Shown: positions 1-64,000 of the stretch, one piece after another
Layout: each line of letters starts with the position of its first letter
How positions within the stretch are numbered: the stretch's first letter is position 1
Source: Parelaphostrongylus tenuis
Taxonomy: Eukaryota > Nematoda > Chromadorea > Rhabditida > Metastrongylidae
Direction: 5' to 3'
DNA: 64,000 nt
NCBI GenBank assembly: GCA_019055375.1
Contig: JAHQIW010000630.1
Location: 122,674 to 186,673, forward strand
Position numbers and translations under genes: made by a program
The notes under the pieces: generated by a model
What the model was told of the DNA's origin: nothing
Databases searched by the model: none
What the model saw: only the letters and a program-made list of their open reading frames with translations

Positions 1-3000
1 TACAGACGAATATGTGAAGATATCTAGTAATTTCTCACAACTTTTTGAAATGGTTCTCCTTAGGTTTTTTTTCCTTAGCAGCAAAGGTTCGTTGCTATTT
101 GATGACGACAGATGTCTCAGAAGTTCCGATGGTCTCTTCTGTGATGCCTGATTGATTATAAAAAATAACTATTCGAAGGCTTCTTGCAATGCCAATATGC
201 ATTGGAAGTTACGTGAAGTTAGTAGTAACATCGTATTTTCGTTCTTACGTGATAGACGACGACAAAGGAAAAGCCGATCGCTCTTGCTGAACAAGAATTT
301 TTCATAAGAGTGCTATCGATCATTCGAAAACTTGAATCTCTGGGTAGCGCCTCACGCAATTTTTTTTTGCAAATACTCTTTTATAGCGCTGTAAAATTCA
401 AAATAAATTATATTATAGATCGCTAGCGCAATTCCACCATTACCTCTTGGAAGCACGAAAATCATATGGACGTGTAGAGAAAATCTTATAGTAGCAGAGT
501 CATACGTTCAACCTGGGGCTCCTTTCAAAGCGGAGAGAGAGTTCTTAGTCGAATAACAAAAATCTCAATTCACGTGCAGTCCATCTGGGCGCCATCGATC
601 AATAATCGCGGCACTTCCCCTCCCCTCCTATCCCGCAGCCCGTGAATTGTCTAAAAAACACATGTCCGCGTAAATGAATTAATTTTATTTTCCTTGATGT
701 ACTTCAAGGAAAGGGGTTTTCCAGAAAATAAGCACGGTGTTGGAATCGTCAAATCTATCGATTGATTACTGATAGTCATACTAAAGAAAGAGCTCTGTCT
801 TGCAAAAAAAAACGCATGTGCGAAATTGAATTCTCGTTCTCAAAATCTTTATTGGGTTCTCCGAGACTTGAGCTATCGAATGGTTTCTAGTAGTCTAAAA
901 AAAGGCTTTTGTTCGAAATGCTACAGCGTTCTAAAAAGATCTTTTCAAGAAATGGTCGCGTACGACTTAAATCAGAGATTAAAGCTTTCGAATGATTACT
1001 AAAAAAGTTAATGAGGTCTTGAAAACTCGACACTTGTCTCGTTTTTATGTTACATAAAATCTTTTTGAACAATTCCGAAACATAGTCTTAAAAGGAAGTA
1101 ATTGCATTTATTACCTCAATGAATAGATGACAAAATTTTAGACGTTTGGTGCCGATGTGCGATAGTAAGACAATGATTGTTTTTTGTGAAGTGGTTTACA
1201 TTCGACCTTCTATTAAACATCAAATGACGCTTATCACATTGATGTATATTTTATCATATGGTGCTGAAGTCATCGCTTCATTGATGACACTGAATAACCA
1301 CTTCAATGACGACGTTAAGCTTAGAAGTCACTGCGATAACGACATCATAGCTGCTTCATTTCTTCACCACTGTAACACAGTCACCAAGATCTTTCTCTCC
1401 ACCGCCTTTGTGCTGCCCATCTAATTCTCTTTGGTCAGCATACTCATCGAATTTTCCTGCACACTCATATGACGTGAATAGAATCAGCAAATATTGGCAG
1501 CAAAATCGATGTGTGAAGTTTTTCCGCTTAATGGTTTTCAGGAAACGAGCGCATTTATTTGGTCGTCAAAAACTCGATGGGATATCCACCATCACTTGTT
1601 TTTCCGCTCTTATTTTTCACACAGCCTTCCACCGTTTCTGACTTGTAGTTGTTTTCTTCAAAATTAATCTTGAAACAATGTCCTCGTGCTTTTGACTGAA
1701 TTACAATGTTAGCTTAACTTGAGCTCTTCTTTCCAATTGTGACATCTGTCACTAATTCTTTGTGCACGTTCGCTTTGTATGAGCACGAATGCATTCATTT
1801 CACCCTTTTGAATGCCTCTTCGTGTCTTTATCGTATCGCCTGATATTCTACCTCATAGCAAGACCTCTTTGATGGAGTTTATAGCACAAAATGGCTGTGC
1901 TTGAAAAGAATGGTGTGATACCATTTGTTACACTTACGCACCCTCATGCAAATGTACTTGCTCAATTAACTGAGCTCCATGCCAAAATCTTGACATTCTC
2001 AAATATTCGCAGCTACTCAACATTTATGTTCAACGACTCCTATTTTCGGAGCAAACGCATTGCAGTGATTAAATGAAGATCGATGCGAATTATATATCCA
2101 AAGTGTTTGAGAAAAACTATGTACATGGTCATTTTATTCAATAATCGATATCCGTAGATGTGATGATTATGACAAACTGAAAATTCTGAACTAGACTCCA
2201 GTAAAAAGATGTGTAATGAGAAGAGCACTCACAAAATTCTTTTGTATAAAAAGCACTATAACAAATTTATTTGATCCTACGTAGGCTGTCTGAGACTCTT
2301 TCACTCTATTGCTTATTTTTTGGTGAAGTTTCAACGAGCCTTATGTGGAGTGATCACTTTTATTCGTGAATCGCCTTCACATATTCTGCGGACCTTAGGA
2401 ATTCCTCCATTCAGTTCTTCTCTTAGCATCCATCATTCATAAAGGCCTTCATAGCTTAGTGTAAACTCGCCTGATATTGTGGATTTTGCTTTACTTTATA
2501 AATGGTGTTAAATACTGGGCATGTCGATTCTCGCCGAAATTTTGATAAAGCCTAATTGGATTTACACCACAGGCTACCACTTGCTTTCCTGAACCGGAGA
2601 GAAATTTTTTTTAGGTAATTGTGGTGCCGATTGCCCAACCGTACAGGATGAGAGACTTTGTCTTACGCGTTTTATAATCAAGAGTATATTTGATAACTTA
2701 TATGTTTCATTTTTCTAATGCACCTCATTCCATATCCATTTTTTGGAACACAGCAATTTTTGCTCAGATAGCTCCTCAGTTATTCTTCATGATACTCAAA
2801 CCGATTGTATTTTTTCTAAACGTTAGATCTTGTCAGTGAAAGTCTAGTAAGATATATTTTATTATTTCAGAAATGCAATCAATCAGCAACATAATCACCA
2901 TTATGATAAATAACATGCAATCATTTGCTGAGCAAAGGTTGGACGTCTTAATCTCAGAACGAATGAGGCTGACGATGAAAGAAGTCGGCATGGTCAATAT

Positions 3001-3080
3001 TGTGCTGATTTCGATATGCCTAACAACTATTTTCGACCATGCATGGAGTCTGTGATGGGCACTTATATATCACAATACAC
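1..3080. other. AT-rich stretch without a recognisable gene
   Basis: No convincing exon was found. Parts at about 300-410 and 640-800 belong to the dispersed repeat family that also occurs at 11190-11300, 16660-16830, 53510-53990 and 54150-54900 (shared cattcgaaa, cttttatagcgctgta, agaaagagctctgtc and atcgattgattac stretches). An acceptor-like TTATTATTTCAG at about 2862-2873 precedes a 60-codon open frame, but it resembles nothing I know. Confidence 0.4.
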
Positions 3081-3149
3081 GTCTTTCGGTCTTGCAGCCT
3101 CTTCAGTTTTACGGTGCTTTTCGTCTGAGCCAGCCCCTTTGAGGGAGAA

Positions 3150-3860
3150 CCTCCTTACATAGAGGAATTGCAGGCGTATTATTCAGACGTGCCGTTAAAT
3201 GATGAAAAGCACAAACGGGCTGTGTTCTACACTCTGTTGCTCTTGGCTGGTAATCGTGAAATATCAAAAAATAAACGGATAGCAAATGGTAAACCAGTGG
3301 AGCAAGTTCGGGCTGTACACGGTGGATGTGACATCGTGGATCAGTCCAGTCTGTTTACAATGTCGCGAGTAGACTTTGCAATGTGCGAGGTCGTCCGTTA
3401 TTCTAGAGAAATGCGACAGTGAGCCTTTCGGACGCTTCTATCGCGGTGTTGCGACCAACTTCTGGATTTGTTCCTCGTAACGTCGACATTGATTGTCTGT
3501 TTGTTGCCGATTAGTCCCAAAACAGAATGCTCCGCTAATCTCAGCAAACCAAGAACATTGTCTTTGAAACATGCTTTATGAGCTTTGATTGAGCTGGTGT
3601 GTCTTCGCCGTGAAGCAGCCAATAGGCGTAGCGCGCGTTGTCCTCATAGTAGACACAGGACTCATTTCCAATGATGTTCAACTTAAGGAAGTCAAGCCTA
3701 TGTGGTCGCTGCACAAGATTCGTAGATGGACACGAGTGTAGCGCGGTCGTGGTCGGTCAATGCATAAAGTGTCCGACGATACTTTACTTTGCGACAGCCC
3801 AGTTCATTCAAATGGCGAGCGATAACGCTGCGGCCGTATCCAAACGTTACTAGGACATTC
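3150..3860 (-). pseudogene. Broken mariner-family transposase
   Basis: Reading the minus strand, the frame around 3860-3700 gives an IARHLNELG segment followed by ALTDHDRA, as in the N-terminal half of mariner transposases. After a frame change, about 3660-3500 reads VYYEDNARYAYWLLHGED, the region after the first catalytic aspartate in DD34D mariners, and about 3400-3340 reads NNGRPRTLQS, corresponding to the HDNARPHT block around the third catalytic residue. Several stops and frame shifts interrupt it, and the conserved aspartates are altered (the TGDE block is not intact), so it cannot encode an active enzyme. A related copy in the opposite orientation lies at 14805-15420. Confidence 0.75.
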
Positions 3861-4388
3861 ACCAGCATACCACAGCCTTCTGGCAATAACCCGGTCTGTG
3901 ATAGAAAAAAAACTGAACAAAACATATGTGCGAGAGAAATTATTAGGCAACGCAGAAATATTGTTATAGAAAGGAAAGAACAAAATATTTCCAAGAAAAC
4001 AAAATTTCTTACTTTTTCATTTCCATTATTTTCACTAGTCAAGAACGTAGTAAAGTTGAAGTTCTATAGAAAAGCAAGATTTTGTCTTTTATGATGTCAA
4101 TCGGTATCAAGCGACGCAAAATTAGGCTGAGAGAAATGTTTTTTTTTGTAGCAAACTTTCTAACTGTTCCCTGCTACTTTTAGCACTTTTCCGTATTTCT
4201 ATTCAATCACGCATCACTAAAGCGATTCGATTCGATTCGAAACGGTCGTGCTTTCTGTGTTTCTACCTAACTTTTTAACATCACTTCATCTCAGTTTTAT
4301 CATTCTCTTTCGACAGCTTTACTCCTCGACGTCTATTCTGGTTCAATAAAATGTTACTGATAACACTGTTAGTATTACTGTTATTATT

Positions 4389-4871
4389 AGGTCGTTCCAT
4401 AAGTTGTGGCACTAGAGCAATAAACGCCAAATTTTCAACCAGAATTAATTGAAGTTACAATTTTGTATCATTCAATTGCGCATTTTCTTTGCGAACTTTT
4501 TGGTATACAACCTGCCTATACTTGCCTTAAGGTGGAGCTGTTATGGGAACAAATTTGCTTGCTACTTGTGCACGAATGGCGCGTAGGGGAGAACAGTCTA
4601 GAGGATCAGTCACGCTCGGGCCATCCATAAGAAGCTCTATTATTCTTGCTCCCTGCTTCGGTATTATTTTCCCTCACGCGCCATTCGTGCATTAATAGCA
4701 AGCGAATTCGCTCCCACTACTGCTCCATTTCAAAGCAATTAAGATAAGTTGTATACCAAAATGTTCACAAGGAAATGCGCAACTGGATGATGCCAAATCG
4801 GGTGATTTAATTACTTCTGGTTAAGAAATTTGGTGTTAATTGGTTTAGTGCCAAAATTTCTGGACCGACCT
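4389..4871. mobile_element. Mariner-derived foldback element, copy 1
   Basis: An imperfect palindrome bounded by TA. The left end GGTCGTTCCATAAGTTGTGG is mirrored by the right end GGTCGGTCCAGAAATTTTGG on the other strand. Inside, both arms carry the start of a mariner-like reading frame (MELLWEQICLLLVHEWRVG on the plus strand near 4532) in inverted orientation, so the element looks like two facing copies of a mariner 5' end with the rest deleted. Non-autonomous; it would need a transposase supplied elsewhere. A second copy lies at 25418-25990. Confidence 0.7.
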
Positions 4872-7620
4872 AATATAATTGTCTTTCGTTGAAATGCTAT
4901 TAACAATCTTGCGAAGCCTATGAAGAATACGACAACGTAGTAACTTGAACCCCGTAATTAAGTTCGTTTGTGTGAGTCTTGGACTCCCTAAAATATTAGT
5001 CGATCGGCTTGAATAAATCACTAGACAAATCAGGAAAACTTCACACCAAAACAGCGCAACAACGAAGATTGCGACAAGCATGATTGGAACAAAAACGATT
5101 CACGATTCGTGTTCTGATTGTTAAGCATCTCTTGTCAGTCATTGTTAACCGACTTCTCGATCTAAAGGGACCGAACCTCTTTACAATATACTAAATTCAG
5201 AGACTGCCTATAGAGAAGAACAGAGGTCCTTTGCCTTTTAGCACGACTAAGTCGGAATTCAACGCGGAGCTGTTTCAATCAATATATAATATACAAGTGT
5301 TTTGAGCAGATCCAAGGCTGTTAATAATAGCATTTATTGAGCTATTCATCAGCATAATCCATTTCCAAGAAACCCTTCGTGCAGTTTGCACCAAATTCAA
5401 GGCCAACTCCGCTGTAGAGTTAGAGTTCCTGCACAAGGACGAAAAACAGGAAGTAGGAGACATTACACCACCTCCCTTTCCTCGAGCGTTCTCTAGACAA
5501 CAAGAGCCCAACGGCTAAGTTGACACCAACTGCCTCAAACATCCGGATAATGCTTCGAAATCCTTAACCATTACTGCGACAAAGAGTTCAGTTCCAACCT
5601 CACAGCAACGCAGAGATGTGCTATGTGGCAAGTTCGAGAACAACTGAAATCATAAACTAGTAGACCATCAGTCAGTAATAATTGTGGAGAGTTTGTAGTA
5701 ATCCCTCGTCAGTCAGACGTTGATTTAACCGGAATAACATTTCAAGGTGTTATAGGACCGACGGGACAGAATAGCTTGGTTTATAAAATTATTACTCTCC
5801 CAAATGCTAAAGCACGTTCCAGCTATCTCATTAATAAATAAATGTTCCTGGATCATCTAGGTAATACGCGTCTCAATAACGCGGGTGAGGGGTTGAATGA
5901 CTGCAATGCAAGACATCTGCCACCTCCATATGCAGGAAAAAGGAGCACTTAACATGCATGGCTTTTCGATTCATAGCTCATAACCCGCTTGAAAGAGTGC
6001 CTCAACAGCTCATTCTTCGGAATATCCGGAAAATACTACGCACAAATGAGAGGATGGCGTCAAGCCTTGCCATTTTGCTCATGTCTAAAGTCAAAGGCCT
6101 TAAATTCGCATTCAGGCCCTCCTGTGAATCGTCGACTATTTTGTCATCTACTCATCACGGGTGGACATGGACAAATGCTTCGTTCTGCTATGATAACAGC
6201 GGAATTACAAATTTGCCCAAAGAGAAACCGAAAAAAAAACTGTCTTCTGTTTGTGTACACTCGCATCAATCTGTCCAAAAACAGTTGCATCACTAGTACC
6301 AAAAGCCAAAAAAACATTCTGGTTCATAACCTTTCCTCTGACCCTTGGAACGAGAAAGAACGCTCGTGAGAAATGTCTTCAGTGCAGCCGCCAGTGTCTG
6401 CATAAGAAGAGAACAGAAGAAAGACTATCGGAACTTGGCACGGAAAATCGCTGTTTCCATCCGTTGCAGTAGCTTATCAAGATAGATTAAGAGGAACAAT
6501 CAGGCTCCGTGACAATAAAAGCAGACATTATGGTCCCGTTTACCATACTCTTTATTTCAAACAAATTAACTTTAGCTATGAAACGCCAATCAAAAGGGAA
6601 GGCCTAGAGAAATGTTTAGCAGCGAGCGAAATATCGTCGAATACTCCAGATTGCTAATTTCTCCGTAACTGCCTATATGACCGTCTATGTTTTACAAAAG
6701 ACTGCATAATATGATGACCCCGGGTACAAATAACCTAATTTTTGTAAAGCGAGCGCAGACGAATACATTGGCGAAGGGGTAGACCGCTCTGCATCCGTAT
6801 TTGAGAGCATCTAGCCGATAAACTGAAAATTAAACCAAATACCTCCATCAAGCACGCATAGGACCCAGACAGATAACGAGGAAGGTTTTAAAGCAGAAGT
6901 AGCTTCTCGAAAAAGAGTAGAACACTTCAGCGCATAAAACTCTCGAGGTGTTTTGGCGGTGCGCCTGGTTCAGTAAACCATTGGTGGACGATAAAACTAT
7001 GGAACGGTGAGCTTTACACCAATCTTACACTACAGAAGGAGAAGCCGCCGAAACGTCACCTGGTTGAATAAATTGCATTACGAATACTTCCTGTTTGGCT
7101 CAATAAAGAACATAGGAGAATGCCGAGGTTATCACATAATCGATCTTCAAAAAACAGTGAGTCGTAAAGAAAAGCTGTTTACTATGCGACTAAATGTTGG
7201 CGTATTGATTTTTTTACGCTTAAACTGTTTGTTTGAGTGGATTTGATGCTAAAATTTGGCCTTTCCTGCTGCGAAGAAGGTGATACTACGAAACGTCACC
7301 CATTCCTTCTTTACTGTGCTATATCTAGTGTACTCAATTATTACTATTATCAACAACCTCGGATCTGCTCAATGAGAAAAGCACTGAGATATTTAATCCA
7401 TGCAGAATTCGATAGATATTCGGTCTTGGGAGTCATTGAATCAAAGACATAGAAAGAAGGCAAATCCTGAAGCTTCATAGAAAATTGATTGGTAACCGTC
7501 TAGGATGTTCCCTGCAAACAATTGAAGATATCGTAGAGCTACATTGGAGCACCACCCAACTTGCGACGACGAGGTATCGTATCAGAAATATTCAGAAGTT
7601 GATTGTTTTGTAATTTATTT
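4872..7620. other. Stretch without a supportable gene
   Basis: Overlapping open frames of 70-126 codons exist at 5958-6472, with basic, lysine-rich translations faintly like the linker region of RTE reverse transcriptases, but no diagnostic motif is present. Two short segments at 7020-7050 and 7265-7300 share GAAACGTCACC and may be decayed hammerhead-like sequence. Nothing else was recognised. Confidence 0.35.
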
Positions 7621-7624
7621 CTCT

Positions 7625-7745
7625 ATCCTGTGGGGGGGGTCACTGACTAGGAGGCCGAAACCTCCGAAACACCCGTGTATGGCCCTGGCGTACCAACCTC
7701 GTTTAGGCTTTAGACATTCTTTTTTTTTGGAATTATTTTGAACGT
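7625..7745 (+). repeat. Short repeat carrying a hammerhead-like motif (family 1, copy 1)
   Basis: About 120 bp that closely match 10655-10775: the same tgtggggcggggg-type start, hammerhead core, ctggcgtaccaacctcg segment and T-rich end (ttttttttgga). No coding potential. The two copies are in the same orientation about 3 kb apart. Confidence 0.7.
7637..7685 (+). ncRNA. Hammerhead ribozyme-like motif, type I, probably inactive (G8 changed)
   Basis: Stem I GGGUCA (7637-7642) pairs with UGGCCC (7680-7685). The core reads CUGACUA (7643-7649), so catalytic position 8 is U instead of G. Stem II is GGAGG/CCTCC (7650-7654/7661-7665), GAAA is at 7666-7669, stem III is a tiny CAC/GUG hairpin, and the predicted cleavage site is after UA at 7679. 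The G8 change should abolish cleavage. Confidence 0.65.
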
Positions 7746-10160
7746 TTATTGCAAGGTTTCAAAAACAGTCGATCTTGTAGATCGATTTCTCTAAAGTTCA
7801 TCATTCTATGATTTTTTTTCTATCCCTCTTAATGAATCTCCATATTGTCGCAATTTTTCCATCCCATTAACTCACGGCGTTCTAAATACGATTCTGTTAC
7901 GGTAACAATGTTTTAAACCACGTTTTTCACGTTATTCATGAAACATCACTAACAGTAGTAAATAATACGGTTACCAGGGCTTTTGACCCATTATTCCAAC
8001 CTTCATGTTCCGCACTCAACTCTACCCATCTGTTCGCTAATATCAATCATGAGCAATATTTGCTATTTCCAAATTTATTATTATGGAGTTGTCTAGTCAT
8101 TCTCATGATACGTAATTTAGAAACCTTCCCTACCATGAGTTACTTAAACGACTCTCAGTTCTCATATTCATCAATACTTTCTCGCATTATTATTTTTCTT
8201 ATGAAAAGTGACATTTATAGGTTACGTAATGAATAGGGAGTAATCGCTAATAACACCTATAGGCGACACATTTTCAAACGTGGCTCATTTTTTGCCCTGA
8301 AGCTTTTTTCCTTGACATCTTGTAATTAATTACTCGCTTGTCCAGCTTAGATGAAGTAGAAGCGTCAACTCACGTAAAATGTTTTACTGATAAGTTCTCT
8401 CTTAATTTCTCATTTTCGGTGTACGGTTGAGAGTACGTGGATAGTGAAGAAGTAATTCCCAGGATCGACAATCGATTGCCTCATATGTACCAAGCATGGG
8501 AGAAGTATAGAACATATAGCGCACATATGGGAAAAGTAGTGCAGTTCTAGAAACCGAAAAAAACCGGCTTTTATAGCGGAAGTCATAGTACTAGGGAGAC
8601 AGGTCAACATAAAAACTGTCAATGTGGCCGTTGCGACATTCACTGGTGTCACAGTGAACGCAGCAAAACTGCTCCGCAACAAAACCGAATTCAGGCGTCG
8701 ACGGGAGAGTGTTGATCTAGGGCTAGATTATAGAACCTTTGTTTGGGCAACGTTTTGACGCCATCCCTTTCATCACAGCCGCGATGCTTCTCAATCCAAA
8801 TTTACTAAGTTTCATTCGGCCCACTAATATTGCACTACAAGCAGTTCTCTCAAATGATCTGTATACATGAGCTTTCAAGAAGTATTTTGGTGTTTGTCAG
8901 CTAAGATTTCGATGACTTCGATTTCGTTATATTTCTTTTTATTTCTGAAGTAGTGAGATTAGTTCTATGTCATTTACCTAAGCTGAGGAACCTTTCAAAT
9001 TCCTTACATTCAACTCCCAATTCACAAATGCTTGTACTTAAGAGTGCAATTGTGTATCCATGGAGCTTCAAATTGCACTAGATGTTCACACGACTTGTTG
9101 TCATATTTCTACGAATCTATACCCAAAATACCAATGATAATTCTTGTAGTATTGCTTTCACAAAAGACAATTCGAACAGTTCTTTCCCCTACTCTCTTTC
9201 TGCATCCTCTATCATTGAGGTGTACATCTCGTTGCATTGCAGTGTTTCAACTTATGATATCACTAACTCGACTCTATTATTTATGTCTAATTCCCTATTG
9301 GATTCCCCAGTCATTTATTATCGTTTGAATCGTGTGTTTTTTAAAACACGAACACTTCAGAGTACTTTAACTTTTAATTGCTACCTTTACTTCTTCGTGC
9401 CAAGCAGTAATGCGAAATATAACTAGAAGAGGTGGGATATGAGCAAAAATTAGAACCTCTCGTGAATTTTGGGTTCGCGATTACCATTGACAAGACCCAC
9501 GTCTTTTCCACTACACCGACCGAGTCCCCTGATTTAACATGTTCTCAGTCATATTGAAGCTCTACCTCAGCATTTCGCTATCACTGAGAAAAGAAGGAAA
9601 CCTAATATTTTATTATTCCTCTAGTTATTGCTTATTGTTATTTTTATTCTTATTATTAATTCTTAATCCTGTAGCTGCATGACGTTTTAAATTGTAGTAA
9701 ATGTGGAGAAAACCTATTTACGCGTATTTCTTGAGAGCTCTCCAAACAATAGAAGGAGATCCTTCGCAGTGACTTTTTATTAGGAATCCAAACTTGACAT
9801 GAGGAACAGGTCAATTCAAGAGAGGGTCTACCTATTTTTTGAGGGATGTCGACTCAGTACTCAGTATGTGCTGACGTAATGCTTTTGCGTTTGCGCATTA
9901 AATCGCTGGCTCAAAGGAGAAGGCACATGGTGGTAGATTTCTTCTGAGTATGGCTTCCTTTGGCAATATGAGCTTGATAATGAACATCAACTATTTTGAA
10001 CATATCTCATCCAATGGGAACGAATGTTTGCGAAATGGAACTGAACAAACAAAGCAAGAAATCGGTTAGGAATTTATTATGAGAACAAAGAGTACTCATG
10101 ACCATCAGCTTCGCTCTAAATGTCGCACATGATAGCATTCTGGTGCAGAAATGACAATCT
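7746..10160. other. AT-rich stretch without a recognisable gene
   Basis: Open frames of up to 114 codons occur at 9032-9426, but their composition is that of chance frames in T-rich DNA and no domain or splice structure was recognised. Confidence 0.4.
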
Positions 10161-10164
10161 TAAT

Positions 10165-10600
10165 CTTTTAGGGGTCTGCAAAAAGTGCGTCGGCATGCCA
10201 TTTACTCAAGTGTGAAGTTCTTTGCTTTGCATCTGATTTGAGTGGGACCCGTGCTGACTAGCCCTTTGATGGATTGACAGTGTGTTGATCTACCCGTGAG
10301 GTACCTGGAAATAGTAAGTCGGTGTGCCCTTCATTCAAGTGGAAAGTTCATTGGTCTGCCACTGCTTCAAGTGGAAACTAGGCAGACTAGCCCTCATTGA
10401 AGCAAAAGTGTGTTGATTTGCCTCTGAGGTACTTAGAAAAACTGAGTCGTGCCCTTCATACAAGTCGGAAGTTCATTGGCCTGCCTACGATTCAAGTGGA
10501 AACTAGGCAGATTAGCCCTCATTGAAGCAAAAGTGTGTTGATCTGCCTTTGAGGTACGTGGAAATACTGAGTCGTGCCCTTCATACAAGCCCTTCATTCA
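10165..10600 (+). repeat. Tandem repeat, period about 124-130 bp
   Basis: At least three imperfect units. The landmark gtgtgttgat recurs at about 10279, 10409 and 10533, each followed by ctgaggtac-like sequence and a tcaagtgg block. Related, more degenerate units are at 11725-12200. No coding function is apparent. Confidence 0.75.
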
Positions 10601-10654
10601 TTGAACACTATGCCATCACCACTTACTACATTCGCCTCCCTCCTTGCTACAATG

Positions 10655-10775
10655 CAGGGCTTGATGTGGGGCGGGGGTCACTGACGAGGAGGACGAGCCT
10701 CCGAAACACCGGTGTATGGCCCTGGCGTACCAACCTCGTTTTAGGCTGAAAACATTCCTTTTTTTTGGATTTGAT
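10655..10775 (+). repeat. Short repeat carrying an intact hammerhead motif (family 1, copy 2)
   Basis: Same family as 7625-7745. It lies directly downstream of the tandem repeat at 10165-10600 and ends in the same T-rich stretch. The repeat is too short to encode anything; its only recognisable content is the ribozyme fold. Confidence 0.7.
10675..10722 (+). ncRNA. Hammerhead ribozyme, type I, all core bases conserved
   Basis: All elements of a hammerhead are present in order. Stem I 5' strand GGGUCA is 10675-10680 and the core CUGACGA is 10681-10687. Stem II is GGAGG/CCTCC (10688-10692/10698-10702) with a 5-nt loop. GAAA is at 10703-10706, followed by a minimal stem III CACCGGUG (10707-10714). 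U715-A716 gives predicted cleavage after 10716. The stem I 3' strand UGGCCC (10717-10722) pairs fully with the 5' strand, one pair being a G-U wobble, and a seventh G-U pair is possible. Being open at stem I with a 2-4 bp stem III makes it type I; in known type I hammerheads with such short stem III, two copies may have to pair to cleave. Activity is inferred, not shown. Confidence 0.8.
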
Positions 10776-11724
10776 AGATTGATGGTTGAATTGATCCGAA
10801 TCTTGTAAATAAATAACGAAATTCGTGCCATTTTGGTTCGGGCGACGAGTGAAATCATTGCGTACGGCGCCATCAAGAAGAGCGCAGTTTTCGACATTTA
10901 ACTGAAAAAAAATTTCTCCTGTTGCAGGAAACATTGATTTATTTCGATATTCCGATACAAAACGGTTGCATCTACACGCTCATGCGCTTTTGATGCGTAT
11001 GTATCCCCTATGTTCAAAGAAAACTCTAATGATGAAGCGTATTTTCTCTTGCCCTTACGAACTTCTTTAGAAGACCTTTTTCGAACGAAGATTTACTTTT
11101 AGAAATGCCATGATGTGTACCATCAGGTCGCTTTCAAATTTCAAATGAAAATTTATGCACAGCCTAAGCCGAAGGTGTTCCACTTTCGCTGTTACAGCGA
11201 ATTAAAATACTATCTCCAAAAACCGAATAAAAGATCATTTTTGCAGAGATTTAGGCTATCGATTGATTACCGAAAGTCTAGAGAAAAAAACCTTTTCCAC
11301 TAATAAAAACTCGGTTCCGAAATGGTTTTTTCGTTCCGTTAGCGATGACCTTGCATGCATTGCGCAGTATCATTTTTAACAAAGTTCATTGTTTTCTAAT
11401 TTTCAGTCACTATGACAACTTCTGAGTATTCTGTATAGTAAAGTATTTAGAACTAATAGATTCAATACATATTATTCTTTGTACAGCTTACTACAGTTGC
11501 CAGAATGCCAAGTGTAGTATAACTACGTAATGAGAGGAAGCTTTTTAGCCACACAAAATAATTATATTTGGATCAGAAATATATGTGTGTATAAAAAAAT
11601 CCTGAAGTATCAAAGTACTGCAACGAACCTATAATTATCTTAATCAAAAACCCTAAATAAATAGCCAAATTCGCTGATCGGGTGCAACGCACTGCATGCG
11701 GCGATTTCTATTGTGGTCGTGAAT

Positions 11725-12200
11725 GGATTAATACGAGTGCAAAGTGTGTTAGTCTACCTCTAATTTGAGCAGAAACTGTGCTGACTAGCCTTTAATACTG
11801 CGAAAGTATGTTATATGCCTCTGAGGTCCCTGTTAAGAGTGCGTCGCTGTTCCTTTTATTCAAGTAAAAATTACGCTGATCTTCTTCTGAAGCGAGCAAA
11901 AAGTGCAGTTGCTTGTCTCTGGGGTGCCCAGAAAGAGTACGTTGGTGTGTCTTTCATTCAAGTGGAAAGTCCGTTAATTTTCCTTTAGGCAAACGGAAAG
12001 CATGATGGTCTGTTCTGCACCCAGAATACTAGTAGATTACCTACTAATTCCATTAAAATATTATTAGGCGTCAATGCTTGCTTTTTTAGAAACTGAAATT
12101 GCCAACCGAGGTTGTCTAAAGGTGTACTGAAAGTGCGTGTGCTTTCTTTCAGCACTTTAACACTTGAAAGTGGAAATACTGTATTGTGGTAAACGGCTAT
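11725..12200 (+). repeat. Degenerate copies of the 124-130 bp tandem repeat
   Basis: Shares the phrases gtgtgttag, gcctctgaggt, tgctgactagcc and ttcattcaagtggaaagt with the array at 10165-10600, with lower regularity. Confidence 0.6.
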
Positions 12201-12499
12201 ACGTACCAAAGTTAATGTGTTTGTTTATGTACCTACATGGCGCTGTAGAAGTTGCTGGACAGTCCGTCTTCACAATTTTAAGGACCCAAGCACATTCTTC
12301 ATCCCTTTTCCCTTAATACCGAGATCTGTAAAGGATTGGTAGCAGCAAGTACACTGAATAATTCTCACACGAACACGATCACCCGATGTGCAGGTGGCCG
12401 CCCTCGTAAATGGGTTTATTCTCATGAAGTCCACATTACACTTCGTATCGTCCATCAGGCTACGTGACTGGCTCAGCTGTATGTCGCTATCAATATAAC

Positions 12500-13420
12500 C
12501 CTTTTGGACTATAGAGATGAGATAAAATTTAGAGATCTGAGCTGCGCAAGTCGACTGACGTTGTGAGTGATGAGTGAGTTGTTCGCAGTGGCTTTGAAGT
12601 TGTAAAAGTATCAGCTCACGTACTGCTGCATAGCAGTGTGCTAGAAGGATTTCTGAGTTGATAATTTAGGCTTAGTTTTAGGTCTGTTATTTGTTAAGTG
12701 GCTTCTTCTAGAGACCAGAATGCGGCCTATGCTGTTCTCCTTCTTCTGTCGAGTTCTTCTTTCATATTATTCTCCATGTTCAGTGAACACTCAAAGTACA
12801 CGTACATGTACGAAGTGGTTCTATAATTGGAAAGTCATCCATTCTGATTTGTCCACCATTGTACTATTGGTTTCTAATGAACTGAGTCTTTCTGCGATTT
12901 ATGCGTAGTTCGATCTTCTTTCCCGCTTCGCTGAGCTCCTTGTGTATCGTCTCTGCTTTACAAGCCTTTTCGAGAACACAGAGATGTAATCCGCAAAACA
13001 AAGGCTTGACAGGGATTTTCCATTGATGCATGTGTCCTTGTCGTCCCAGTCGAGCGACTCCTTTGTTCACTGCAGTGCGGCGGTAAACAGCTTTGGTAAA
13101 ATCGTATCGCCTCTAATCGAACCTCTTTTCTGACGTGTACGGCAAGGGATCGTTGAAAAAGCTCGATTTTTGTGGTGCAGTCCCTATAACTACTGATAGA
13201 GTTCTTATGTAGGACGGATTCACATCATCTACAGGAACCATTAGAAATGCGTTCTTTTCGACCCCGTCATTCAAGACTTCGTCGTTTTTAGATATAAATA
13301 TTATATTGAATTCCGAATGTCAACTAATGCGGTCGAAAACCGTGGATGTTTTCTTTGAGAGAACGATGTCAAGAAATAAATAACCTGCATCAAATGAACC
13401 TTTATTTTCGCCTAGGCGAC
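12500..13420 (-). pseudogene. RTE-type non-LTR retrotransposon fragment (reverse transcriptase), broken
   Basis: On the minus strand, about 13120-12870 reads RGDTILPKLFTAAL, a stop, then CFADYISVF and KELSEAGKKIELRINRRKT. This is the order of RT motifs found in RTE elements of nematodes. The catalytic FADD is FADY here and stops interrupt the frame. Further downstream (to about 12500), cgcaagtcgactg and gcatagcagtg segments match the post-RT region also seen at 17790-18440. Conserved RT core but dead copy. Confidence 0.75.
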
Positions 13421-14049
13421 CGATTAGAAAGGAAACGTGACGTTCATAAGCGGCTTTGATCCGTTGAAAACATTGTTTTCATATCTAAAAGCTTGTTTAG
13501 CAAGCTTTATATTGCATATGGCGTTTCAGTCATCTGGGAAACGAGAGAAAAAGATAGCAAACCAGAAAGAACTGCTTTGACCTTCTAACTCTAATCTTCT
13601 CATAGTCATTGATAAGGCCTTCCCTTTCAAATAAGGAAATGCCCTTTTTTATGTGAGGAATCAACCAATAAAACTGATACAACCGCCCACTGTCAATCAG
13701 AAACGTTTAGTTTACATACTGAATAAACAACATTGAGGTGATCATTATTGAGAGATGTAAACGTTACATCATAACGTTGCTAAGATTCTCATCGGAAGAA
13801 GGTCAGCTTGCCCAGTTTTAGAAGCTGTTATTTGACTTTTTTAGTACTACATCTAGAGACTGCGCTGATTAATCCCTGAAGGATGTGACGTGCTTACGAC
13901 TTAACCAAGCAGCGCGTAATACATTATCAGATTATATTTTTCTTGAGCTAGGTCTAATAATATTCGATTTCAAAGTTTGTAATATATACCCAAGCGACAG
14001 CCATACGCCATGCAATCAACAATCACTTGGAAAGACGCCAAGATAATTG

Positions 14050-14235
14050 CTTCACCGTAAGTCAAGTGTAGAAGTTTCGTAGTCGATTCCTCTATGTAAA
14101 GGTAGGTCCTCGAGGAAGTGACTGAACGAAAAGGCAGCGCGCAACTAACGAGGCCGAAAAGCCGAAACGCATGTCTTGCACTAGATAAGTGCCCATATCA
14201 GACCTCATCAAAGGCTCAAAATGCGTTGTTAGATT
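14050..14235 (+). repeat. Hammerhead-bearing repeat, family 2, single arm
   Basis: Shares gaggaagtgactgaacgaaa, aggcc/gccgaaac and ataagtgcccat phrases with 29930-30225 and, reversed, with 22040-22150. A facing arm is not visible here. Confidence 0.6.
14141..14179 (+). ncRNA. Hammerhead-like motif, family 2, G5 changed
   Basis: Stem I GCAA (14141-14144) pairs with UUGC (14176-14179). The core is CUAACGA, so position 5 is A instead of G. Stem II is GGC/GCC around a 6-nt loop and GAAA is at 14164-14167. The cleavage triplet ends in UC at 14174-14175. The G5 change should inactivate it. Confidence 0.55.
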
Positions 14236-14373
14236 ATCGCATAAGTGATTAAATAGATCATAACTTTCATTTCGAGTGTTTTCTTAAGACCACAGCTCAA
14301 AATTCAATATGCCTTGCAGTCACTTTTGAGCCACGCATGTCAGTGGTCTTTGAAGGAGGGCTGACTTCTAGAG

Positions 14374-14410
14374 CCCGATACACGTGTTTTGATCTTGCGA
14401 TCTCGTCATA
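14374..14410 (-). ncRNA. Hammerhead-like motif, family 3, left arm, degenerate
   Basis: Minus strand: AUGACGA in place of CUGACGA, stem II GAUC/GAUC with a GCAA loop, AAAA in place of GAAA, stem III CACGUG, then UA and UCGGGC. Two core changes and the loss of the stem I partner make it inactive. Confidence 0.5.
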
Positions 14411-14413
14411 AGT

Positions 14414-14456
14414 GCCCGACTAACCAGATCGCAAGATCGAAACACGTGTATCGGGC
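14414..14456 (+). ncRNA. Hammerhead-like motif, family 3, right arm, core changed
   Basis: Stem I GCCCGA (14414-14419) pairs perfectly with UCGGGC (14451-14456). Stem II is GAUC/GAUC with a GCAA tetraloop, GAAA is at 14439-14442, stem III is CACGUG, and UA is at 14449-14450. The core is CUAACCA (G5 to A, G8 to C), so the fold is kept but the catalytic bases are lost. Confidence 0.6.
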
Positions 14457-14804
14457 TCTATGAGTCAGCCTTCCTTAAACAGGCCACTGACATGCGTGGC
14501 TCAAAAATGATTGCAAGGCTGATCAAATAGATATTTCACCTATACAAAAACGCTGATGGGCTTGTATAAAATTGATGCTGCTTCTCTCCCAGACAAATAT
14601 GATGTCATCTTGTCATTCCCGGAGGGTTAAAGGGCTTGTCGACTTAAAACACAGGATCAAACTATGGGAATGCCCTATAATTTCATTCGCACTATCGTCT
14701 TATTCAGTTTTTTCTTACTAAGTAACTGAAAATCTGTTTTGATTACGCTCAGTTATGCTTTACGAATATAAATCAGAGAGAATGTGAGAAAGACGACTGG
14801 AAGA

Positions 14805-15420
14805 TCAACTGTGCATTTGGGCCAGGCGATACTGCCGATCGGACTGTGAGCACATGTTCAAGCTTTTTAATAAAGTGCTATAAGCTCTCAAAGTCAACCT
14901 CACTTTGGCCATCCTGTCACCTCTGACAATGGCTGTCTGCGCTACGAGCTGGAAGTGTATCCGGATGCTAGTAACAGGAACATGGAGCAGCCATTTGGGC
15001 ACGGCCGTAGCACATTGCCCGCCATCTAGATGAAAGGGACAACCACCAAATGATGCCCCGATAGACATTCCATTCACTGACCGATCAAGAATGCATTGCA
15101 CGCGTGACCTTCCGGGAAAGTGTTCTGCTGTGACCGCACAGGCAAGACTTTCTCAAGCCGGTTATCACTGGACATGAATTGTAGGTCTACTTCAAGACAA
15201 CGTGCCCCATGCCTACTGGCTGCCTTGCGGCGAAGGCTCGCGAGCTCAACCAAAGCTCAAGTTTCATGCTCGGAAGATCATGCCCTCGGTTTTCTAGTAT
15301 TGGCAAGGTATACCGTTTTAGGAACTGCTCGACATCAAGCAAACAATCACTACCGACATCTACGGAAAACACTCTGAAGGCTGACCACAGCAGTGCGCGA
15401 GAAGCGTTTTAAAACGACTC
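14805..15420 (+). pseudogene. Broken mariner-family transposase
   Basis: Around 14930-15010 the plus strand reads LEVYPDASNRNMEQPFGHGR, like the linker between the DNA-binding and catalytic parts of mariner transposases. From about 15166 an ITGHE block replaces the ITGDE of active enzymes (first catalytic Asp to His). It is followed by AYWLPCGE-like and ILFWELLD-like segments in shifted frames, to about 15420. Sequence and frame damage match those of the copy at 3150-3860, to which it is related. It ends about 300 bp before the membrane-protein exon at 15730. Confidence 0.75.
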
Positions 15421-15729
15421 AGCGTCGCTTTTCTCCAAGATAACCTCGATCTCACATTGTAAATCGACTCGCAACAATTTGTTTATAAGGGTGATCACTG
15501 TTAGTTTTTATCTATCAACACCTTGATAAGTTTATCTGCGTTTCTGACCTCTCTAATTGCCATCCTCTCAACTTCCTCTATTCCTCTATCTGTTTGTTTA
15601 TTCGTGCTCAACGCACATATGCGTATCACGTACAATTTGACTTTCAGTCAGTAATGAATATATATGCTTACATTTCCATACACATTCAATAAGTTTATGA
15701 AATAAATAGATGACCGTTTCTCATTTTAG

Positions 15730-18700
15730 GTGGGCACTGAAGACGTTCTTCGTTGGTCGCCGGTTGTTTGGTTATTGGGTGTTTGTGTAGCCGGTACACT
15801 TATGAATTTGGTATTTTACTGTCAAAAGAAATATCGAGAACGAAAGAGAAGACGACGAGATCAGCAGGTAATGATGACGAATACTAATAAACACAAGCTT
15901 ACTAAGGACTATTCATTGCAGTGGAAAAAATGGACTACTTCATAGCGATATGTTACAGGAAAAATTACTAGCAATATTGATTTGTTTCTCTGCGTTTCAC
16001 TTTGTAAATTTCCTTTACTAGACATCCGAGGTTGGATATCTTAGCTAAGCCACCACTTTGTCGATAATTATTGGCTCATTGCCAACCAGGCTGTAATGCT
16101 ACTTCCCATTTGGAAACGATTTCCGAAAAAATGTCCCCAAAAATTATGAATTTGCAAAATTGCAATGCTGAAAAACTCAGGTCAACTCTTTGTTTTACTG
16201 CTTTTTCAAATGTGTTACGGTGCTGTAAATATACATTTATGAATTTTTGCTATAAAATGGGGTTCAGTGAGGGACGTGTGGCTCTGATGTGGCGGGGGTA
16301 TCGCCGAAACGTAAGTAAGCCACGGACGTATCCCCATCGATAAGGCTTCAAACTTTATCACAGACTGTACTGAATGTTTATAACGAGGTTAAATAGCAGT
16401 TGATTGAAGGGACATCTAAGAATGTTGAGTGGTAGGCAAAGCATTCGATCACAAGCAGTAGTTGAACCCGCTTTTGCACCCTTAATGGGCAGCGTGCTAT
16501 CACTATACCGAAAAGGCCACCGCTCTGCTATCACTCCCTCTACCTCTAGTTTATTCCGAAGAAAGCATCATCATACAATACTATAACATTATTGAAGAAG
16601 CAGCAAAATGAAGATTCATGTAGAGTACTTTCGGTTATAAGTTATAAGTTATATCATAATTTCTGTTTCATAGCGCTGCACGAGAAAGAAAAAGTTTGTG
16701 TTTTGCACCCCAACGGACAGAGCTCTTTCTGTAGTTTATTAGTAATCAATCGATAGCATTAGTTTCGATGATTCCAACGCTGTGCTTATTTTCTGGAAAG
16801 ACCGCTTCGCTGCAGTGTAGCAAGGAAAATAAGATCAAGTTTCACATATTCGGCAGCTTGTTTACCGGCTAACCTACAGGAGGGGGCGGAGAGGAGGGAG
16901 GGGGGGGGGGGGAGGACGACCGATTGATGACCTGACATGTATTCATTTATTCCCTTATGACCGAGAAGTTCCCATGTAGATTTTGCGTTTCCAGTAGCTG
17001 TGAGCATAATTAGTTTTTAATGCTATATGTGTCTACAAGAGTTTGAATCCGTTAGGTTGGTTGCTGACAGCTAAGATGGCTAACACTGACAAATGAGAGC
17101 AAAAAAGGGAAGACCCGGGTGGTATAGTGGTAGCTGGTATCGCCGACATGGGTGAAACGCAGGTTCATCTCCCGCCTGTGGTCGAATCTTTTGCATATGA
17201 TCATCATTGTTAACTGAAAAATTCGCCAATCACTGTCCTGCGTTGAAGAAGATCTTCGTTTGTGAAGTGTATTGACTTTGATATTTAACGCACTATTAAA
17301 GGAAACTAAGCGTTCAGTTCTTCAGATTTTGATTAAGGCAAGTCGAATACACTTGCAGATTGTTTTTGGAAACTCAGAACTTCAAGTGAGAAGAAATCTC
17401 ATCGAATATTGTAATGAAATTCTTCCAAAATTTCTTCACTCATGATATCTGCTATACAGTCGTATTTCCCACTTTCTATGCGTACTTTTCTTTTATACTA
17501 CAAGTACGTTCCTGTTTTCTTGTCTTGGTTGAAAACGATCATCGCTGATTTACAGCACGACTTATTGTACTCGCTGGCGATTCCAAGATCTTATCCGTGT
17601 TTGGCACCTCCTCCTCATCTGGGTTGTTGTCGATCAACTCAAGTCTCTGTTTCTAATCGTGGCCTACCTTCTTATGAGGATGTTGTCACACAGAAGTTGG
17701 AGGTGAGCTTAACATTCGCGTTTCAAGAGGTTTAATTTGGTATACTTTTCATTTCTGTAGAAATCTGTGGTGTAAAGTATACTTACATACGAGCTTGAAT
17801 AGTTGGACGGTCCGTTTTCGGATTTGCGCGGACCCCGGTACATTTCCATTCGTTTCTTCTTCTTGCGATAGTCGTCCATGGTGGTGAATTGATTAGAGCA
17901 TGGCGGCTGGCGCGAGTTCCATACCGTGATCGGTGAACTGTCGACAGGTGCGAGTACAGCTGATTACATCTCCTACAAACACGTCCGCCCAATGTACGGG
18001 TGTTCGTCCTCGGGGTCGGGTGTAGCCACGCAGAGTCCCCTCTATGGTTCGTTTTGCCTATCTGTCACCTGATCTTCTTACTATATGACCGGCCCCTCTG
18101 TGTTTCGCTATCAACGTTAATTCTTCTGGATGACGAAGATGAGACGAATTCCGGATATCTGAGCTGCGCAAGCCGGCTAGATGTTGTGAGCGCCGACTAA
18201 ATCTTAGAAGACATCGTTCGAGTGTTCTGAGTTGTTTGCAGTAGTCTTGACGTGGTCGAGATATCAGCCCACGTCTCTGTCGCATAACAGAGCGCTTGGA
18301 AGACTGTCGAATCAAAAAGGTGAGCGTGGAGCTTGGGTCCGCTTTCTGGTCGGTGGCTTCCTTCGTAACTTTTTTTATCTCTAAGCTCTACTTTCTCGTA
18401 TTCATGAGAAACCGTAGTAACAATATGTGAAAGCAGATTTTCTTTCATAGTTATTGTTTCACAGCAAAATAACGTATAAAAATACTATGAAAAGAATGAA
18501 GTTAATAATACCATGACGTCTATCACCATCGAAGCCTGAAGTTTCTGGTCCTCTACGTAACGATTCTTCTACCTAAATTTTTTGGCCGTAATCAATCTAT
18601 TCTTTCATTCAATAATCTCAGTCTTTCTCTGAAGGCAGTGCATATCGGAGGATCGATGCTCGTCGACCACCAATTTGGTTTCCATACCGACTAATGATTT

Positions 18701-19183
18701 CCTCCAAAAAAAGTCCAACTAGTGTGACAGTTTGAATTTATCCACATATTGCCTGTAGGCTAGATTATCACTGAGTGCTGCAACGAGGTTTTGATCGTCC
18801 TCATTAGCTCGAAGTTTCCAATGTCTCCTTCTTTTGCTTTGAGGTTCTCTATTTTTGTTACTTTTCTCAAGAATGTAGTGATGGATGGTTTGCTGAGTTT
18901 CACTATTGGACAGGTTTGGTCCTTGATGGGTTTCATGGTGGAATTGTCGAACTTCTTTGTTTTGAAATTCCCGATGATTACTTACCATATTCATAGCGAA
19001 ATGTAAACCCTGAAGAATCATAATCTGGCAACGTATTTTGAGCTTGTAAATTGATAATCGATTCAGGATAACTCGCTGCCACCGAATTACGTAGATGCTG
19101 TCACAATGATGAACTCATCTACACCAGTGTCCGTACAGACACAAACTACTCAAACGATTCAGTCGCTGAATAGTAATGCCTGA
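15730..19183 (+). CDS. Small single-pass membrane protein with two PY motifs (3' part, three exons)
   Basis: Three exons in one continuous phase-0 frame. Exon A is 15730-15867 (acceptor TCATTTTAG, donor CAG/GTAATG). Exon B is 17556-17702 (acceptor GATTTACAG, donor GAG/GTGAGC). Exon C is 19067-19183 (acceptor CGATTCAG), ending in TGA. Exon A encodes a hydrophobic span of about 20 residues (PVVWLLGVCVAGTLMNLVFY) followed by a strongly basic stop-transfer run (KKYRERKRRRRDQQ), so the tail is predicted cytoplasmic. The tail is proline-rich, with LPSYEDV in exon B and LPPNYVDAV in exon C. PPxY and LPxY motifs are the docking sites for WW domains of NEDD4-family ubiquitin ligases, so an adaptor role in sorting or ubiquitination is inferred. 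The exon(s) for the start and lumenal part were not found upstream and may lie outside the window. Intron 2 carries an RTE fragment. Exact family unknown. Confidence 0.7.
16278..16323 (+). ncRNA. Hammerhead-like motif, family 5, A9 changed
   Basis: Stem I GUGGCU (16278-16283) pairs perfectly with AGCCAC (16318-16323). The core is CUGAUGU, so A9 is U. Stem II is GGCG/CGCC (16291-16294/16302-16305) and GAAA is at 16306-16309. Stem III is a C-GUAA-G hairpin with a GNRA loop, and the cleavage site is after UA at 16317. It lies in the first visible intron of the PY-motif gene. Loss of A9 should strongly reduce or abolish cleavage. Confidence 0.65.
17112..17230 (+). repeat. tRNA-derived SINE, copy 1
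   Basis: tRNA-like head with an A-box-like GGTATAGTGGTAGC and a B-box GGTTCATCTCC (17162-17172), then the family tail gtcgaatcttttgcat. It has a tRNA-like length but no consistent cloverleaf. It lies in the second visible intron of the PY-motif gene. Confidence 0.65.
17790..18440 (-). pseudogene. RTE-type retrotransposon fragment (region after the reverse transcriptase)
   Basis: Minus-strand frames give LHAHLFDSTVFQALCYATE, then LERCLLRFSRRSQHLAGLRS and RGAGHIVRR, the conserved C-terminal region of one nematode RTE lineage, the same lineage as 12500-13420. Frame shifts and stops break it. It is inserted in the intron between exons B and C of the PY-motif gene, on the opposite strand. Confidence 0.7.
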
Positions 19184-22039
19184 CTTTACATAGTGTTTCC
19201 ATTGTTTTCTAGTAAGAACAACAGAAGTCTGAAGAAGATCTGAAAGCCGTTGACTCAGCAGTCCTAGCCGACTTTTCAGTTCACATCATAGAAGATACCT
19301 CTTTTCTTCTTTCTATGCTTTATGTGGCACATATCCTTTAACTCTATTGATACCACCTCTTCCTTCATCACTTCCCTTGATGTTTCGATAATCAATAATT
19401 GTTTGTTAGCTTATGAAAGATGAGCTGGTATACTCGCTGCCTTTGAGATCATGATTTTTTTCACTTCAAAGACTTCGATGTACATATGATATGTCCTTGA
19501 TTGATGTCACATTATCTAAGTGCACTTCGACAATTTCCAAAGTGTTCGTATTGTTTAGTTCCTCATTTGCCAATTTCTGTTCACTTATTAACGGGTCTGA
19601 AAGTGGTTTTCCGAAAAAATTTTCCCTTCAATGTAAACGCATTATCGTCATCAGAGACTACTATTCAGCAAATTTATGAAACTTGCTCATGTACGAAGAC
19701 TGAACAGATCAAACTGAGTGGTTATCCTATTATGGAAGTTATGCCTCTCGTGAACAAGGGGAATCCAATGAACATAGAGAACAATGTTGAGAAGGGACTA
19801 CTCAGAAAGCAGCGGTGCTTGATGTGTTCACGCTTATCACAGAAGTTCTCAATCAATCGACAGACCCAGAACCCTGTGCACATTTTCTAAGCCAATATTT
19901 CTCTCATTACGCTCGCAGGTCGTCTCATATTAGAATTTATGAGAAAAGAAAGAGTATAGATAAAGCGAAGCATAATTAGGCAGGTAGTGTAATGTGTGAT
20001 TGGTCGATAGAGGACGAAAAGAACAACAGAATGAGTTCCAATATGATACAAGCGTACTTTAGGGCAACTTCTCATAAAACGGGCGAGAGTATATGTGACC
20101 GAATTATGTAGATTGTGCTAACAACTGGAGGCGCTATATAAACTAGAGGATGACAACACTAGTATATGTTCCATGTTGAAATGAGACTATCATCATAAGT
20201 AACAATGGCGAGAAAAAAAAATTATAACTCAATGTTCCTTCTGATGAGCAGAAGCGAGTGTTATCAGTAGGATTTAATTAAATACAATTCAAGAGAGAAT
20301 TCCATTTGATACCGTTATACAATGGCTAATATTTCGGCAATACACCCTTCTTAAGAGCTTGGGATAGTCAATTTAATCCTTTCACGCCGCCGCTGATAGA
20401 AACAGCGTCGTGTTGATGCTCGCGTGACATTCGACGCCATTAACCTTCAGACGAGGCACGTTGTTTTCACAATGTGTTATAGTTTCTTTAAAATTCGGGC
20501 TTTTGTCGTCACTAAGGGGATTTATGATCAGTAAATGGTGGAATATTATAGAAGCGACTTCATAAGGGTATTTTTATTGAGACATGTCAAAGCAATAAGT
20601 AATGAATTGTTTGCACAAATGATATTGCACATTGCATGCGACGACACATTATCGATAAATCGGAATAACTTTATATTATTATTAATGTACTTTAGGTACT
20701 GGAACACTAGAAAGTAGTGGAAGAGGCTTGTTCTATTGGCTTATGAGTAATAACCTTTATATATCCACTTATACTCATTTATGAACACTTTTTATCGCTG
20801 TAAACCTGGAAGGAACACCAATGCTTTCTTTAGAACCCCGAATTTTGAAGGGGAAAATCAGATGCTTACGAAGAAGTCGTACTTCGAACTGTTGTTGAGA
20901 ATTTATATGTTATTTTATTTGTATTTCTTCATATTTCATTTATATTTTCTCCTATTTCTTATGTCAGGAAAATTTCCGTTTATTCATTGTCATAGATGAA
21001 TGAATAGCCTAATAATCTATTAGTCTATCATTCTGCCCCTCTGAAATCCAATATTGCGACATAAATCTTCCTGTTTTGATATCTTATAATTCCATACCAT
21101 AGCCCAAAGTTGTCATAGTATTTAAACATTGGAAAATTATTATGGTTTGTCATGAACGATGATGCTCAGTGCATGCGATTACACATCGATAACTTTCAAC
21201 AACTTGCAAAATATTAGTGTATTTCACGAGCTGAGACCTTGTAGAACAGATTTCTTTTGCTGCCGTTCTATTAATGTGAGTATTGCTATGATTTATTTAC
21301 TCTATGCCAAGAACATTATTGATTGCGGAGAATTTTGCCACTGGATATACGTACCAATTTTACGTCCTCATTTGATTTGAAAAACACGGAATCCTTTCTA
21401 CTAAAAATATGTGTAGAAAATACCCCTTAGGAAAGATGTATCCTTCTGTAGCGATAAAATTTTGTAAGAAACGAAATTTTTCATATATAATACTACGAAA
21501 TCCACTGTGAAGATGAAACAAAGCGTTCCGAGAACAAAACGCAATTTTCAAATCATTACTGGAACAAACTATGAAATCTGTTGAGCAAACGAAACGCAGT
21601 ACTAGTCTAGTGAAAAAGCTTCTTCCCCGAAAACATGAGTGCATTCCACACAACTCGTAATGAGAAGTGGGGATTTTAACAGAAATACTGGGCGTTTTTT
21701 TCTCTAAATTTACGTCTGTATGAGTCTAACCGATAACATTTTCCTTTTCTGTATGGAAAAATTGCCCCAAATCAAAATTTGACAATATAATTTTTTTTTC
21801 GAAAATCGCTGTGAAATTGAAAAAATAAATTCCTAACGTAAGTTATCGTTCTCGTTAGTAAAAACAAAGTATGAAGATCGTTTCACCAAACCAAGCTAAT
21901 GCCAAGATAGCATTACTCGAGCCTATCGAAGAAATTCAAAACAAACATAAAAAAGGAAAACAAAAGGTATCTATAAGAAAATCCCCTCCAATGGCCATCG
22001 AGACCCGCTCAAAAACAAATAGAAGCGATAACATACTCT

Positions 22040-22150
22040 AAACCTTATGAGGTCTGTTACGCACTTAAGTTGTGTGTCAGACACGTGATTTCGGCCTACA
22101 ACATCTTCAGTTGCACAATGCCTTTTTCGTTCAGTAAGTCTCGGCGACAT
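22040..22150 (-). repeat. Hammerhead-bearing repeat, family 2, single arm
   Basis: Reverse orientation relative to 14050-14235, sharing cctttttcgttcag, cacgtg and the ggtctgttacgcactta outer part. Confidence 0.55.
22070..22116 (-). ncRNA. Hammerhead-like motif, family 2, core kept but stems weak
   Basis: Minus strand: CUGAAGA (22110-22104), GAAA and a UC cleavage dinucleotide are present. Stem II is poorly paired, and the stem I strands (GUGCAA against UGACAC) match only in part. Probably a decayed copy. Confidence 0.45.
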
Positions 22151-25100
22151 ATTCCCTTCATTCTTTGCGAAACGTGAGGGTCATTATGACCCTCAGCTGG
22201 GCGCGTTCAGTTACGAAGAGTGGTGCGTGCTCCATACAAATTCGTGTGATTTTATCAAAGAAAATTTATCAGCAAAAAACGATTAAATATCAAAAGACTC
22301 TGTCAAATGATTCTGCAAGACTAACGCTAAGGTTCTCATGATTCATAATATTAAGCTTGCTGTTAGAAAACACATAGTACGTTCTAATGATAAAGGAAGA
22401 TGATGTTTGCAATGGCAATTAAATTTTGGCTAATCACAGCAGATTTTTGGGATTATATATAGATTTCAATTCTTAAAACTTTTCTTGCCGAAAAAAAACT
22501 TGAAATTCCATTGGTAGAACTTTACAGACGTCATTTCTGAAAATAATAACGACCTAACTCGTCTTGAAAATCCTTACTCATGAAAACAATTTCTGTCACA
22601 TGCAATTGCATTCTGGGAATTGCGCCTCGTAAGTCCTTGGTTTTTCTAGGAAAAGACCCTATTCAACTACATTACTAGTGTTTATTCGATAGCTCGAATG
22701 AAGTGAATTGAACGGGGCAAGTTGTTCTAAATGGTTTTTTTGCGCTGCACAGCCAAATAAAAATTTTTGTTTCACATTTAGGGATTCCCTACGGATAAAG
22801 TTTTTCTATAGGACAATTAATACCATTCAGATAGTGCAAATCTCAGCGAGTTTAAAAACGAGTTGTTTTTGGAGGAACCCCCTTAGAGCAGCTGTGACAG
22901 CAAAGAGGATGGGCCTAGCTTTCCAAAGTGTGTGATTTGCGGACATTGGGCTCCAAGTCACTGTGCTGTAGCAAAACATCAAACTAACGTGAACTGTAAT
23001 CTTCTCTTTAAATGCTACCGCACAATAAGAGTTCTTTGGAGAAATAGAAACAAAGTTACATGGAAATCCGCGAGATTTCAAGCTATCGGAGAACATTAAA
23101 AGTCCAGCGGAAAAGCTTCCTTCAGTGGGAAATGTTTGAGTGTAAAATATTTCAATTTACTGTCAGAGCGCATTAAGGAATCCATTCAAAAATAGCAAAG
23201 ATACTTTTAAGAATTTCAAAATTCTACAACTATCAAATGGCTATTGTAACTCCGGAAAAATCCCCCCCAAAAAACCGATTTTTCCCAAGAGGTCAAAATA
23301 GGAAGTGTACTTTGAAGATAATCCGATGTCCGAAATCTAATTTTACTTGACTAGTAGGAGCACTCCGAGAAAGTCTTTTAAAACCAAAGTAAATCGTTCG
23401 AATTTATTGCATACGCCCTATCTAATGATTATTAGTTGCTTATGAAAACCTTTATCGGGCGAGAATCGCTGAAAGTGAACAAAATCGTCTTTCGAGTGTT
23501 ACAGCGAAGAAACAGGCCATTTAGGAATAAAATACATCACTCAAATTCACCTGATCTAAGCTCATCAATCCACTACTAAAACGTGTCTGATAAAATGAAG
23601 ATACGAGTCTAGAAAAGAGTTCCTAGATATAACAGGAAGGAACCGCTTATGCCTCCATCTTTACTTCCATTTCAATGGCTATAAATATGAATTCGAACGA
23701 AATTGCGCATTGACTGAAAAATGGGAAGAATAGCTGCACTAACAATCAAAAAAATATTGAGAATTATCGATGAAGTAGGATCGCATGCACTAAGCAGCAC
23801 TATTTTTGACGAACCCTTCATTGTTTTCCAATTTTCAGTTGGATATAATGAATTTTATGCACTTTATGCAGTAAAATACTCGAAAACTGAATGAAATAGA
23901 AGACAAATTTGACTCAGTTCTTGATGAATATAAGTAAAGTATGGTAAAAATGTTCGATAAAGCTTCTAAATATGGCCATTTTATAAGTACTTGATATTTT
24001 CCTTTGAAAGTGTGGATTATGAATGGAAACAATTACGTTATTTCTAATAAAAATAACATTATTGAAGTCTGTTTAATCATACTTGACCATTTAGTGACAC
24101 AGAAAACCCACTTATTGACGAAATAAGTATGAATTTCATTAGGAAACTACTACATTAGCCTTGTAGCAGGCGCCGGCAGTCTCTCTTCGTAGCCGTCCGA
24201 GCCGCCCGCCAGCCAAAATGGCGCCGTTGGCAAAGGTATATAGAGGAATCGACGACGAACATTTCACATTCAATAAACGGTGAAATGATCACCGTAGCGC
24301 TTCGCCACAGTGGTTGATTGTCGATTGTATAGCGTACGGCTGTTACGTGGGCACATGTAACAAAACCTTTCAATCCACTCAGAATATATTCTTAGGTGAT
24401 AGTTTTCAGCGAGGTCTACCACTAATGGTGAACTCTGTTCATGTTACACTTTGCTAGACTGCTAAATTTTTACGCATTTGAAGACTTACGAATACATTTC
24501 GTAGTCGCAGCAGATTTTGCCTATATTGGTGGACTTACTGCTTGAGATCCTTTTTTGTCTCGGTCTTTTGTTAAGCTTCGCAAGTTTCGAGATAATTCAA
24601 ACTAGGCTACAGGTCTTGTTGTTCTGTTTGGTAGCAATGGCTGGCTTAAGAAGACCTGCCTATTGCAATCCCTTCTAAACCCTTGAATTTCCTAGTCCTA
24701 TGATAAATATATGAAATGAGCCAATGAATAAGTGAAATGAGTCATTAATGTTCTCAATAAAAGTGCCCTCCAAAAGTCATCCAGACGTAAGAAATCATAC
24801 TTTATACTGGCTCCGTTGATAGTATGCTCCGTGTGGATTGCTTCGAATTTGTTTCTTCTTTCAAGTAAGATAAATCATTACAAAAGAAGCACACGAAGTT
24901 CCAGTTCAGTGCTGAACTCTGCTATAACAGCGATGTCGCTGAGTTTGATCATTCTCTGAATAAAATGTGAAGGAATATCGTTACGCTACTCTGCACCAGA
25001 AAATTCCGGCGTACATTATCGAAAGGACAATAAGGAACAGTGAATTCCCGTAGACTTTTTTTATCTTGGGTAATCTTGATAAATCAAGACCGTTTGTACA

Positions 25101-25417
25101 GACTTAATTCCGTGAATTATAAAGCGTCCTTCACAAGGTGTATCACTGATTCAAACGAATTAATGACACTGGATGAGCATCTTCTCTGTAGAATTTGTCC
25201 ACAAAAACACTTTGACCTCGAATCATCATGTCAGAGATGATGCGACGAAAACTGTTGAGATCGGTATTGACACACATATTCTAGGTTGGAAATCTACAAT
25301 TTCAGTCGGCATCAGTGGCAGCGGTCGACACTGATGGCCAACTTACTTCTAACCAGGATATCAGCATCGTCAACCCCTCTATTATGACGTAATAAACAAG
25401 AGCGTTAATTACTAGGG

Positions 25418-25990
25418 GTGCAAAAGTTTGTCGTTTTGATTTTCTAATACGATTTTTGCAATGAAACTGCATGATTTTGGTGTCATTCACTTGCGCATTT
25501 CCTTTCGAACTTCTCATATACCATTTGCCTATACTTGAGTCAAGATGGAGCTGCCTTGGAAAAAAAATTCACCTGCTACTCATACACGAATGGCACATAG
25601 GCGGAAACGCTAGTGAAACGGTCAGTCGACCATCTTAAAAACACCTTGACAAGCAATTCCTGTGGACGGCCAGAGCCCGACTAATCCTCCAGACTGTCCT
25701 ATCCAGTTCAAACTTCGTGAATCATTTCCTCGCCGTCCTTTCGGCAGCCGCATGATCGCCCTAATTTCCATTAATCTTGCGTGCCGCTTCACGACCACTT
25801 TCTATACGCGCCATTCGTGCATGAGTAGCAAGCTGAATTGTTCCTGGAACAGCTCCATCTTAGAGCAACTGTAGGCAAGTTGTGTATCAAAATGTTCAAA
25901 AGAAAATGTGCTAGTGGACGATATCAAAATCATGCAAGTTTTTTGCAGAAATCATATAAAAAAACCAAAACGACACGAACTTTATACACA
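25418..25990. mobile_element. Mariner-derived foldback element, copy 2
   Basis: Palindromic element related to 4389-4871. The left end aaagtttgtcgttttgattt faces a right end whose complement is aaagttcgtgtcgttttggt. Both arms carry a mariner N-terminal remnant: atggagctgc near 25542 on the plus strand, and cagctccat near 25852 as its inverted partner. The internal part is deleted. It lies about 480 bp beyond the 3' end of the elongase gene. Confidence 0.65.
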
Positions 25991-26466
25991 ATCTATTAGA
26001 ACAAAATTTATCAGGATCAATAATACTTCCAGTAGTGACATAACACATACACATTATTGGTAACGGACGATGTGAAGAATTTAGTTGGAATCTTCAGATA
26101 CTCGAATACACTCTGTAATTAAACCACATACTTCAAAAAAAAGTTTTATCATCACAATTCACCTGTAATTAACACATTTCGGACAGTCTTAATGTAACGT
26201 GTCATTGGTAAGCTATATCTTTGTGCATCGAAACTAGTCCATATTTCACGTGGAACTCGAGAAGGGTGAGGCCCACTAGGTTTTTGCAGTTCTACTGTCC
26301 AGTTCTCAGAAAGTAGAAAAAAGGAAAGAAAAGAAAGCATACGTCAGAAAAAAGCAACTATTAAGAGCGAAATTGAAGGGCAGCAATCGGACATGGTCAC
26401 TCTGTCCCCATACGATCCGGAATGTGCTAGTATACTGGATATAAGAGCTATCTTAAACCTACAGTT

Positions 26467-29400
26467 CTAGTTCGTTTTTTTCAATTTATTCGGCGCTGTT
26501 TGGTACTTCGCCTTTCCACCACGTATCACATACGATGTAAGGAAGAAGTTAATGAAAAGAATCAGATACGTTGTGTCCATAAACGATGCCAAAGCAAAAA
26601 TATTGCTATCGAAATCGCAAGGAACCTGAAAAGAAAAAACGCAGTTTACATATGGGAGAGAACGGAAACACTTCAAGCGTGGATAAAAATGTTGGTGTAC
26701 AGAAAAATCGACCAATATATTTGAAAATCTCCACATTTATAGCGACGAAGTAAAGAAAATCGACCGGAAATGTGATTCAGTCATTTTCAAGCTTGATTTG
26801 TGAATTTGTAGAGAATATCGTTCATTGAAAAACCTATAAGTAGATGTCTTAAGAACACTACTGTAACCGATTAAAATGATCGACTTTATTTTCGAGCTGT
26901 TTTTCAGCAGTGTTGTGATACTGACTGTGTATCAAATAATGCTGAGTGATATGCATGACCTCGTGAAATCAACATGATGAACGATCTAGCTCCAGAGTTG
27001 AGCAGATGGAAGCGAGCTGCTGGGGAACGTTTAAGAGCACCGAGAACGTAATGAAGAGTACAAAAGAGCATCCGACTCCGTGCCCACCTTTTCGACTCCA
27101 CGATTATCCCTGGCCTAACGTATGCAGCAGGAACCTGGTCGATACGTAAGCAGGATGAAAGATCACTCGGCGTTATTGAACGCGCAGTCGAAAGGTCGAT
27201 GCTAGGAGTATCCCGAAGCTCGCAAATGAGAGCAAGGTTCCGAAGTTCCGACCCATGTCAACGATCGAAAATCAGAGACGCCGTTCTACACGCCACGATA
27301 TCGAAAATAAGGTGGGCCGAACACGTGATGCGCTTCAGCAACAACCGATGGACGAGAGCCGTTACCGACTGGATTCCTCGGGATATCAAGCGATCAACAG
27401 GAAGACCACCCACTCGATGGTCCGATTTCTTCACAAAAGTCTAGAAGGAAGATAAGATGCTTAACGAATTGCTAGAGCGAAAAGGATCCACTGTGCTACT
27501 CTTCCACGGGTCAGGGAAAAAATGGAAGAGTTGCTGGTGCCCGCTCGAGTCACTCGACGATCAACGGGACAGGTGATGCATGACCTCGAGTCCCAGGCGA
27601 GAGTTGAACCGCGTTCCATCTTTCCCGGAGGCGCATGCTAATGACCGTCGTGCCACCGCCTGGGGATCAACGCTTTCTATATCACTAAACATGATTGAAT
27701 ATAATTGATATAAATCCAGTGCAGTAAAAAAGGCCAAAATCACTCTTAACACCATCATTAATCACCTCTATGTTAGAACGAAAGTGAATATCTCGAAATA
27801 ATGCTTACCCCTACGAAGTACACGAGGTAGCCAATATGCGCTAGGATAGCACATGAAATCACGAATTGCAGAATTTGCAGCGTGGTTATGAACTTGGCCA
27901 CGGCTCCTGGGACATTGATCTTCATTGAACGCAAGAAATAGTAACTAAAAGCAGGTGAACGAAAAACAAGCATCAGGTCAGGATTGTAAAATCAGGATTG
28001 TGAAGAGAAACTTACCTGTACATGAATGCATGGACAGTATAGTTGAGATAGATACCATAGCGGTTGAAAGCGGGCATCGTCGGATGAGAAGAAAACGCAT
28101 AGATATTTGTGAGGATGTGATGGTACCTAGATACTTATATCACACAAGAGGGAATGCAGCATGGGTTTGCTCATAAATCGACAGCCACAGGAATGTACGT
28201 AATCAGAAAGAATTCATTTTATTCAACTGCTTTTAGCGGTGTTATGATGTTACAAATATACCCGATGATGTTAAGTGATGCTACAAAATCTTGACGTCAG
28301 ATACGACTCGAGCCCGCATTTCATCGTTTACAGGGGTACTGCTTAGCTAATTGCACTACCGACGCCTTGTTTTCTAGCACTCCTTCAACGATAGAAACGC
28401 ATATAATCTTTTTGATGGCGGTAAAATATTCGTCGGTAGTGCAATTTGTTGAGCAGTGCCTCCGAGAAACGGTGAGGATGCGAGTTCGAGTCCTGCCAGA
28501 CGTCGAACTTTTGCGCATCGCTCATCATCATTAGGAATGGGCATGTTTTTGACATCCCGATGATCGCTAGGTTTCAATGCAAACTGAAAGCTCCCAAAGG
28601 TCAAAAACAGCGTTAAAAGACTTCCTAATAATTAAGCATAGAGCATTCCTCTTATTTGACAGCTATTAGCGGTGGTACGATCGCGGTTAGCGGCTAACAG
28701 CAGTTGAATGAAAATTCTCGTATGCATGATGTATATATGTTACATACATATATATACATATGTCATGTAGTATGATATATACATGTGCATATATATATAT
28801 ATTTGTACACATGTATATAATCTATATACATATGTATATATTATATCCAGTATCTTATATGTTATATCAATATGTGTTATATCCCAGCGTGACTGGGTTC
28901 AACGCCCATATCGGCTTCTCAGACCAAACCGCTGACGATTGCTTCTTGACAGATTGACACAACTGTGTCGCAGAAAGAGTGATCGCAGAACGAAAGCGCC
29001 GGTAGTGCACTAGTTAGCATGCACTTCCGTAAAGGGCAAAATGCGGGTTCGAATCCCCTCCAACGTTGAAGGTCATGCATATCACTACATTATTGAATAT
29101 GCATAGAGACTATGTTAGAATGAGAACCCACTCATCAAAATTTGCTTACCAGTGAAGGAACATAAGCGGTCGTTTTCGTAAAACGATAAACACAGTGTCG
29201 ATCAGTTCGAAAAGCTTGGATACTATGAATAGAAGACCCAATAGCCATTTTCACCTTTCGCAAAATCATATGTGAAACAGTATGAATCTGAAACGCTCAA
29301 ATTCAAGGTTGTAATTGATCCTAGATATCAGCTTTTGGGTGCATACACATTTTTTATTCTCTTAAATGAGTTCCAGATTAACCATCAAAGAGTTCCGAGT

Positions 29401-32100
29401 GGTAGGCAAAACATTTGGCCCAAGGCGGGAGCATATCAGACTAGATCCAATGATGTTTGATCCTGACAAGTACGATAGAGTAAAACGAAGAAAGAGTGCT
29501 AGAAAAGTGGTGACCTCGGTAGTGTTAGTGGTACCACACGCGCTCGTCATCGGTGAGATGCGGGTTCAATTACCCGCTTGGGCCAGATGGTTTGCATACC
29601 ACTGAAACTCGTGGGTATACAATTATGTTTTGTAGATTCCCGTTGTGCGGCTGTCATAAATTTTGTTTTCTTACTTTTTACATTTTTACGATGTGTATAT
29701 GTATTTAATTGCCTAAAAAGTACGATATGACTAAGAGGGATATCTAAAGGGTTGGATAGATAGAGGGATAATTACAATTTTTGTAGTATACATTGATGAT
29801 TCGAATGGAACATTGAATTGATCGGTACGGCTTAAGTCGTAATAATAAAGGCAATCAAAGTAGATATACTAGTAAAAACACCTTTCAATCAACTATTCGG
29901 AGACGTCGCTCGAAAACAATATAATCCGATAACATGAGCCTTTCAAGCGGTCTTTTACGGCGCTTCTAAAGTGCAAGACACGTGTTTTGGCCTTCCAGCT
30001 TCATCAGTAGCACGCAGCCTTTTCGTTCAGCCAGTTCCTCAGGAACATATCCCCTCTGACGAGTGTAAAAAGTTCGTCGTCGATTCCTCCGTTATAAGGG
30101 ATATTTCACCGAGGAACTGACTGAACGAAAGGCACCGTGCTAGTGATGAGGCTGGAAGGCCGAAACACGTGTGTGACTCTTTATAAGTGCCCATGACAGT
30201 CTCCTCGAAAGGCTGAAAACAATTATTAGATTACACTTTTATTTGCACTTTCTTCCAACCGAACATTCCTTTAGGATGTCTCTATGGTTCTAGCATGGCA
30301 GTCGATCTGTTATCGAGATCCTGTCACCTGTACATCAACTTGTATTTGAAGTTGATAGATGATTCCTCTCATTTCTCTCTGCAACGATTAGATAACAAGG
30401 ACGTGGGACTGGCGGGTTCAATGATAACTGATGGACCATCTAACAAAGTTGAGTCTCTTATAAACTTTAACCCTACAGGTGAAAAAATCAAAACATTTGT
30501 AAAGTTCTCTGCAATATTTCGACTAAAGAGAGCGAAAATGGAAGCAATGAATTTAGAAAAAAAAAGACTAACTCTGGAATCCTTTTTCTTTGAGTGTCGT
30601 CCAAAATTCAGGTGACATTTTTATCATGCCCAAAATCGAGAAGACAGCAAGAATGAAGTTCCATATGTTCAGTGGCACAAACAACGAGAATGGTTGGCGA
30701 TTTCGCATGAAGAACTTCGTTCCAAACACCACTACAAGGTATAGTAACGAAGCCTAGAAACGGCAAATGTTTATACATTAACCCTCACTGGACCGTGGAC
30801 CCACGGCCTCTGCGTCTCTGACCTCCGCGTATGGCGTCTAACAATGACAAGTGCCATTAGACGCCATGTTAGACCAACCGTTGAAGGTTAGAGACGCAAA
30901 GGCCGTGGGTCCACGGTCCTCGCATGACTTAACTTTGCTTAAGCTTTGAAGGCTTACTTCAAACAAGAACAGTGTTTTCTTAATAGCAAAAATACAGTTT
31001 TCCAATAAGCGAAAATATAATGTTGTCTTAATAGAATGAAATGAAATGATTTGGGAAAATGTTACAATAAATAGGATATTTTGGCATTTAAAGAAAAAAA
31101 CTACAAAGTACTGAACAATTTCGAGGTTTTAAAAAATGTCGGTTTCGGAGATCACACAAAAAATTTCATTCAAATAGAGGAGCTTATACCTTGTTACAAG
31201 TCTTCATAACTTTTTTATTCCATTTGACATTTGACTGTACGAGACCAGCACTTCATATTCTGTTAGTCGACTGTCTGCAACGAGTACCTGCTTCGTCATG
31301 ACGTGTAGTTATTCCAGAGTGTGGGGCAGGAGCTCGTCCACGGCACTGCCATTCACACTCGGCACTTTCATTTTTCATCTCCACGAACGCCGCAGAATAC
31401 TGGTCGGACGCGTCTCCTTGCAACCTCGAGGATAGCCAGGCTGGGCGTTCATCCCATGAGAGCGACCGTTGCTGATTGTCGCAGAGTGCTTCGGGTGGTC
31501 GAGGGTTCAGTCCCACGCCGAGCCGCGCCAGCATTACTAGTCACTCGGCCAGAGGCCCTCAAATCGAAGAGCTTTTAGCATTTCCACGGTTCTTTCCGTG
31601 AGTAATTCTTCGAAAATCCTTTTCCGACATTCTGATATCAAAAAATGCTAATTCACCGTCGTCGAGAAACATGCATTGAAATTCTATCTGTTTACGGTAA
31701 TAGAAATTTCGATAGAACAAACTCTTAGACGCCTCTGTAGGATTGTGGTCCCATCAATTTTGTCTAAGCCCAGGCCTAAGTCTCTCGCAATTTCCTATTC
31801 AAAAGTCAATTCAAAAATTATATTTTGACAATTGATGAGATCACGAGTGCCCCACAACGGCCAGCTATCAAAGTAGGAATGTATGATGAGATCGCTAAAT
31901 TTTCAGGGAAAAGGAGAGGAATAAAAAGGCGGAGAGAGGAGAGAGAGATGGCGTACCTGTATGCTGATGTCGAAATGATCAGCGATGAATCGGCGACCTT
32001 CTTCTTCCGGAAAATCCTGGCCACCATGAGTGACGAGTGAGAGGAAGCGTCTCGTCTCGAACTTCACGTCCAGCAGGCGATGAACGAGCGGATGATCCAT
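26467..32100 (-). CDS. Very-long-chain fatty-acid elongase (ELO-1/ELO-2-like), six exons, one frameshift
   Basis: Exons on the minus strand are 32100-31957, 30753-30573, 29287-29150, 28126-28016, 27944-27809 and 26625-26467, all with GT/AG borders and matching phases. The product would be about 289 residues, the usual ELO length. Exon 1 begins MDHPLVHRLLDVKFETRRF and resembles C. elegans ELO-1/ELO-2. Later come KLFELIDT, LRKRPLMFLHWYHH with the catalytic HxxHH box, and MYSYYFLRSM. The C-terminus is lysine-rich (KLKKTN), compatible with ER retention. The family condenses malonyl-CoA with acyl-CoA in the ER membrane, the first step of chain elongation. Exon 3 lacks one base after TGGGTCTTC (near 29231), shifting the frame before IVSKLFEL. 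This is either a sequencing error or a real lesion. A TTTGCATTTCAG acceptor 10 bases before the ATG suggests trans-splicing. Introns hold SINEs, a ribozyme foldback and an RTE fragment. ELO-1 and ELO-2 cannot be told apart here. Confidence 0.9.
26951..26963 (+). repeat. Target-site duplication, left copy
   Basis: atgcatgacctcg, identical to 27576-27588; together they bracket the RTE fragment at 26964-27575. Confidence 0.8.
26964..27575 (+). mobile_element. 5'-truncated RTE retrotransposon insertion
   Basis: The plus strand reads HLFDSTIIPGLTYAAGTW, KQDERSLGVIERAVERSM, HVMRFSNNRWTRAVTDWIPR and RPPTRWSDFFTK, the conserved region between the RT and the 3' end of RTE elements. It starts abruptly after INMMND-like residues and ends with gatcaacgggacaggtg, the same end as the copy at 41765. 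Stops and a frame shift are present. The 13-base flanking duplication shows target-primed insertion of a truncated copy. Confidence 0.85.
27576..27588 (+). repeat. Target-site duplication, right copy
   Basis: atgcatgacctcg, matching 26951-26963. Confidence 0.8.
28225..28368 (-). repeat. tRNA-derived SINE, copy 3
   Basis: Minus strand: head GGCGTCGGTAGTGCAATTAG, B-box GGCTCGAGTC near 28306-28314, and tail with atcatcgggtat and taacacc-like sequence. In intron 3 of the elongase gene. Confidence 0.7.
28431..28560 (+). repeat. tRNA-derived SINE, copy 4
   Basis: Head cgtcggtagtgcaatttgtt, B-box GAGTTCGAGTC (28482-28492), and the tail gtcgaacttttgcgcat, then catcattagg. It faces copy 3, so the two form an inverted pair about 60 bp apart. 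Confidence 0.75.
28728..28880. repeat. TA/CATATA simple repeat
   Basis: Dense tandem ta, cata and tgta runs in intron 3 of the elongase gene. Confidence 0.85.
28996..29095 (+). repeat. tRNA-derived SINE, copy 5
   Basis: gcgccggtagtgcactagtt, then gcgggttcgaatcccctcc with the B-box near 29045-29056, and a shortened tail. In intron 3, about 55 bp from exon 3 of the elongase. Confidence 0.7.
29511..29625 (+). repeat. tRNA-derived SINE, copy 6
   Basis: Head gacctcggtagtgttagtgg, B-box GGTTCAATTAC near 29563, tail ttgcataccactg then gtgggtatac. In intron 2 of the elongase gene. Confidence 0.65.
29971..30013 (-). ncRNA. Hammerhead-like motif, family 2, left arm (GAAA changed)
   Basis: Minus strand: stem I GUGCUA pairs with UUGCAC in five of six positions. 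The core CUGAUGA is intact (30007-30001) but GAAA is AAAA, so G12 is lost. Stem III is CACGUG and the cleavage dinucleotide is UC. The minus strand is the coding strand of the surrounding elongase gene. Confidence 0.6.
30137..30180 (+). ncRNA. Hammerhead-like motif, family 2, right arm (C3 and H17 changed)
   Basis: GUGAUGA replaces CUGAUGA at 30143-30149. Stem II is GGCU/GGCC with a GGAA loop, GAAA is at 30162-30165, and stem III is CACGUG. The site reads UG, and a G at the cleavage position is not allowed. Inactive by sequence. Confidence 0.55.
30790..30919. repeat. 130-bp foldback element with long near-perfect ends
   Basis: GGACCGTGGACCCACGGCC at the left end is the exact complement of the right end (30901-30919). 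Pairing continues through gcgtctctgacc/ggttagagacgc and atggcgtctaa/ttagacgccat with small interruptions. No coding frame, no hammerhead core and no obvious target-site duplication. In intron 1 of the elongase gene, 37 bp from the exon 2 acceptor. Confidence 0.8.
31240..31570. other. GC-rich insert of unknown nature in elongase intron 1
   Basis: About 330 bp with clearly higher GC than the flanks and open frames on both strands (93 codons minus, 85 plus). A ggttcagtccc at about 31503 resembles a tRNA B-box, but no A-box precedes it. Possibly a repeat insertion; not recognised. Confidence 0.3.
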
Positions 32101-32113
32101 CGATATCTCACTG
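32101..32113 (-). promoter_or_regulatory. Probable spliced-leader trans-splice acceptor of the elongase
   Basis: TTTGCATTTCAG on the minus strand ends 10 bases before the elongase ATG. No convincing upstream coding exon joins it, so trans-splicing of a leader is the simplest reading; a cis-spliced 5' UTR exon is the alternative. Confidence 0.55.
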
Positions 32114-32492
32114 AAATGCAAAGGCCTTACCACCACCTCTCACCTGAGTGTGTAATGTGATGTTTAACGTTCGCCTGTGGGCCAGACAACATAGCGGAAG
32201 TGAAGCCGATCCACTAATGACGTCATAAATCTCGAGTTTCAAAAATACTGGAGAAACGGGAAAAAAACCAGTACGAATGAGTCGGACGAAGGGGGCACTG
32301 GCGACGGGATGTATGGTGTGATTCTATTGATTAAGTGATGGATGGTACGTGGCAAGAGAAGATAACGACTTCGGCCACTCCGATAGCGACTCCGGCCACT
32401 TCGATAGCGTCAACTTGTCACTGAACCATGCGAACTACAAAGAAAAGCCGACGAAGAACACAACTGATACTTATCATTCGGTGACCTTAGGT

Positions 32493-32692
32493 TCATGAAA
32501 ATAACCCTGTTAGCTCTTCGGCCGCTGTTTTGACGAGTTCCGTCCTCTTCAGAGCCGACTGATCCGAGCCGATTTCGTCCTCGTTGAAGTTCGAATAGGA
32601 CCCTCTTCTCTCTCCTTCTTCTTCGGACAAATACCAGTATGTGGGTGGTTTGTAAAGCCGAAGTTGAAGTAGAGTTGGTTTCACAACAATTA
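32493..32692 (-). CDS. Candidate internal exon, unknown protein
   Basis: Minus-strand open frame starting after an acceptor-like CGATTGTAG and reading LYKPPTYWYLSEEEGERR then a long acidic and polar segment (NEDEIGSDQSALKRTEL) to a stop at 32493. Its amino-acid composition looks protein-like and it sits about 400 bp upstream of the elongase start on the same strand. It could be the end of an upstream gene, possibly in an operon with the elongase. No family was recognised and no partner exons were found, so it may be chance. Confidence 0.25.
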
Positions 32693-32859
32693 CTACAATC
32701 GAAAAGTGATTTCGTAGTGGCTAATATTGAGAAAATCGAGAAAAAACAACCCCGAACACCAATCCAGACGGAAAAAATCCACGGTAAAATTGTGAAAAGT
32801 CTCAAACTCACCCATGACAAATTACGAATAGAAGGCTATCAGCGAACGATAAAAAAGGC

Positions 32860-32975
32860 GACAGACATACCCGATGATGTTGAGTGATGTGCAAAGCTTT
32901 TGCGTCAGCCGGGACTCGAACCCGCATTTGACCCTTTCTCTGGGACGCGCTTAATCAATTGCACCACAGACATCT
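32860..32975 (-). repeat. tRNA-derived SINE, copy 7
   Basis: Minus strand: B-box GGGTTCGAGTCCC (32922-32910), head ending near 32973, tail TTTTGC and atcatcgggtatgtc. It lies upstream of the elongase gene. Confidence 0.75.
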
Positions 32976-33067
32976 GTTTTACCAACACTCTTTCAACGCT
33001 AGAAACCGTTAACGGTTGATTGCTGACAGACTGATGCATTGTAGCGTAGAAAAAGTGGTGACAAAAC

Positions 33068-33205
33068 AGGCATCGGTAGTCCAATTGGTCAAAACATGTG
33101 CCCCTGAGGAGGATGAATTGCGTGTTCGAGTCCCGCCTAACGCTAGAGTTTTGTCCGTCTCTCAACACCATTGGGTATTTCTATAACATTATACCGCCAG
33201 TAAAG
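33068..33205 (+). repeat. tRNA-derived SINE, copy 8
   Basis: Head gcatcggtagtccaattggt, B-box TGTTCGAGTCC (33122-33132), and the tail gttttgtccgtctctcaaca, then ccattgggtat and taacattataccgcc. One of the most complete copies. Confidence 0.8.
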
Positions 33206-33251
33206 AAGCGGTTAAATAAAAAGAATCCTAAGAAAAAAATTGAGAGGTGGG

Positions 33252-33340
33252 CGAAAATTTGATCTCAGGCGAGAGGTGAACCCGCGTTTCACCCATAACG
33301 GGAGGCACGTGATACCACTACACCACCGAGGCATCATTTC
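33252..33340 (-). repeat. tRNA-derived SINE, copy 9
   Basis: Minus strand: gatgcctcggtggtgtagtg head and the GGGTTCACCTC B-box near 33284-33274, then aaattttcgcc. Confidence 0.7.
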
Positions 33341-33403
33341 ACCGCCATTCATTCTTCAGTTTCTCTCATATAGCCAACTACCAGCCACCAAACCTACAGC
33401 AGG

Positions 33404-33538
33404 TCTGATGATGTAGTGGTAGAACGTGCCCCGATAGGGGTCAGCCGTGGGTTCGACTCCTGCCTGCGGTCGAATTTTTGCTTAGCACTCAATTCTCTTA
33501 GGCATATTGGAAACGTTATACCACTGTAGAAAAAAATG
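33404..33538 (+). repeat. tRNA-derived SINE, copy 10
   Basis: tctgatgatgtagtggtaga head, B-box GGTTCGACTCC (33450-33460), tail gtcgaatttttgctt and ggcatattgg, then acgttataccactg. It faces copy 9, so the two form another inverted pair. Confidence 0.75.
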
Positions 33539-33889
33539 CAGCAAAATCATTAGAAATCATGGAAAAGAATTCTGTTCGATGATATAAAAAAGAAGATATG
33601 CATGCACACAAACAACAACATGACCTTTCACTAACAACAACAAACAGCAAAAAAACTCCTAAATAGAAACGGAAACTAAACAAAACAAAAACAAATTTCG
33701 GCAGTGATGTCAGCGAGGACGAACGAATGTGGGAGACAATCGGCCTGATTCTTTGGCTCTGAGAAGGGAAGAAGACGTCTACACGTAGTAGCCGTATAAG
33801 ATCTAATTGGATTGGCAAGGATCATTCCGGATCCGCTCTTTCGTCAATTATCCCTTATCTATTCAAGTTCTCGTTCTCACTATCGTTTA

Positions 33890-34290
33890 GAGCAGTTTCT
33901 TGTGGTTATTTTGATATATTACACTTATACATTTGTTCTAAAGATGGAACTGTTTTCCAAGAGCAAAAACGATTGTTGGTGTTGACGCGAGGATCGTTTC
34001 GTGTTCCAAGTGCTTCTGAGACTTTCCGCCGGATTAGCGAGAACTCTGGTGACGGAATATTTGGGTGAACTGCAGTTTTTCATCGTTTCTATGATTTCGA
34101 AGCTGAAAATGGAGATCTGACGCAAAAGCAAGAAGCCGGTTGTCAGCAAGAAAATCTCAGCAGCACTTGAAACGAAACGATACTCGCGTGGTATCAACGA
34201 CCATTTTTGATCTTGGGACAATTTCATCTTAAAAAAAATGTATAAGCGTTACATATCAAAATAATCACAAGGAGCTGTTCTAAACGACTG
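33890..34290. repeat. Foldback element, family 6, copy 1
   Basis: Arms of about 125 bp: ttgtggttattttgatatat, gcaaaaacgattgttgg and cgaggatcgtttcg on the left are mirrored on the right by tactcgcgtgg, tcaacgaccattttt and tcaaaataatcacaa. The spacer is about 150 bp. No hammerhead core was seen. The adjacent 3' flank (ctcaaatgcatgg to gtccggaaaatttcttgcc) is repeated after copy 2. Confidence 0.7.
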
Positions 34291-34599
34291 CCAAACAAAA
34301 TCTCAAATGCATGGAAAATAACCAAGAAAAACGAAAAAGTCCGGAAAATTTCTTGCCAACCCCATATTTATCGACCTTGTTGTAGTAGCCTAGTTGTAAG
34401 AGAATTCTATAACACAATTTTCTCTATTTATCCAACGATACGTTTCTAAGATCTGTTTAAAGGCGGATATTCTAGACATTCACACAGCGCTAATATCACT
34501 GCGTCGATAAATATGAGGTTGACAAGAAATTTCTCGGACCTTTTTCGTTTTGTCGACTATCTTTTATGCATTCGAGTTCTTAGTTGTACTTGTCTTTAT

Positions 34600-35060
34600 A
34601 GCACGCTCATTGCGGATATAATATCTATACATTTGTTTGAAGAAATAATCGTCGCGAGAGCAAAAACGATTGTTGATGCTACACGAGTATCCGTACGGGT
34701 TCAAGTGCCGCTTAGACTTTCCTATGGACAACCGGCTCCTTGCGCATCAGATCTCCATTTCCAGCCGTGAACTCATTGAAAAAGATCAAGAAATAATGTT
34801 CTCTTACTCTTCGTCACCCCAGGGCTTGCTAATCGAGCAAGTAGTCTTAGTATCTCTTCAACTCAAACGATCCTCGCGTAGCATCAACAGTCGTTTTTGC
34901 TCTCGGGACTATTCCATCTTGAAGCAAATGCATAAGTGTTATATATCAAAAGAACCACAAGAGACTGATTTAAACGATAATAGGGCCAAAAACTCAAATG
35001 CATGATAAATAATCAACGAAAATGAAAAAGATCCGGAAAATTTCTTGCCGTTCCAGTAAC
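34600..35060. repeat. Foldback element, family 6, copy 2
   Basis: Same plan as 33890-34290 in direct orientation: gcaaaaacgattgttgatgc on the left faces gcatcaacagtcgtttttgc on the right (34880-34900), with the shared flank gatccggaaaatttcttgcc at the 3' end. Confidence 0.7.
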
Positions 35061-35814
35061 AGCCGAATAGATCTTGTTTATCAGCCTAGTGGTATTAGTT
35101 TAGCTATTTTAGTTTTAGTGATAGTTGAGTCGTTGCTTGTATACTTTGCGATAGAGTTTTGCTCTTTGACTCGTCTTGATATGTCCTGCCACGCGGATTT
35201 TTGGGATAGAATTTATCCTCATAACGAACATAATAACAACAATATATCAAAAATATATACACACATATGTACAACAACCATCAAGAGCATTAACGATGGG
35301 AACTTGATTATACGAGAGAACGATAAAGTTGATGCCAAAGACAAGTGAGTGGCGACGTCGAAAAATGAGTGGTTGATTCGAGATAAATTAGGAAGGGCGA
35401 ATTCTTAGCTGATGTCTTGACACCTACTTAATATTATCGACAGATGAGTGAGAGGAGATAAAGAAAACGAGCAAGCAGTGACATTGTAAAGAGGAATCGA
35501 GTGCCATTGTGAACGTGATTCTACGCCATCGCCATCTTCCTTGACCGCTAAGCTACCATGTCGTCGACAGGTGTCCGCCATCGGCAATGTCCTGGCTACA
35601 TCTCGATCTCGGGCCGATAAACACGCTAATTACGTCGCCTTCCGATCACTTGAGGCAGTATCCACAGGATAAAATGTTCTACTTACTCGATAAATTTATC
35701 TTATTTTTCATCCTCTACATAGTGTTTGTTGTATTATCTATAGTATGTAATAGGTGCGACGTAAAGGAAATAGCACTTGTTTGGCGGAACAGCAGCTATA
35801 AAATAAAAGGATAA

Positions 35815-36105
35815 AGCTCTCGGCGTTCATCAATCCCTGACGGGATGCGCCATGCATTCGACTTCGATTTTTAACTTCGTTTGATTTACAGTGACTCGCG
35901 GTGGCCTCCCGCTGAACCGAGTCAGTGCTGCTTATCCTCCCAGAAAAGTCAGAGACCTGTCTGGCACCAATTTACCGACCCCAGAGGGATGGATGGCTTG
36001 GTGAGCCATGAGCGCGAGATCGAACCATTGATCTCGTGTGCGACGCAGAGCATCTCTAAGCACTGCGCCACATGCGCTCTTTACAACTGCTATATTAGCC
36101 AGAAA
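35815..36105 (-). repeat. Second tRNA-related repeat (SINE-like), copy 1
   Basis: A 70-base tRNA-like segment on the minus strand (36079-36010) has matching acceptor ends GAGCGC/GCGCTC, an A-box-like TGGCGCAGTG and a B-box GGTTCGATCTC, but its T-arm and anticodon arm do not pair properly. It continues into a body with ctcgcggtggcctcccgct and gggatgcgccatg, shared with 44225-44425 and 60890-61070. Confidence 0.65.
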
Positions 36106-36559
36106 AGGGTTGAATACACAATTTTTTTCTATTTATCCAGTATTACGCTTCTATGATATTTTTAGAGTCGAAATTTTCCAAGTATTCATAGTAAGATATG
36201 TCGGAAGGTCAATATGTTGAATAATCTCCAGTTCCGTACATCTATTGACGTCGGCATTGTTGTGTAGTTCAGCGGCTCATTGTGATCACCTGAAGCGAGG
36301 CTTTTCTTTAGTAGTATTTATTTAGTTTATGACAAAATACATACAATAACACAGTACAATATTAATAGGACAACCATGGTTGATTGAGTGAATTTCGTAA
36401 TCGACTCGATCAAATACTTTCGTAACCCCAGCACAAAAGCGTGACAAACAAGTTCTTTTTTTCATACAGTAAACAGATTTTTTTTGAAACACTCTATCGT
36501 TTAAATTCGCTTTAAACATTCAATATAGTCTGTTAGAGCATTTCGAAGTTGCTAAGTCA

Positions 36560-36606
36560 GAGCCATACGTGCGTTTCGGCGGTGTTGCCTGCTTCATCGG
36601 TAGCCC
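36560..36606 (-). ncRNA. Hammerhead-like motif, family 4, left arm (U4 changed)
   Basis: Minus strand: stem I GGGCUA pairs fully with UGGCUC (wobbles included). The core is CCGAUGA, so U4 is C. GAAA is kept and the cleavage site is GUA. Stem II is AGCAGGCA/CACCGCC with partial pairing. Confidence 0.55.
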
Positions 36607-36703
36607 ACGCGCTACACTAAACCATACTTTATGAGAGAAATTCGGAGACATGAACAAGTAACGTTTCCATCTCTATTAAGATGTAGGGTTCAGTGTAGCG
36701 CGT

Positions 36704-36749
36704 GGCCTACTGATGAAGCAGGCGACACCGCCGAAACGACGTATGGCTC
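36704..36749 (+). ncRNA. Hammerhead motif, family 4, right arm, core conserved
   Basis: CUGAUGA (36710-36716) and GAAA (36733-36736) are intact. GUA at 36741-36743 marks the cleavage site. Stem II is the GGCG/CGCC pair with a short unpaired AGCA. Stem I is weaker than in the left arm, with a C-C mismatch. It could be active or need help from a second copy. Confidence 0.6.
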
Positions 36750-36790
36750 TAACGTAGCAGCTTCGAAAATGCTCTGAGCATCTCACAGAC

Positions 36791-38150
36791 CACCTTAGTT
36801 TTTTCCGTCATCGACGCCAGTGAAGAATTGTGGTCTCATCAATTTTCTAAGTCTAAGCCTAAGCGTTCTGTAATTTCCCAAGCAATTTGTATTAGTTGAG
36901 GCAGTAGAGTGTTGAGATTCCGGTTAGTCTTTAGCACACACTAATTACTAACTCGAAATAGAAATCGATTTTGTACAGGTTTGAAACTCGGGTCTTTTCA
37001 CGTAAGCACGGAAGACAACTCACGCTTGGGTTTTAACTGTTTATAGCAATAATAACAATGCAATAGCAGTCTAACGATATTTAGTGAGTGAATAGGTGCG
37101 AACGATGGATGAATAACTGAAACACTGAAACTCTGGACTACGGAACTACCAGGCTACCAAACTACCAACAGTGTAGAGTGTGGTCAAGCTTATGCACGGA
37201 ACAACGCGAAGGCTCCTGATAAGGTGCAATACTAGGGGGAACACAAAGGGTTACAGGCGTACGAACGAAGGGTAAGAAAGTTCAGAGCATACGAAACTAC
37301 AAGTGCACAGTTCGCTGTGATGGACTAAAATGTCTTGCATGTGAAATCGATGTTAACGCATCAAAGGAAAGTTTATGAGAAGGCAATGAAATAAAGTACG
37401 AAGTTCTTGAGAGACTATATGAGAGCTTGAACCGAAGGCCTGAGTAAGTTTAGCTGAGGAACGATAGTTGATCTAGAAGCTCACGACAACATGGAGATAG
37501 GAAGCATTCGTGGAATAGTTACTGTAATCCCCACAGCTCACTGAGATAATGGGCTATTGTGTGTGATTAGGCTGATTATCTAAAATAGAACACTAAACAT
37601 TCAACGATATGCAATGAAATTAAGCATGGCTAAGAAGAAAATAGCAGTTATCAGGCTAAGAACTGCTGATGAACGGCGATCATTCTTTCGTCTGTAGTTC
37701 TTCCACCTTCGCCAGCCTCTTTTTCATGAGACGGGCAGATCGCCGCAGGACCTGAATGAAACCGAACTAGAAAGAGGGAATAGATGCGAAATAAATTTCA
37801 TCTTCTGACAACAGTATCGAACTGTTAGGTTGTCTATAAGTGAAACATAAAGAATATCGATCACCAAGCACTCGTCAATCAAACTGAAGAAGATCCATCG
37901 ATGAATTGTCGGATGTTGGCTGACGAGTTTGATTGTGATCCACTGACGATCTGACACATTCTCCAGGAGAATGGGAAACAACGCTTCACTAATGTGAGAA
38001 TGTGGGCATGCAATGTGGCTGAATAGTCTTGATATGGAAGAAGACTCTTTCAACTAATGACTTGCCTTTGGTTGACCCTAATCAGTGTACGAATAAATTT
38101 TTTCTATCTATTTGAAAATGCCACAGAGCTTTTTTCGTACAACTGACTAC
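36791..38150. other. Stretch without a recognisable gene
   Basis: No exon or repeat was recognised apart from a fragment at 36830-36890 (ggtctcatcaattttctaag) resembling 31740-31800. Confidence 0.35.
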
Positions 38151-38155
38151 AACCT

Positions 38156-38538
38156 TTAGAGATTGATCAACACTGAACGCATAAAGAATATATAATCACC
38201 GATGAAGCGCCGTCGTCCCGTGGCGGGTTTTGTTTCCGCGACCGGCGCTGCCAACAATGTTCCCGTTATAACGGTGTATCCATAAAAGTTTGTGCACAAA
38301 TCAACGTGTTCAACATACCCGACGCGTCGCTTTAGTTTCATTGTCGACGCACGACGATGCCGTTAGCGCGTCATCTCTTTCTAGTGCACTCGTGGCACCA
38401 TCTACAATGAATTCGAAATCAGGCGCTGAAAACTTTGCTCAAAAATATTTTTATGCAGAGGTCTTGAAAGCTTCCGAAGAGGAGGCTGCAAATAGGATTA
38501 TGATAGAGGAAAAAACCCATGAAATCGGTCATACATGA
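38156..38538. other. GC-richer patch with possible exons on both strands
   Basis: A minus-strand 61-codon frame (MKLKRRVGYVEHVDLC onward, 38341-38156) and a plus-strand frame from the ATG at 38407 (ENFAQKYFYAEVLKASEEEA) have protein-like composition. The plus frame is charged and possibly helical. They overlap a region that could be a divergent promoter. Neither was recognised, no splice partners could be assigned, and both may be chance. Confidence 0.2.
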
Positions 38539-38604
38539 GCTCATATTTGTTTTAGACGATATTCTAAAACGGTGACATCTCATCTAGAATCCTCGCCGTT
38601 TTTT

Positions 38605-38672
38605 TGGCTAAGAGTTCCAGATATACCCAAAAATGTAGAATGCGCAAGAACGTTTTGCGTCAGCCGCGATTA
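38605..38672 (-). repeat. Truncated tRNA-derived SINE, copy 11
   Basis: agatatacccaaaaatgt followed by cgttttgcgtcagccgcgat matches the tail-to-head junction of copy 7 at 32870-32915, and then the similarity stops before the B-box. Confidence 0.5.
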
Positions 38673-40440
38673 AAAATGGCTCCTGATAAGAGTTCCAATA
38701 AGCAACTCAAAGGCCTTCCACATGTGACGATGAGTTCAGAAAAGATTTCGTGTTTTGAGAAGGAGATTCAGTTCCCAAATGATTTACTTAAATCACATCA
38801 AAAAATTTATCGTTGCTCTTTGACTACATGTTTACCCACAGAAATAGATGAGCAGTTATTGTGAAATCACCAAAACTTCAAAAGTGATTATCCTCTTCTT
38901 TGGAGGATAGCTTTAAAGCACTTACCATGGCTAATATGCTAATGGACTTGAGGTAAGTAGGCAGATCCCTATGATGTGTTTAGGTAAAGCTTGGGATGTA
39001 AGCGAGAAACAAAGTGAAGTTAGGCTGTGCTACTCGCTTATATACCCTAATCAGTGCTTATCATCAGCAATCTCATTCATTCATTCATTCATGGTGCTAA
39101 GATATCAAAATTCAGGTCAAATCGCGATGTCGCTTGTAAATGGAGTTCAGAAGCCGTCACTCTCCATGTTTTAAGACGTACTTGCATCGTGCAAACTTGT
39201 TCATGTGTCCAGTCAAAGTGTAAAACTTCTGAAAACGAAGATCAAAAGCTTTTCCTAAACTTGTTTCTAGCACCGTTGCCTTAAGAGTCTACCATATCAA
39301 GATTTATTGGTCTATGAATTTTGCAAATCACGCAGTTAAGCAGGAAGCCGTATCCTTCCACTGTGACAGATATCATTTTAGAATTATGTACACGTCACAA
39401 ACTAGTTTCAATAAGAAGTGGATAACGTCGTGGCAGATCTGTCGATCGCCTTGAACATCACTTCCAAATATCCACTAGGCAGTCAATAACGAGTAACTTT
39501 TGCGCGGTCTAGACAGGGTCCGAGAATACAGGTAAATTCCGGTCTTCAGCTTTGATGAAACCCATGGCGATGTTATCGGAGCAAGGACCTGCGCCTTTTT
39601 CCATGTTTTCTATCATACTTCCCATTTCAGAGGGTAAATTTTCGATTTACCCACGAGAAAATTGGAGTCTGAAAAAGGGCTGTGACATGGAAAAATTAGA
39701 TCAGAACCTCTCTCATTATCAAATGCCATTTATGCCGTGATGTGGTGGTGATCCATTACCGTTTATAAGAGAGTATAGAGAGAACTTACGTGTGTCCCAA
39801 CGGCACTTTCTCGCACTAGCTCGTTTTGGAGCTGCTTTCAATGCATCTTTTTGCCTGTGACCATATAAGTGTTCCTGTGAAGGACTTTTGCGACTGGGAT
39901 TCATTATCAGCCGCATCAAATGTCCTATTTTAGGATAGAGGTTCAGCTCTTCTAGAGAAAAGCCGATGGAAACTCACTAGCAGCTTGTGGCCTATGTTGA
40001 CGGGCAAACCCACTGTTGTACCTTCACAGTATAACAATCAATCACGCGCCTTAATGTTGATAACGCGGTGATTGTCAAGGAGAGACAGTAATCATAAACC
40101 TCCATGAACGAAAAACAAAACACATTTAAAAGCAGAATCACAGTGGAAAAGGACCAGCAAAAGACTACAACAGCTTGTTTTCAGGCAGAGTGTTATGATA
40201 TCTTATGTGAATTATTATCTGCAATATCGAGAAAACCAAAACGAAAGTTAGAAAGATGTGGCAAACGTGGCGATGATCTCCAAATGTTGAGTATTTCAAA
40301 CATAATCGAATGCATACCTGACCTATGCATTTATTCGCGGAAGGCTACCGTGCATTAAGTTAGCGATAATTACGGAGACCGACTATCTGTTCAACTCGGC
40401 ATTCTTCATTAAAGCACACTCTTTTCTTTGTATGCCGGAA
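38673..40440. other. Stretch without a recognisable gene
   Basis: Only chance-like open frames of 60-86 codons are present. Confidence 0.35.
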
Positions 40441-40939
40441 GTCGAGGTTAATTATCACAATTCAATCGAACAGTCAACGTTTCGGCGGTCTCGCCTTTTT
40501 GAAAGCCTGGAACGATCAGGTTGCTCACAATTCAGTTTGTCAAAACCTCCATCACTTCACTGGCAAGAAGATATCAGTGCGTAATATTTTGGAGGCACTC
40601 TATAAGCATCTAATCCAAACATGAGCTGCAAAGAGAAATGTCTCGTAATCTTACGAGATATGAATTAGATGAAGCTGTTATTTTGATGTGAGAAGTGTAC
40701 TGTCGTGTTTGGCCGACTGAGTTGTGGCAATCTGTTCTTTCCAGGCTTTGGAGAAGACGAGACTGCCAAAATGTCAGCTTCCTGAATACACAGCATTACT
40801 TCAATTTCAAATTTGGCTTGCAAAGAAAAAGGTGTGCATCGAGTTAGCATTTTACCCTTTTAAGTAGACATCGTCAATTTCGAGAAACCGACCATATACT
40901 AAACTCGCCATAGATTGAATAATCCAAGGCTTACTTAGT

Positions 40940-41235
40940 CAGGACTGTCATTAACAGTGCAATAGTTTAAGGATTTGAGTCCAAGTGAACAGAGTTTGGG
41001 TTCTTTGTTAAGTTTCGCGCCGACAACACTACTTGATAGTCCGCAATCATTTTGTCCAGCTTCATGACAACGCAAGGGTGCATGTGACCAAACTGGTGAA
41101 AAGGAAGTTGATCGAACTTTGTTGGGAGTTGCTGGATCATCCGCCTTAAAGTCCTGACTTGTCGTCTGACTATCACCTCTTTCGTCCGTTGCAGCACTTC
41201 CCAAACAAGAAGTTCCGAGACAACAGTTATTACAA
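40940..41235 (+). pseudogene. Mariner transposase C-terminal fragment
   Basis: The plus strand reads LHDNARVHVTKLV (near 41050), then WELLDHPP, a stop, SPDLSSDYHLFRPLQHF, in the order of the mariner HDNARPH and PPYSPDLxPxDYHLF blocks. The third catalytic Asp (in HDNAR) is kept, but the frame has stops. It is immediately followed by a hammerhead-bearing repeat. Confidence 0.8.
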
Positions 41236-41290
41236 CTGATAATTATTTTTTAGCCAACATATCATGTAGTCTTTGAAGGGCAACTAATAG

Positions 41291-41335
41291 AGCCCAATAC
41301 ACGTGTTTCGGCCTCAACAGCCTGATCAGTCAGAC
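41291..41335 (-). ncRNA. Hammerhead-like motif, family 3, first tandem unit (G8 changed)
   Basis: Minus strand: stem I GUCUGA pairs with UUGGGC using G-U wobbles. The core is CUGAUCA (G8 to C). Stem II is GGC/GCC, GAAA is intact, stem III is CACGUG, and the site is UA. Inactive by sequence. Confidence 0.6.
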
Positions 41336-41600
41336 AGTACCTTTCGATTTAGCCACTCCTCTCGGCAATCCCTACATCCACCTATGTAAAGTGGGCGACG
41401 ACAAACGATTTACACATGCCCTCAAATGAAATAACTCACAAGATCGTCAGTGTTTTCCTATCGATTGCTTTTGGCTAGTATTTCTTAAATATCACACCGT
41501 TAGTTCCAAATGCTCTTTTTGAGATCACGCCCAAAATTCAATATATGTGATAAGTATTTTTGGGCCAACATGTCATGTGGTCATTATGGGCGACTTATGG

Positions 41601-41645
41601 AGCCCGATACACGTATCCCGGCCTTGACGGCCTTGACATCAATCA
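41601..41645 (-). ncRNA. Hammerhead remnant, family 3, second tandem unit
   Basis: Minus strand: only stem II (GGCC/GGCC), the ACGUGUA segment and UCGGGC remain. CUGAUGA is UUGAUGU and GAAA is GGGA. Confidence 0.4.
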
Positions 41646-41764
41646 TTTGCTTGATCATAGAAAACTTTCTTTGAATCCATGAATGAGGAGTTCGGTGAGC
41701 GCAGTAATGACTTGTTACCTGAGAGATGGCAGAAATGTGTTCAGGCTGAAAGAGCATACTATGA

Positions 41765-42595
41765 ATAGTGTTATTCACCTGTATCACCTGTCGTCCCGTT
41801 GATCGCCGAGTGACCCGAGCGGGTACCAGTAACACTTTCAATTTTCCCTGTCGCGTGCAAGAGTAGCCAGTGGGTCCTCCTCGCTTTAGGGATTCGCTGA
41901 AAATCATAACTTTTTTCTATACCTTTCGTGAAGAAATTGGACAACGCGTTGGTGGTCTTCCTGTAGAGCGCTTGATGTCCCGAGGAATCCACTCGGTAAC
42001 GGCTCTCTTCCATCGGTTGCCGTTGAAGCGTATCATGTGTCCGGCCCACCTTATTTTCGATATCTTGGCGTGTAGAACGGCGTCTCTAATCTTCGATCGA
42101 TGACGTAGGTCGGAACTTCAAATCTTTTCTCTCATTTGCGACATACGGGATACTCCTGCATCGGCCTTTTGTCTGAGCGTTCAATAAAGCCAAGTGATCT
42201 TTCATCCTGCTTAAGTAGCTACCAAGTTTCTGCTGCATACGTTAGGACAGGGATGATCGTCGAGTGAAAAGGTGGACACGGAGTCGGATTTTTTTTTGTC
42301 CTCTTCACTACATCTTCATGCTCTTGAACGTCCTCCAAGCCGTTTGTTTCCTCCTGCTCACTCTGGAGCTAGGACATTCATCATGAAGTTTTCACGACCC
42401 AGATAGACATAACTGGGGCATTCAAAGATTTTCGTTCCTTGAGCGTGAATGGGGCATTCAGAACCCTTCCGTTCCTCATGCACATCGTTTTTGATATATT
42501 TAGTTAAAGACCAATATTTCCACAGGCATTGTAGAAATCGTCCAAAATTCGTTCCGCTTGGCTGATGCTTGATGTGATGTGATAGTGTTGTTAAG
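41765..42595 (-). mobile_element. RTE retrotransposon 3' fragment, broken
   Basis: Minus strand: a fragment like SISQAERILDDF near 42580, a Y-A-AETW-like segment, KQDERSL, HDTLQRQPMEESRYRVDSSG (frame-shifted from the MRFNDNRW block) and NFFTKG, ending with a gatcaacgggacgacaggtg end followed by a second ataCAGGTGA. The same family as 26964-27575 and 48957-50025. Confidence 0.75.
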
Positions 42596-44220
42596 CAATT
42601 TCAAATACTTCTGATCAATAAATATAGTGTTCAACGCTCTAATGCTGAAAGTTATGAGAGATTTAATGCTTACATCAACCGTAACCACATCTACTTTGCG
42701 GATTCCAGTACTTTTTCATTCAATTAGCTTCGCCGAGTTCACCTTACACAAAAGTTTTTCAACATTTTACGTGTTGCTTTGACTATTGCTCAAGGATTTC
42801 GTCTTTCTTAGGAATGTTTTAGAATGCCAATGGAGCCTAATTTCTTTGGAATCTTAAAGTTAACAGAGCCAAGGCGTACCCATGTGGCTGCGAGAGCTTG
42901 AGGGAGCGTGTTGAATCAGCAGCCTGCTTTCTGACGAACGGCATCACTAATCATTCCGCTGTTCTCCTATATCTTTGAACTGCATTGCAAATAAATCATG
43001 TCAATTGTGTTCCTTGCATTTTTTGTTAGGCAGTTTATAAAAAAACATTTGAAGGGTATGTGTTTTATTCAAGAATACTTCAACGAAGAGACCAATATGG
43101 CAAGGATAACATTACGCGGAAAAATTGTCCCGTGCCTTCACAGCTTTTTCTGCCACTCTTCGAATAATTGAACAGGATCGTCGCGGCCTTTTTCCTGAAA
43201 TCAAACTTCCATATAATGTTTTCCGAAACAAAACTCAGAATTCAGTGCGTTACTGTATTATCGTAGGTGCAAACAGCTTATTTTATGAAAGACATGATAT
43301 ATACCAGCGTAACGGTGCCTTTTGTCTCCACACATACGGCCCTGGATTAACGCCGCTCTCTAACATCATCTCCAACTCTCTACATATAGATTAAATAGTT
43401 GAAATTTTCTTTCAAAAAAGAAGCCAGTGGAGTCATAGTAATCAAACCAAATTTCCATTCCTGTTCAATCAGAACTAGTTAAAATTCGCAGCCAAGATTG
43501 TTGAACAATCCTTTTCGGAAGTTCAGACATCAAAATTTTCAACATAGTCATATTATAATGCTTAAGTCTTGAAAAACGAAAAAATAAGTAAATATAGTTA
43601 TGGTAAACCGCTATGCTTTCAGTAGAAGGAAAGCTATGCAAAGCGTCGCTGAAGCAAATAAAAAAATTGCATCAAATTTCAGTTTAACAGAGAGACTAAG
43701 TCAGGTACAAAAGTAAAATTTCGGCGAATAAGGAAGTTTTTCAGCCAATAAATAACATGACAGCCATTAATTTTTCTCGTTGAGCGAAGTTCCTCCTTGA
43801 CATATCTCAAATACGCTATGCGCATAATGTGGTGGACTGTCTGTAGTATTTATGGAGATCCACTGCGCATAAGAACGTCACTTTGCTTAAGAAAAAACTG
43901 GTTTCTACCGTGGTTGGGTGTGAAATTAACCGCGTCATTTACGTGATATGCTGAGTGATTTCCCCATACTTAAAACATCAACCGGAATAATCGTGGATAA
44001 TTGAAATTCATACAAAAAGCCTTTATATTTTCACGTGTTGCTGTTCTTGAGCCAGGTCTGAAAATACGACTTGTGCGCTAAAGAGAAGGAAAGCAGAAAT
44101 AGTTCTAATGAGAAATGGTCTCAACAAGAGTTTTCAAAGAAAGCTCTCGACGTCAATCGTTCTCTGAGAGGTGCGCTAAGAATTCGTTCCTGAATAGCAT
44201 CGTTCAAAGTGACTGTTTTA
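42596..44220. other. Stretch without a recognisable gene
   Basis: No supportable exon; an 89-codon plus-strand frame at 43125-43394 was not recognised. Confidence 0.35.
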
Positions 44221-44224
44221 CATA

Positions 44225-44425
44225 TCTGGCCTTTATAATGACTCACGGTAGCCTACCGATGTACCAAGTCAGTGCTGCTACCCTCTCAATCGAGTCTGGC
44301 ACCAAATCAACGATCCGGGACGAACGAAAGGCTTGGGGAGCCTCGAACACAAGATCAAACCATGGACTATTGATTGGTCGGCCACATTTGTGCAAGAGTT
44401 ACAGTGCACCAAAATCATGTTAGGT
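44225..44425 (-). repeat. Second tRNA-related repeat, copy 2, degenerate
   Basis: tgactcacggtagcctaccg, agtcagtgctgct and tctggcaccaa match 35890-35975, and the region around 44350-44400 corresponds to a decayed tRNA-like head. It lies just beyond the 3' end of the thioredoxin-like gene. Confidence 0.55.
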
Positions 44426-44635
44426 GCATAGAGGAACATGCAGCGTACATAGAATGAGAAAAGCGAAGAAATTTTCCTAAAGCAAAGAGAAAAACTTCAT
44501 TATACAACGAAAATCGGAGGTAGCTTCCTTGCGGGTCACCTGTATGACTTCCATTGGAGTTGTAAACAGTTAGGCAAAAATTAGGCATTGTCCCATAGGG
44601 ACGCTTCGACATATCAGGCGTCCTTGCAGATATGC

Positions 44636-47418
44636 TAATAGTAGTCACTCACTGTCACCTCAGCTCTTGCATTTTCAATAAGAACGGAACCATCAGCTTT
44701 CAGCACCTTCAGCGCAGGTATCGTTGGTACTTCATACTTCTCGAGGAACTCTCTAAAAACGAAATAAACTTGTATAAAGCCATAAGTTATCGCTGTAATA
44801 AGCAGAAGAGCGGTGAGATACAAGCAAAACTTGGAATCTGAGGTGACTTCAAATCCGTGACTGTCCTTTCCCACCGCTCAGCAGATTGCGACTTCAATCA
44901 CGGCTTCAGCATGACTGGAGTTCGTTTCTGTCTGTTTCCTAGATCATTTCCATTGGCGCGTTATTGCTAACAACCACCGATTAGGTCGAAACACGGATGA
45001 GAGCAAAACAAAGAAAAGGACTTGATAATGCAGAAGAAAAATTGATGAGCTTCGCAAAGGGTAGTCAGGTGTTCGAAGTCACCTCAGATTCGAAGTCTTG
45101 CTGGTGCTGGTATCTCAGCACTCTTATGATTATATTTCACACTGTATTATGTTCCTAATAATGAATTCGGCAAAAAAATAAAGTCAAAATATTGTTTTAG
45201 TGCTATGCTAAAACAGTTATTTTTACTCCACCATTCTTCTCAAACTTAGTTCATCACAAAGTAGTGAAGAATTATAAGGTGCTCTGAGAAGAATGGAGAG
45301 GATGTAGTCAAAAAAAAATGTGAAAACAGCATCATGACTTCAACATCGAGTAGTTGCGTTCTATTCGAAACATGATTCGTCTTGAAATAAGTCACCATTC
45401 TATTCAGGTGGAACTTTTGCATAGTGCTAAACTGTAATATACAGCTGGGCTTCACCACGACAAGGTCACTCGAGCTGATAAGATGCCCGATATTCCCCAC
45501 CATGGCACCCAACTAAAAGTACGCTTGTCGATCATTCTTCGAGCCACGTTTGTGAACTGTCATAGGGGAACTTATAGAGCCGGATACATGCGCTTCGACT
45601 TTTACAGTCCTCATCAGTTGGGCGGTACCCATTGTCTATTGTCAATCTTCTCGGCGTGCTCCAGTCCCCCATAATAAGAGTAGGCGAAGGCGAGTAGGCG
45701 AAATGATTATCAGGCAAATTGAAATTTGAGCGCGGTCTCAAGAAAACACCCGAAACGAAAGGTATGATTAATGATACCAGCCAAGGGAATTCGAGTGTAC
45801 ACTTTACATTCAGTGATAACTTCACTTGATGGATCGTGTAAAATATTCGTCATCGCCTATTCTTGGTATGGGGGACTGGAGCACCACGAGAGGATTGCCA
45901 AAAGACGAAGGCCGCCCGACTGATGAGACCGTCAAAGTCGAAAGACGTGTACTCGGCTCTATAAATTGCCCTATGACAGACCACATGCGTGGCTCAAAAA
46001 AATCATTATCATGCATATTGAAATTTAGGCGTGGTCTTAAGAAAACACTCGAAACGAAAGGTATGATAGAAGTATGCTTTTCAGAGACAAAAGTCTGTAG
46101 TTTCCTATAAACTCCTCATTGCCAATGACAATGAAAGATTAGAAGATCACAGAATGAGTTCGATGCTGTTCTATGCATTCTACAGTCCAATAGAACACAG
46201 TAAGCGGCTCTCGTGTGCAATATCTTAAATGGTATTTATTAGCCGATATGGGTACATTGATGATTGACGTAAAAATATATAACATTTGTGATTCATCTAT
46301 TTTAAACAAATGACTGTTTTTTGATTAGGACGATGGTGTATATCAGATTAAAGCTCATTTCCCTCAAGAAAAAAAAAGCCCTACTTGATTCTGTCGTCTC
46401 CAAATGGAATTCCTAACCAACCTCCACAATGCTCGGTTAAATACTCCTAAACGGATTCTATTAGTTCTCATATGTGGTTCACATTGATGATCTGACGCTA
46501 TCGCCTTAAACTCACTTTTAGATCCTCTTCTTCGCGATCACGTGACACCAAAATAATCTCGAACTCTTTACCACCATCTTTAAGTGCCTTGTAGAATCGC
46601 TAAGACATACATAATCTGATTTACTTTTCTTGTAGGATTTGTTTATACTTGCAGGAATCACCCATTCAACGATTTCACTTGGAGTCAATCTCATATTGAT
46701 TACCCAGTGAATTTAACATAGACGACATCATAAGGTAATTAGAAATGAAAAATCCGCAAACCGCTCAATCACTTACAGTTAATTTCGGCGTGAACTGACG
46801 GCATTGAGGACACCACATGGCGGAAAAATAGAGCGCTATCATCTGCAAAAGAACTCAAGCAGAATACGGCAAGCAATGTTAAGCAACGAAAAAGATCCTA
46901 TTCAAAACGTCTCCTAATCCTTTTAGTTTACAATCCTTCATTTAAATAAGCATTGTATAACTGAGAGCGAGGCTTATTACAAATCAATCGCCAAAAAACT
47001 AATATGTAGACTATTCTCTACCGTATAAGAGTAGCCCCCATTTTACCATCGGTCCCGTGTATAAAGTACGCACACCTTTCAATATAATTTGCTGTTATCA
47101 TATAAGCATTTAAATTTCGAATTACGTGATCCAAATCGTAAGCGGTGAACCCGAAGTAAAGAAGCAATCAAAACACAAAGTAACCAGCACACAATGTAAA
47201 AATTTTAGGATTTTAACCAAATAAAACATTTGATTTTACGTCAAAGCATGGCAGTAATAACAGAAACTTTGATTTAAAAGCTCAGCAAACAGACTCTTCT
47301 TATGAAGCCTTTGAATGAAAAATTCATTCCAAAGAAATACCTTTCCTTTGAGAGCTTTTTCTGCATCGATTTCAGAACCATCGGGACCGAGCAATGGCTT
47401 TCCAGCAAACAATTCCAT
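44636..47418 (-). CDS. Thioredoxin-fold, nucleoredoxin-like protein (five exons seen, 3' end uncertain)
   Basis: Minus-strand exons are 47418-47341, 46842-46777, 46599-46516, 46446-46385 and 44752-44653, all with GT/AG borders and matching phases. The product starts MELFAGKPLLGPDGSEIDAE. Exon 2 has ALYFSAMWCPQCRQFTPKL, the redox-active CxxC of tryparedoxin/nucleoredoxin-like proteins, usually CPPC. Exon 3 has EFEIILVSRDREEEDLK, exon 4 GGWLGIPFGDDRI, and exon 5 KYEVPTIPALKVLKADG with the cis-proline after TI. Such proteins are cytosolic or nuclear thiol-disulphide oxidoreductases; the substrate here is unknown. Either exon 5 splices on (ACA/GTGAGT) to a final exon I cannot find, or it reads through to a stop at 44636, which would leave the family's last helix short. 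The ATG directly follows a TTTTAG acceptor, consistent with trans-splicing. Intron 4 carries a pair of ribozyme repeats. Confidence 0.85.
45577..45623 (-). ncRNA. Hammerhead-like motif, family 3, left unit
   Basis: Minus strand: CUGAUGA intact (45617-45611), stem II GACU/AGUC with one extra G, GAAG instead of GAAA, GUA cleavage site. Stem I (GCCCAA against UCCGGC) is mismatched. Probably weak or inactive. Confidence 0.5.
45914..45957 (+). ncRNA. Hammerhead motif, family 3, right unit, core conserved
   Basis: CUGAUGA (45920-45926), stem II GAC/GUC (45927-45929/45937-45939) and GAAA (45940-45943) are intact. Stem III GACGUG has one mismatch and UA is at 45950-45951. Stem I GCCCGA faces CUCGGC, which pairs only if shifted by one base. 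The core is complete, but stem I has begun to decay. Confidence 0.6.
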
Positions 47419-47425
47419 CTAAAAC
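47419..47425 (-). promoter_or_regulatory. Probable spliced-leader acceptor of the thioredoxin-like gene
   Basis: CGTTTTAG immediately abuts the ATG on the minus strand. Confidence 0.5.
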
Positions 47426-47465
47426 GATGTTTAAATTATTGCCATATTTTTAAGACCTGAATCGA

Positions 47466-47550
47466 GGTGACTGAGGGAGAGATAAGGAGAGAGAGTGAGA
47501 GAGAGAGAGAGGGGAGAGGAAGAGAGAGAGTTAGAAAAAGAGAGAAACAG
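47466..47550. repeat. GA simple repeat
   Basis: Dense ga runs (gagagagagagaga-type) directly upstream of the thioredoxin-like gene's first exon. Confidence 0.85.
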
Positions 47551-48614
47551 TGGCACCTTTCCCGAACTTAATAGTTAAAAGCGCTTTTTTCTATATCTTT
47601 CAAAGTTTTCCCGTAATACGACGTATACATTGTGGACAAGATTAATTAAATTACAAAGAGACTCATGGTTATAGGCAACGAATAGAAAGAGACATGTGCG
47701 GAAATTAAATGTACTTGGACCTATTTAAACCGGTCTGAAGGCCACATTTTGCACTTTAAGTTTATGAACAACACTCTAGAAAGTTTATGAGTTGTGCTCG
47801 GGAATCTGGCAAAAAAAAACTGTAAGAAAAAGATAAATGATAAAACATCTATGTCTTGAAGGTAGCTTTGAAGGACTAGTTTCAGTTCACCTCCATAAAC
47901 CGGCAAAGACCAAATAAAAAAAGGTCTAGCTTCTTACATCGCTACTAAAACCGCACTCCGAGCAAGAGTTCACACGAAGCTGCCTTTGGTAAAAAACTAG
48001 GAACTTTCCAGTACAGTTAAAAACAAGATTTGAAGCGCAGTCAGTTCGTATAGCATTCTACGATTTTTATAGAAAAAATATGGAATCCTCAAGCATCAGC
48101 TAGAGCAGCACGCAAAGTCGGAAGACCTTATGATGACTGGATGCGTAGAAACGAATAGAATGAAAAAGTGCTGCGATTCGCACAATATAAGACATCAATC
48201 GTGTGAGAAAAAAACCAAAAAAGTGATCTAGTTTTGAGTGTCACACTTTTTAATCCTATTTTAGTGAGAACGTTTGAAGATTGAGGCAAAACCGAAGTTG
48301 ATATCACAAAGCATAGAAATATTGCCATGAATAGAGTATTCAAATTTTTGTTCTTATCACAAAATGACTTTGAGTGAGTAAAAATCGGTGAAATCAACAT
48401 TACTAGCGCTTATATGATCGCGTATTTGATCTCACATGGTTCAAATCCCTGTCTTAGACTTTAACAAATGTTCATATTGATCTAGCAAAGATTTGAGAAA
48501 ATCTTCCGTGTAAGAGCACAAGTTAACGTTATTTATGTCAAAATCCACTAATTGAAGATGATTTTGAGGTCTCAATGCTATCTACAGTGACATCAAAAGC
48601 GCGCTTGAAATGCA

Positions 48615-48660
48615 GACCACCTGTGTCACCTATCGTTTCGTTGAATACCTAATTAATCGA
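48615..48660 (-). mobile_element. RTE 3' end cut off by an inserted hammerhead repeat
   Basis: ccacctgtgtcacctatcg followed by tttcgttgaatacc is the complement of the family's RTE 3' end (compare cacctgtatcacctgtcgtc near 41780). It continues, after the 281-bp insert, into the RTE copy at 48957-50025. Confidence 0.65.
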
Positions 48661-48670
48661 AAGAGGGTAT

Positions 48671-48951
48671 TGTTAAACCTTTCGTTTCGAGTGTTTTCAT
48701 AAAACCACGCCCCAATTCATTATGCCTGCATTTTTTAAGCCATGCATGTGGTCTGTTATAGAGCAACTTTTAGAGCCCGATTCACGTGTTTCGACCTTGA
48801 CAGTGTCTCCACAGTCGGGCGGTACCCTTTGTCTCCTTTAGCCAATCCTCTCGGGGAACTCAGCCCCGCATATAGTGTTGGCAAAGACGAACATTCTACA
48901 CCTTCCATCAAGTGAAAGTCTCACTGAATGGGCAGTGTTGTACAGTCGATT
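48671..48951 (-). mobile_element. Complete 281-bp family 3 hammerhead element inserted in an RTE copy
   Basis: Begins tgttaaacctttcgtttcga and ends gttgtacagtcgatt. GGTAT stands on both sides (48666-48670 and 48952-48956), a possible 5-bp target duplication, and RTE sequence lies on both sides. It contains the outer motif ttcgagtgttttc, ggtctgttatagagcaac, one hammerhead motif and a body of about 130 bp with no coding frame. It is the best available outline of a monomer. Confidence 0.7.
48774..48820 (-). ncRNA. Hammerhead-like motif, family 3, degenerate core
   Basis: Minus strand: stem I GCCCGA/UCGGGC is perfect, and GAAA and CACGUG are kept. The CUGAUGA segment is replaced by CUGUGGAGA with extra bases, and U16.1 is A. 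Inactive. Confidence 0.5.
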
Positions 48952-48956
48952 GGTAT

Positions 48957-50025
48957 CTACAAACTTCCATTTCTTCCTAATGCAAGAGCAGCCCAGTAAG
49001 CTCTCCTCGCTGCAAGGATTCGCTAAGAATCATATTTTTCTTCTAAGCCTTTCGTGAAGAAATCGCACCAAGGGGTCGGTGGTCTTCCTGTAGAGCGCTT
49101 GATGTCCCGGGGAATCCAGTCGGTAACGGCTCTTCTCCATCGGTTGTCGTTGAAGCGCATCACGTGTCCGGCTTACCTTGTCTTCGATATCCTGGCGTGT
49201 AGAACGGCGTCTCTGATTTTCGATCGTTGACCTAGGTCGGTACTTCGGATCCTTTCTCTCATTTGCGATATACAGAATGCTCCTAGCATCGATCTTTCGA
49301 CTGCGCGTTCAATAACGCCAAGTGATCTTTCATCCTGCTTACGTAGCGACCAGGTTTCTGCTGCATACGTTAGGGCAACGATAATCGTCGAGTCGAGAAG
49401 GTGGGCACGGAGTCGGACGTTCTTTGTCCTCTTCATTACATTTTTCCATAGTCTCAAATGTTCCCCAAGCTGTTCGTTCCCTCCTGCTCAATTCCGGAGC
49501 TAGATCATTCATCATGTTGATTTCACGACCTATATAGACATGACTGGAGCATTCGGAGATTTTCGATCCGTTGCGTGGATGGTGCATTCAAAACCCATCC
49601 ATTCCTAATGAACTCGTCTTCATTAGATTTTAGATAAAGACCAATCTTTCCACAGGGATTGTCAAAATAGGTCAACATTCGTTCCGCTTGGCTGATGTTT
49701 GGTGTTATGAGGACGATATCGTCAGCAAAGCGAAGATGGTTTAATTGTCGACCGTCAATTTTCACTCGCATATCGTTCCATTCTAATGTTCGCAAACGTT
49801 TTGTAAGATAGCAGTGAATAATTTGGGCAAAATTGTATCTCCTTGTCGAACCCCCTTCTTGCGTTAATGGTGATATTGTTGTAGAATGGAAACATTTTGG
49901 TGATGAAATCTTCGTAAAGTTCACGAAGAATTATTATGTACCCAATAGGAATGCCTTGGTTATCTATAACCGCTTCTGTTTCCACTGAATCAAAGGCTTT
50001 CTTCATATCACCTATCACACCTGCA
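48957..50025 (-). mobile_element. RTE retrotransposon fragment with reverse transcriptase core
   Basis: Minus strand, from 50018 down: DMKKAFDSVETEA, then in other frames LRFADDIVLITPNISQAERM with the catalytic FADD intact, YIGREINMMNDLAPELSRRE, RLRAHLLDSTIIVALTYAAE, KQDERSLGVIERAVERSM, and GRPPTP followed by FFTKGLEE. Several frame shifts separate these. Only the C-terminal half of the polyprotein is present. The 3' end is displaced by the hammerhead element at 48671-48951. Confidence 0.85.
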
Positions 50026-50039
50026 CCTATTACACCCGA

Positions 50040-50240
50040 ACAAAGACAAAACTAGTAGTCAAAATACTCCCCTTCAACTTCAAGCACTTCCTGCCACTTC
50101 TCCGGTATAAGATCGATTCCAACTGTGTCTTCACTCCAAGCCAGATTAATGCGTTCACTTGCCACCGCTGCATTTGAACCCAACAGCCATTCGTGCATCA
50201 TCAACAGCCTATTGTTCGCTTGTTAACTCCATCTTGAAAG
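50040..50240 (-). mobile_element. Internally deleted mariner element
   Basis: Minus strand: ATGGAGTTAACAAGCGAACA (MELTSEQ, then a stop in one frame or LLMMHEWLLGSNA in the next) is joined directly to IDLIPEKWQEVLEVEGEYFD, the last residues typical of a mariner transposase. The whole catalytic domain is missing, giving a deletion derivative of about 200 bp. It lies between two RTE fragments of opposite orientation. Confidence 0.7.
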
Positions 50241-50288
50241 AAGTAGATAAATTATAAACCAATAAACGCGGGAGAAGACAGGTCGCAA

Positions 50289-51490
50289 ATGAGCCCAAAA
50301 ACACAAAAAATGGCTGACACTCAAGAAAGTTACGAGCATTTTTACAGACTTTTACCTAACCTTTCAAAATTTCAAGGCCGAACCATACTGCTATACTCGC
50401 GACGGACTAAGGTGACGATCTATACCTACAATACACGTACACATGCATACGAATCCTCCAAAAACAACCTAGTAATGCAAACAGGTAGGTTAACGTACGA
50501 TATCGTCGACCTGACCGAGACTAGAAGGCGTCTCCCATTCCACACTTGATACCGCAGGAGAATGTCTATTAGAAACTTGTGATAGTAAAGGCATCGGCGG
50601 TGTTGACGATCTGGTAAAACAAGTTTCAAAATCACATCGATTCCTTTCAATAGCAAACAACCCGTATCGGACGATCACGGTTTGAGCAATGGGATCAAAG
50701 CCGAATCTGACCATTGTTGTTGTTTACGCACGACCATCAAGCTGTGACAAAGACAAAGTCGGTGTTCTTTGCGGACTTATAAGAATTCTCTGAAGAAGAG
50801 AATACAGTCTCCAAATTTCGTTGGAGATTTCAATGTGACAATTGAGTTCAGAAGAATGCCTAGAGAATGTCACATTGACGCGCACAGCACTTATGGCTAA
50901 AGCTGCGGAAGCTGGATAGAGCATTTGCATAGCCTACATAAGTCTCATCAGTTACAAAATCAAAATCATTGCACTTCGAGCCCACAATGGAACAGTTGCA
51001 GCATTCAGAAAAGTAATGGCAAATATTATCCAATACAAATAGTTGAATTTTTTAGATAGCCGCGTCCTCCTACTGTCTTATGGAAAGAACGGATTTCTCG
51101 CTCCATCAGTATTGCTTACGAAATCCGACATGGTACTTTGTTTGTGAGGAACCGAACAGAACCAGATTTGGAGTGGATATGATCTAACAGCTAAAGCACC
51201 TCTCGCCAACTCTTTTCAGCGAACTCGCTTTGCACTTCACCTACGTGTCGGAATGCTTGGTTCATAATGAATAAAAAACCAGTAAGACCCTGTCACTGTT
51301 AAATAAGGGAGACCTTCACGATATCAGCAGTTATCACCCATTCTTGCTATCTAACGTCTATAACCTCTTCACTCGAGTCATTTGAATAGGATTGACACAA
51401 CAATGGACGAACGACAGCCACGTGAATAAGCAAGGGTTTTGAAAGCATCTTAGTACTAGAGACAAAATTCACGATGTAACAAGACTCATT
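50289..51490 (+). mobile_element. RTE retrotransposon 5' and middle part, heavily mutated
   Basis: The plus strand reads TGRLTYDIVDLTETRRRLPF near 50490, the start of the endonuclease domain. Later frame-shifted pieces read LTIVVVYARPSSCDKDKV (50710-50755), GRPSRYQQLSPILAI-like residues (GDPHDIGNYRPICLL block, near 51310) and MDERQPRE (near 51405). Many stops are present. It continues at 51850-52070 after a deletion. Confidence 0.75.
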
Positions 51491-51529
51491 CTTATTTTTC
51501 CTAAGAATCTTTCCCCTACTCTCAAGTTT

Positions 51530-51610
51530 TTTAAGAATAGTAAGAATAAGAATAAAGAATGAGATGAAGTTAATTTAAAAAAGAATAAGAATAGAAATCT
51601 CAAGTTTCTT
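51530..51610 (+). repeat. Local aagaataagaat-rich repeat
   Basis: Runs of ttaagaat, aagaat and aagaataag in three to five imperfect copies. Confidence 0.5.
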
Positions 51611-51849
51611 AAGAACACAAGAGACTGCTCTGTCTCACTTAGAAGGGCAATCAGGGCGTTCCTACTCAGTGTATGATGATTCTTCGTAAGCTATGTAAAA
51701 ATTTCACAAAATATCAGGATTCTTTAACGGTAATACTATCGTAGTAAGAAGGAAGGTTTGACAAGACGATATAATCTCGGCAGAATTATTCACTGCCACT
51801 CTCTCGAACATCATATGATGATAAGATAGGACAGCATTAGAGTTAAAAT

Positions 51850-52070
51850 CGATAGCCAACGATAACACCATCCTTGCTTGGCGGGCGTCGTCCTTATTAT
51901 GACACTAAGCATCAGCCAGGCGGAACGAATGCTGTCCGAACTCGGCCGCGTTTAGAGAAAGATTGCTTCCTTATTAGATTTCAGAAAAACGATGCTCATG
52001 AGGAACGGATTGGTTTTGAGCTCTCCATTTACGTTTAACGGAATGATTACTAAAGTAACTGGTGTCTCGA
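51850..52070 (+). mobile_element. Continuation of the RTE copy (region around FADD to the post-RT block)
   Basis: NDTILAWRAS-like residues followed by SISQAERMLSELG-like coding (catcagccaggcggaacgaa at about 51910) and a KTMLMRNGLV-like segment near 51990, in several frames. Follows 50289-51490 in the same orientation and order. Confidence 0.65.
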
Positions 52071-52419
52071 ATAGCTTCTTTATATTTTCGGTAGTTTGCT
52101 ACATTAACTATTTACTAGTGGTTAACGTATTCCTATCTTTTCTTAATTAGATTTGCTCAAGTTCCGCTCAGGCTGTCACATACTTTCACATAAACTTCTA
52201 ATATCAGTTATTTTATTGCTTTTTAGTCGGAGTGTGCACGTAACATTTTGTGCTTTGAACTTTCTTTCCCATCACTTATGCGCCTGTAACCTTTCGTGGC
52301 TTACACTTTTTATCAACCACGTGGCTTGTATACTTAGCGTAGCGTCTCACCGGATAGAGCCTTTGTCGTGAATCCGTGCCCAACGTAAGAATATTCCAGT
52401 GTTCTAGGGTTCCTGTGCC

Positions 52420-55400
52420 TCCAGTGTTCCAATTATTTGCCCAACTTCGTTCATGCCTAGTATCTCAACTGTATATCGCCAGGTTGCTTATACTGTATTG
52501 TTATCATTTTTATAAACACTCATAATTAGAGCGTGAGATTGTTCTCCATGTCTACGTTGAGAAAGACTCCCCGCATCCCGCGCAGACTCGTGCACACCAA
52601 GGCTTCTACTTCGAGTTAATATTTATTATGTGGTGACGGCTGTCTCAAAACTCTATACTCTAATGCAGAACTATATTCGGTGCATTGGCCTTCCTATCGA
52701 ACCTGGATACGAATTCGCTATTCCCTACTGCTACAGTTTCGTCAATTCAATCACCTACACAATTGGTGCATGGACCACTTCGAGTGGAACTCAATGCGCA
52801 GCGCAACAAACTCATAGACGACGCTACTACTCTGCTATCCCTTTTCACCGAATAATACATTCGGCGCATTGGACAAGCCAATCAGCGTCACTATTTCTCA
52901 TATTCAACTGCATCAGTCGATTCGATCTCCAAGGAGTGAGCAACGCTCGAAGAATCAAGCATCAGCACGGACAACTTCATTGTAAAAAGCTACGTGCAAA
53001 TACGTGATTCGCTGTATAAGAGAAAATAATGTCAAACACCCTCCTCTCTCGCGTGAAATTTTAACGAAATCGGTTAAGCATCTTAAATCCTCATTAAACA
53101 CGCCTGAAAATAAGGTGAACACTCCAGCAGGAAGTCCCCTGAGGTATTCGACGTACGGAATACAGCGCCTTCTGTGCGCTTTTGATCATTTCAGCCAAGC
53201 TAAGAGCTTTTTAGATAGATCTCGATGCCAGCAATGAGATGACACGGAAAGACGTTCTAAAACATGGGATATCGGCCATGCTGCACACTACAGCATCAGA
53301 GGGACTGAAGCAGGCCATAAAAATAAACATAGAATGTGCACTGGAGTAACTTGAAAAAGCAGGAGACCACTTTTCCATGCCTTGTAATCTAGAAAATAAA
53401 GTAGAAAGCACAAAAAGCACCACAATGATCCATACATTGCACCACCAGTAACAAGTTTTATTTCCATTCAAGTTCAAATTCAGGTTCTTTCTAATTACGA
53501 TGCAACACATGGAAAACCGATTTCATTCGCTGCATAAAATTTTTTAGTAGGAGGACCATTCGAAAGCTCAGACTTAAGGCTACCGCCTCACGTCGCCTGT
53601 TTTTCAAAGCACCCTTCTATAACGCTGTAACATTCAGAATAAAATCATTTTTCATAGAACCACGTGCTTTTTTTTATCTCGCTTGTAGTTCGCTGGACAA
53701 AACTCCTTCCTTAGATTTCTAGTACTCAAACTATAGCACAAGCTTTGAAGAAAACAAAAATGTGCTTGCTTTTTGAAAGGCTCTTTTGATCTTTTGATCT
53801 CCTGTGGTCTTTTGATTTGCGCTTTGAAACCTCGCCAGGACAGAGCTCTTTCTCTAGACTATTAGTAATCATCTGATATCATTATGTTTTCTGATTCTAG
53901 TGATGTACTTAATTTCTGGAAATGCGGTTATAGCAAGGAAAATAAGAACGACTTTTACATCTTTTGTAACGTTGCCTACAGGCTATTCGATAAGGTGATA
54001 GCCGTGGCAGGGGCGTGACAAAGATGGGACGAGGAGAGCCGACAGATATTCTATTTTTCAATTGAGAATTCTTCCCTCGTTTCGAAAAAAGCTCCAGATA
54101 AAACGATGGACTATGATACTACGAAGATTTCTCGGTTCTTTCAAAGTAAGAGAGTGTAAATGAAAAACCGATCTCATTCGCCGGAGAGGAATTGTTCATA
54201 AGAGTGTTAGCAACCATTCAAAAGCTGACACTTGAGGCTATCGCATCACTCCGCTGGCTTTTTAAAACACCCTTTTATAACGTTGTAGCATCCAGATCAA
54301 AAATTATGTATCACACTCGCCTTTTGCCTTCATTCTTATCACGCGTATATTCGCTGGAAGCCGAAAATCTTGTCAGTGTGCAGAGAAATCTTAGTGGTAT
54401 CTTAGCCCATCATTTTATGTGGACTTACTTTTAAAACGGAGGAGAAACTTTCAATTATAACAAAATGTCGATCGTCTCACCCCGCCCTGCCACGCCCGCG
54501 CCACGGCCGCCTTGTCGAATAGCCTGTAAACAACGTTATCAAATATGTAAATCTTGAACTTATTTTCCCTGCTAAACCGTATTTCCATAATAAGCACATT
54601 GTTAGAATCAGAAAACATTATGCTATCAGGTGATCACTAATAGTCTAAAATAAGAGGTCTTTCTGGCGAGTTCTAAAGCGCAAAGCAAGAGCCCAGGAAA
54701 TCAAAAGATCAATAGAGCCTTTGAAAAGCAAACACATTTTTGTGTTTTTTGAAGCTTTTGCTATAGTTTGAGTGCTAGCAATCTGAGTGTTTTGTCTAGC
54801 GAAATATAAGCGAGATAAGAGAAAAAAAGGGGGTTAGATACATGGCTTTATTTCGAATGTTACAGCATTAGAAAGGGGTGTTCTGAAAAACCGGCAACGC
54901 GGGGCTGTAGCCTCGAGTCTTGGCTTTCATGGTCTTTATAACTCCCATGAAAAAATCTTCTGCAACGAGCGAGACTGGATTTTTATTTGCTCCCTCCTAG
55001 TCATAAAGATGGACACCATACTTCCATTTGTAGGCACTAGTAGCCCCCAAGCAAACGTAATCCCCAGCAAGACAAAAAAGCCTTTTATAGGAAAAATCGA
55101 AAACTCCCTCAAAACCACAAATCTCTTGACGAGAAAGAAGAGAATCCCGTCTGTAATCAATACAGTACTCCAAAGAGATACAAAGCGACATTCTGTTCTT
55201 CAAACTACCAAGCAGCATGGATTTACACTACAGTATCTGACAGCACAAACAACAGTTTTAAACCCCATTAAGACAACAGAGATAGTGGACGTTTCACTTG
55301 ACAGTGGAGTCAACCAGTTATTTATCACATTCAGATCAAAACTTTGCGATTGAAAAATTCATATTCGACTAGGTTAACATCTCACAAGTTCGGAGAGCAA

Positions 55401-58300
55401 AGCATATACGAACACATATGGAGTCATCAAGATAAAATTGAAATGGATTCACTGAACAAAACGTGAAATAACATTATCTGAAGTGATACGATCACACAGC
55501 CATATTGAAGTATTGCAGCTTATGCTTAGAAGTGGCATCCGTAGTAGCTCATCAAAAGTATTAGATAAGCAAACACCCTGAACAATAAGTTGCCATCGGA
55601 ACTATCAGAACTCGGCTGCCTTATAATAGAAGCCACGTACAAGCAGCAAAATGCACAGGATATCAAGATGCAAGGCAATCACATCGCATGCCTCGTGACA
55701 GAAAGCGTTTTACGAACGTTTCATAAAATCCGCAAAACATGCCTTTCACAAAGTTTTGTAAAAAAGTTCCAGTGTAGACGGAGTTAGAAACCACTTACAG
55801 CAGAAGTCGAGGTCAAACGAGCCCTGCTAACAAGAACTACTTAATAGAACTGTATTTGAGATCATCTAAAGTCAGCAGTATCCGAATAGTTCTTGAAAAT
55901 CACACAAAAGGCACACCATGTTTTTTTTGACCATGGACACAGCAATCTTAATTTATGGGCCAATCGAATCTCGGATTACATGGAAAATCGGTTACATAGT
56001 GAAATTAAAACAATCAGATTTGCCTCAAGGGCGGACGTCAGACTGACAAACAAACGAATCGTCAAAAGATCTGCCAACTTATTAATTTCGTCGCACCTAG
56101 GAGAAATCAAGAAGCAAAAGAAACTAGATACAGGAGGGAAGAAATATTCATCAAATGAACATCTGAAAGACGCTGAGCAAAACCAGAAGCACCGCTATGC
56201 TTTTGACGAAAAAACACTAACGGTTATCTTTATGAATTGGTCAAATCGCTGAAAAAATCGAAGTATTTGCCTCGCACAATCGGAATTAGGCGTCATGTCC
56301 ATTATTGCGCTATAAGCAGCCGTACAAGTGAGATATTGGGAAGCATAGGCGATTAAAAAATACGAATTACGACGATCGCGATACGAAGAATCGTGGAAAA
56401 CGGGTTGCTAAACTATAAAATTCAATTACATTATTCGGTATCAAAAAAGATATTGAAGCACACGTTCAGTGATAGCAGCAGGTCAAAAAGGACCAGAATA
56501 GACCGGATATGGACCCACGTACAGTGATCCGTTTGGCACATGACAAGACGCAGTAGTTCAAACAACAATTGAGATCAGTCTTGAACCAATAAAAGCCTCT
56601 ACTAATACTGAATACGACCAAATATGCATGCGTGAAGAATTAGTATGCAAGTGTTCGGCCGGAACGTGCACTGGCTTCGAAGCAGGAGAAGCATATTGGA
56701 GCATCGTACAAATTAGTGGATGCTCACCCCATCGTCATGTCGTAGTTTATGAAGGGCTAGCAATGATCCTCAACAATCCCACGCAGATCCCTTGCCAGCA
56801 CACATAATAACACGCATACAGTCAAACAGAACGATAAAGTATCCGTCTACGTCGCACCTGTTCTTACAAGGATGTGCTATACCAGCACAGACAACAGAAT
56901 GCTCAAGACTAATAGCATATCAGTCCGACTCTCTCTGAACCACAGCATGGACAAGGAAATGCAAAATTTTTATAACGAAACTGATATTTTCTTCGGTTCT
57001 TTCGACTTGACTTGACTTCGATTTTTTATTTCTGGTATTTTAGTTAATATTAAACGGGTATTCAGATATGGTACTATATGTACGTCTAAGCTCTGACAAA
57101 GCAGGGGCGCCGAAACGTTACACATCAAATTTTGAGAAAGGAGAAGTGCCAACCTCGTGAGAGCTGTAATTAAAGAAAAGGATAGCTCAAGGACTGATAA
57201 TAGCTCATCGTTAAGAAAGAGAGTTTTTCCTTAAAAAATCAAAGATATCCCCTTTATATCCGACTCAGTTCAAGGTAACACAAAACTCGTTTATTTTGAC
57301 AACACCTAGATTCGAAATCTTAATGATCTAAGGAGAAGACCTGAATCAGAGAGATAAGGAATGGATCGACGTACACGTGAAACACTGTTAACAATCGCAC
57401 AGATGAGTTTGCGTACTTATAAATGGTGTGGGCATTATCACCAACGTAATTTTTAGTTCAATTGCATATCCAACTACCCCATGGGCGACGTCACAATACG
57501 TGGGAGCACAGCTGTTATTTATAATGTCTGGCGTATGGCAAACAACAATCTAAAGTCATGCTTCCACAGAGCTATTGCTCTAGGAGGAATATATTACAGG
57601 TGGAAGCAGAGGCAATGATTACCACATCTATTTCTTCTCAACCAAATTACTCGAAATTTTGGCTCAAGTTATTACACAGTACAGCAGGGATTCAACCTTT
57701 CAACAGGACCACTACTCAAGCTGAAAAGAAGCCAGGAAAGCCCAGCCAAAGAGTAAACTGTACCAGAAATGACCACCCTCTTGGTGGCTATAAGTCGCAA
57801 AGTGGCTATTCCTTCTGATCTATAAGGGTCGGGTGACTGCTGTAATGTGGTGGCCACCAGAGTTAGCGCACGCTAGGCTTACCTCGGGACTCCAGAGAAC
57901 AAAGCTGCTAAACCAGTACAATTTTCCTATGCTGGGACCTGCACTATCAGTGCGAGACGGGCTGTTCAACTACCCAAGCAACGCTTGATTGGACAGAGCT
58001 TCTGTTGTCGTCGCATCTAAACGCGACCCCCACGTAAACGGGAAAGATCCAGGGCCCCAGATCTTCCGCTCATGTCTGCACAATCAGTTAGATATCGTCA
58101 GATTGCTTATATTGTATTGTTATTATTGCTATGAACATTTAAAACTCAAAAATAAAACTGTGCTCCGTGCCTAAGGTAGAAAACCTTCGTGGCATTCCTG
58201 TGCAAATTCGAGCATTCTACTTCGAGTTAGTAATTATTTTGCTAACCCGTACTCTACACTTTAATGCACCAACTACTGCAAATTGCAACAGTTACGTCTA
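52420..58300 (+). mobile_element. Degenerate BEL/Pao-like LTR retrotransposon remnant
   Basis: Two diverged direct repeats (about 52440-52680 and 58060-58290) share ttgcttata-tgtattgttat, attctacttcgagttag and ctctacactttaatgca phrases and look like LTRs, the second with an aataaaactgtgctc polyadenylation-like stretch. Between them, 52740-52990 holds gag-like frames (VELNAQRNKLIDDATTLLS), and about 55250-55330 reads EIVDVSLDSGVNQLFI, a retropepsin-like DSG site in BEL-style context. No clear reverse transcriptase or integrase could be read, and stops are frequent. The assignment is tentative. Long foldback DNA (53510-54920) is nested inside. Confidence 0.4.
53510..54920. repeat. Large inverted repeat (arms about 450 bp) nested in the LTR element
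   Basis: The segment at 53580-54030 (agagctctttctctagacta, aatcatctgatatcattatg, caaggaaaataagaacgac, caggctattcgataaggt) is repeated inverted at 54480-54900. The spacer (54130-54430) holds a further direct copy of the outer part (cattcgaaagctcag / cattcaaaagctgac). The same dispersed family occurs at 300-800, 11190-11300 and 16660-16830. Confidence 0.7.
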
Positions 58301-58498
58301 TCAAGGTCAGGAAGTCAGTATGATGAACGAGTGAGCTCCAGAAATGAGCAGAAGGAAGCGGGCGACTTGGGAGCATTAAGAGCAGGATGCAGTGAAGGAA
58401 ACAAAACGATCGCGTCTGCGTCACTTTTCGACTTAGAGATTACTCCTGCCTTAGCGTATACGTCAGGAACTTGGTTGATGCATATGCCGGATTAAATA

Positions 58499-58545
58499 CT
58501 ATATATATATATATAAATATATATATAAATAAATATATATATATG
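58499..58545. repeat. TA simple repeat
   Basis: Nearly pure atatata with aaat interruptions. Confidence 0.9.
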
Positions 58546-60885
58546 TAAAAGAAAAAATAGTTTCAATCATTAGTTTTCATTGAAAAAAATCAAACACATG
58601 ACGACAGCCAATACTCATTCTGCGATTAAAAAGCTCAATCAAAAAAAAAAAGAATTTTCTGAAGTGAGTTGAGTGTAAGAGCAGCATTCAATCTAATAGG
58701 ATAATGACTGACCATGCTGCGCACATTTTTGACAAGCAACGTGAACATAACTTGCGTAAAGGTTTACATTCAGCTCGCGTCAATGAAGCTTATTCAGCAT
58801 ATTTGACACAGGAGAATAGTTCCGGTTTATTCGCGTTACCGTACAGGTGAGAAGGGCTATAGGGCGGAGCAGGCGTTCTACGTATAAAGATGGCAATCAG
58901 TTGAAGGTAGAATGCTTGAAGCGTATTCTCATCTGATAAAGTAGAAGGTTTTCAAGAGAGGATGACTAACTATTACAAGACAAGAATGTGCGGGCATGAA
59001 CATGCTGCACGTGAGTGGTGCAAAAAACATAGAATTAAACAGATATAGAGAATTCTTTCAAATAGATAAAGAGTACTCAGTCGATCATAAATATGGGAAA
59101 AGGAGGGAAGAAAGGAGGGAGGAGGGAGTGCGATTCTTGCAATCAATCAACGATTAACTTACCGAGCGCATTAGCTTGGGCTCGTCCGAAATTGAAAGAT
59201 TTTAGCAGTCAGTATTCTTCGTCATCCTTGAAGAAAGCGAAATTCTCAAGCAGTAGTCAAAACAGCACATGAATAGTTCAAAAATTTTGAAGGGGGATGA
59301 ATGTGAAGAAACTCGAGTGTCAGAAGTGATTGGGTGTCAACGCCAGTAAAATGTGAGGACGGGTCATGTAGAATAAAAAATAATAATACTAAGTGAACGT
59401 TTAAAAAGGGAAGATTAGAAAAGTCTCTAAAGCACTACCAAGTGAATCAAAGGACCGATCCAATTAAAACTTGGCTTTGTGATTCAAAGTGGTCTCACAA
59501 ACTGTCCGTTTTGTAGCTTGCACGAGATTGGTCAAAATCTGTGGCTTACGTTGCGGCGATTTCGTCTTTCTGAGAGCCGTTCATCAGCTGCTACGAATAA
59601 ATAATATTAATTAACAGAACTTATTCATAGTGTGTGACAACGCACCGGTGATCTTACCCATATAAGTAGCTAATTGGCTGTGAGAAAGGCAAAGTTACCG
59701 TAATGCCAGCCATCAATTTTGAATATAACTTACCATCCTCGCTCAAGTTTGGAAGAAGGACTGCTCGTGAGATACTATTAAGTGACTTACCTTTTACGCA
59801 TTACTAAAGAATTAGTAAAAGACACAATATCACATACCATCGTCCGGTTTACGAGAGCTGGTGACCGCTTGCAGTGATGGTGAGAAAATGCTTAACCATA
59901 TTTTCTTTGAGGATATCCCAAGCGAATTTTTTTTGAATTTTCAGGGCTTCATAGTGATTCTTCAGCAGTCATTCGGTACCTCAAGAACAGTGACTTCGAT
60001 ACTGCATTTGGTCTTCAAACAGCCTAAGCTGTGCGCTGTAAGAGTGTGAATAAAATTTTGTAATTTTGGTCCGTTTGTTTGCTCGACTAAGGTTTGTGGT
60101 GGATTCTCAGTAGCTTTCAATAGAAAACACTCAGTAGTTCAGTTCCGATAATGAAGCTGAATTTCAACTTGAGATGTTCTTTATTAAGCGCTGTAAGCGC
60201 GATAAAAATATTGCGTCTCACATCCGAAGTGATCACCTCGGTTTGAAACTTCATAGCTGGGTATTCGGCAATTAAAATGAAAATGTAATGCTAACACATG
60301 AGAACCGCAGAACAATGTCCTTTCTAGGATGTTGATATAGAAAACTTATATATTTTTTTGAAACAGAGGAGAAATAAATAATGACGAGCGTTCCCTTCTG
60401 GGAGGCACTTGAAGCATCCTGATAAGGCGATTCAGGACGCGCGCTATCTCTTAGTAATCTGATAAAATCATGACTTCCTCTATACGTTTACATGCATCTA
60501 GTGCATGTACCAATCCGCATCCAAAAAGGTTTTTTAAAAAGCAAATTTAGTTCTAAGATAATCGTTTTTCAAGCTAGCGATACGTAGTAGAAGTCTGGTG
60601 TAAAGCCAAACACAGACGCCAGCAGTGAAAGTAATGAGAATCGAAGGTCAAACGTAATTTATTTTCTGATTGCTACGACGCAGTCCAAAGGCTTTTTTGA
60701 TAAGTTGATTTCAGTAATAAAAATTACTAAGATTGCTAAAATTGCTATGGAACAAAAAACTAAAAGTCTGAAGCAAAAGCAAATACGGACTTGTCAGTGG
60801 AGAGTTAAATTTGCACACACAGCGGTTTCTTCATCACTTTACGCCACTTCTTGTACCACATAATATTATTGCCAACAAAGGTCAT
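58546..60885. other. Stretch without a recognisable gene
   Basis: No exon was recognised. At 59530-59600 the minus strand holds CUGAUGA followed by a partly hammerhead-like arrangement and cgtaagccacag, related to the motif at 16278 but too decayed to call. Confidence 0.35.
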
Positions 60886-60889
60886 TTAT

Positions 60890-61070
60890 GGAGGGATAAA
60901 GGATAAGGGTCTTGAGATTGACCAGTTCTTCAAGGGATGCGCCATGTACTCGCCTTCAAATATCTAACTACGTTCGAATTGATTGAATGCGTATTTGGCT
61001 TTTACAAAGACTCGCGGTGGCCATCCCGCTGTATCGAGTCACTGTTGTTTATCCTCCTAGATAAGTCTGA
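60890..61070 (-). repeat. Second tRNA-related repeat, copy 3, body only
   Basis: agggatgcgccatgta, gactcgcggtggccatcccg and cgagtcactgttgtttatcc match 35840-35940; the tRNA-like head is missing. Confidence 0.6.
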
Positions 61071-61470
61071 TTCATTTATGAAACCTAACTAAATTCAAGA
61101 TCAACGCGCTTATTACTTTCATTTCATGTTTACCTCTATAACAATAACATGATCGAAAAAAATTACTCATTGATTCAAACTATGCTGAGGTTAATAGATA
61201 GTCGGTCCTAGGTATCGCTTACATTTCTGTCCTTCTAACACATTCATGGAAGCCCATAGAGGTTAAACTGTTGGAACTTCAGCACCTTAGAATCTGATTT
61301 ATCAATAGGAAATGCTCATAGTACGACGGCCTCGAAAGTAGAGGATGTTCAAATCGTGTGAAACTCAAGATGAATCTAGTCTTCGAAGTGAGCATTTTTT
61401 CAACCTTTTTTGTTATGACTGGCGTCATATTAGGTCTTCGACTGAGTTTACGAACCTGATCCAGAAATTG

Positions 61471-61572
61471 AAATTTTCCCCACAAAAACAAATACTTCTT
61501 TTACTTTTGTGTGCAAAATTTTCCCACAAAAACAAATACCTTTTTACTTTTTTGTGCAAAATTTTCCTGTGC
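61471..61572 (+). repeat. Short tandem duplication, period about 44 bp
   Basis: aaattttccccacaaaaaca, then aatacttcttttacttttgt, is repeated from 61514 with few changes, and a third partial unit starts at about 61558. Confidence 0.85.
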
Positions 61573-61607
61573 ATTGTTTAGTATATTTTTTCACACACTT
61601 GTCCAAC

Positions 61608-62160
61608 AATGGAGCTGTCATGGGAAGTCATTCGCAACTTACTGCCTAACTTACCTACCATTTACGAGTTTCAATTGGGCACGATTTTTCAAACTGCACT
61701 TGACAACATCAATCGTGCAAAAAGGCCGCCGAGTTGTGTGGAGAAGTAAGGCGTATGAAATGGTTTACAAAGTTTCACAATGGAGATACTGATTTTGCCC
61801 ATCAACCAAGATCCCGAATACCGCGTGAAAATTGGTCGAAAAGCAATTATTGAAGCTATTGAAGAAAATCCGACTTTGCTAACCGGTGATTTGGCCAATG
61901 ATTTCCAATCTTCAGACGAGCAGTTTTGGAAGATTTTGACAGAACTCCATCCAGGCACACGGAGAATGCTTCAATTAATCTACTTGGTACTTGCGATTAC
62001 TTGGTAAGATAGATTTTTGAATTTTTGGACCAAGTTCGAAAGTTGAGTTGGAGACTTAATATATGTGGACACAAACGAATTTTTGGCCTGAATTTAGCAT
62101 CTATGAATTTCATCGATTCAGCGAATAAAAACTCACGTGAGTTGAGATATTCAAAAATTC
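61608..62160 (+). pseudogene. Mariner-family transposase N-terminal remnant
   Basis: ATGGAGCTGTCATGG starts MELSWEVIRNLL. After a frame shift KWFTKFHNGDTDFAHQPRSR follows (near 61757), the mariner WF-F-xGD-LxDxPRSGRP block. The first frame then resumes with IIEAIEENPTLLTGDLANDF (61841-61900). Stops and shifts break the frame and the catalytic domain is absent. Confidence 0.7.
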
Positions 62161-62169
62161 AAATTAATT

Positions 62170-63330
62170 TGCCCTACTGCTACTAGGTTGTATTTTTTGC
62201 GAAAGTAAGGATACAAATCTATTACAAGATAGCCATGAATAAGTAATGACTGTATAAACAGTAGCACTAGAATCTTAAAATTGGGGGGAGGGCTCACACT
62301 GGATTGTTTAACTGCAGTGTTCCATGGACATGGAAAACGATATGAAGAGAGAAACGCTGGAAGCAGAAAAGTGTACGATGCTTATGAGTCTCTCAAGAAG
62401 CTTCAATCATTTGAAAGACATTGCGTACTCACCTTCTGACACACAGTGGCCCTCTTACCACTCTGAACGCCACTAAGACGTAAGTTGATATATGTACGAT
62501 GTCAAGATTTCATTACACCACTCTTGAAACGCCCTGAACAAAGCCTTCGGTATTACGACCCGCACATACCCGCGCACATGAACGTGGCTCGACAGTTCAG
62601 ATGCGCGAAATTTATTTCATCTCAAAATACTGCTTCATATTTTTCGAAAATGAAGTATAGTGAGTCAATCACATAAAGTATTGCGGTATGTAAGAAAACG
62701 AATCTATGAATATTTATATAAATATGTGGTATTGTGATTAAGAGCGGCAAATATTATAGTCTAAAGCAATACATTGGGGAATACTTTATGATTTGTTTTA
62801 CGTGACCCGATACCACATTTTCCGGATACCAGCACATCCTGCAAACTTGATCGTTTCCTCCATCATCCAAGAAGATTTTCGTATAGGCTCGACAGTACAT
62901 TGGGGATTTAGATTATCCAGAGGAATACCATCGAATCCTTCTTATCTTGGTATTATTGAAATCATGAGTAATCGCGCTAAATCTTTCTCATGTATTGATC
63001 ACGTGCAGCCAGCGGCTTTTGCGGATTGTAGAGGGCGAGTTGACCCCGGAAAAAGTGGTAACATTCATTAACCTAGCCTCAGAGCATTGATGAGTTGATT
63101 AGCACGTGGCTTGGTAGAAACATGGTCTTGCCGCAAAGTGAATCGTATCACTACCGCTATTTTACACGCACGACGGCGACGGGTGATAGAAACGTTTTCG
63201 AGTTTAGTTTTTCTTTTGACTTCACAGTGTTTCTATTTTCAAAGAACATGGGCTTAATTGAGACGGAATTGTAGTTACTGTAAACTAACTAATTCAAGTA
63301 TTCATGGTGCCTGAATTTCAAACGGTGAGT
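62170..63330. other. Stretch without a recognisable gene
   Basis: No supportable exon or repeat was seen. Confidence 0.35.
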
Positions 63331-63389
63331 TGATCCTTTCATTACTATTTGAGCCAACAGTCATATGGTCTGGCAAGGGCTCTTATGCA

Positions 63390-63429
63390 GCCCGATACAC
63401 TTTCGCCCTTACAGACTCGTCATTCGGGC
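63390..63429 (-). ncRNA. Hammerhead-like motif, family 3, left arm (C3 changed)
   Basis: Minus strand: stem I GCCCGA/UCGGGC perfect; core AUGACGA (C3 to A); stem II GUC/GGC; GAAA present; stem III shortened by a 3-base deletion; UA site present. Inactive by sequence. Confidence 0.55.
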
Positions 63430-63854
63430 AGAACCCGTCGTCCTTCAATCTTTTTAATAATCAGTTTCTCTCGGGAGCCTGCACTACCTATAGAGAGATT
63501 TCGAAGACGAACGTTCTACACTCTATGTCAAGTGAATTTTTACCTACCACAGAGTTTTGTACACTAGATTGCTCTTTGGCTCGCATTTTATCATATTATA
63601 CCTTTATTTCGAGTGTTTTATTAAGATCACGATAAAATATCAACAGATTAAAAAGATGTCTTAATAAAACACTCGAAAGAAAGGTAACATTATAAAAAAT
63701 ACCACCCAAAGAGCAATCGAGTGTACACACTCTGTGTTAGGTGGAAATTTCGCTTAAAATAGAGTGTAAACTGTTCGTCTTCGATATCTCTGTGCAGGGA
63801 GAGCAGGCTCCCGAGAGAACTGACTAATAAAAAGGTCGAAAGACGACGGGTTCT

Positions 63855-63896
63855 GCTCGACTGACGAGTCTGAAGGACGAAACACGTGTATCGGGC
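63855..63896 (+). ncRNA. Hammerhead ribozyme, family 3, right arm, all core bases conserved
   Basis: Stem I GCUCGA (63855-63860) pairs fully with UCGGGC (63891-63896, one G-U). CUGACGA is 63861-63867. Stem II is GUC/GAC (63868-63870/63876-63878) with a UGAAG loop. GAAA is 63879-63882, stem III is the self-complementary CACGUG (63883-63888), and U889-A890 sets cleavage after 63890. With a six-base self-complementary stem III, two molecules could pair there to form the dimer form known for minimal type I hammerheads. Confidence 0.75.
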
Positions 63897-64000
63897 TGTA
63901 CAAGAGCCCTTACCAGACCACATGACATGTTGGCTCAAATAATAATAAAAGGATCTATTGAAGTTTGGCGTGGCCTCGATAAAACACTCGAAATTAAGGT

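Follow-up and report, generated by a model that had tools for sequence, protein, structure and literature searches.

Hammerhead ribozymes of a nematode locus in decayed copies of small non-coding mobile elements resembling cut-down Penelope-driven retrotransposons

This study focused on a 64-kb stretch of the genome of Parelaphostrongylus tenuis (the window, meaning the whole stretch analysed), in which a sequence-only reading had listed about eighteen hammerhead ribozyme (HHR) motifs. The locus raises the question of whether so many motifs are real, and what kind of element carries them. The self-cutting RNA motifs are genuine, and most are decayed copies belonging to small, non-coding mobile elements that resemble cut-down Penelope-driven retrotransposons. 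Most likely they are copies or relics of small non-coding retroelements of two groups, A/E and B/C/D, which carry a type I HHR and are moved in trans by Penelope-like elements (PLEs), with family B at least apparently being an internally deleted PLE.

All eighteen listed sites proved to be HHR sequences or their relics and lie where they had been placed, nine of them on the minus strand (14374, 22070, 29971, 36560, 41291, 41601, 45577, 48774 and 63390), but a strict intact core is present in only two, 10675 and 63855, both of which have the CUGANGA and GAAA core, three helices and open stem I of a type I HHR. To judge from their sequences, these two are probably the competent ribozymes of the window. 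The core letters are also retained, with impaired pairing, at 45914, at 22070 and at 36704, which has four additional nt ahead of stem II; the other listed sites carry core substitutions. At least four families with unlike flanks had been proposed; repeat families do exist, but they form only two groups, A/E (13 sites) and B/C/D (five sites). Two motifs had been overlooked, an HHR at 3070–3112 on the minus strand (E 1.2e-12) and, near 57093, the relic of a PLE-type HHR. The features of the window are as follows:

3008–3252, minus strand: family E/A copy absent from the earlier list, HHR 3070–3112.
5368–6956, plus strand: decayed PLE coding region, reverse transcriptase (RT) to GIY-YIG, pieces in three frames, 29–56% identical over the pieces to the L068 protein (E 3.4e-20, 4.4e-11).
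7637–7685, plus strand: family B HHR relic, core CTGACTA for CTGANGA.
10675–10722, plus strand: family B HHR, intact core, stem III CACCGGTG, in a ~150-nt truncated piece of a ~273–275-nt monomer (descriptor, cofolding, covariance model).
14065–14294, plus strand: family E/A arm, HHR relic 14139–14181.
14258–14408, minus strand: family A arm of a head-to-head pair, HHR relic 14373–14415.
14413–14523, plus strand: its family A partner arm, HHR relic 14414–14456.
16278–16323, plus strand: family D HHR, core CTGATGT, stem I of 6 bp (covariance model only E=9.9).
22006–22157, minus strand: family E-like copy, HHR relic 22074–22116 (E 4.5e-5 to 29907–30055; model E=0.054; missed by the profile search).
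29898–30037, minus strand: family E arm, HHR relic 29971–30013.
30062–30228, plus strand: its family E partner arm, HHR relic 30137–30179.
36535–36775, both strands: family C palindromic element with head-to-head HHRs, 36560–36606 (minus) and 36704–36749 (plus).
41221–41481, minus strand: family A copy, HHR 41292–41335 with one core substitution, in tandem with 41493–41638.
41493–41638, minus strand: second tandem family A copy, 5'-truncated within its HHR (41602–41650).
45506–45695, minus strand: family A left arm, HHR relic 45579–45623, 3' end ~79 nt past the cut (short end).
45701–45767, plus strand: family A 5' 'tail' copy, a direct repeat of 46000–46067, 88% identical.
45771–46066, plus strand: family A right arm (the query unit), HHR 45914–45957, core kept, stems I and III impaired, 3' end ~114 nt past the cut.
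48674–48955, minus strand: family A single arm, HHR relic 48775–48820.
57093–57117, plus strand: PLE-type minimal hammerhead relic.
63341–63578, minus strand: family A left arm of a head-to-head pair, HHR relic 63390–63429.
63699–63997, plus strand: family A right arm, intact HHR 63855–63896, stem III CACGTG.

The PLE relic at 5368–6956 lies just outside the range covered by the earlier reading (7625–64000). The strict descriptor found two intact-core and four one-mismatch motifs in the window, where 20 dinucleotide shuffles averaged 0 and 0.2, and both classes thus exceed shuffled sequence; in the two-mismatch class there was no excess (one against 1.95). A covariance model trained on 38 HHRs of family A/E and run without filters, with E-values that are rough, matched 17 of the 18 listed sites at E<=0.08, the remaining one, 16278, reaching only E=9.9. 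Its training set included 63855, 45914, 41291, 14141 and 29971, together with 3070; the other thirteen listed sites were outside it. The weakest of the 17 matches, 22070 (E=0.054) and 36704 (0.078), are comparable to the unlisted site 61679 (0.059), and both have family relatives. The Rfam type I model (RF00163) gave a single match in the window, 63855, whose 28.9 bits fall short of the gathering score (34); across the genome it gave 31 matches, 20 of them above that cut-off, from 74 candidates scored out of 119,811 at first look. A relaxed HHR pattern was dropped for its many false matches, and the list of HHR parses holds 72 distinct entries of 87, some evidently false. Matches to microRNA families, one overlapping the family C palindrome and the rest in an AT-rich stretch, were all below gathering scores and were rejected.

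It had also been proposed that structure is kept through sequence change, and covariation among the A/E HHRs supports this. In rows pre-filtered for pairing (A2), 23 cells showed changes on both sides, where shuffles gave 8.4 (0/500), and six pairs showed a double change against 4.4 (reached in 78/500). Unfiltered rows (A3, comprising 28 of the 30 family A loci, L029 and L030 being omitted as copies of L028) had six double-changed cells against 2.0 (4/500), but pair types were without excess (229/500). Alignment A1 was excluded from the pair counts because stem I of A'', a subfamily of loci L001–L008, is out of register there. Cofolding gave a double hammerhead with a shared stem III in four of the seven motifs tried (B 10675, B 7637, A L024 and A'' L004), and none for A 63855, C 36704 and D 16278; on such modelling, the ribozymes probably cut as dimers. 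The type I plan, the minimal or palindromic stem III, the dispersed non-coding repeats, their retrozyme-like nature and the nematode host were likewise borne out, but the claim of an exceptional density in one nematode locus found no support, in view of the available part of one source (PMC7229834).

Both groups are repeated throughout the 481.5 Mb assembly of this strongylid nematode, and the copies share an architecture in which HHR-bearing arms stand head to head and 3' ends fall at two distances past the cleavage site, ~65 and ~105–113 nt. Many of the window sites are such arms of single insertions; no target duplication was found in the window copies, the longest shared word being 5 (five elements). 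Family C has eight minus-then-plus pairs besides the window's own, and in family A the head-to-head arms occur genome-wide. The 3' ends of 60 HHR-bearing family A arms (L009–L038) lie 49–79 nt past the cut in 23, 101–114 nt in 34 and elsewhere in three, with a profile that ends at 115 nt. Of the 17 loci in which HHR-bearing arms lie in both orientations, 15 combine one short and one long end, one long end being built in because the loci were picked by full-length match. The 5' ends are mostly ~44–48 nt past the cut (233–237 of the model), and the family's own tail is directly repeated against the unit start. A word of at least 7 is shared between the flanks of nine of the 30 loci, compared with 7.7% of 300 swapped pairs; target duplications are seen in a minority of family A loci.

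Family B consists of monomers of 273–275 nt in tandem (up to about four copies in L072), with a GC content of 46% and a stable fold of the linear monomer (z -4.85, 0/200 shuffles); in size, tandem layout and HHR it corresponds to a metazoan retrozyme, a class defined as non-coding tandem repeats of ~170–400 nt with a type I HHR and no LTR, PBS or PPT. Among the 40 copies scored, the best of 1,131 candidates, 39 other full-length copies are 96–98% identical. Eighteen loci taken from the best-scoring matches yielded 35 HHRs that differ from the intact form by no more than 6 edits, and the core is present in 32 of these. Repeats of 10–14 bp flank all five enclosed insertions in these loci (swapped-flank control: mean 4.9, at least 8 in 1%), and all four fully enclosed head-to-head pairs have one short (63–69 nt) and one long (97–109 nt) end, the query itself having stopped short of the long end. 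The 5' ends are scattered.

The same genome carries full-length, autonomous PLEs of the same geometry. L068 has an 893-codon open frame, stop to stop, with RVT_1 and GIY-YIG domains, and L069 shares 92% protein identity with it. L068 stands head to head with a truncated inverted copy, with a tail and a 12 bp duplication, and its ends as aligned are 67 and 113 nt past the HHR cut, given as 60–67 and 110–113 nt because the duplication overlaps them; its 5' end is 9 nt past the cut. L069 has direct pseudo-LTRs (pLTRs) and an 11 bp duplication adjoining its end, in a locally repetitive flank. A minimal HHR lies downstream of the PLE ORF in 17 of 20 GIY-YIG loci; it was missed by the descriptor scan, was revealed by a looser pattern, and has 1,110 exact copies genome-wide against none for the reversed pattern. 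The single ORF with telomerase-like RT and GIY-YIG that defines PLEs occurs in L068 and L069 and in none of families A–E, whose units of 273–299 nt have no room for it and are therefore not classed as PLEs. The PLE pattern of an inverted head-to-head arm, an optional tail and a duplication of ~8–14 bp is found in families B and A, with duplications at only a minority of the A loci. An intact PLE ORF flanked by a family A or B unit was not encountered in any copy, and inspection by eye of nine 9–10-kb stretches around HHR loci revealed no long PLE frame, broken pieces being found later in L041, L042 and L044.

Family B keeps a stretch resembling the start-codon region of a PLE, at the corresponding offset. 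Family B loci L070 and L071 carry ATGACGAG... at 71–73 nt past the cut, and the start codon of the L068 PLE is at 73; shuffles scored as high in 3/2000 (L070) and 44/2000 (L071), for regions chosen after the match was seen, and copies L072 and L073 have ATA instead of ATG at the supposed start codon. The A and B tails match better than any of 2000 shuffles (0/2000), also for regions chosen after the match was seen, and the A and PLE tails do not match significantly (339/2000). Over the whole stretch from cut to end, shuffles scored as high in 45/1000 for B and PLE, 68/1000 for A and PLE and 8/1000 for A and B. The motif GCT(N0-2)AAA, framed after the sequences had been seen, occurs in 11 of 12 representatives (shuffles 1.1) and, together with a hairpin, in 7 (shuffles 0.9).

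It is possible, though rather improbable, that there is no separate non-autonomous population, and that the families are pseudo-LTRs or truncated relics of several autonomous PLE lineages, each formerly with coding copies. According to the available part of PMC3846280, 5' truncation is frequent among PLE insertions and pLTRs also occur alone; several PLE lineages are present in the genome (with pieces in other loci ~29–58% identical to the L068 protein), and a PLE relic lies inside the window. Against this, the near-identical family B copies scored are complete tandem monomers without room for an RT, the family A tail is repeated directly against its own unit start, and PLE coding pieces lie within 1.5 kb of just five of 30 A loci (L027–L030 and L036). 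L027–L030 are related copies, L028–L030 being near-copies and the L027 pieces 82–85% identical to theirs; for A'' such pieces occur at L008, which overlaps L041. An enrichment of PLEs near A loci was considered, and the loci are too few to claim it.

Insertion by a LINE, such as the RTE-like elements of the window, of retrozymes replicating as circular RNA seems unlikely. The monomer of 273 nt, tandem arrays, type I HHR and stable fold would suit it, as they fit metazoan retrozymes in the available text of PMC7229834, and two of the window's A copies have RTE-like pieces next to them. The junctions of those two differ, however, and this RTE was found within 1.5 kb in only one of 38 loci searched (L021, in opposite orientation; 30 of the 38 were A loci), L038 matching only the stretch beside the RTE; the idea that the RTE-like LINE hosts the HHR unit was accordingly rejected. 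Moreover, both the arms standing head to head and the two end positions match those of this genome's PLE copies. MITE-like DNA transposons whose terminal inverted repeats contain hammerheads by accident are very unlikely: inverted repeats do lie between short duplications, but such transposons have equal terminal repeats and duplications of fixed length, whereas here the arm ends are unequal, direct tandem multimers are present and the duplications span 10–14 bp. That these are chance matches to a short motif is hardly credible, the two-mismatch class alone behaving in this way; the intact and one-mismatch classes, covariation and homologous copies genome-wide refute it for the families, if not for every weak site individually, 61679 being an example.

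Movement in trans by PLEs, the preferred reading, could proceed as follows. The element would be transcribed, and two HHRs would pair via their self-complementary stem III and cleave, giving a unit-length RNA, perhaps circularised. A PLE protein with RT and GIY-YIG endonuclease, presumably from one of the lineages in this genome, would cut both target strands ~10–14 bp apart, and reverse transcription, as the ends suggest, would start ~65 or ~105–113 nt downstream of the cleavage site, often once per strand. The two cDNAs would then meet with their 5' ends in the middle, leaving a head-to-head pair between target duplications, with a ~45-nt tail on one arm and none on the other.

It might tentatively be speculated that the PLE RT docks on the folded HHR as a positional landmark, so that cDNA starts ~65 or ~110 nt downstream largely independently of sequence, and any RNA with a dimerising HHR at that distance could be copied. 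If true, retrozymes would be minimal PLE substrates copied from circular RNA, and both the mover of metazoan retrozymes and the reason why PLEs keep HHRs would be settled. The literature found names PLEs merely as candidate mover of animal retrozymes and leaves open the cellular role of PLE hammerheads. Since one genome holds recent-looking autonomous PLEs and recent-looking non-coding HHR elements with end geometry in common, both questions become testable with defined sequences and predicted start sites. The link between the small elements and their larger probable movers is unusually clear in P. tenuis.

HHRs in PLEs and in retrozymes are already known, those in PLE pseudo-LTRs reportedly from the work of Cervera and de la Pena in 2014 and Lunse et al. 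in 2017; new relative to the literature found is the insertion geometry that the small elements share with the PLEs of this genome. In a literature search that covered few subscription journals, nothing described retrozyme-like elements having the end geometry of PLEs. As in the Anolis PAc PLE, where reverse transcription initiates inside the RNA downstream of the HHR (PMC11167929), the HHR lies in the terminal region and the presumed RT start inside the RNA downstream of it. In having an inverted arm head to head with the other, short duplications and, optionally, a tail on one of the arms, the elements recall the Penelope of Adineta vaga, whose pLTR is inverted, whose duplications measure 8–10 bp and one of whose arms may carry a 31-bp tail (available part of PMC3846280). 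Unlike PLEs, families A–E are non-coding, and the stem III of A and B is palindromic, unlike that of the minimal PLE HHR of this genome. The weak stem III, and the expectation that cleavage takes place once two copies have an extended stem III in common, recall the dimeric hammerhead of newt satellite DNA as given in the accessible part of PMC6155905, a likeness of design rather than of compared sequence, and in a different host. Family B is like the metazoan non-LTR retrozymes in being non-coding and tandem, with a type I HHR, 273–275 nt, GC 46%, a stable fold and duplications >4 bp, as far as the available part of PMC7229834 describes them; it differs from them, so described, in that its arms are paired head to head with PLE end geometry. 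Mobilisation of retrozymes by PLEs, as favoured here, has already been proposed in print, in the available parts of PMC7229834 and PMC11722881.

About eighteen hammerhead-like motifs had been listed in the window by the sequence-only reading, at a density held to be unusual. All could be read at their listed places, and a covariance model built from 38 family A/E hammerheads (filters off), whose training rows include five of the 18 sites and 3070-3112, matched 17 of them at E<=0.08, the remaining one (16278) giving E=9.9. The same model also matched its training row 3070-3112 and, weakly, 61679. By a strict descriptor, however, only 10675 and 63855 are intact (two intact-core motifs against a mean of 0 in 20 shuffles of the window). 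Motifs with one core mismatch were likewise better than shuffled sequence (four, mean 0.2), but those with two mismatches showed no excess (one, shuffle mean 1.95). Rfam found only 63855 in the window, with a score under the cut-off, and hammerheads at at least 31 places genome-wide (74 scored). The assembly searched is 481.5 Mb in 5105 contigs, the window being positions 122674-186673 of one of these, and the argument from density was not upheld.

Many of the listed sites proved, by self-comparison of the window, to be partners in inverted repeats. All 18 sites fall into two groups, A/E with 13 sites (22070 being assigned by pairwise match only), and a second comprising families B (7637, 10675), C (36560, 36704) and D (16278), which are tied together via a B-like copy at another locus (L063), although D joins only by a weak 28-nt match (E 0.001). 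The 299-nt unit at 45769-46067 served as query for family A, and a profile of 29 distinct copies of it from the genome matched 17 stretches of the window, two of them weakly (E about 0.003), and had no match in the reversed window. Genome-wide there are at least 70 matches to family A (best 40 of 4,887 first-look candidates scored), at least 44 to B (best 40 of 1,131) and at least 48 to C (best 40 of 648), the last 74-89% identical, query excepted. Among the best 40 B candidates, 39 full-length matches besides the query are 96-98% identical, and because of this identity the best-scoring B copies are probably young, unlike the window's own copies, which are mostly old. At a distance from the listed hammerheads, other palindromic or inverted-repeat sequences with self-matches of up to 1136 bp occur at 33881-34979, 4385-4875, 32863-33182 and 53486-55009, and are possibly foldback or MITE-like elements. 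Two further features of the window are:

5368-6956, relic of a Penelope-like element (PLE)
26961-27580, 41780-42579 and 48964-49709, RTE-like non-LTR retrotransposon fragment, three copies, about 83% identical

The best named relatives of a reverse-transcriptase ORF in the window are from Angiostrongylus, Ancylostoma, Haemonchus and Necator, which makes a strongylid nematode host very probable.

Covariation in A/E stems was borne out in part. Double changes exceeded those in shuffles, both in 38 rows pre-filtered for pairing (23 doubly changed cells, shuffle mean 8.4, 0/500) and in 27 distinct unfiltered rows (6 against 2.0, 4/500), but in the latter the number of pair types showed no excess (229/500). 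One stem II pair was A-U in 26 of the filtered rows, G-C in 10, U-A in one and G-U in one. Several families have a self-complementary stem III (CACGTG, CACCGGTG, CAGGCGCCTG), and two-copy cofolding predicted a double hammerhead in which this stem is shared for B at 10675 and 7637 and for single loci of A (L024) and its subfamily A'' (L004; the subfamily comprises loci L001-L008); it was not the minimum fold for A at 63855, C at 36704 or D at 16278. The core is kept in 32 of the 35 B hammerheads found within 6 edits at 18 loci among the best matches, and the B monomer, treated as linear, has a more stable predicted fold than its shuffled versions (z -4.85, 0/200). A motif GCT(N0-2)AAA, framed post hoc, lies 20-76 nt after the cleavage site in 11 of 12 representatives from partly related families (shuffle mean 1.1, maximum 5), preceded by a small hairpin in seven of the 12.

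A typical genome copy of A consists of a 5'-truncated inverted arm, a direct tail copy of ~70 nt and a full unit, with two head-to-head arms as an alternative layout, while B occurs as direct tandems (273-275-nt spacing), larger multiples and head to head. In one B tandem (L072, 162-1219), the two middle monomers have common variants not found in the outer copies, a pattern that one circular template by itself would not readily produce. Direct repeats of 10, 11, 12, 12 and 14 bp enclose the whole B composite in all five insertions, from 18 loci, that had both ends well inside the fetched stretch, compared with a mean shared repeat of 4.9 bp for swapped flanks; the composite, at least in B, is therefore a single insertion. 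Flanks of A shared words of >=7 in only 9/30 loci (7.7% of swapped pairs), so that most A copies show no duplication. The 3' ends of A lie 49-79 nt (23 arms) or 101-114 nt (34 arms) after cleavage, and elsewhere in three, counting the near-copies L028-L030 separately; the profile stops at 115 nt, where similarity in a wider alignment also ends. Those of B, delimited by BLAST, lie at 59-69 nt (eight ends) and 97-121 nt (12 ends).

Similar ends were seen in autonomous PLEs. In one (L068), RVT_1 and GIY-YIG domains are encoded by a frame that runs for 893 codons from stop to stop; it has 103 related proteins, including those of hookworms, Haemonchus and other nematodes, and a truncated, 99.8% identical copy of L068 lies head to head with it. 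As aligned, L068 ends 67 and 113 nt beyond its own hammerhead cut but, since both ends are overlapped by a 12 bp duplication, their real positions may be 60-67 and 110-113 nt. Another (L069) has an 11 bp duplication adjoining its end, the same word recurring further out in the flank. Across 21 PLE copies, which include the reference L068, similarity to it 3' of the hammerhead ends at 50-75 nt in 13, at 108-114 nt in four (one of these being an upstream pseudo-LTR, not an insertion end) and at 18, 132 and 133 nt in three. The minimal PLE hammerhead has 1,110 exact genome copies, against 0 for the reversed pattern, and lies 3' of the ORF in 17/20 loci. GIY-YIG was found at at least 150 places (scored, of 1,723 candidates), in frames of up to 902 aa and often in minus/plus pairs. 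Such numbers of similar copies with long open frames suggest recent PLE activity. Of 45 PLE proteins listed, 14 begin with MPRF or MPRL, in one case with an S in front, and in most of these a ..[ED].RTW-like stretch comes next; truncation affects many of the rest.

Sequence links between the small repeats and PLEs were uneven. In two B copies (L070, L071), a 24-nt stretch 71-73 nt after the cut matches the region of the L068 start codon, which lies 73 nt from its cut (3/2000 and 44/2000 shuffles as high, respectively), and two others (L072, L073) have ATA in place of the start codon. The A tail matches that of B (0/2000) but not significantly that of PLEs (339/2000), all these regions having been picked after a match was seen. 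For the whole stretch from cut to end, the values were 45/1000 for B-PLE, 68/1000 for A-PLE and 8/1000 for A-B.

The hammerhead families, being without an ORF, are not classed as PLEs. Family B has the size, tandem and hammerhead features of a metazoan retrozyme, and is a candidate for that assignment. The account of a rotifer Penelope describes head-to-head arms, a tail on one of them and short duplications (PMC3846280), which is the plan also found here. It is accounted for in part by in vitro data on a lizard PLE, which cuts and extends both strands, starting within the RNA downstream of the hammerhead (PMC11167929). PLEs have been proposed in print as possible movers or source of retrozymes (PMC7229834, PMC11722881), and the present results give structural support, from one genome, to their moving or having given rise to them. 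The hammerhead repeats are real and informative, yet of a type already known, and it is the link of small ribozyme repeats to PLE insertion geometry that is worth following.
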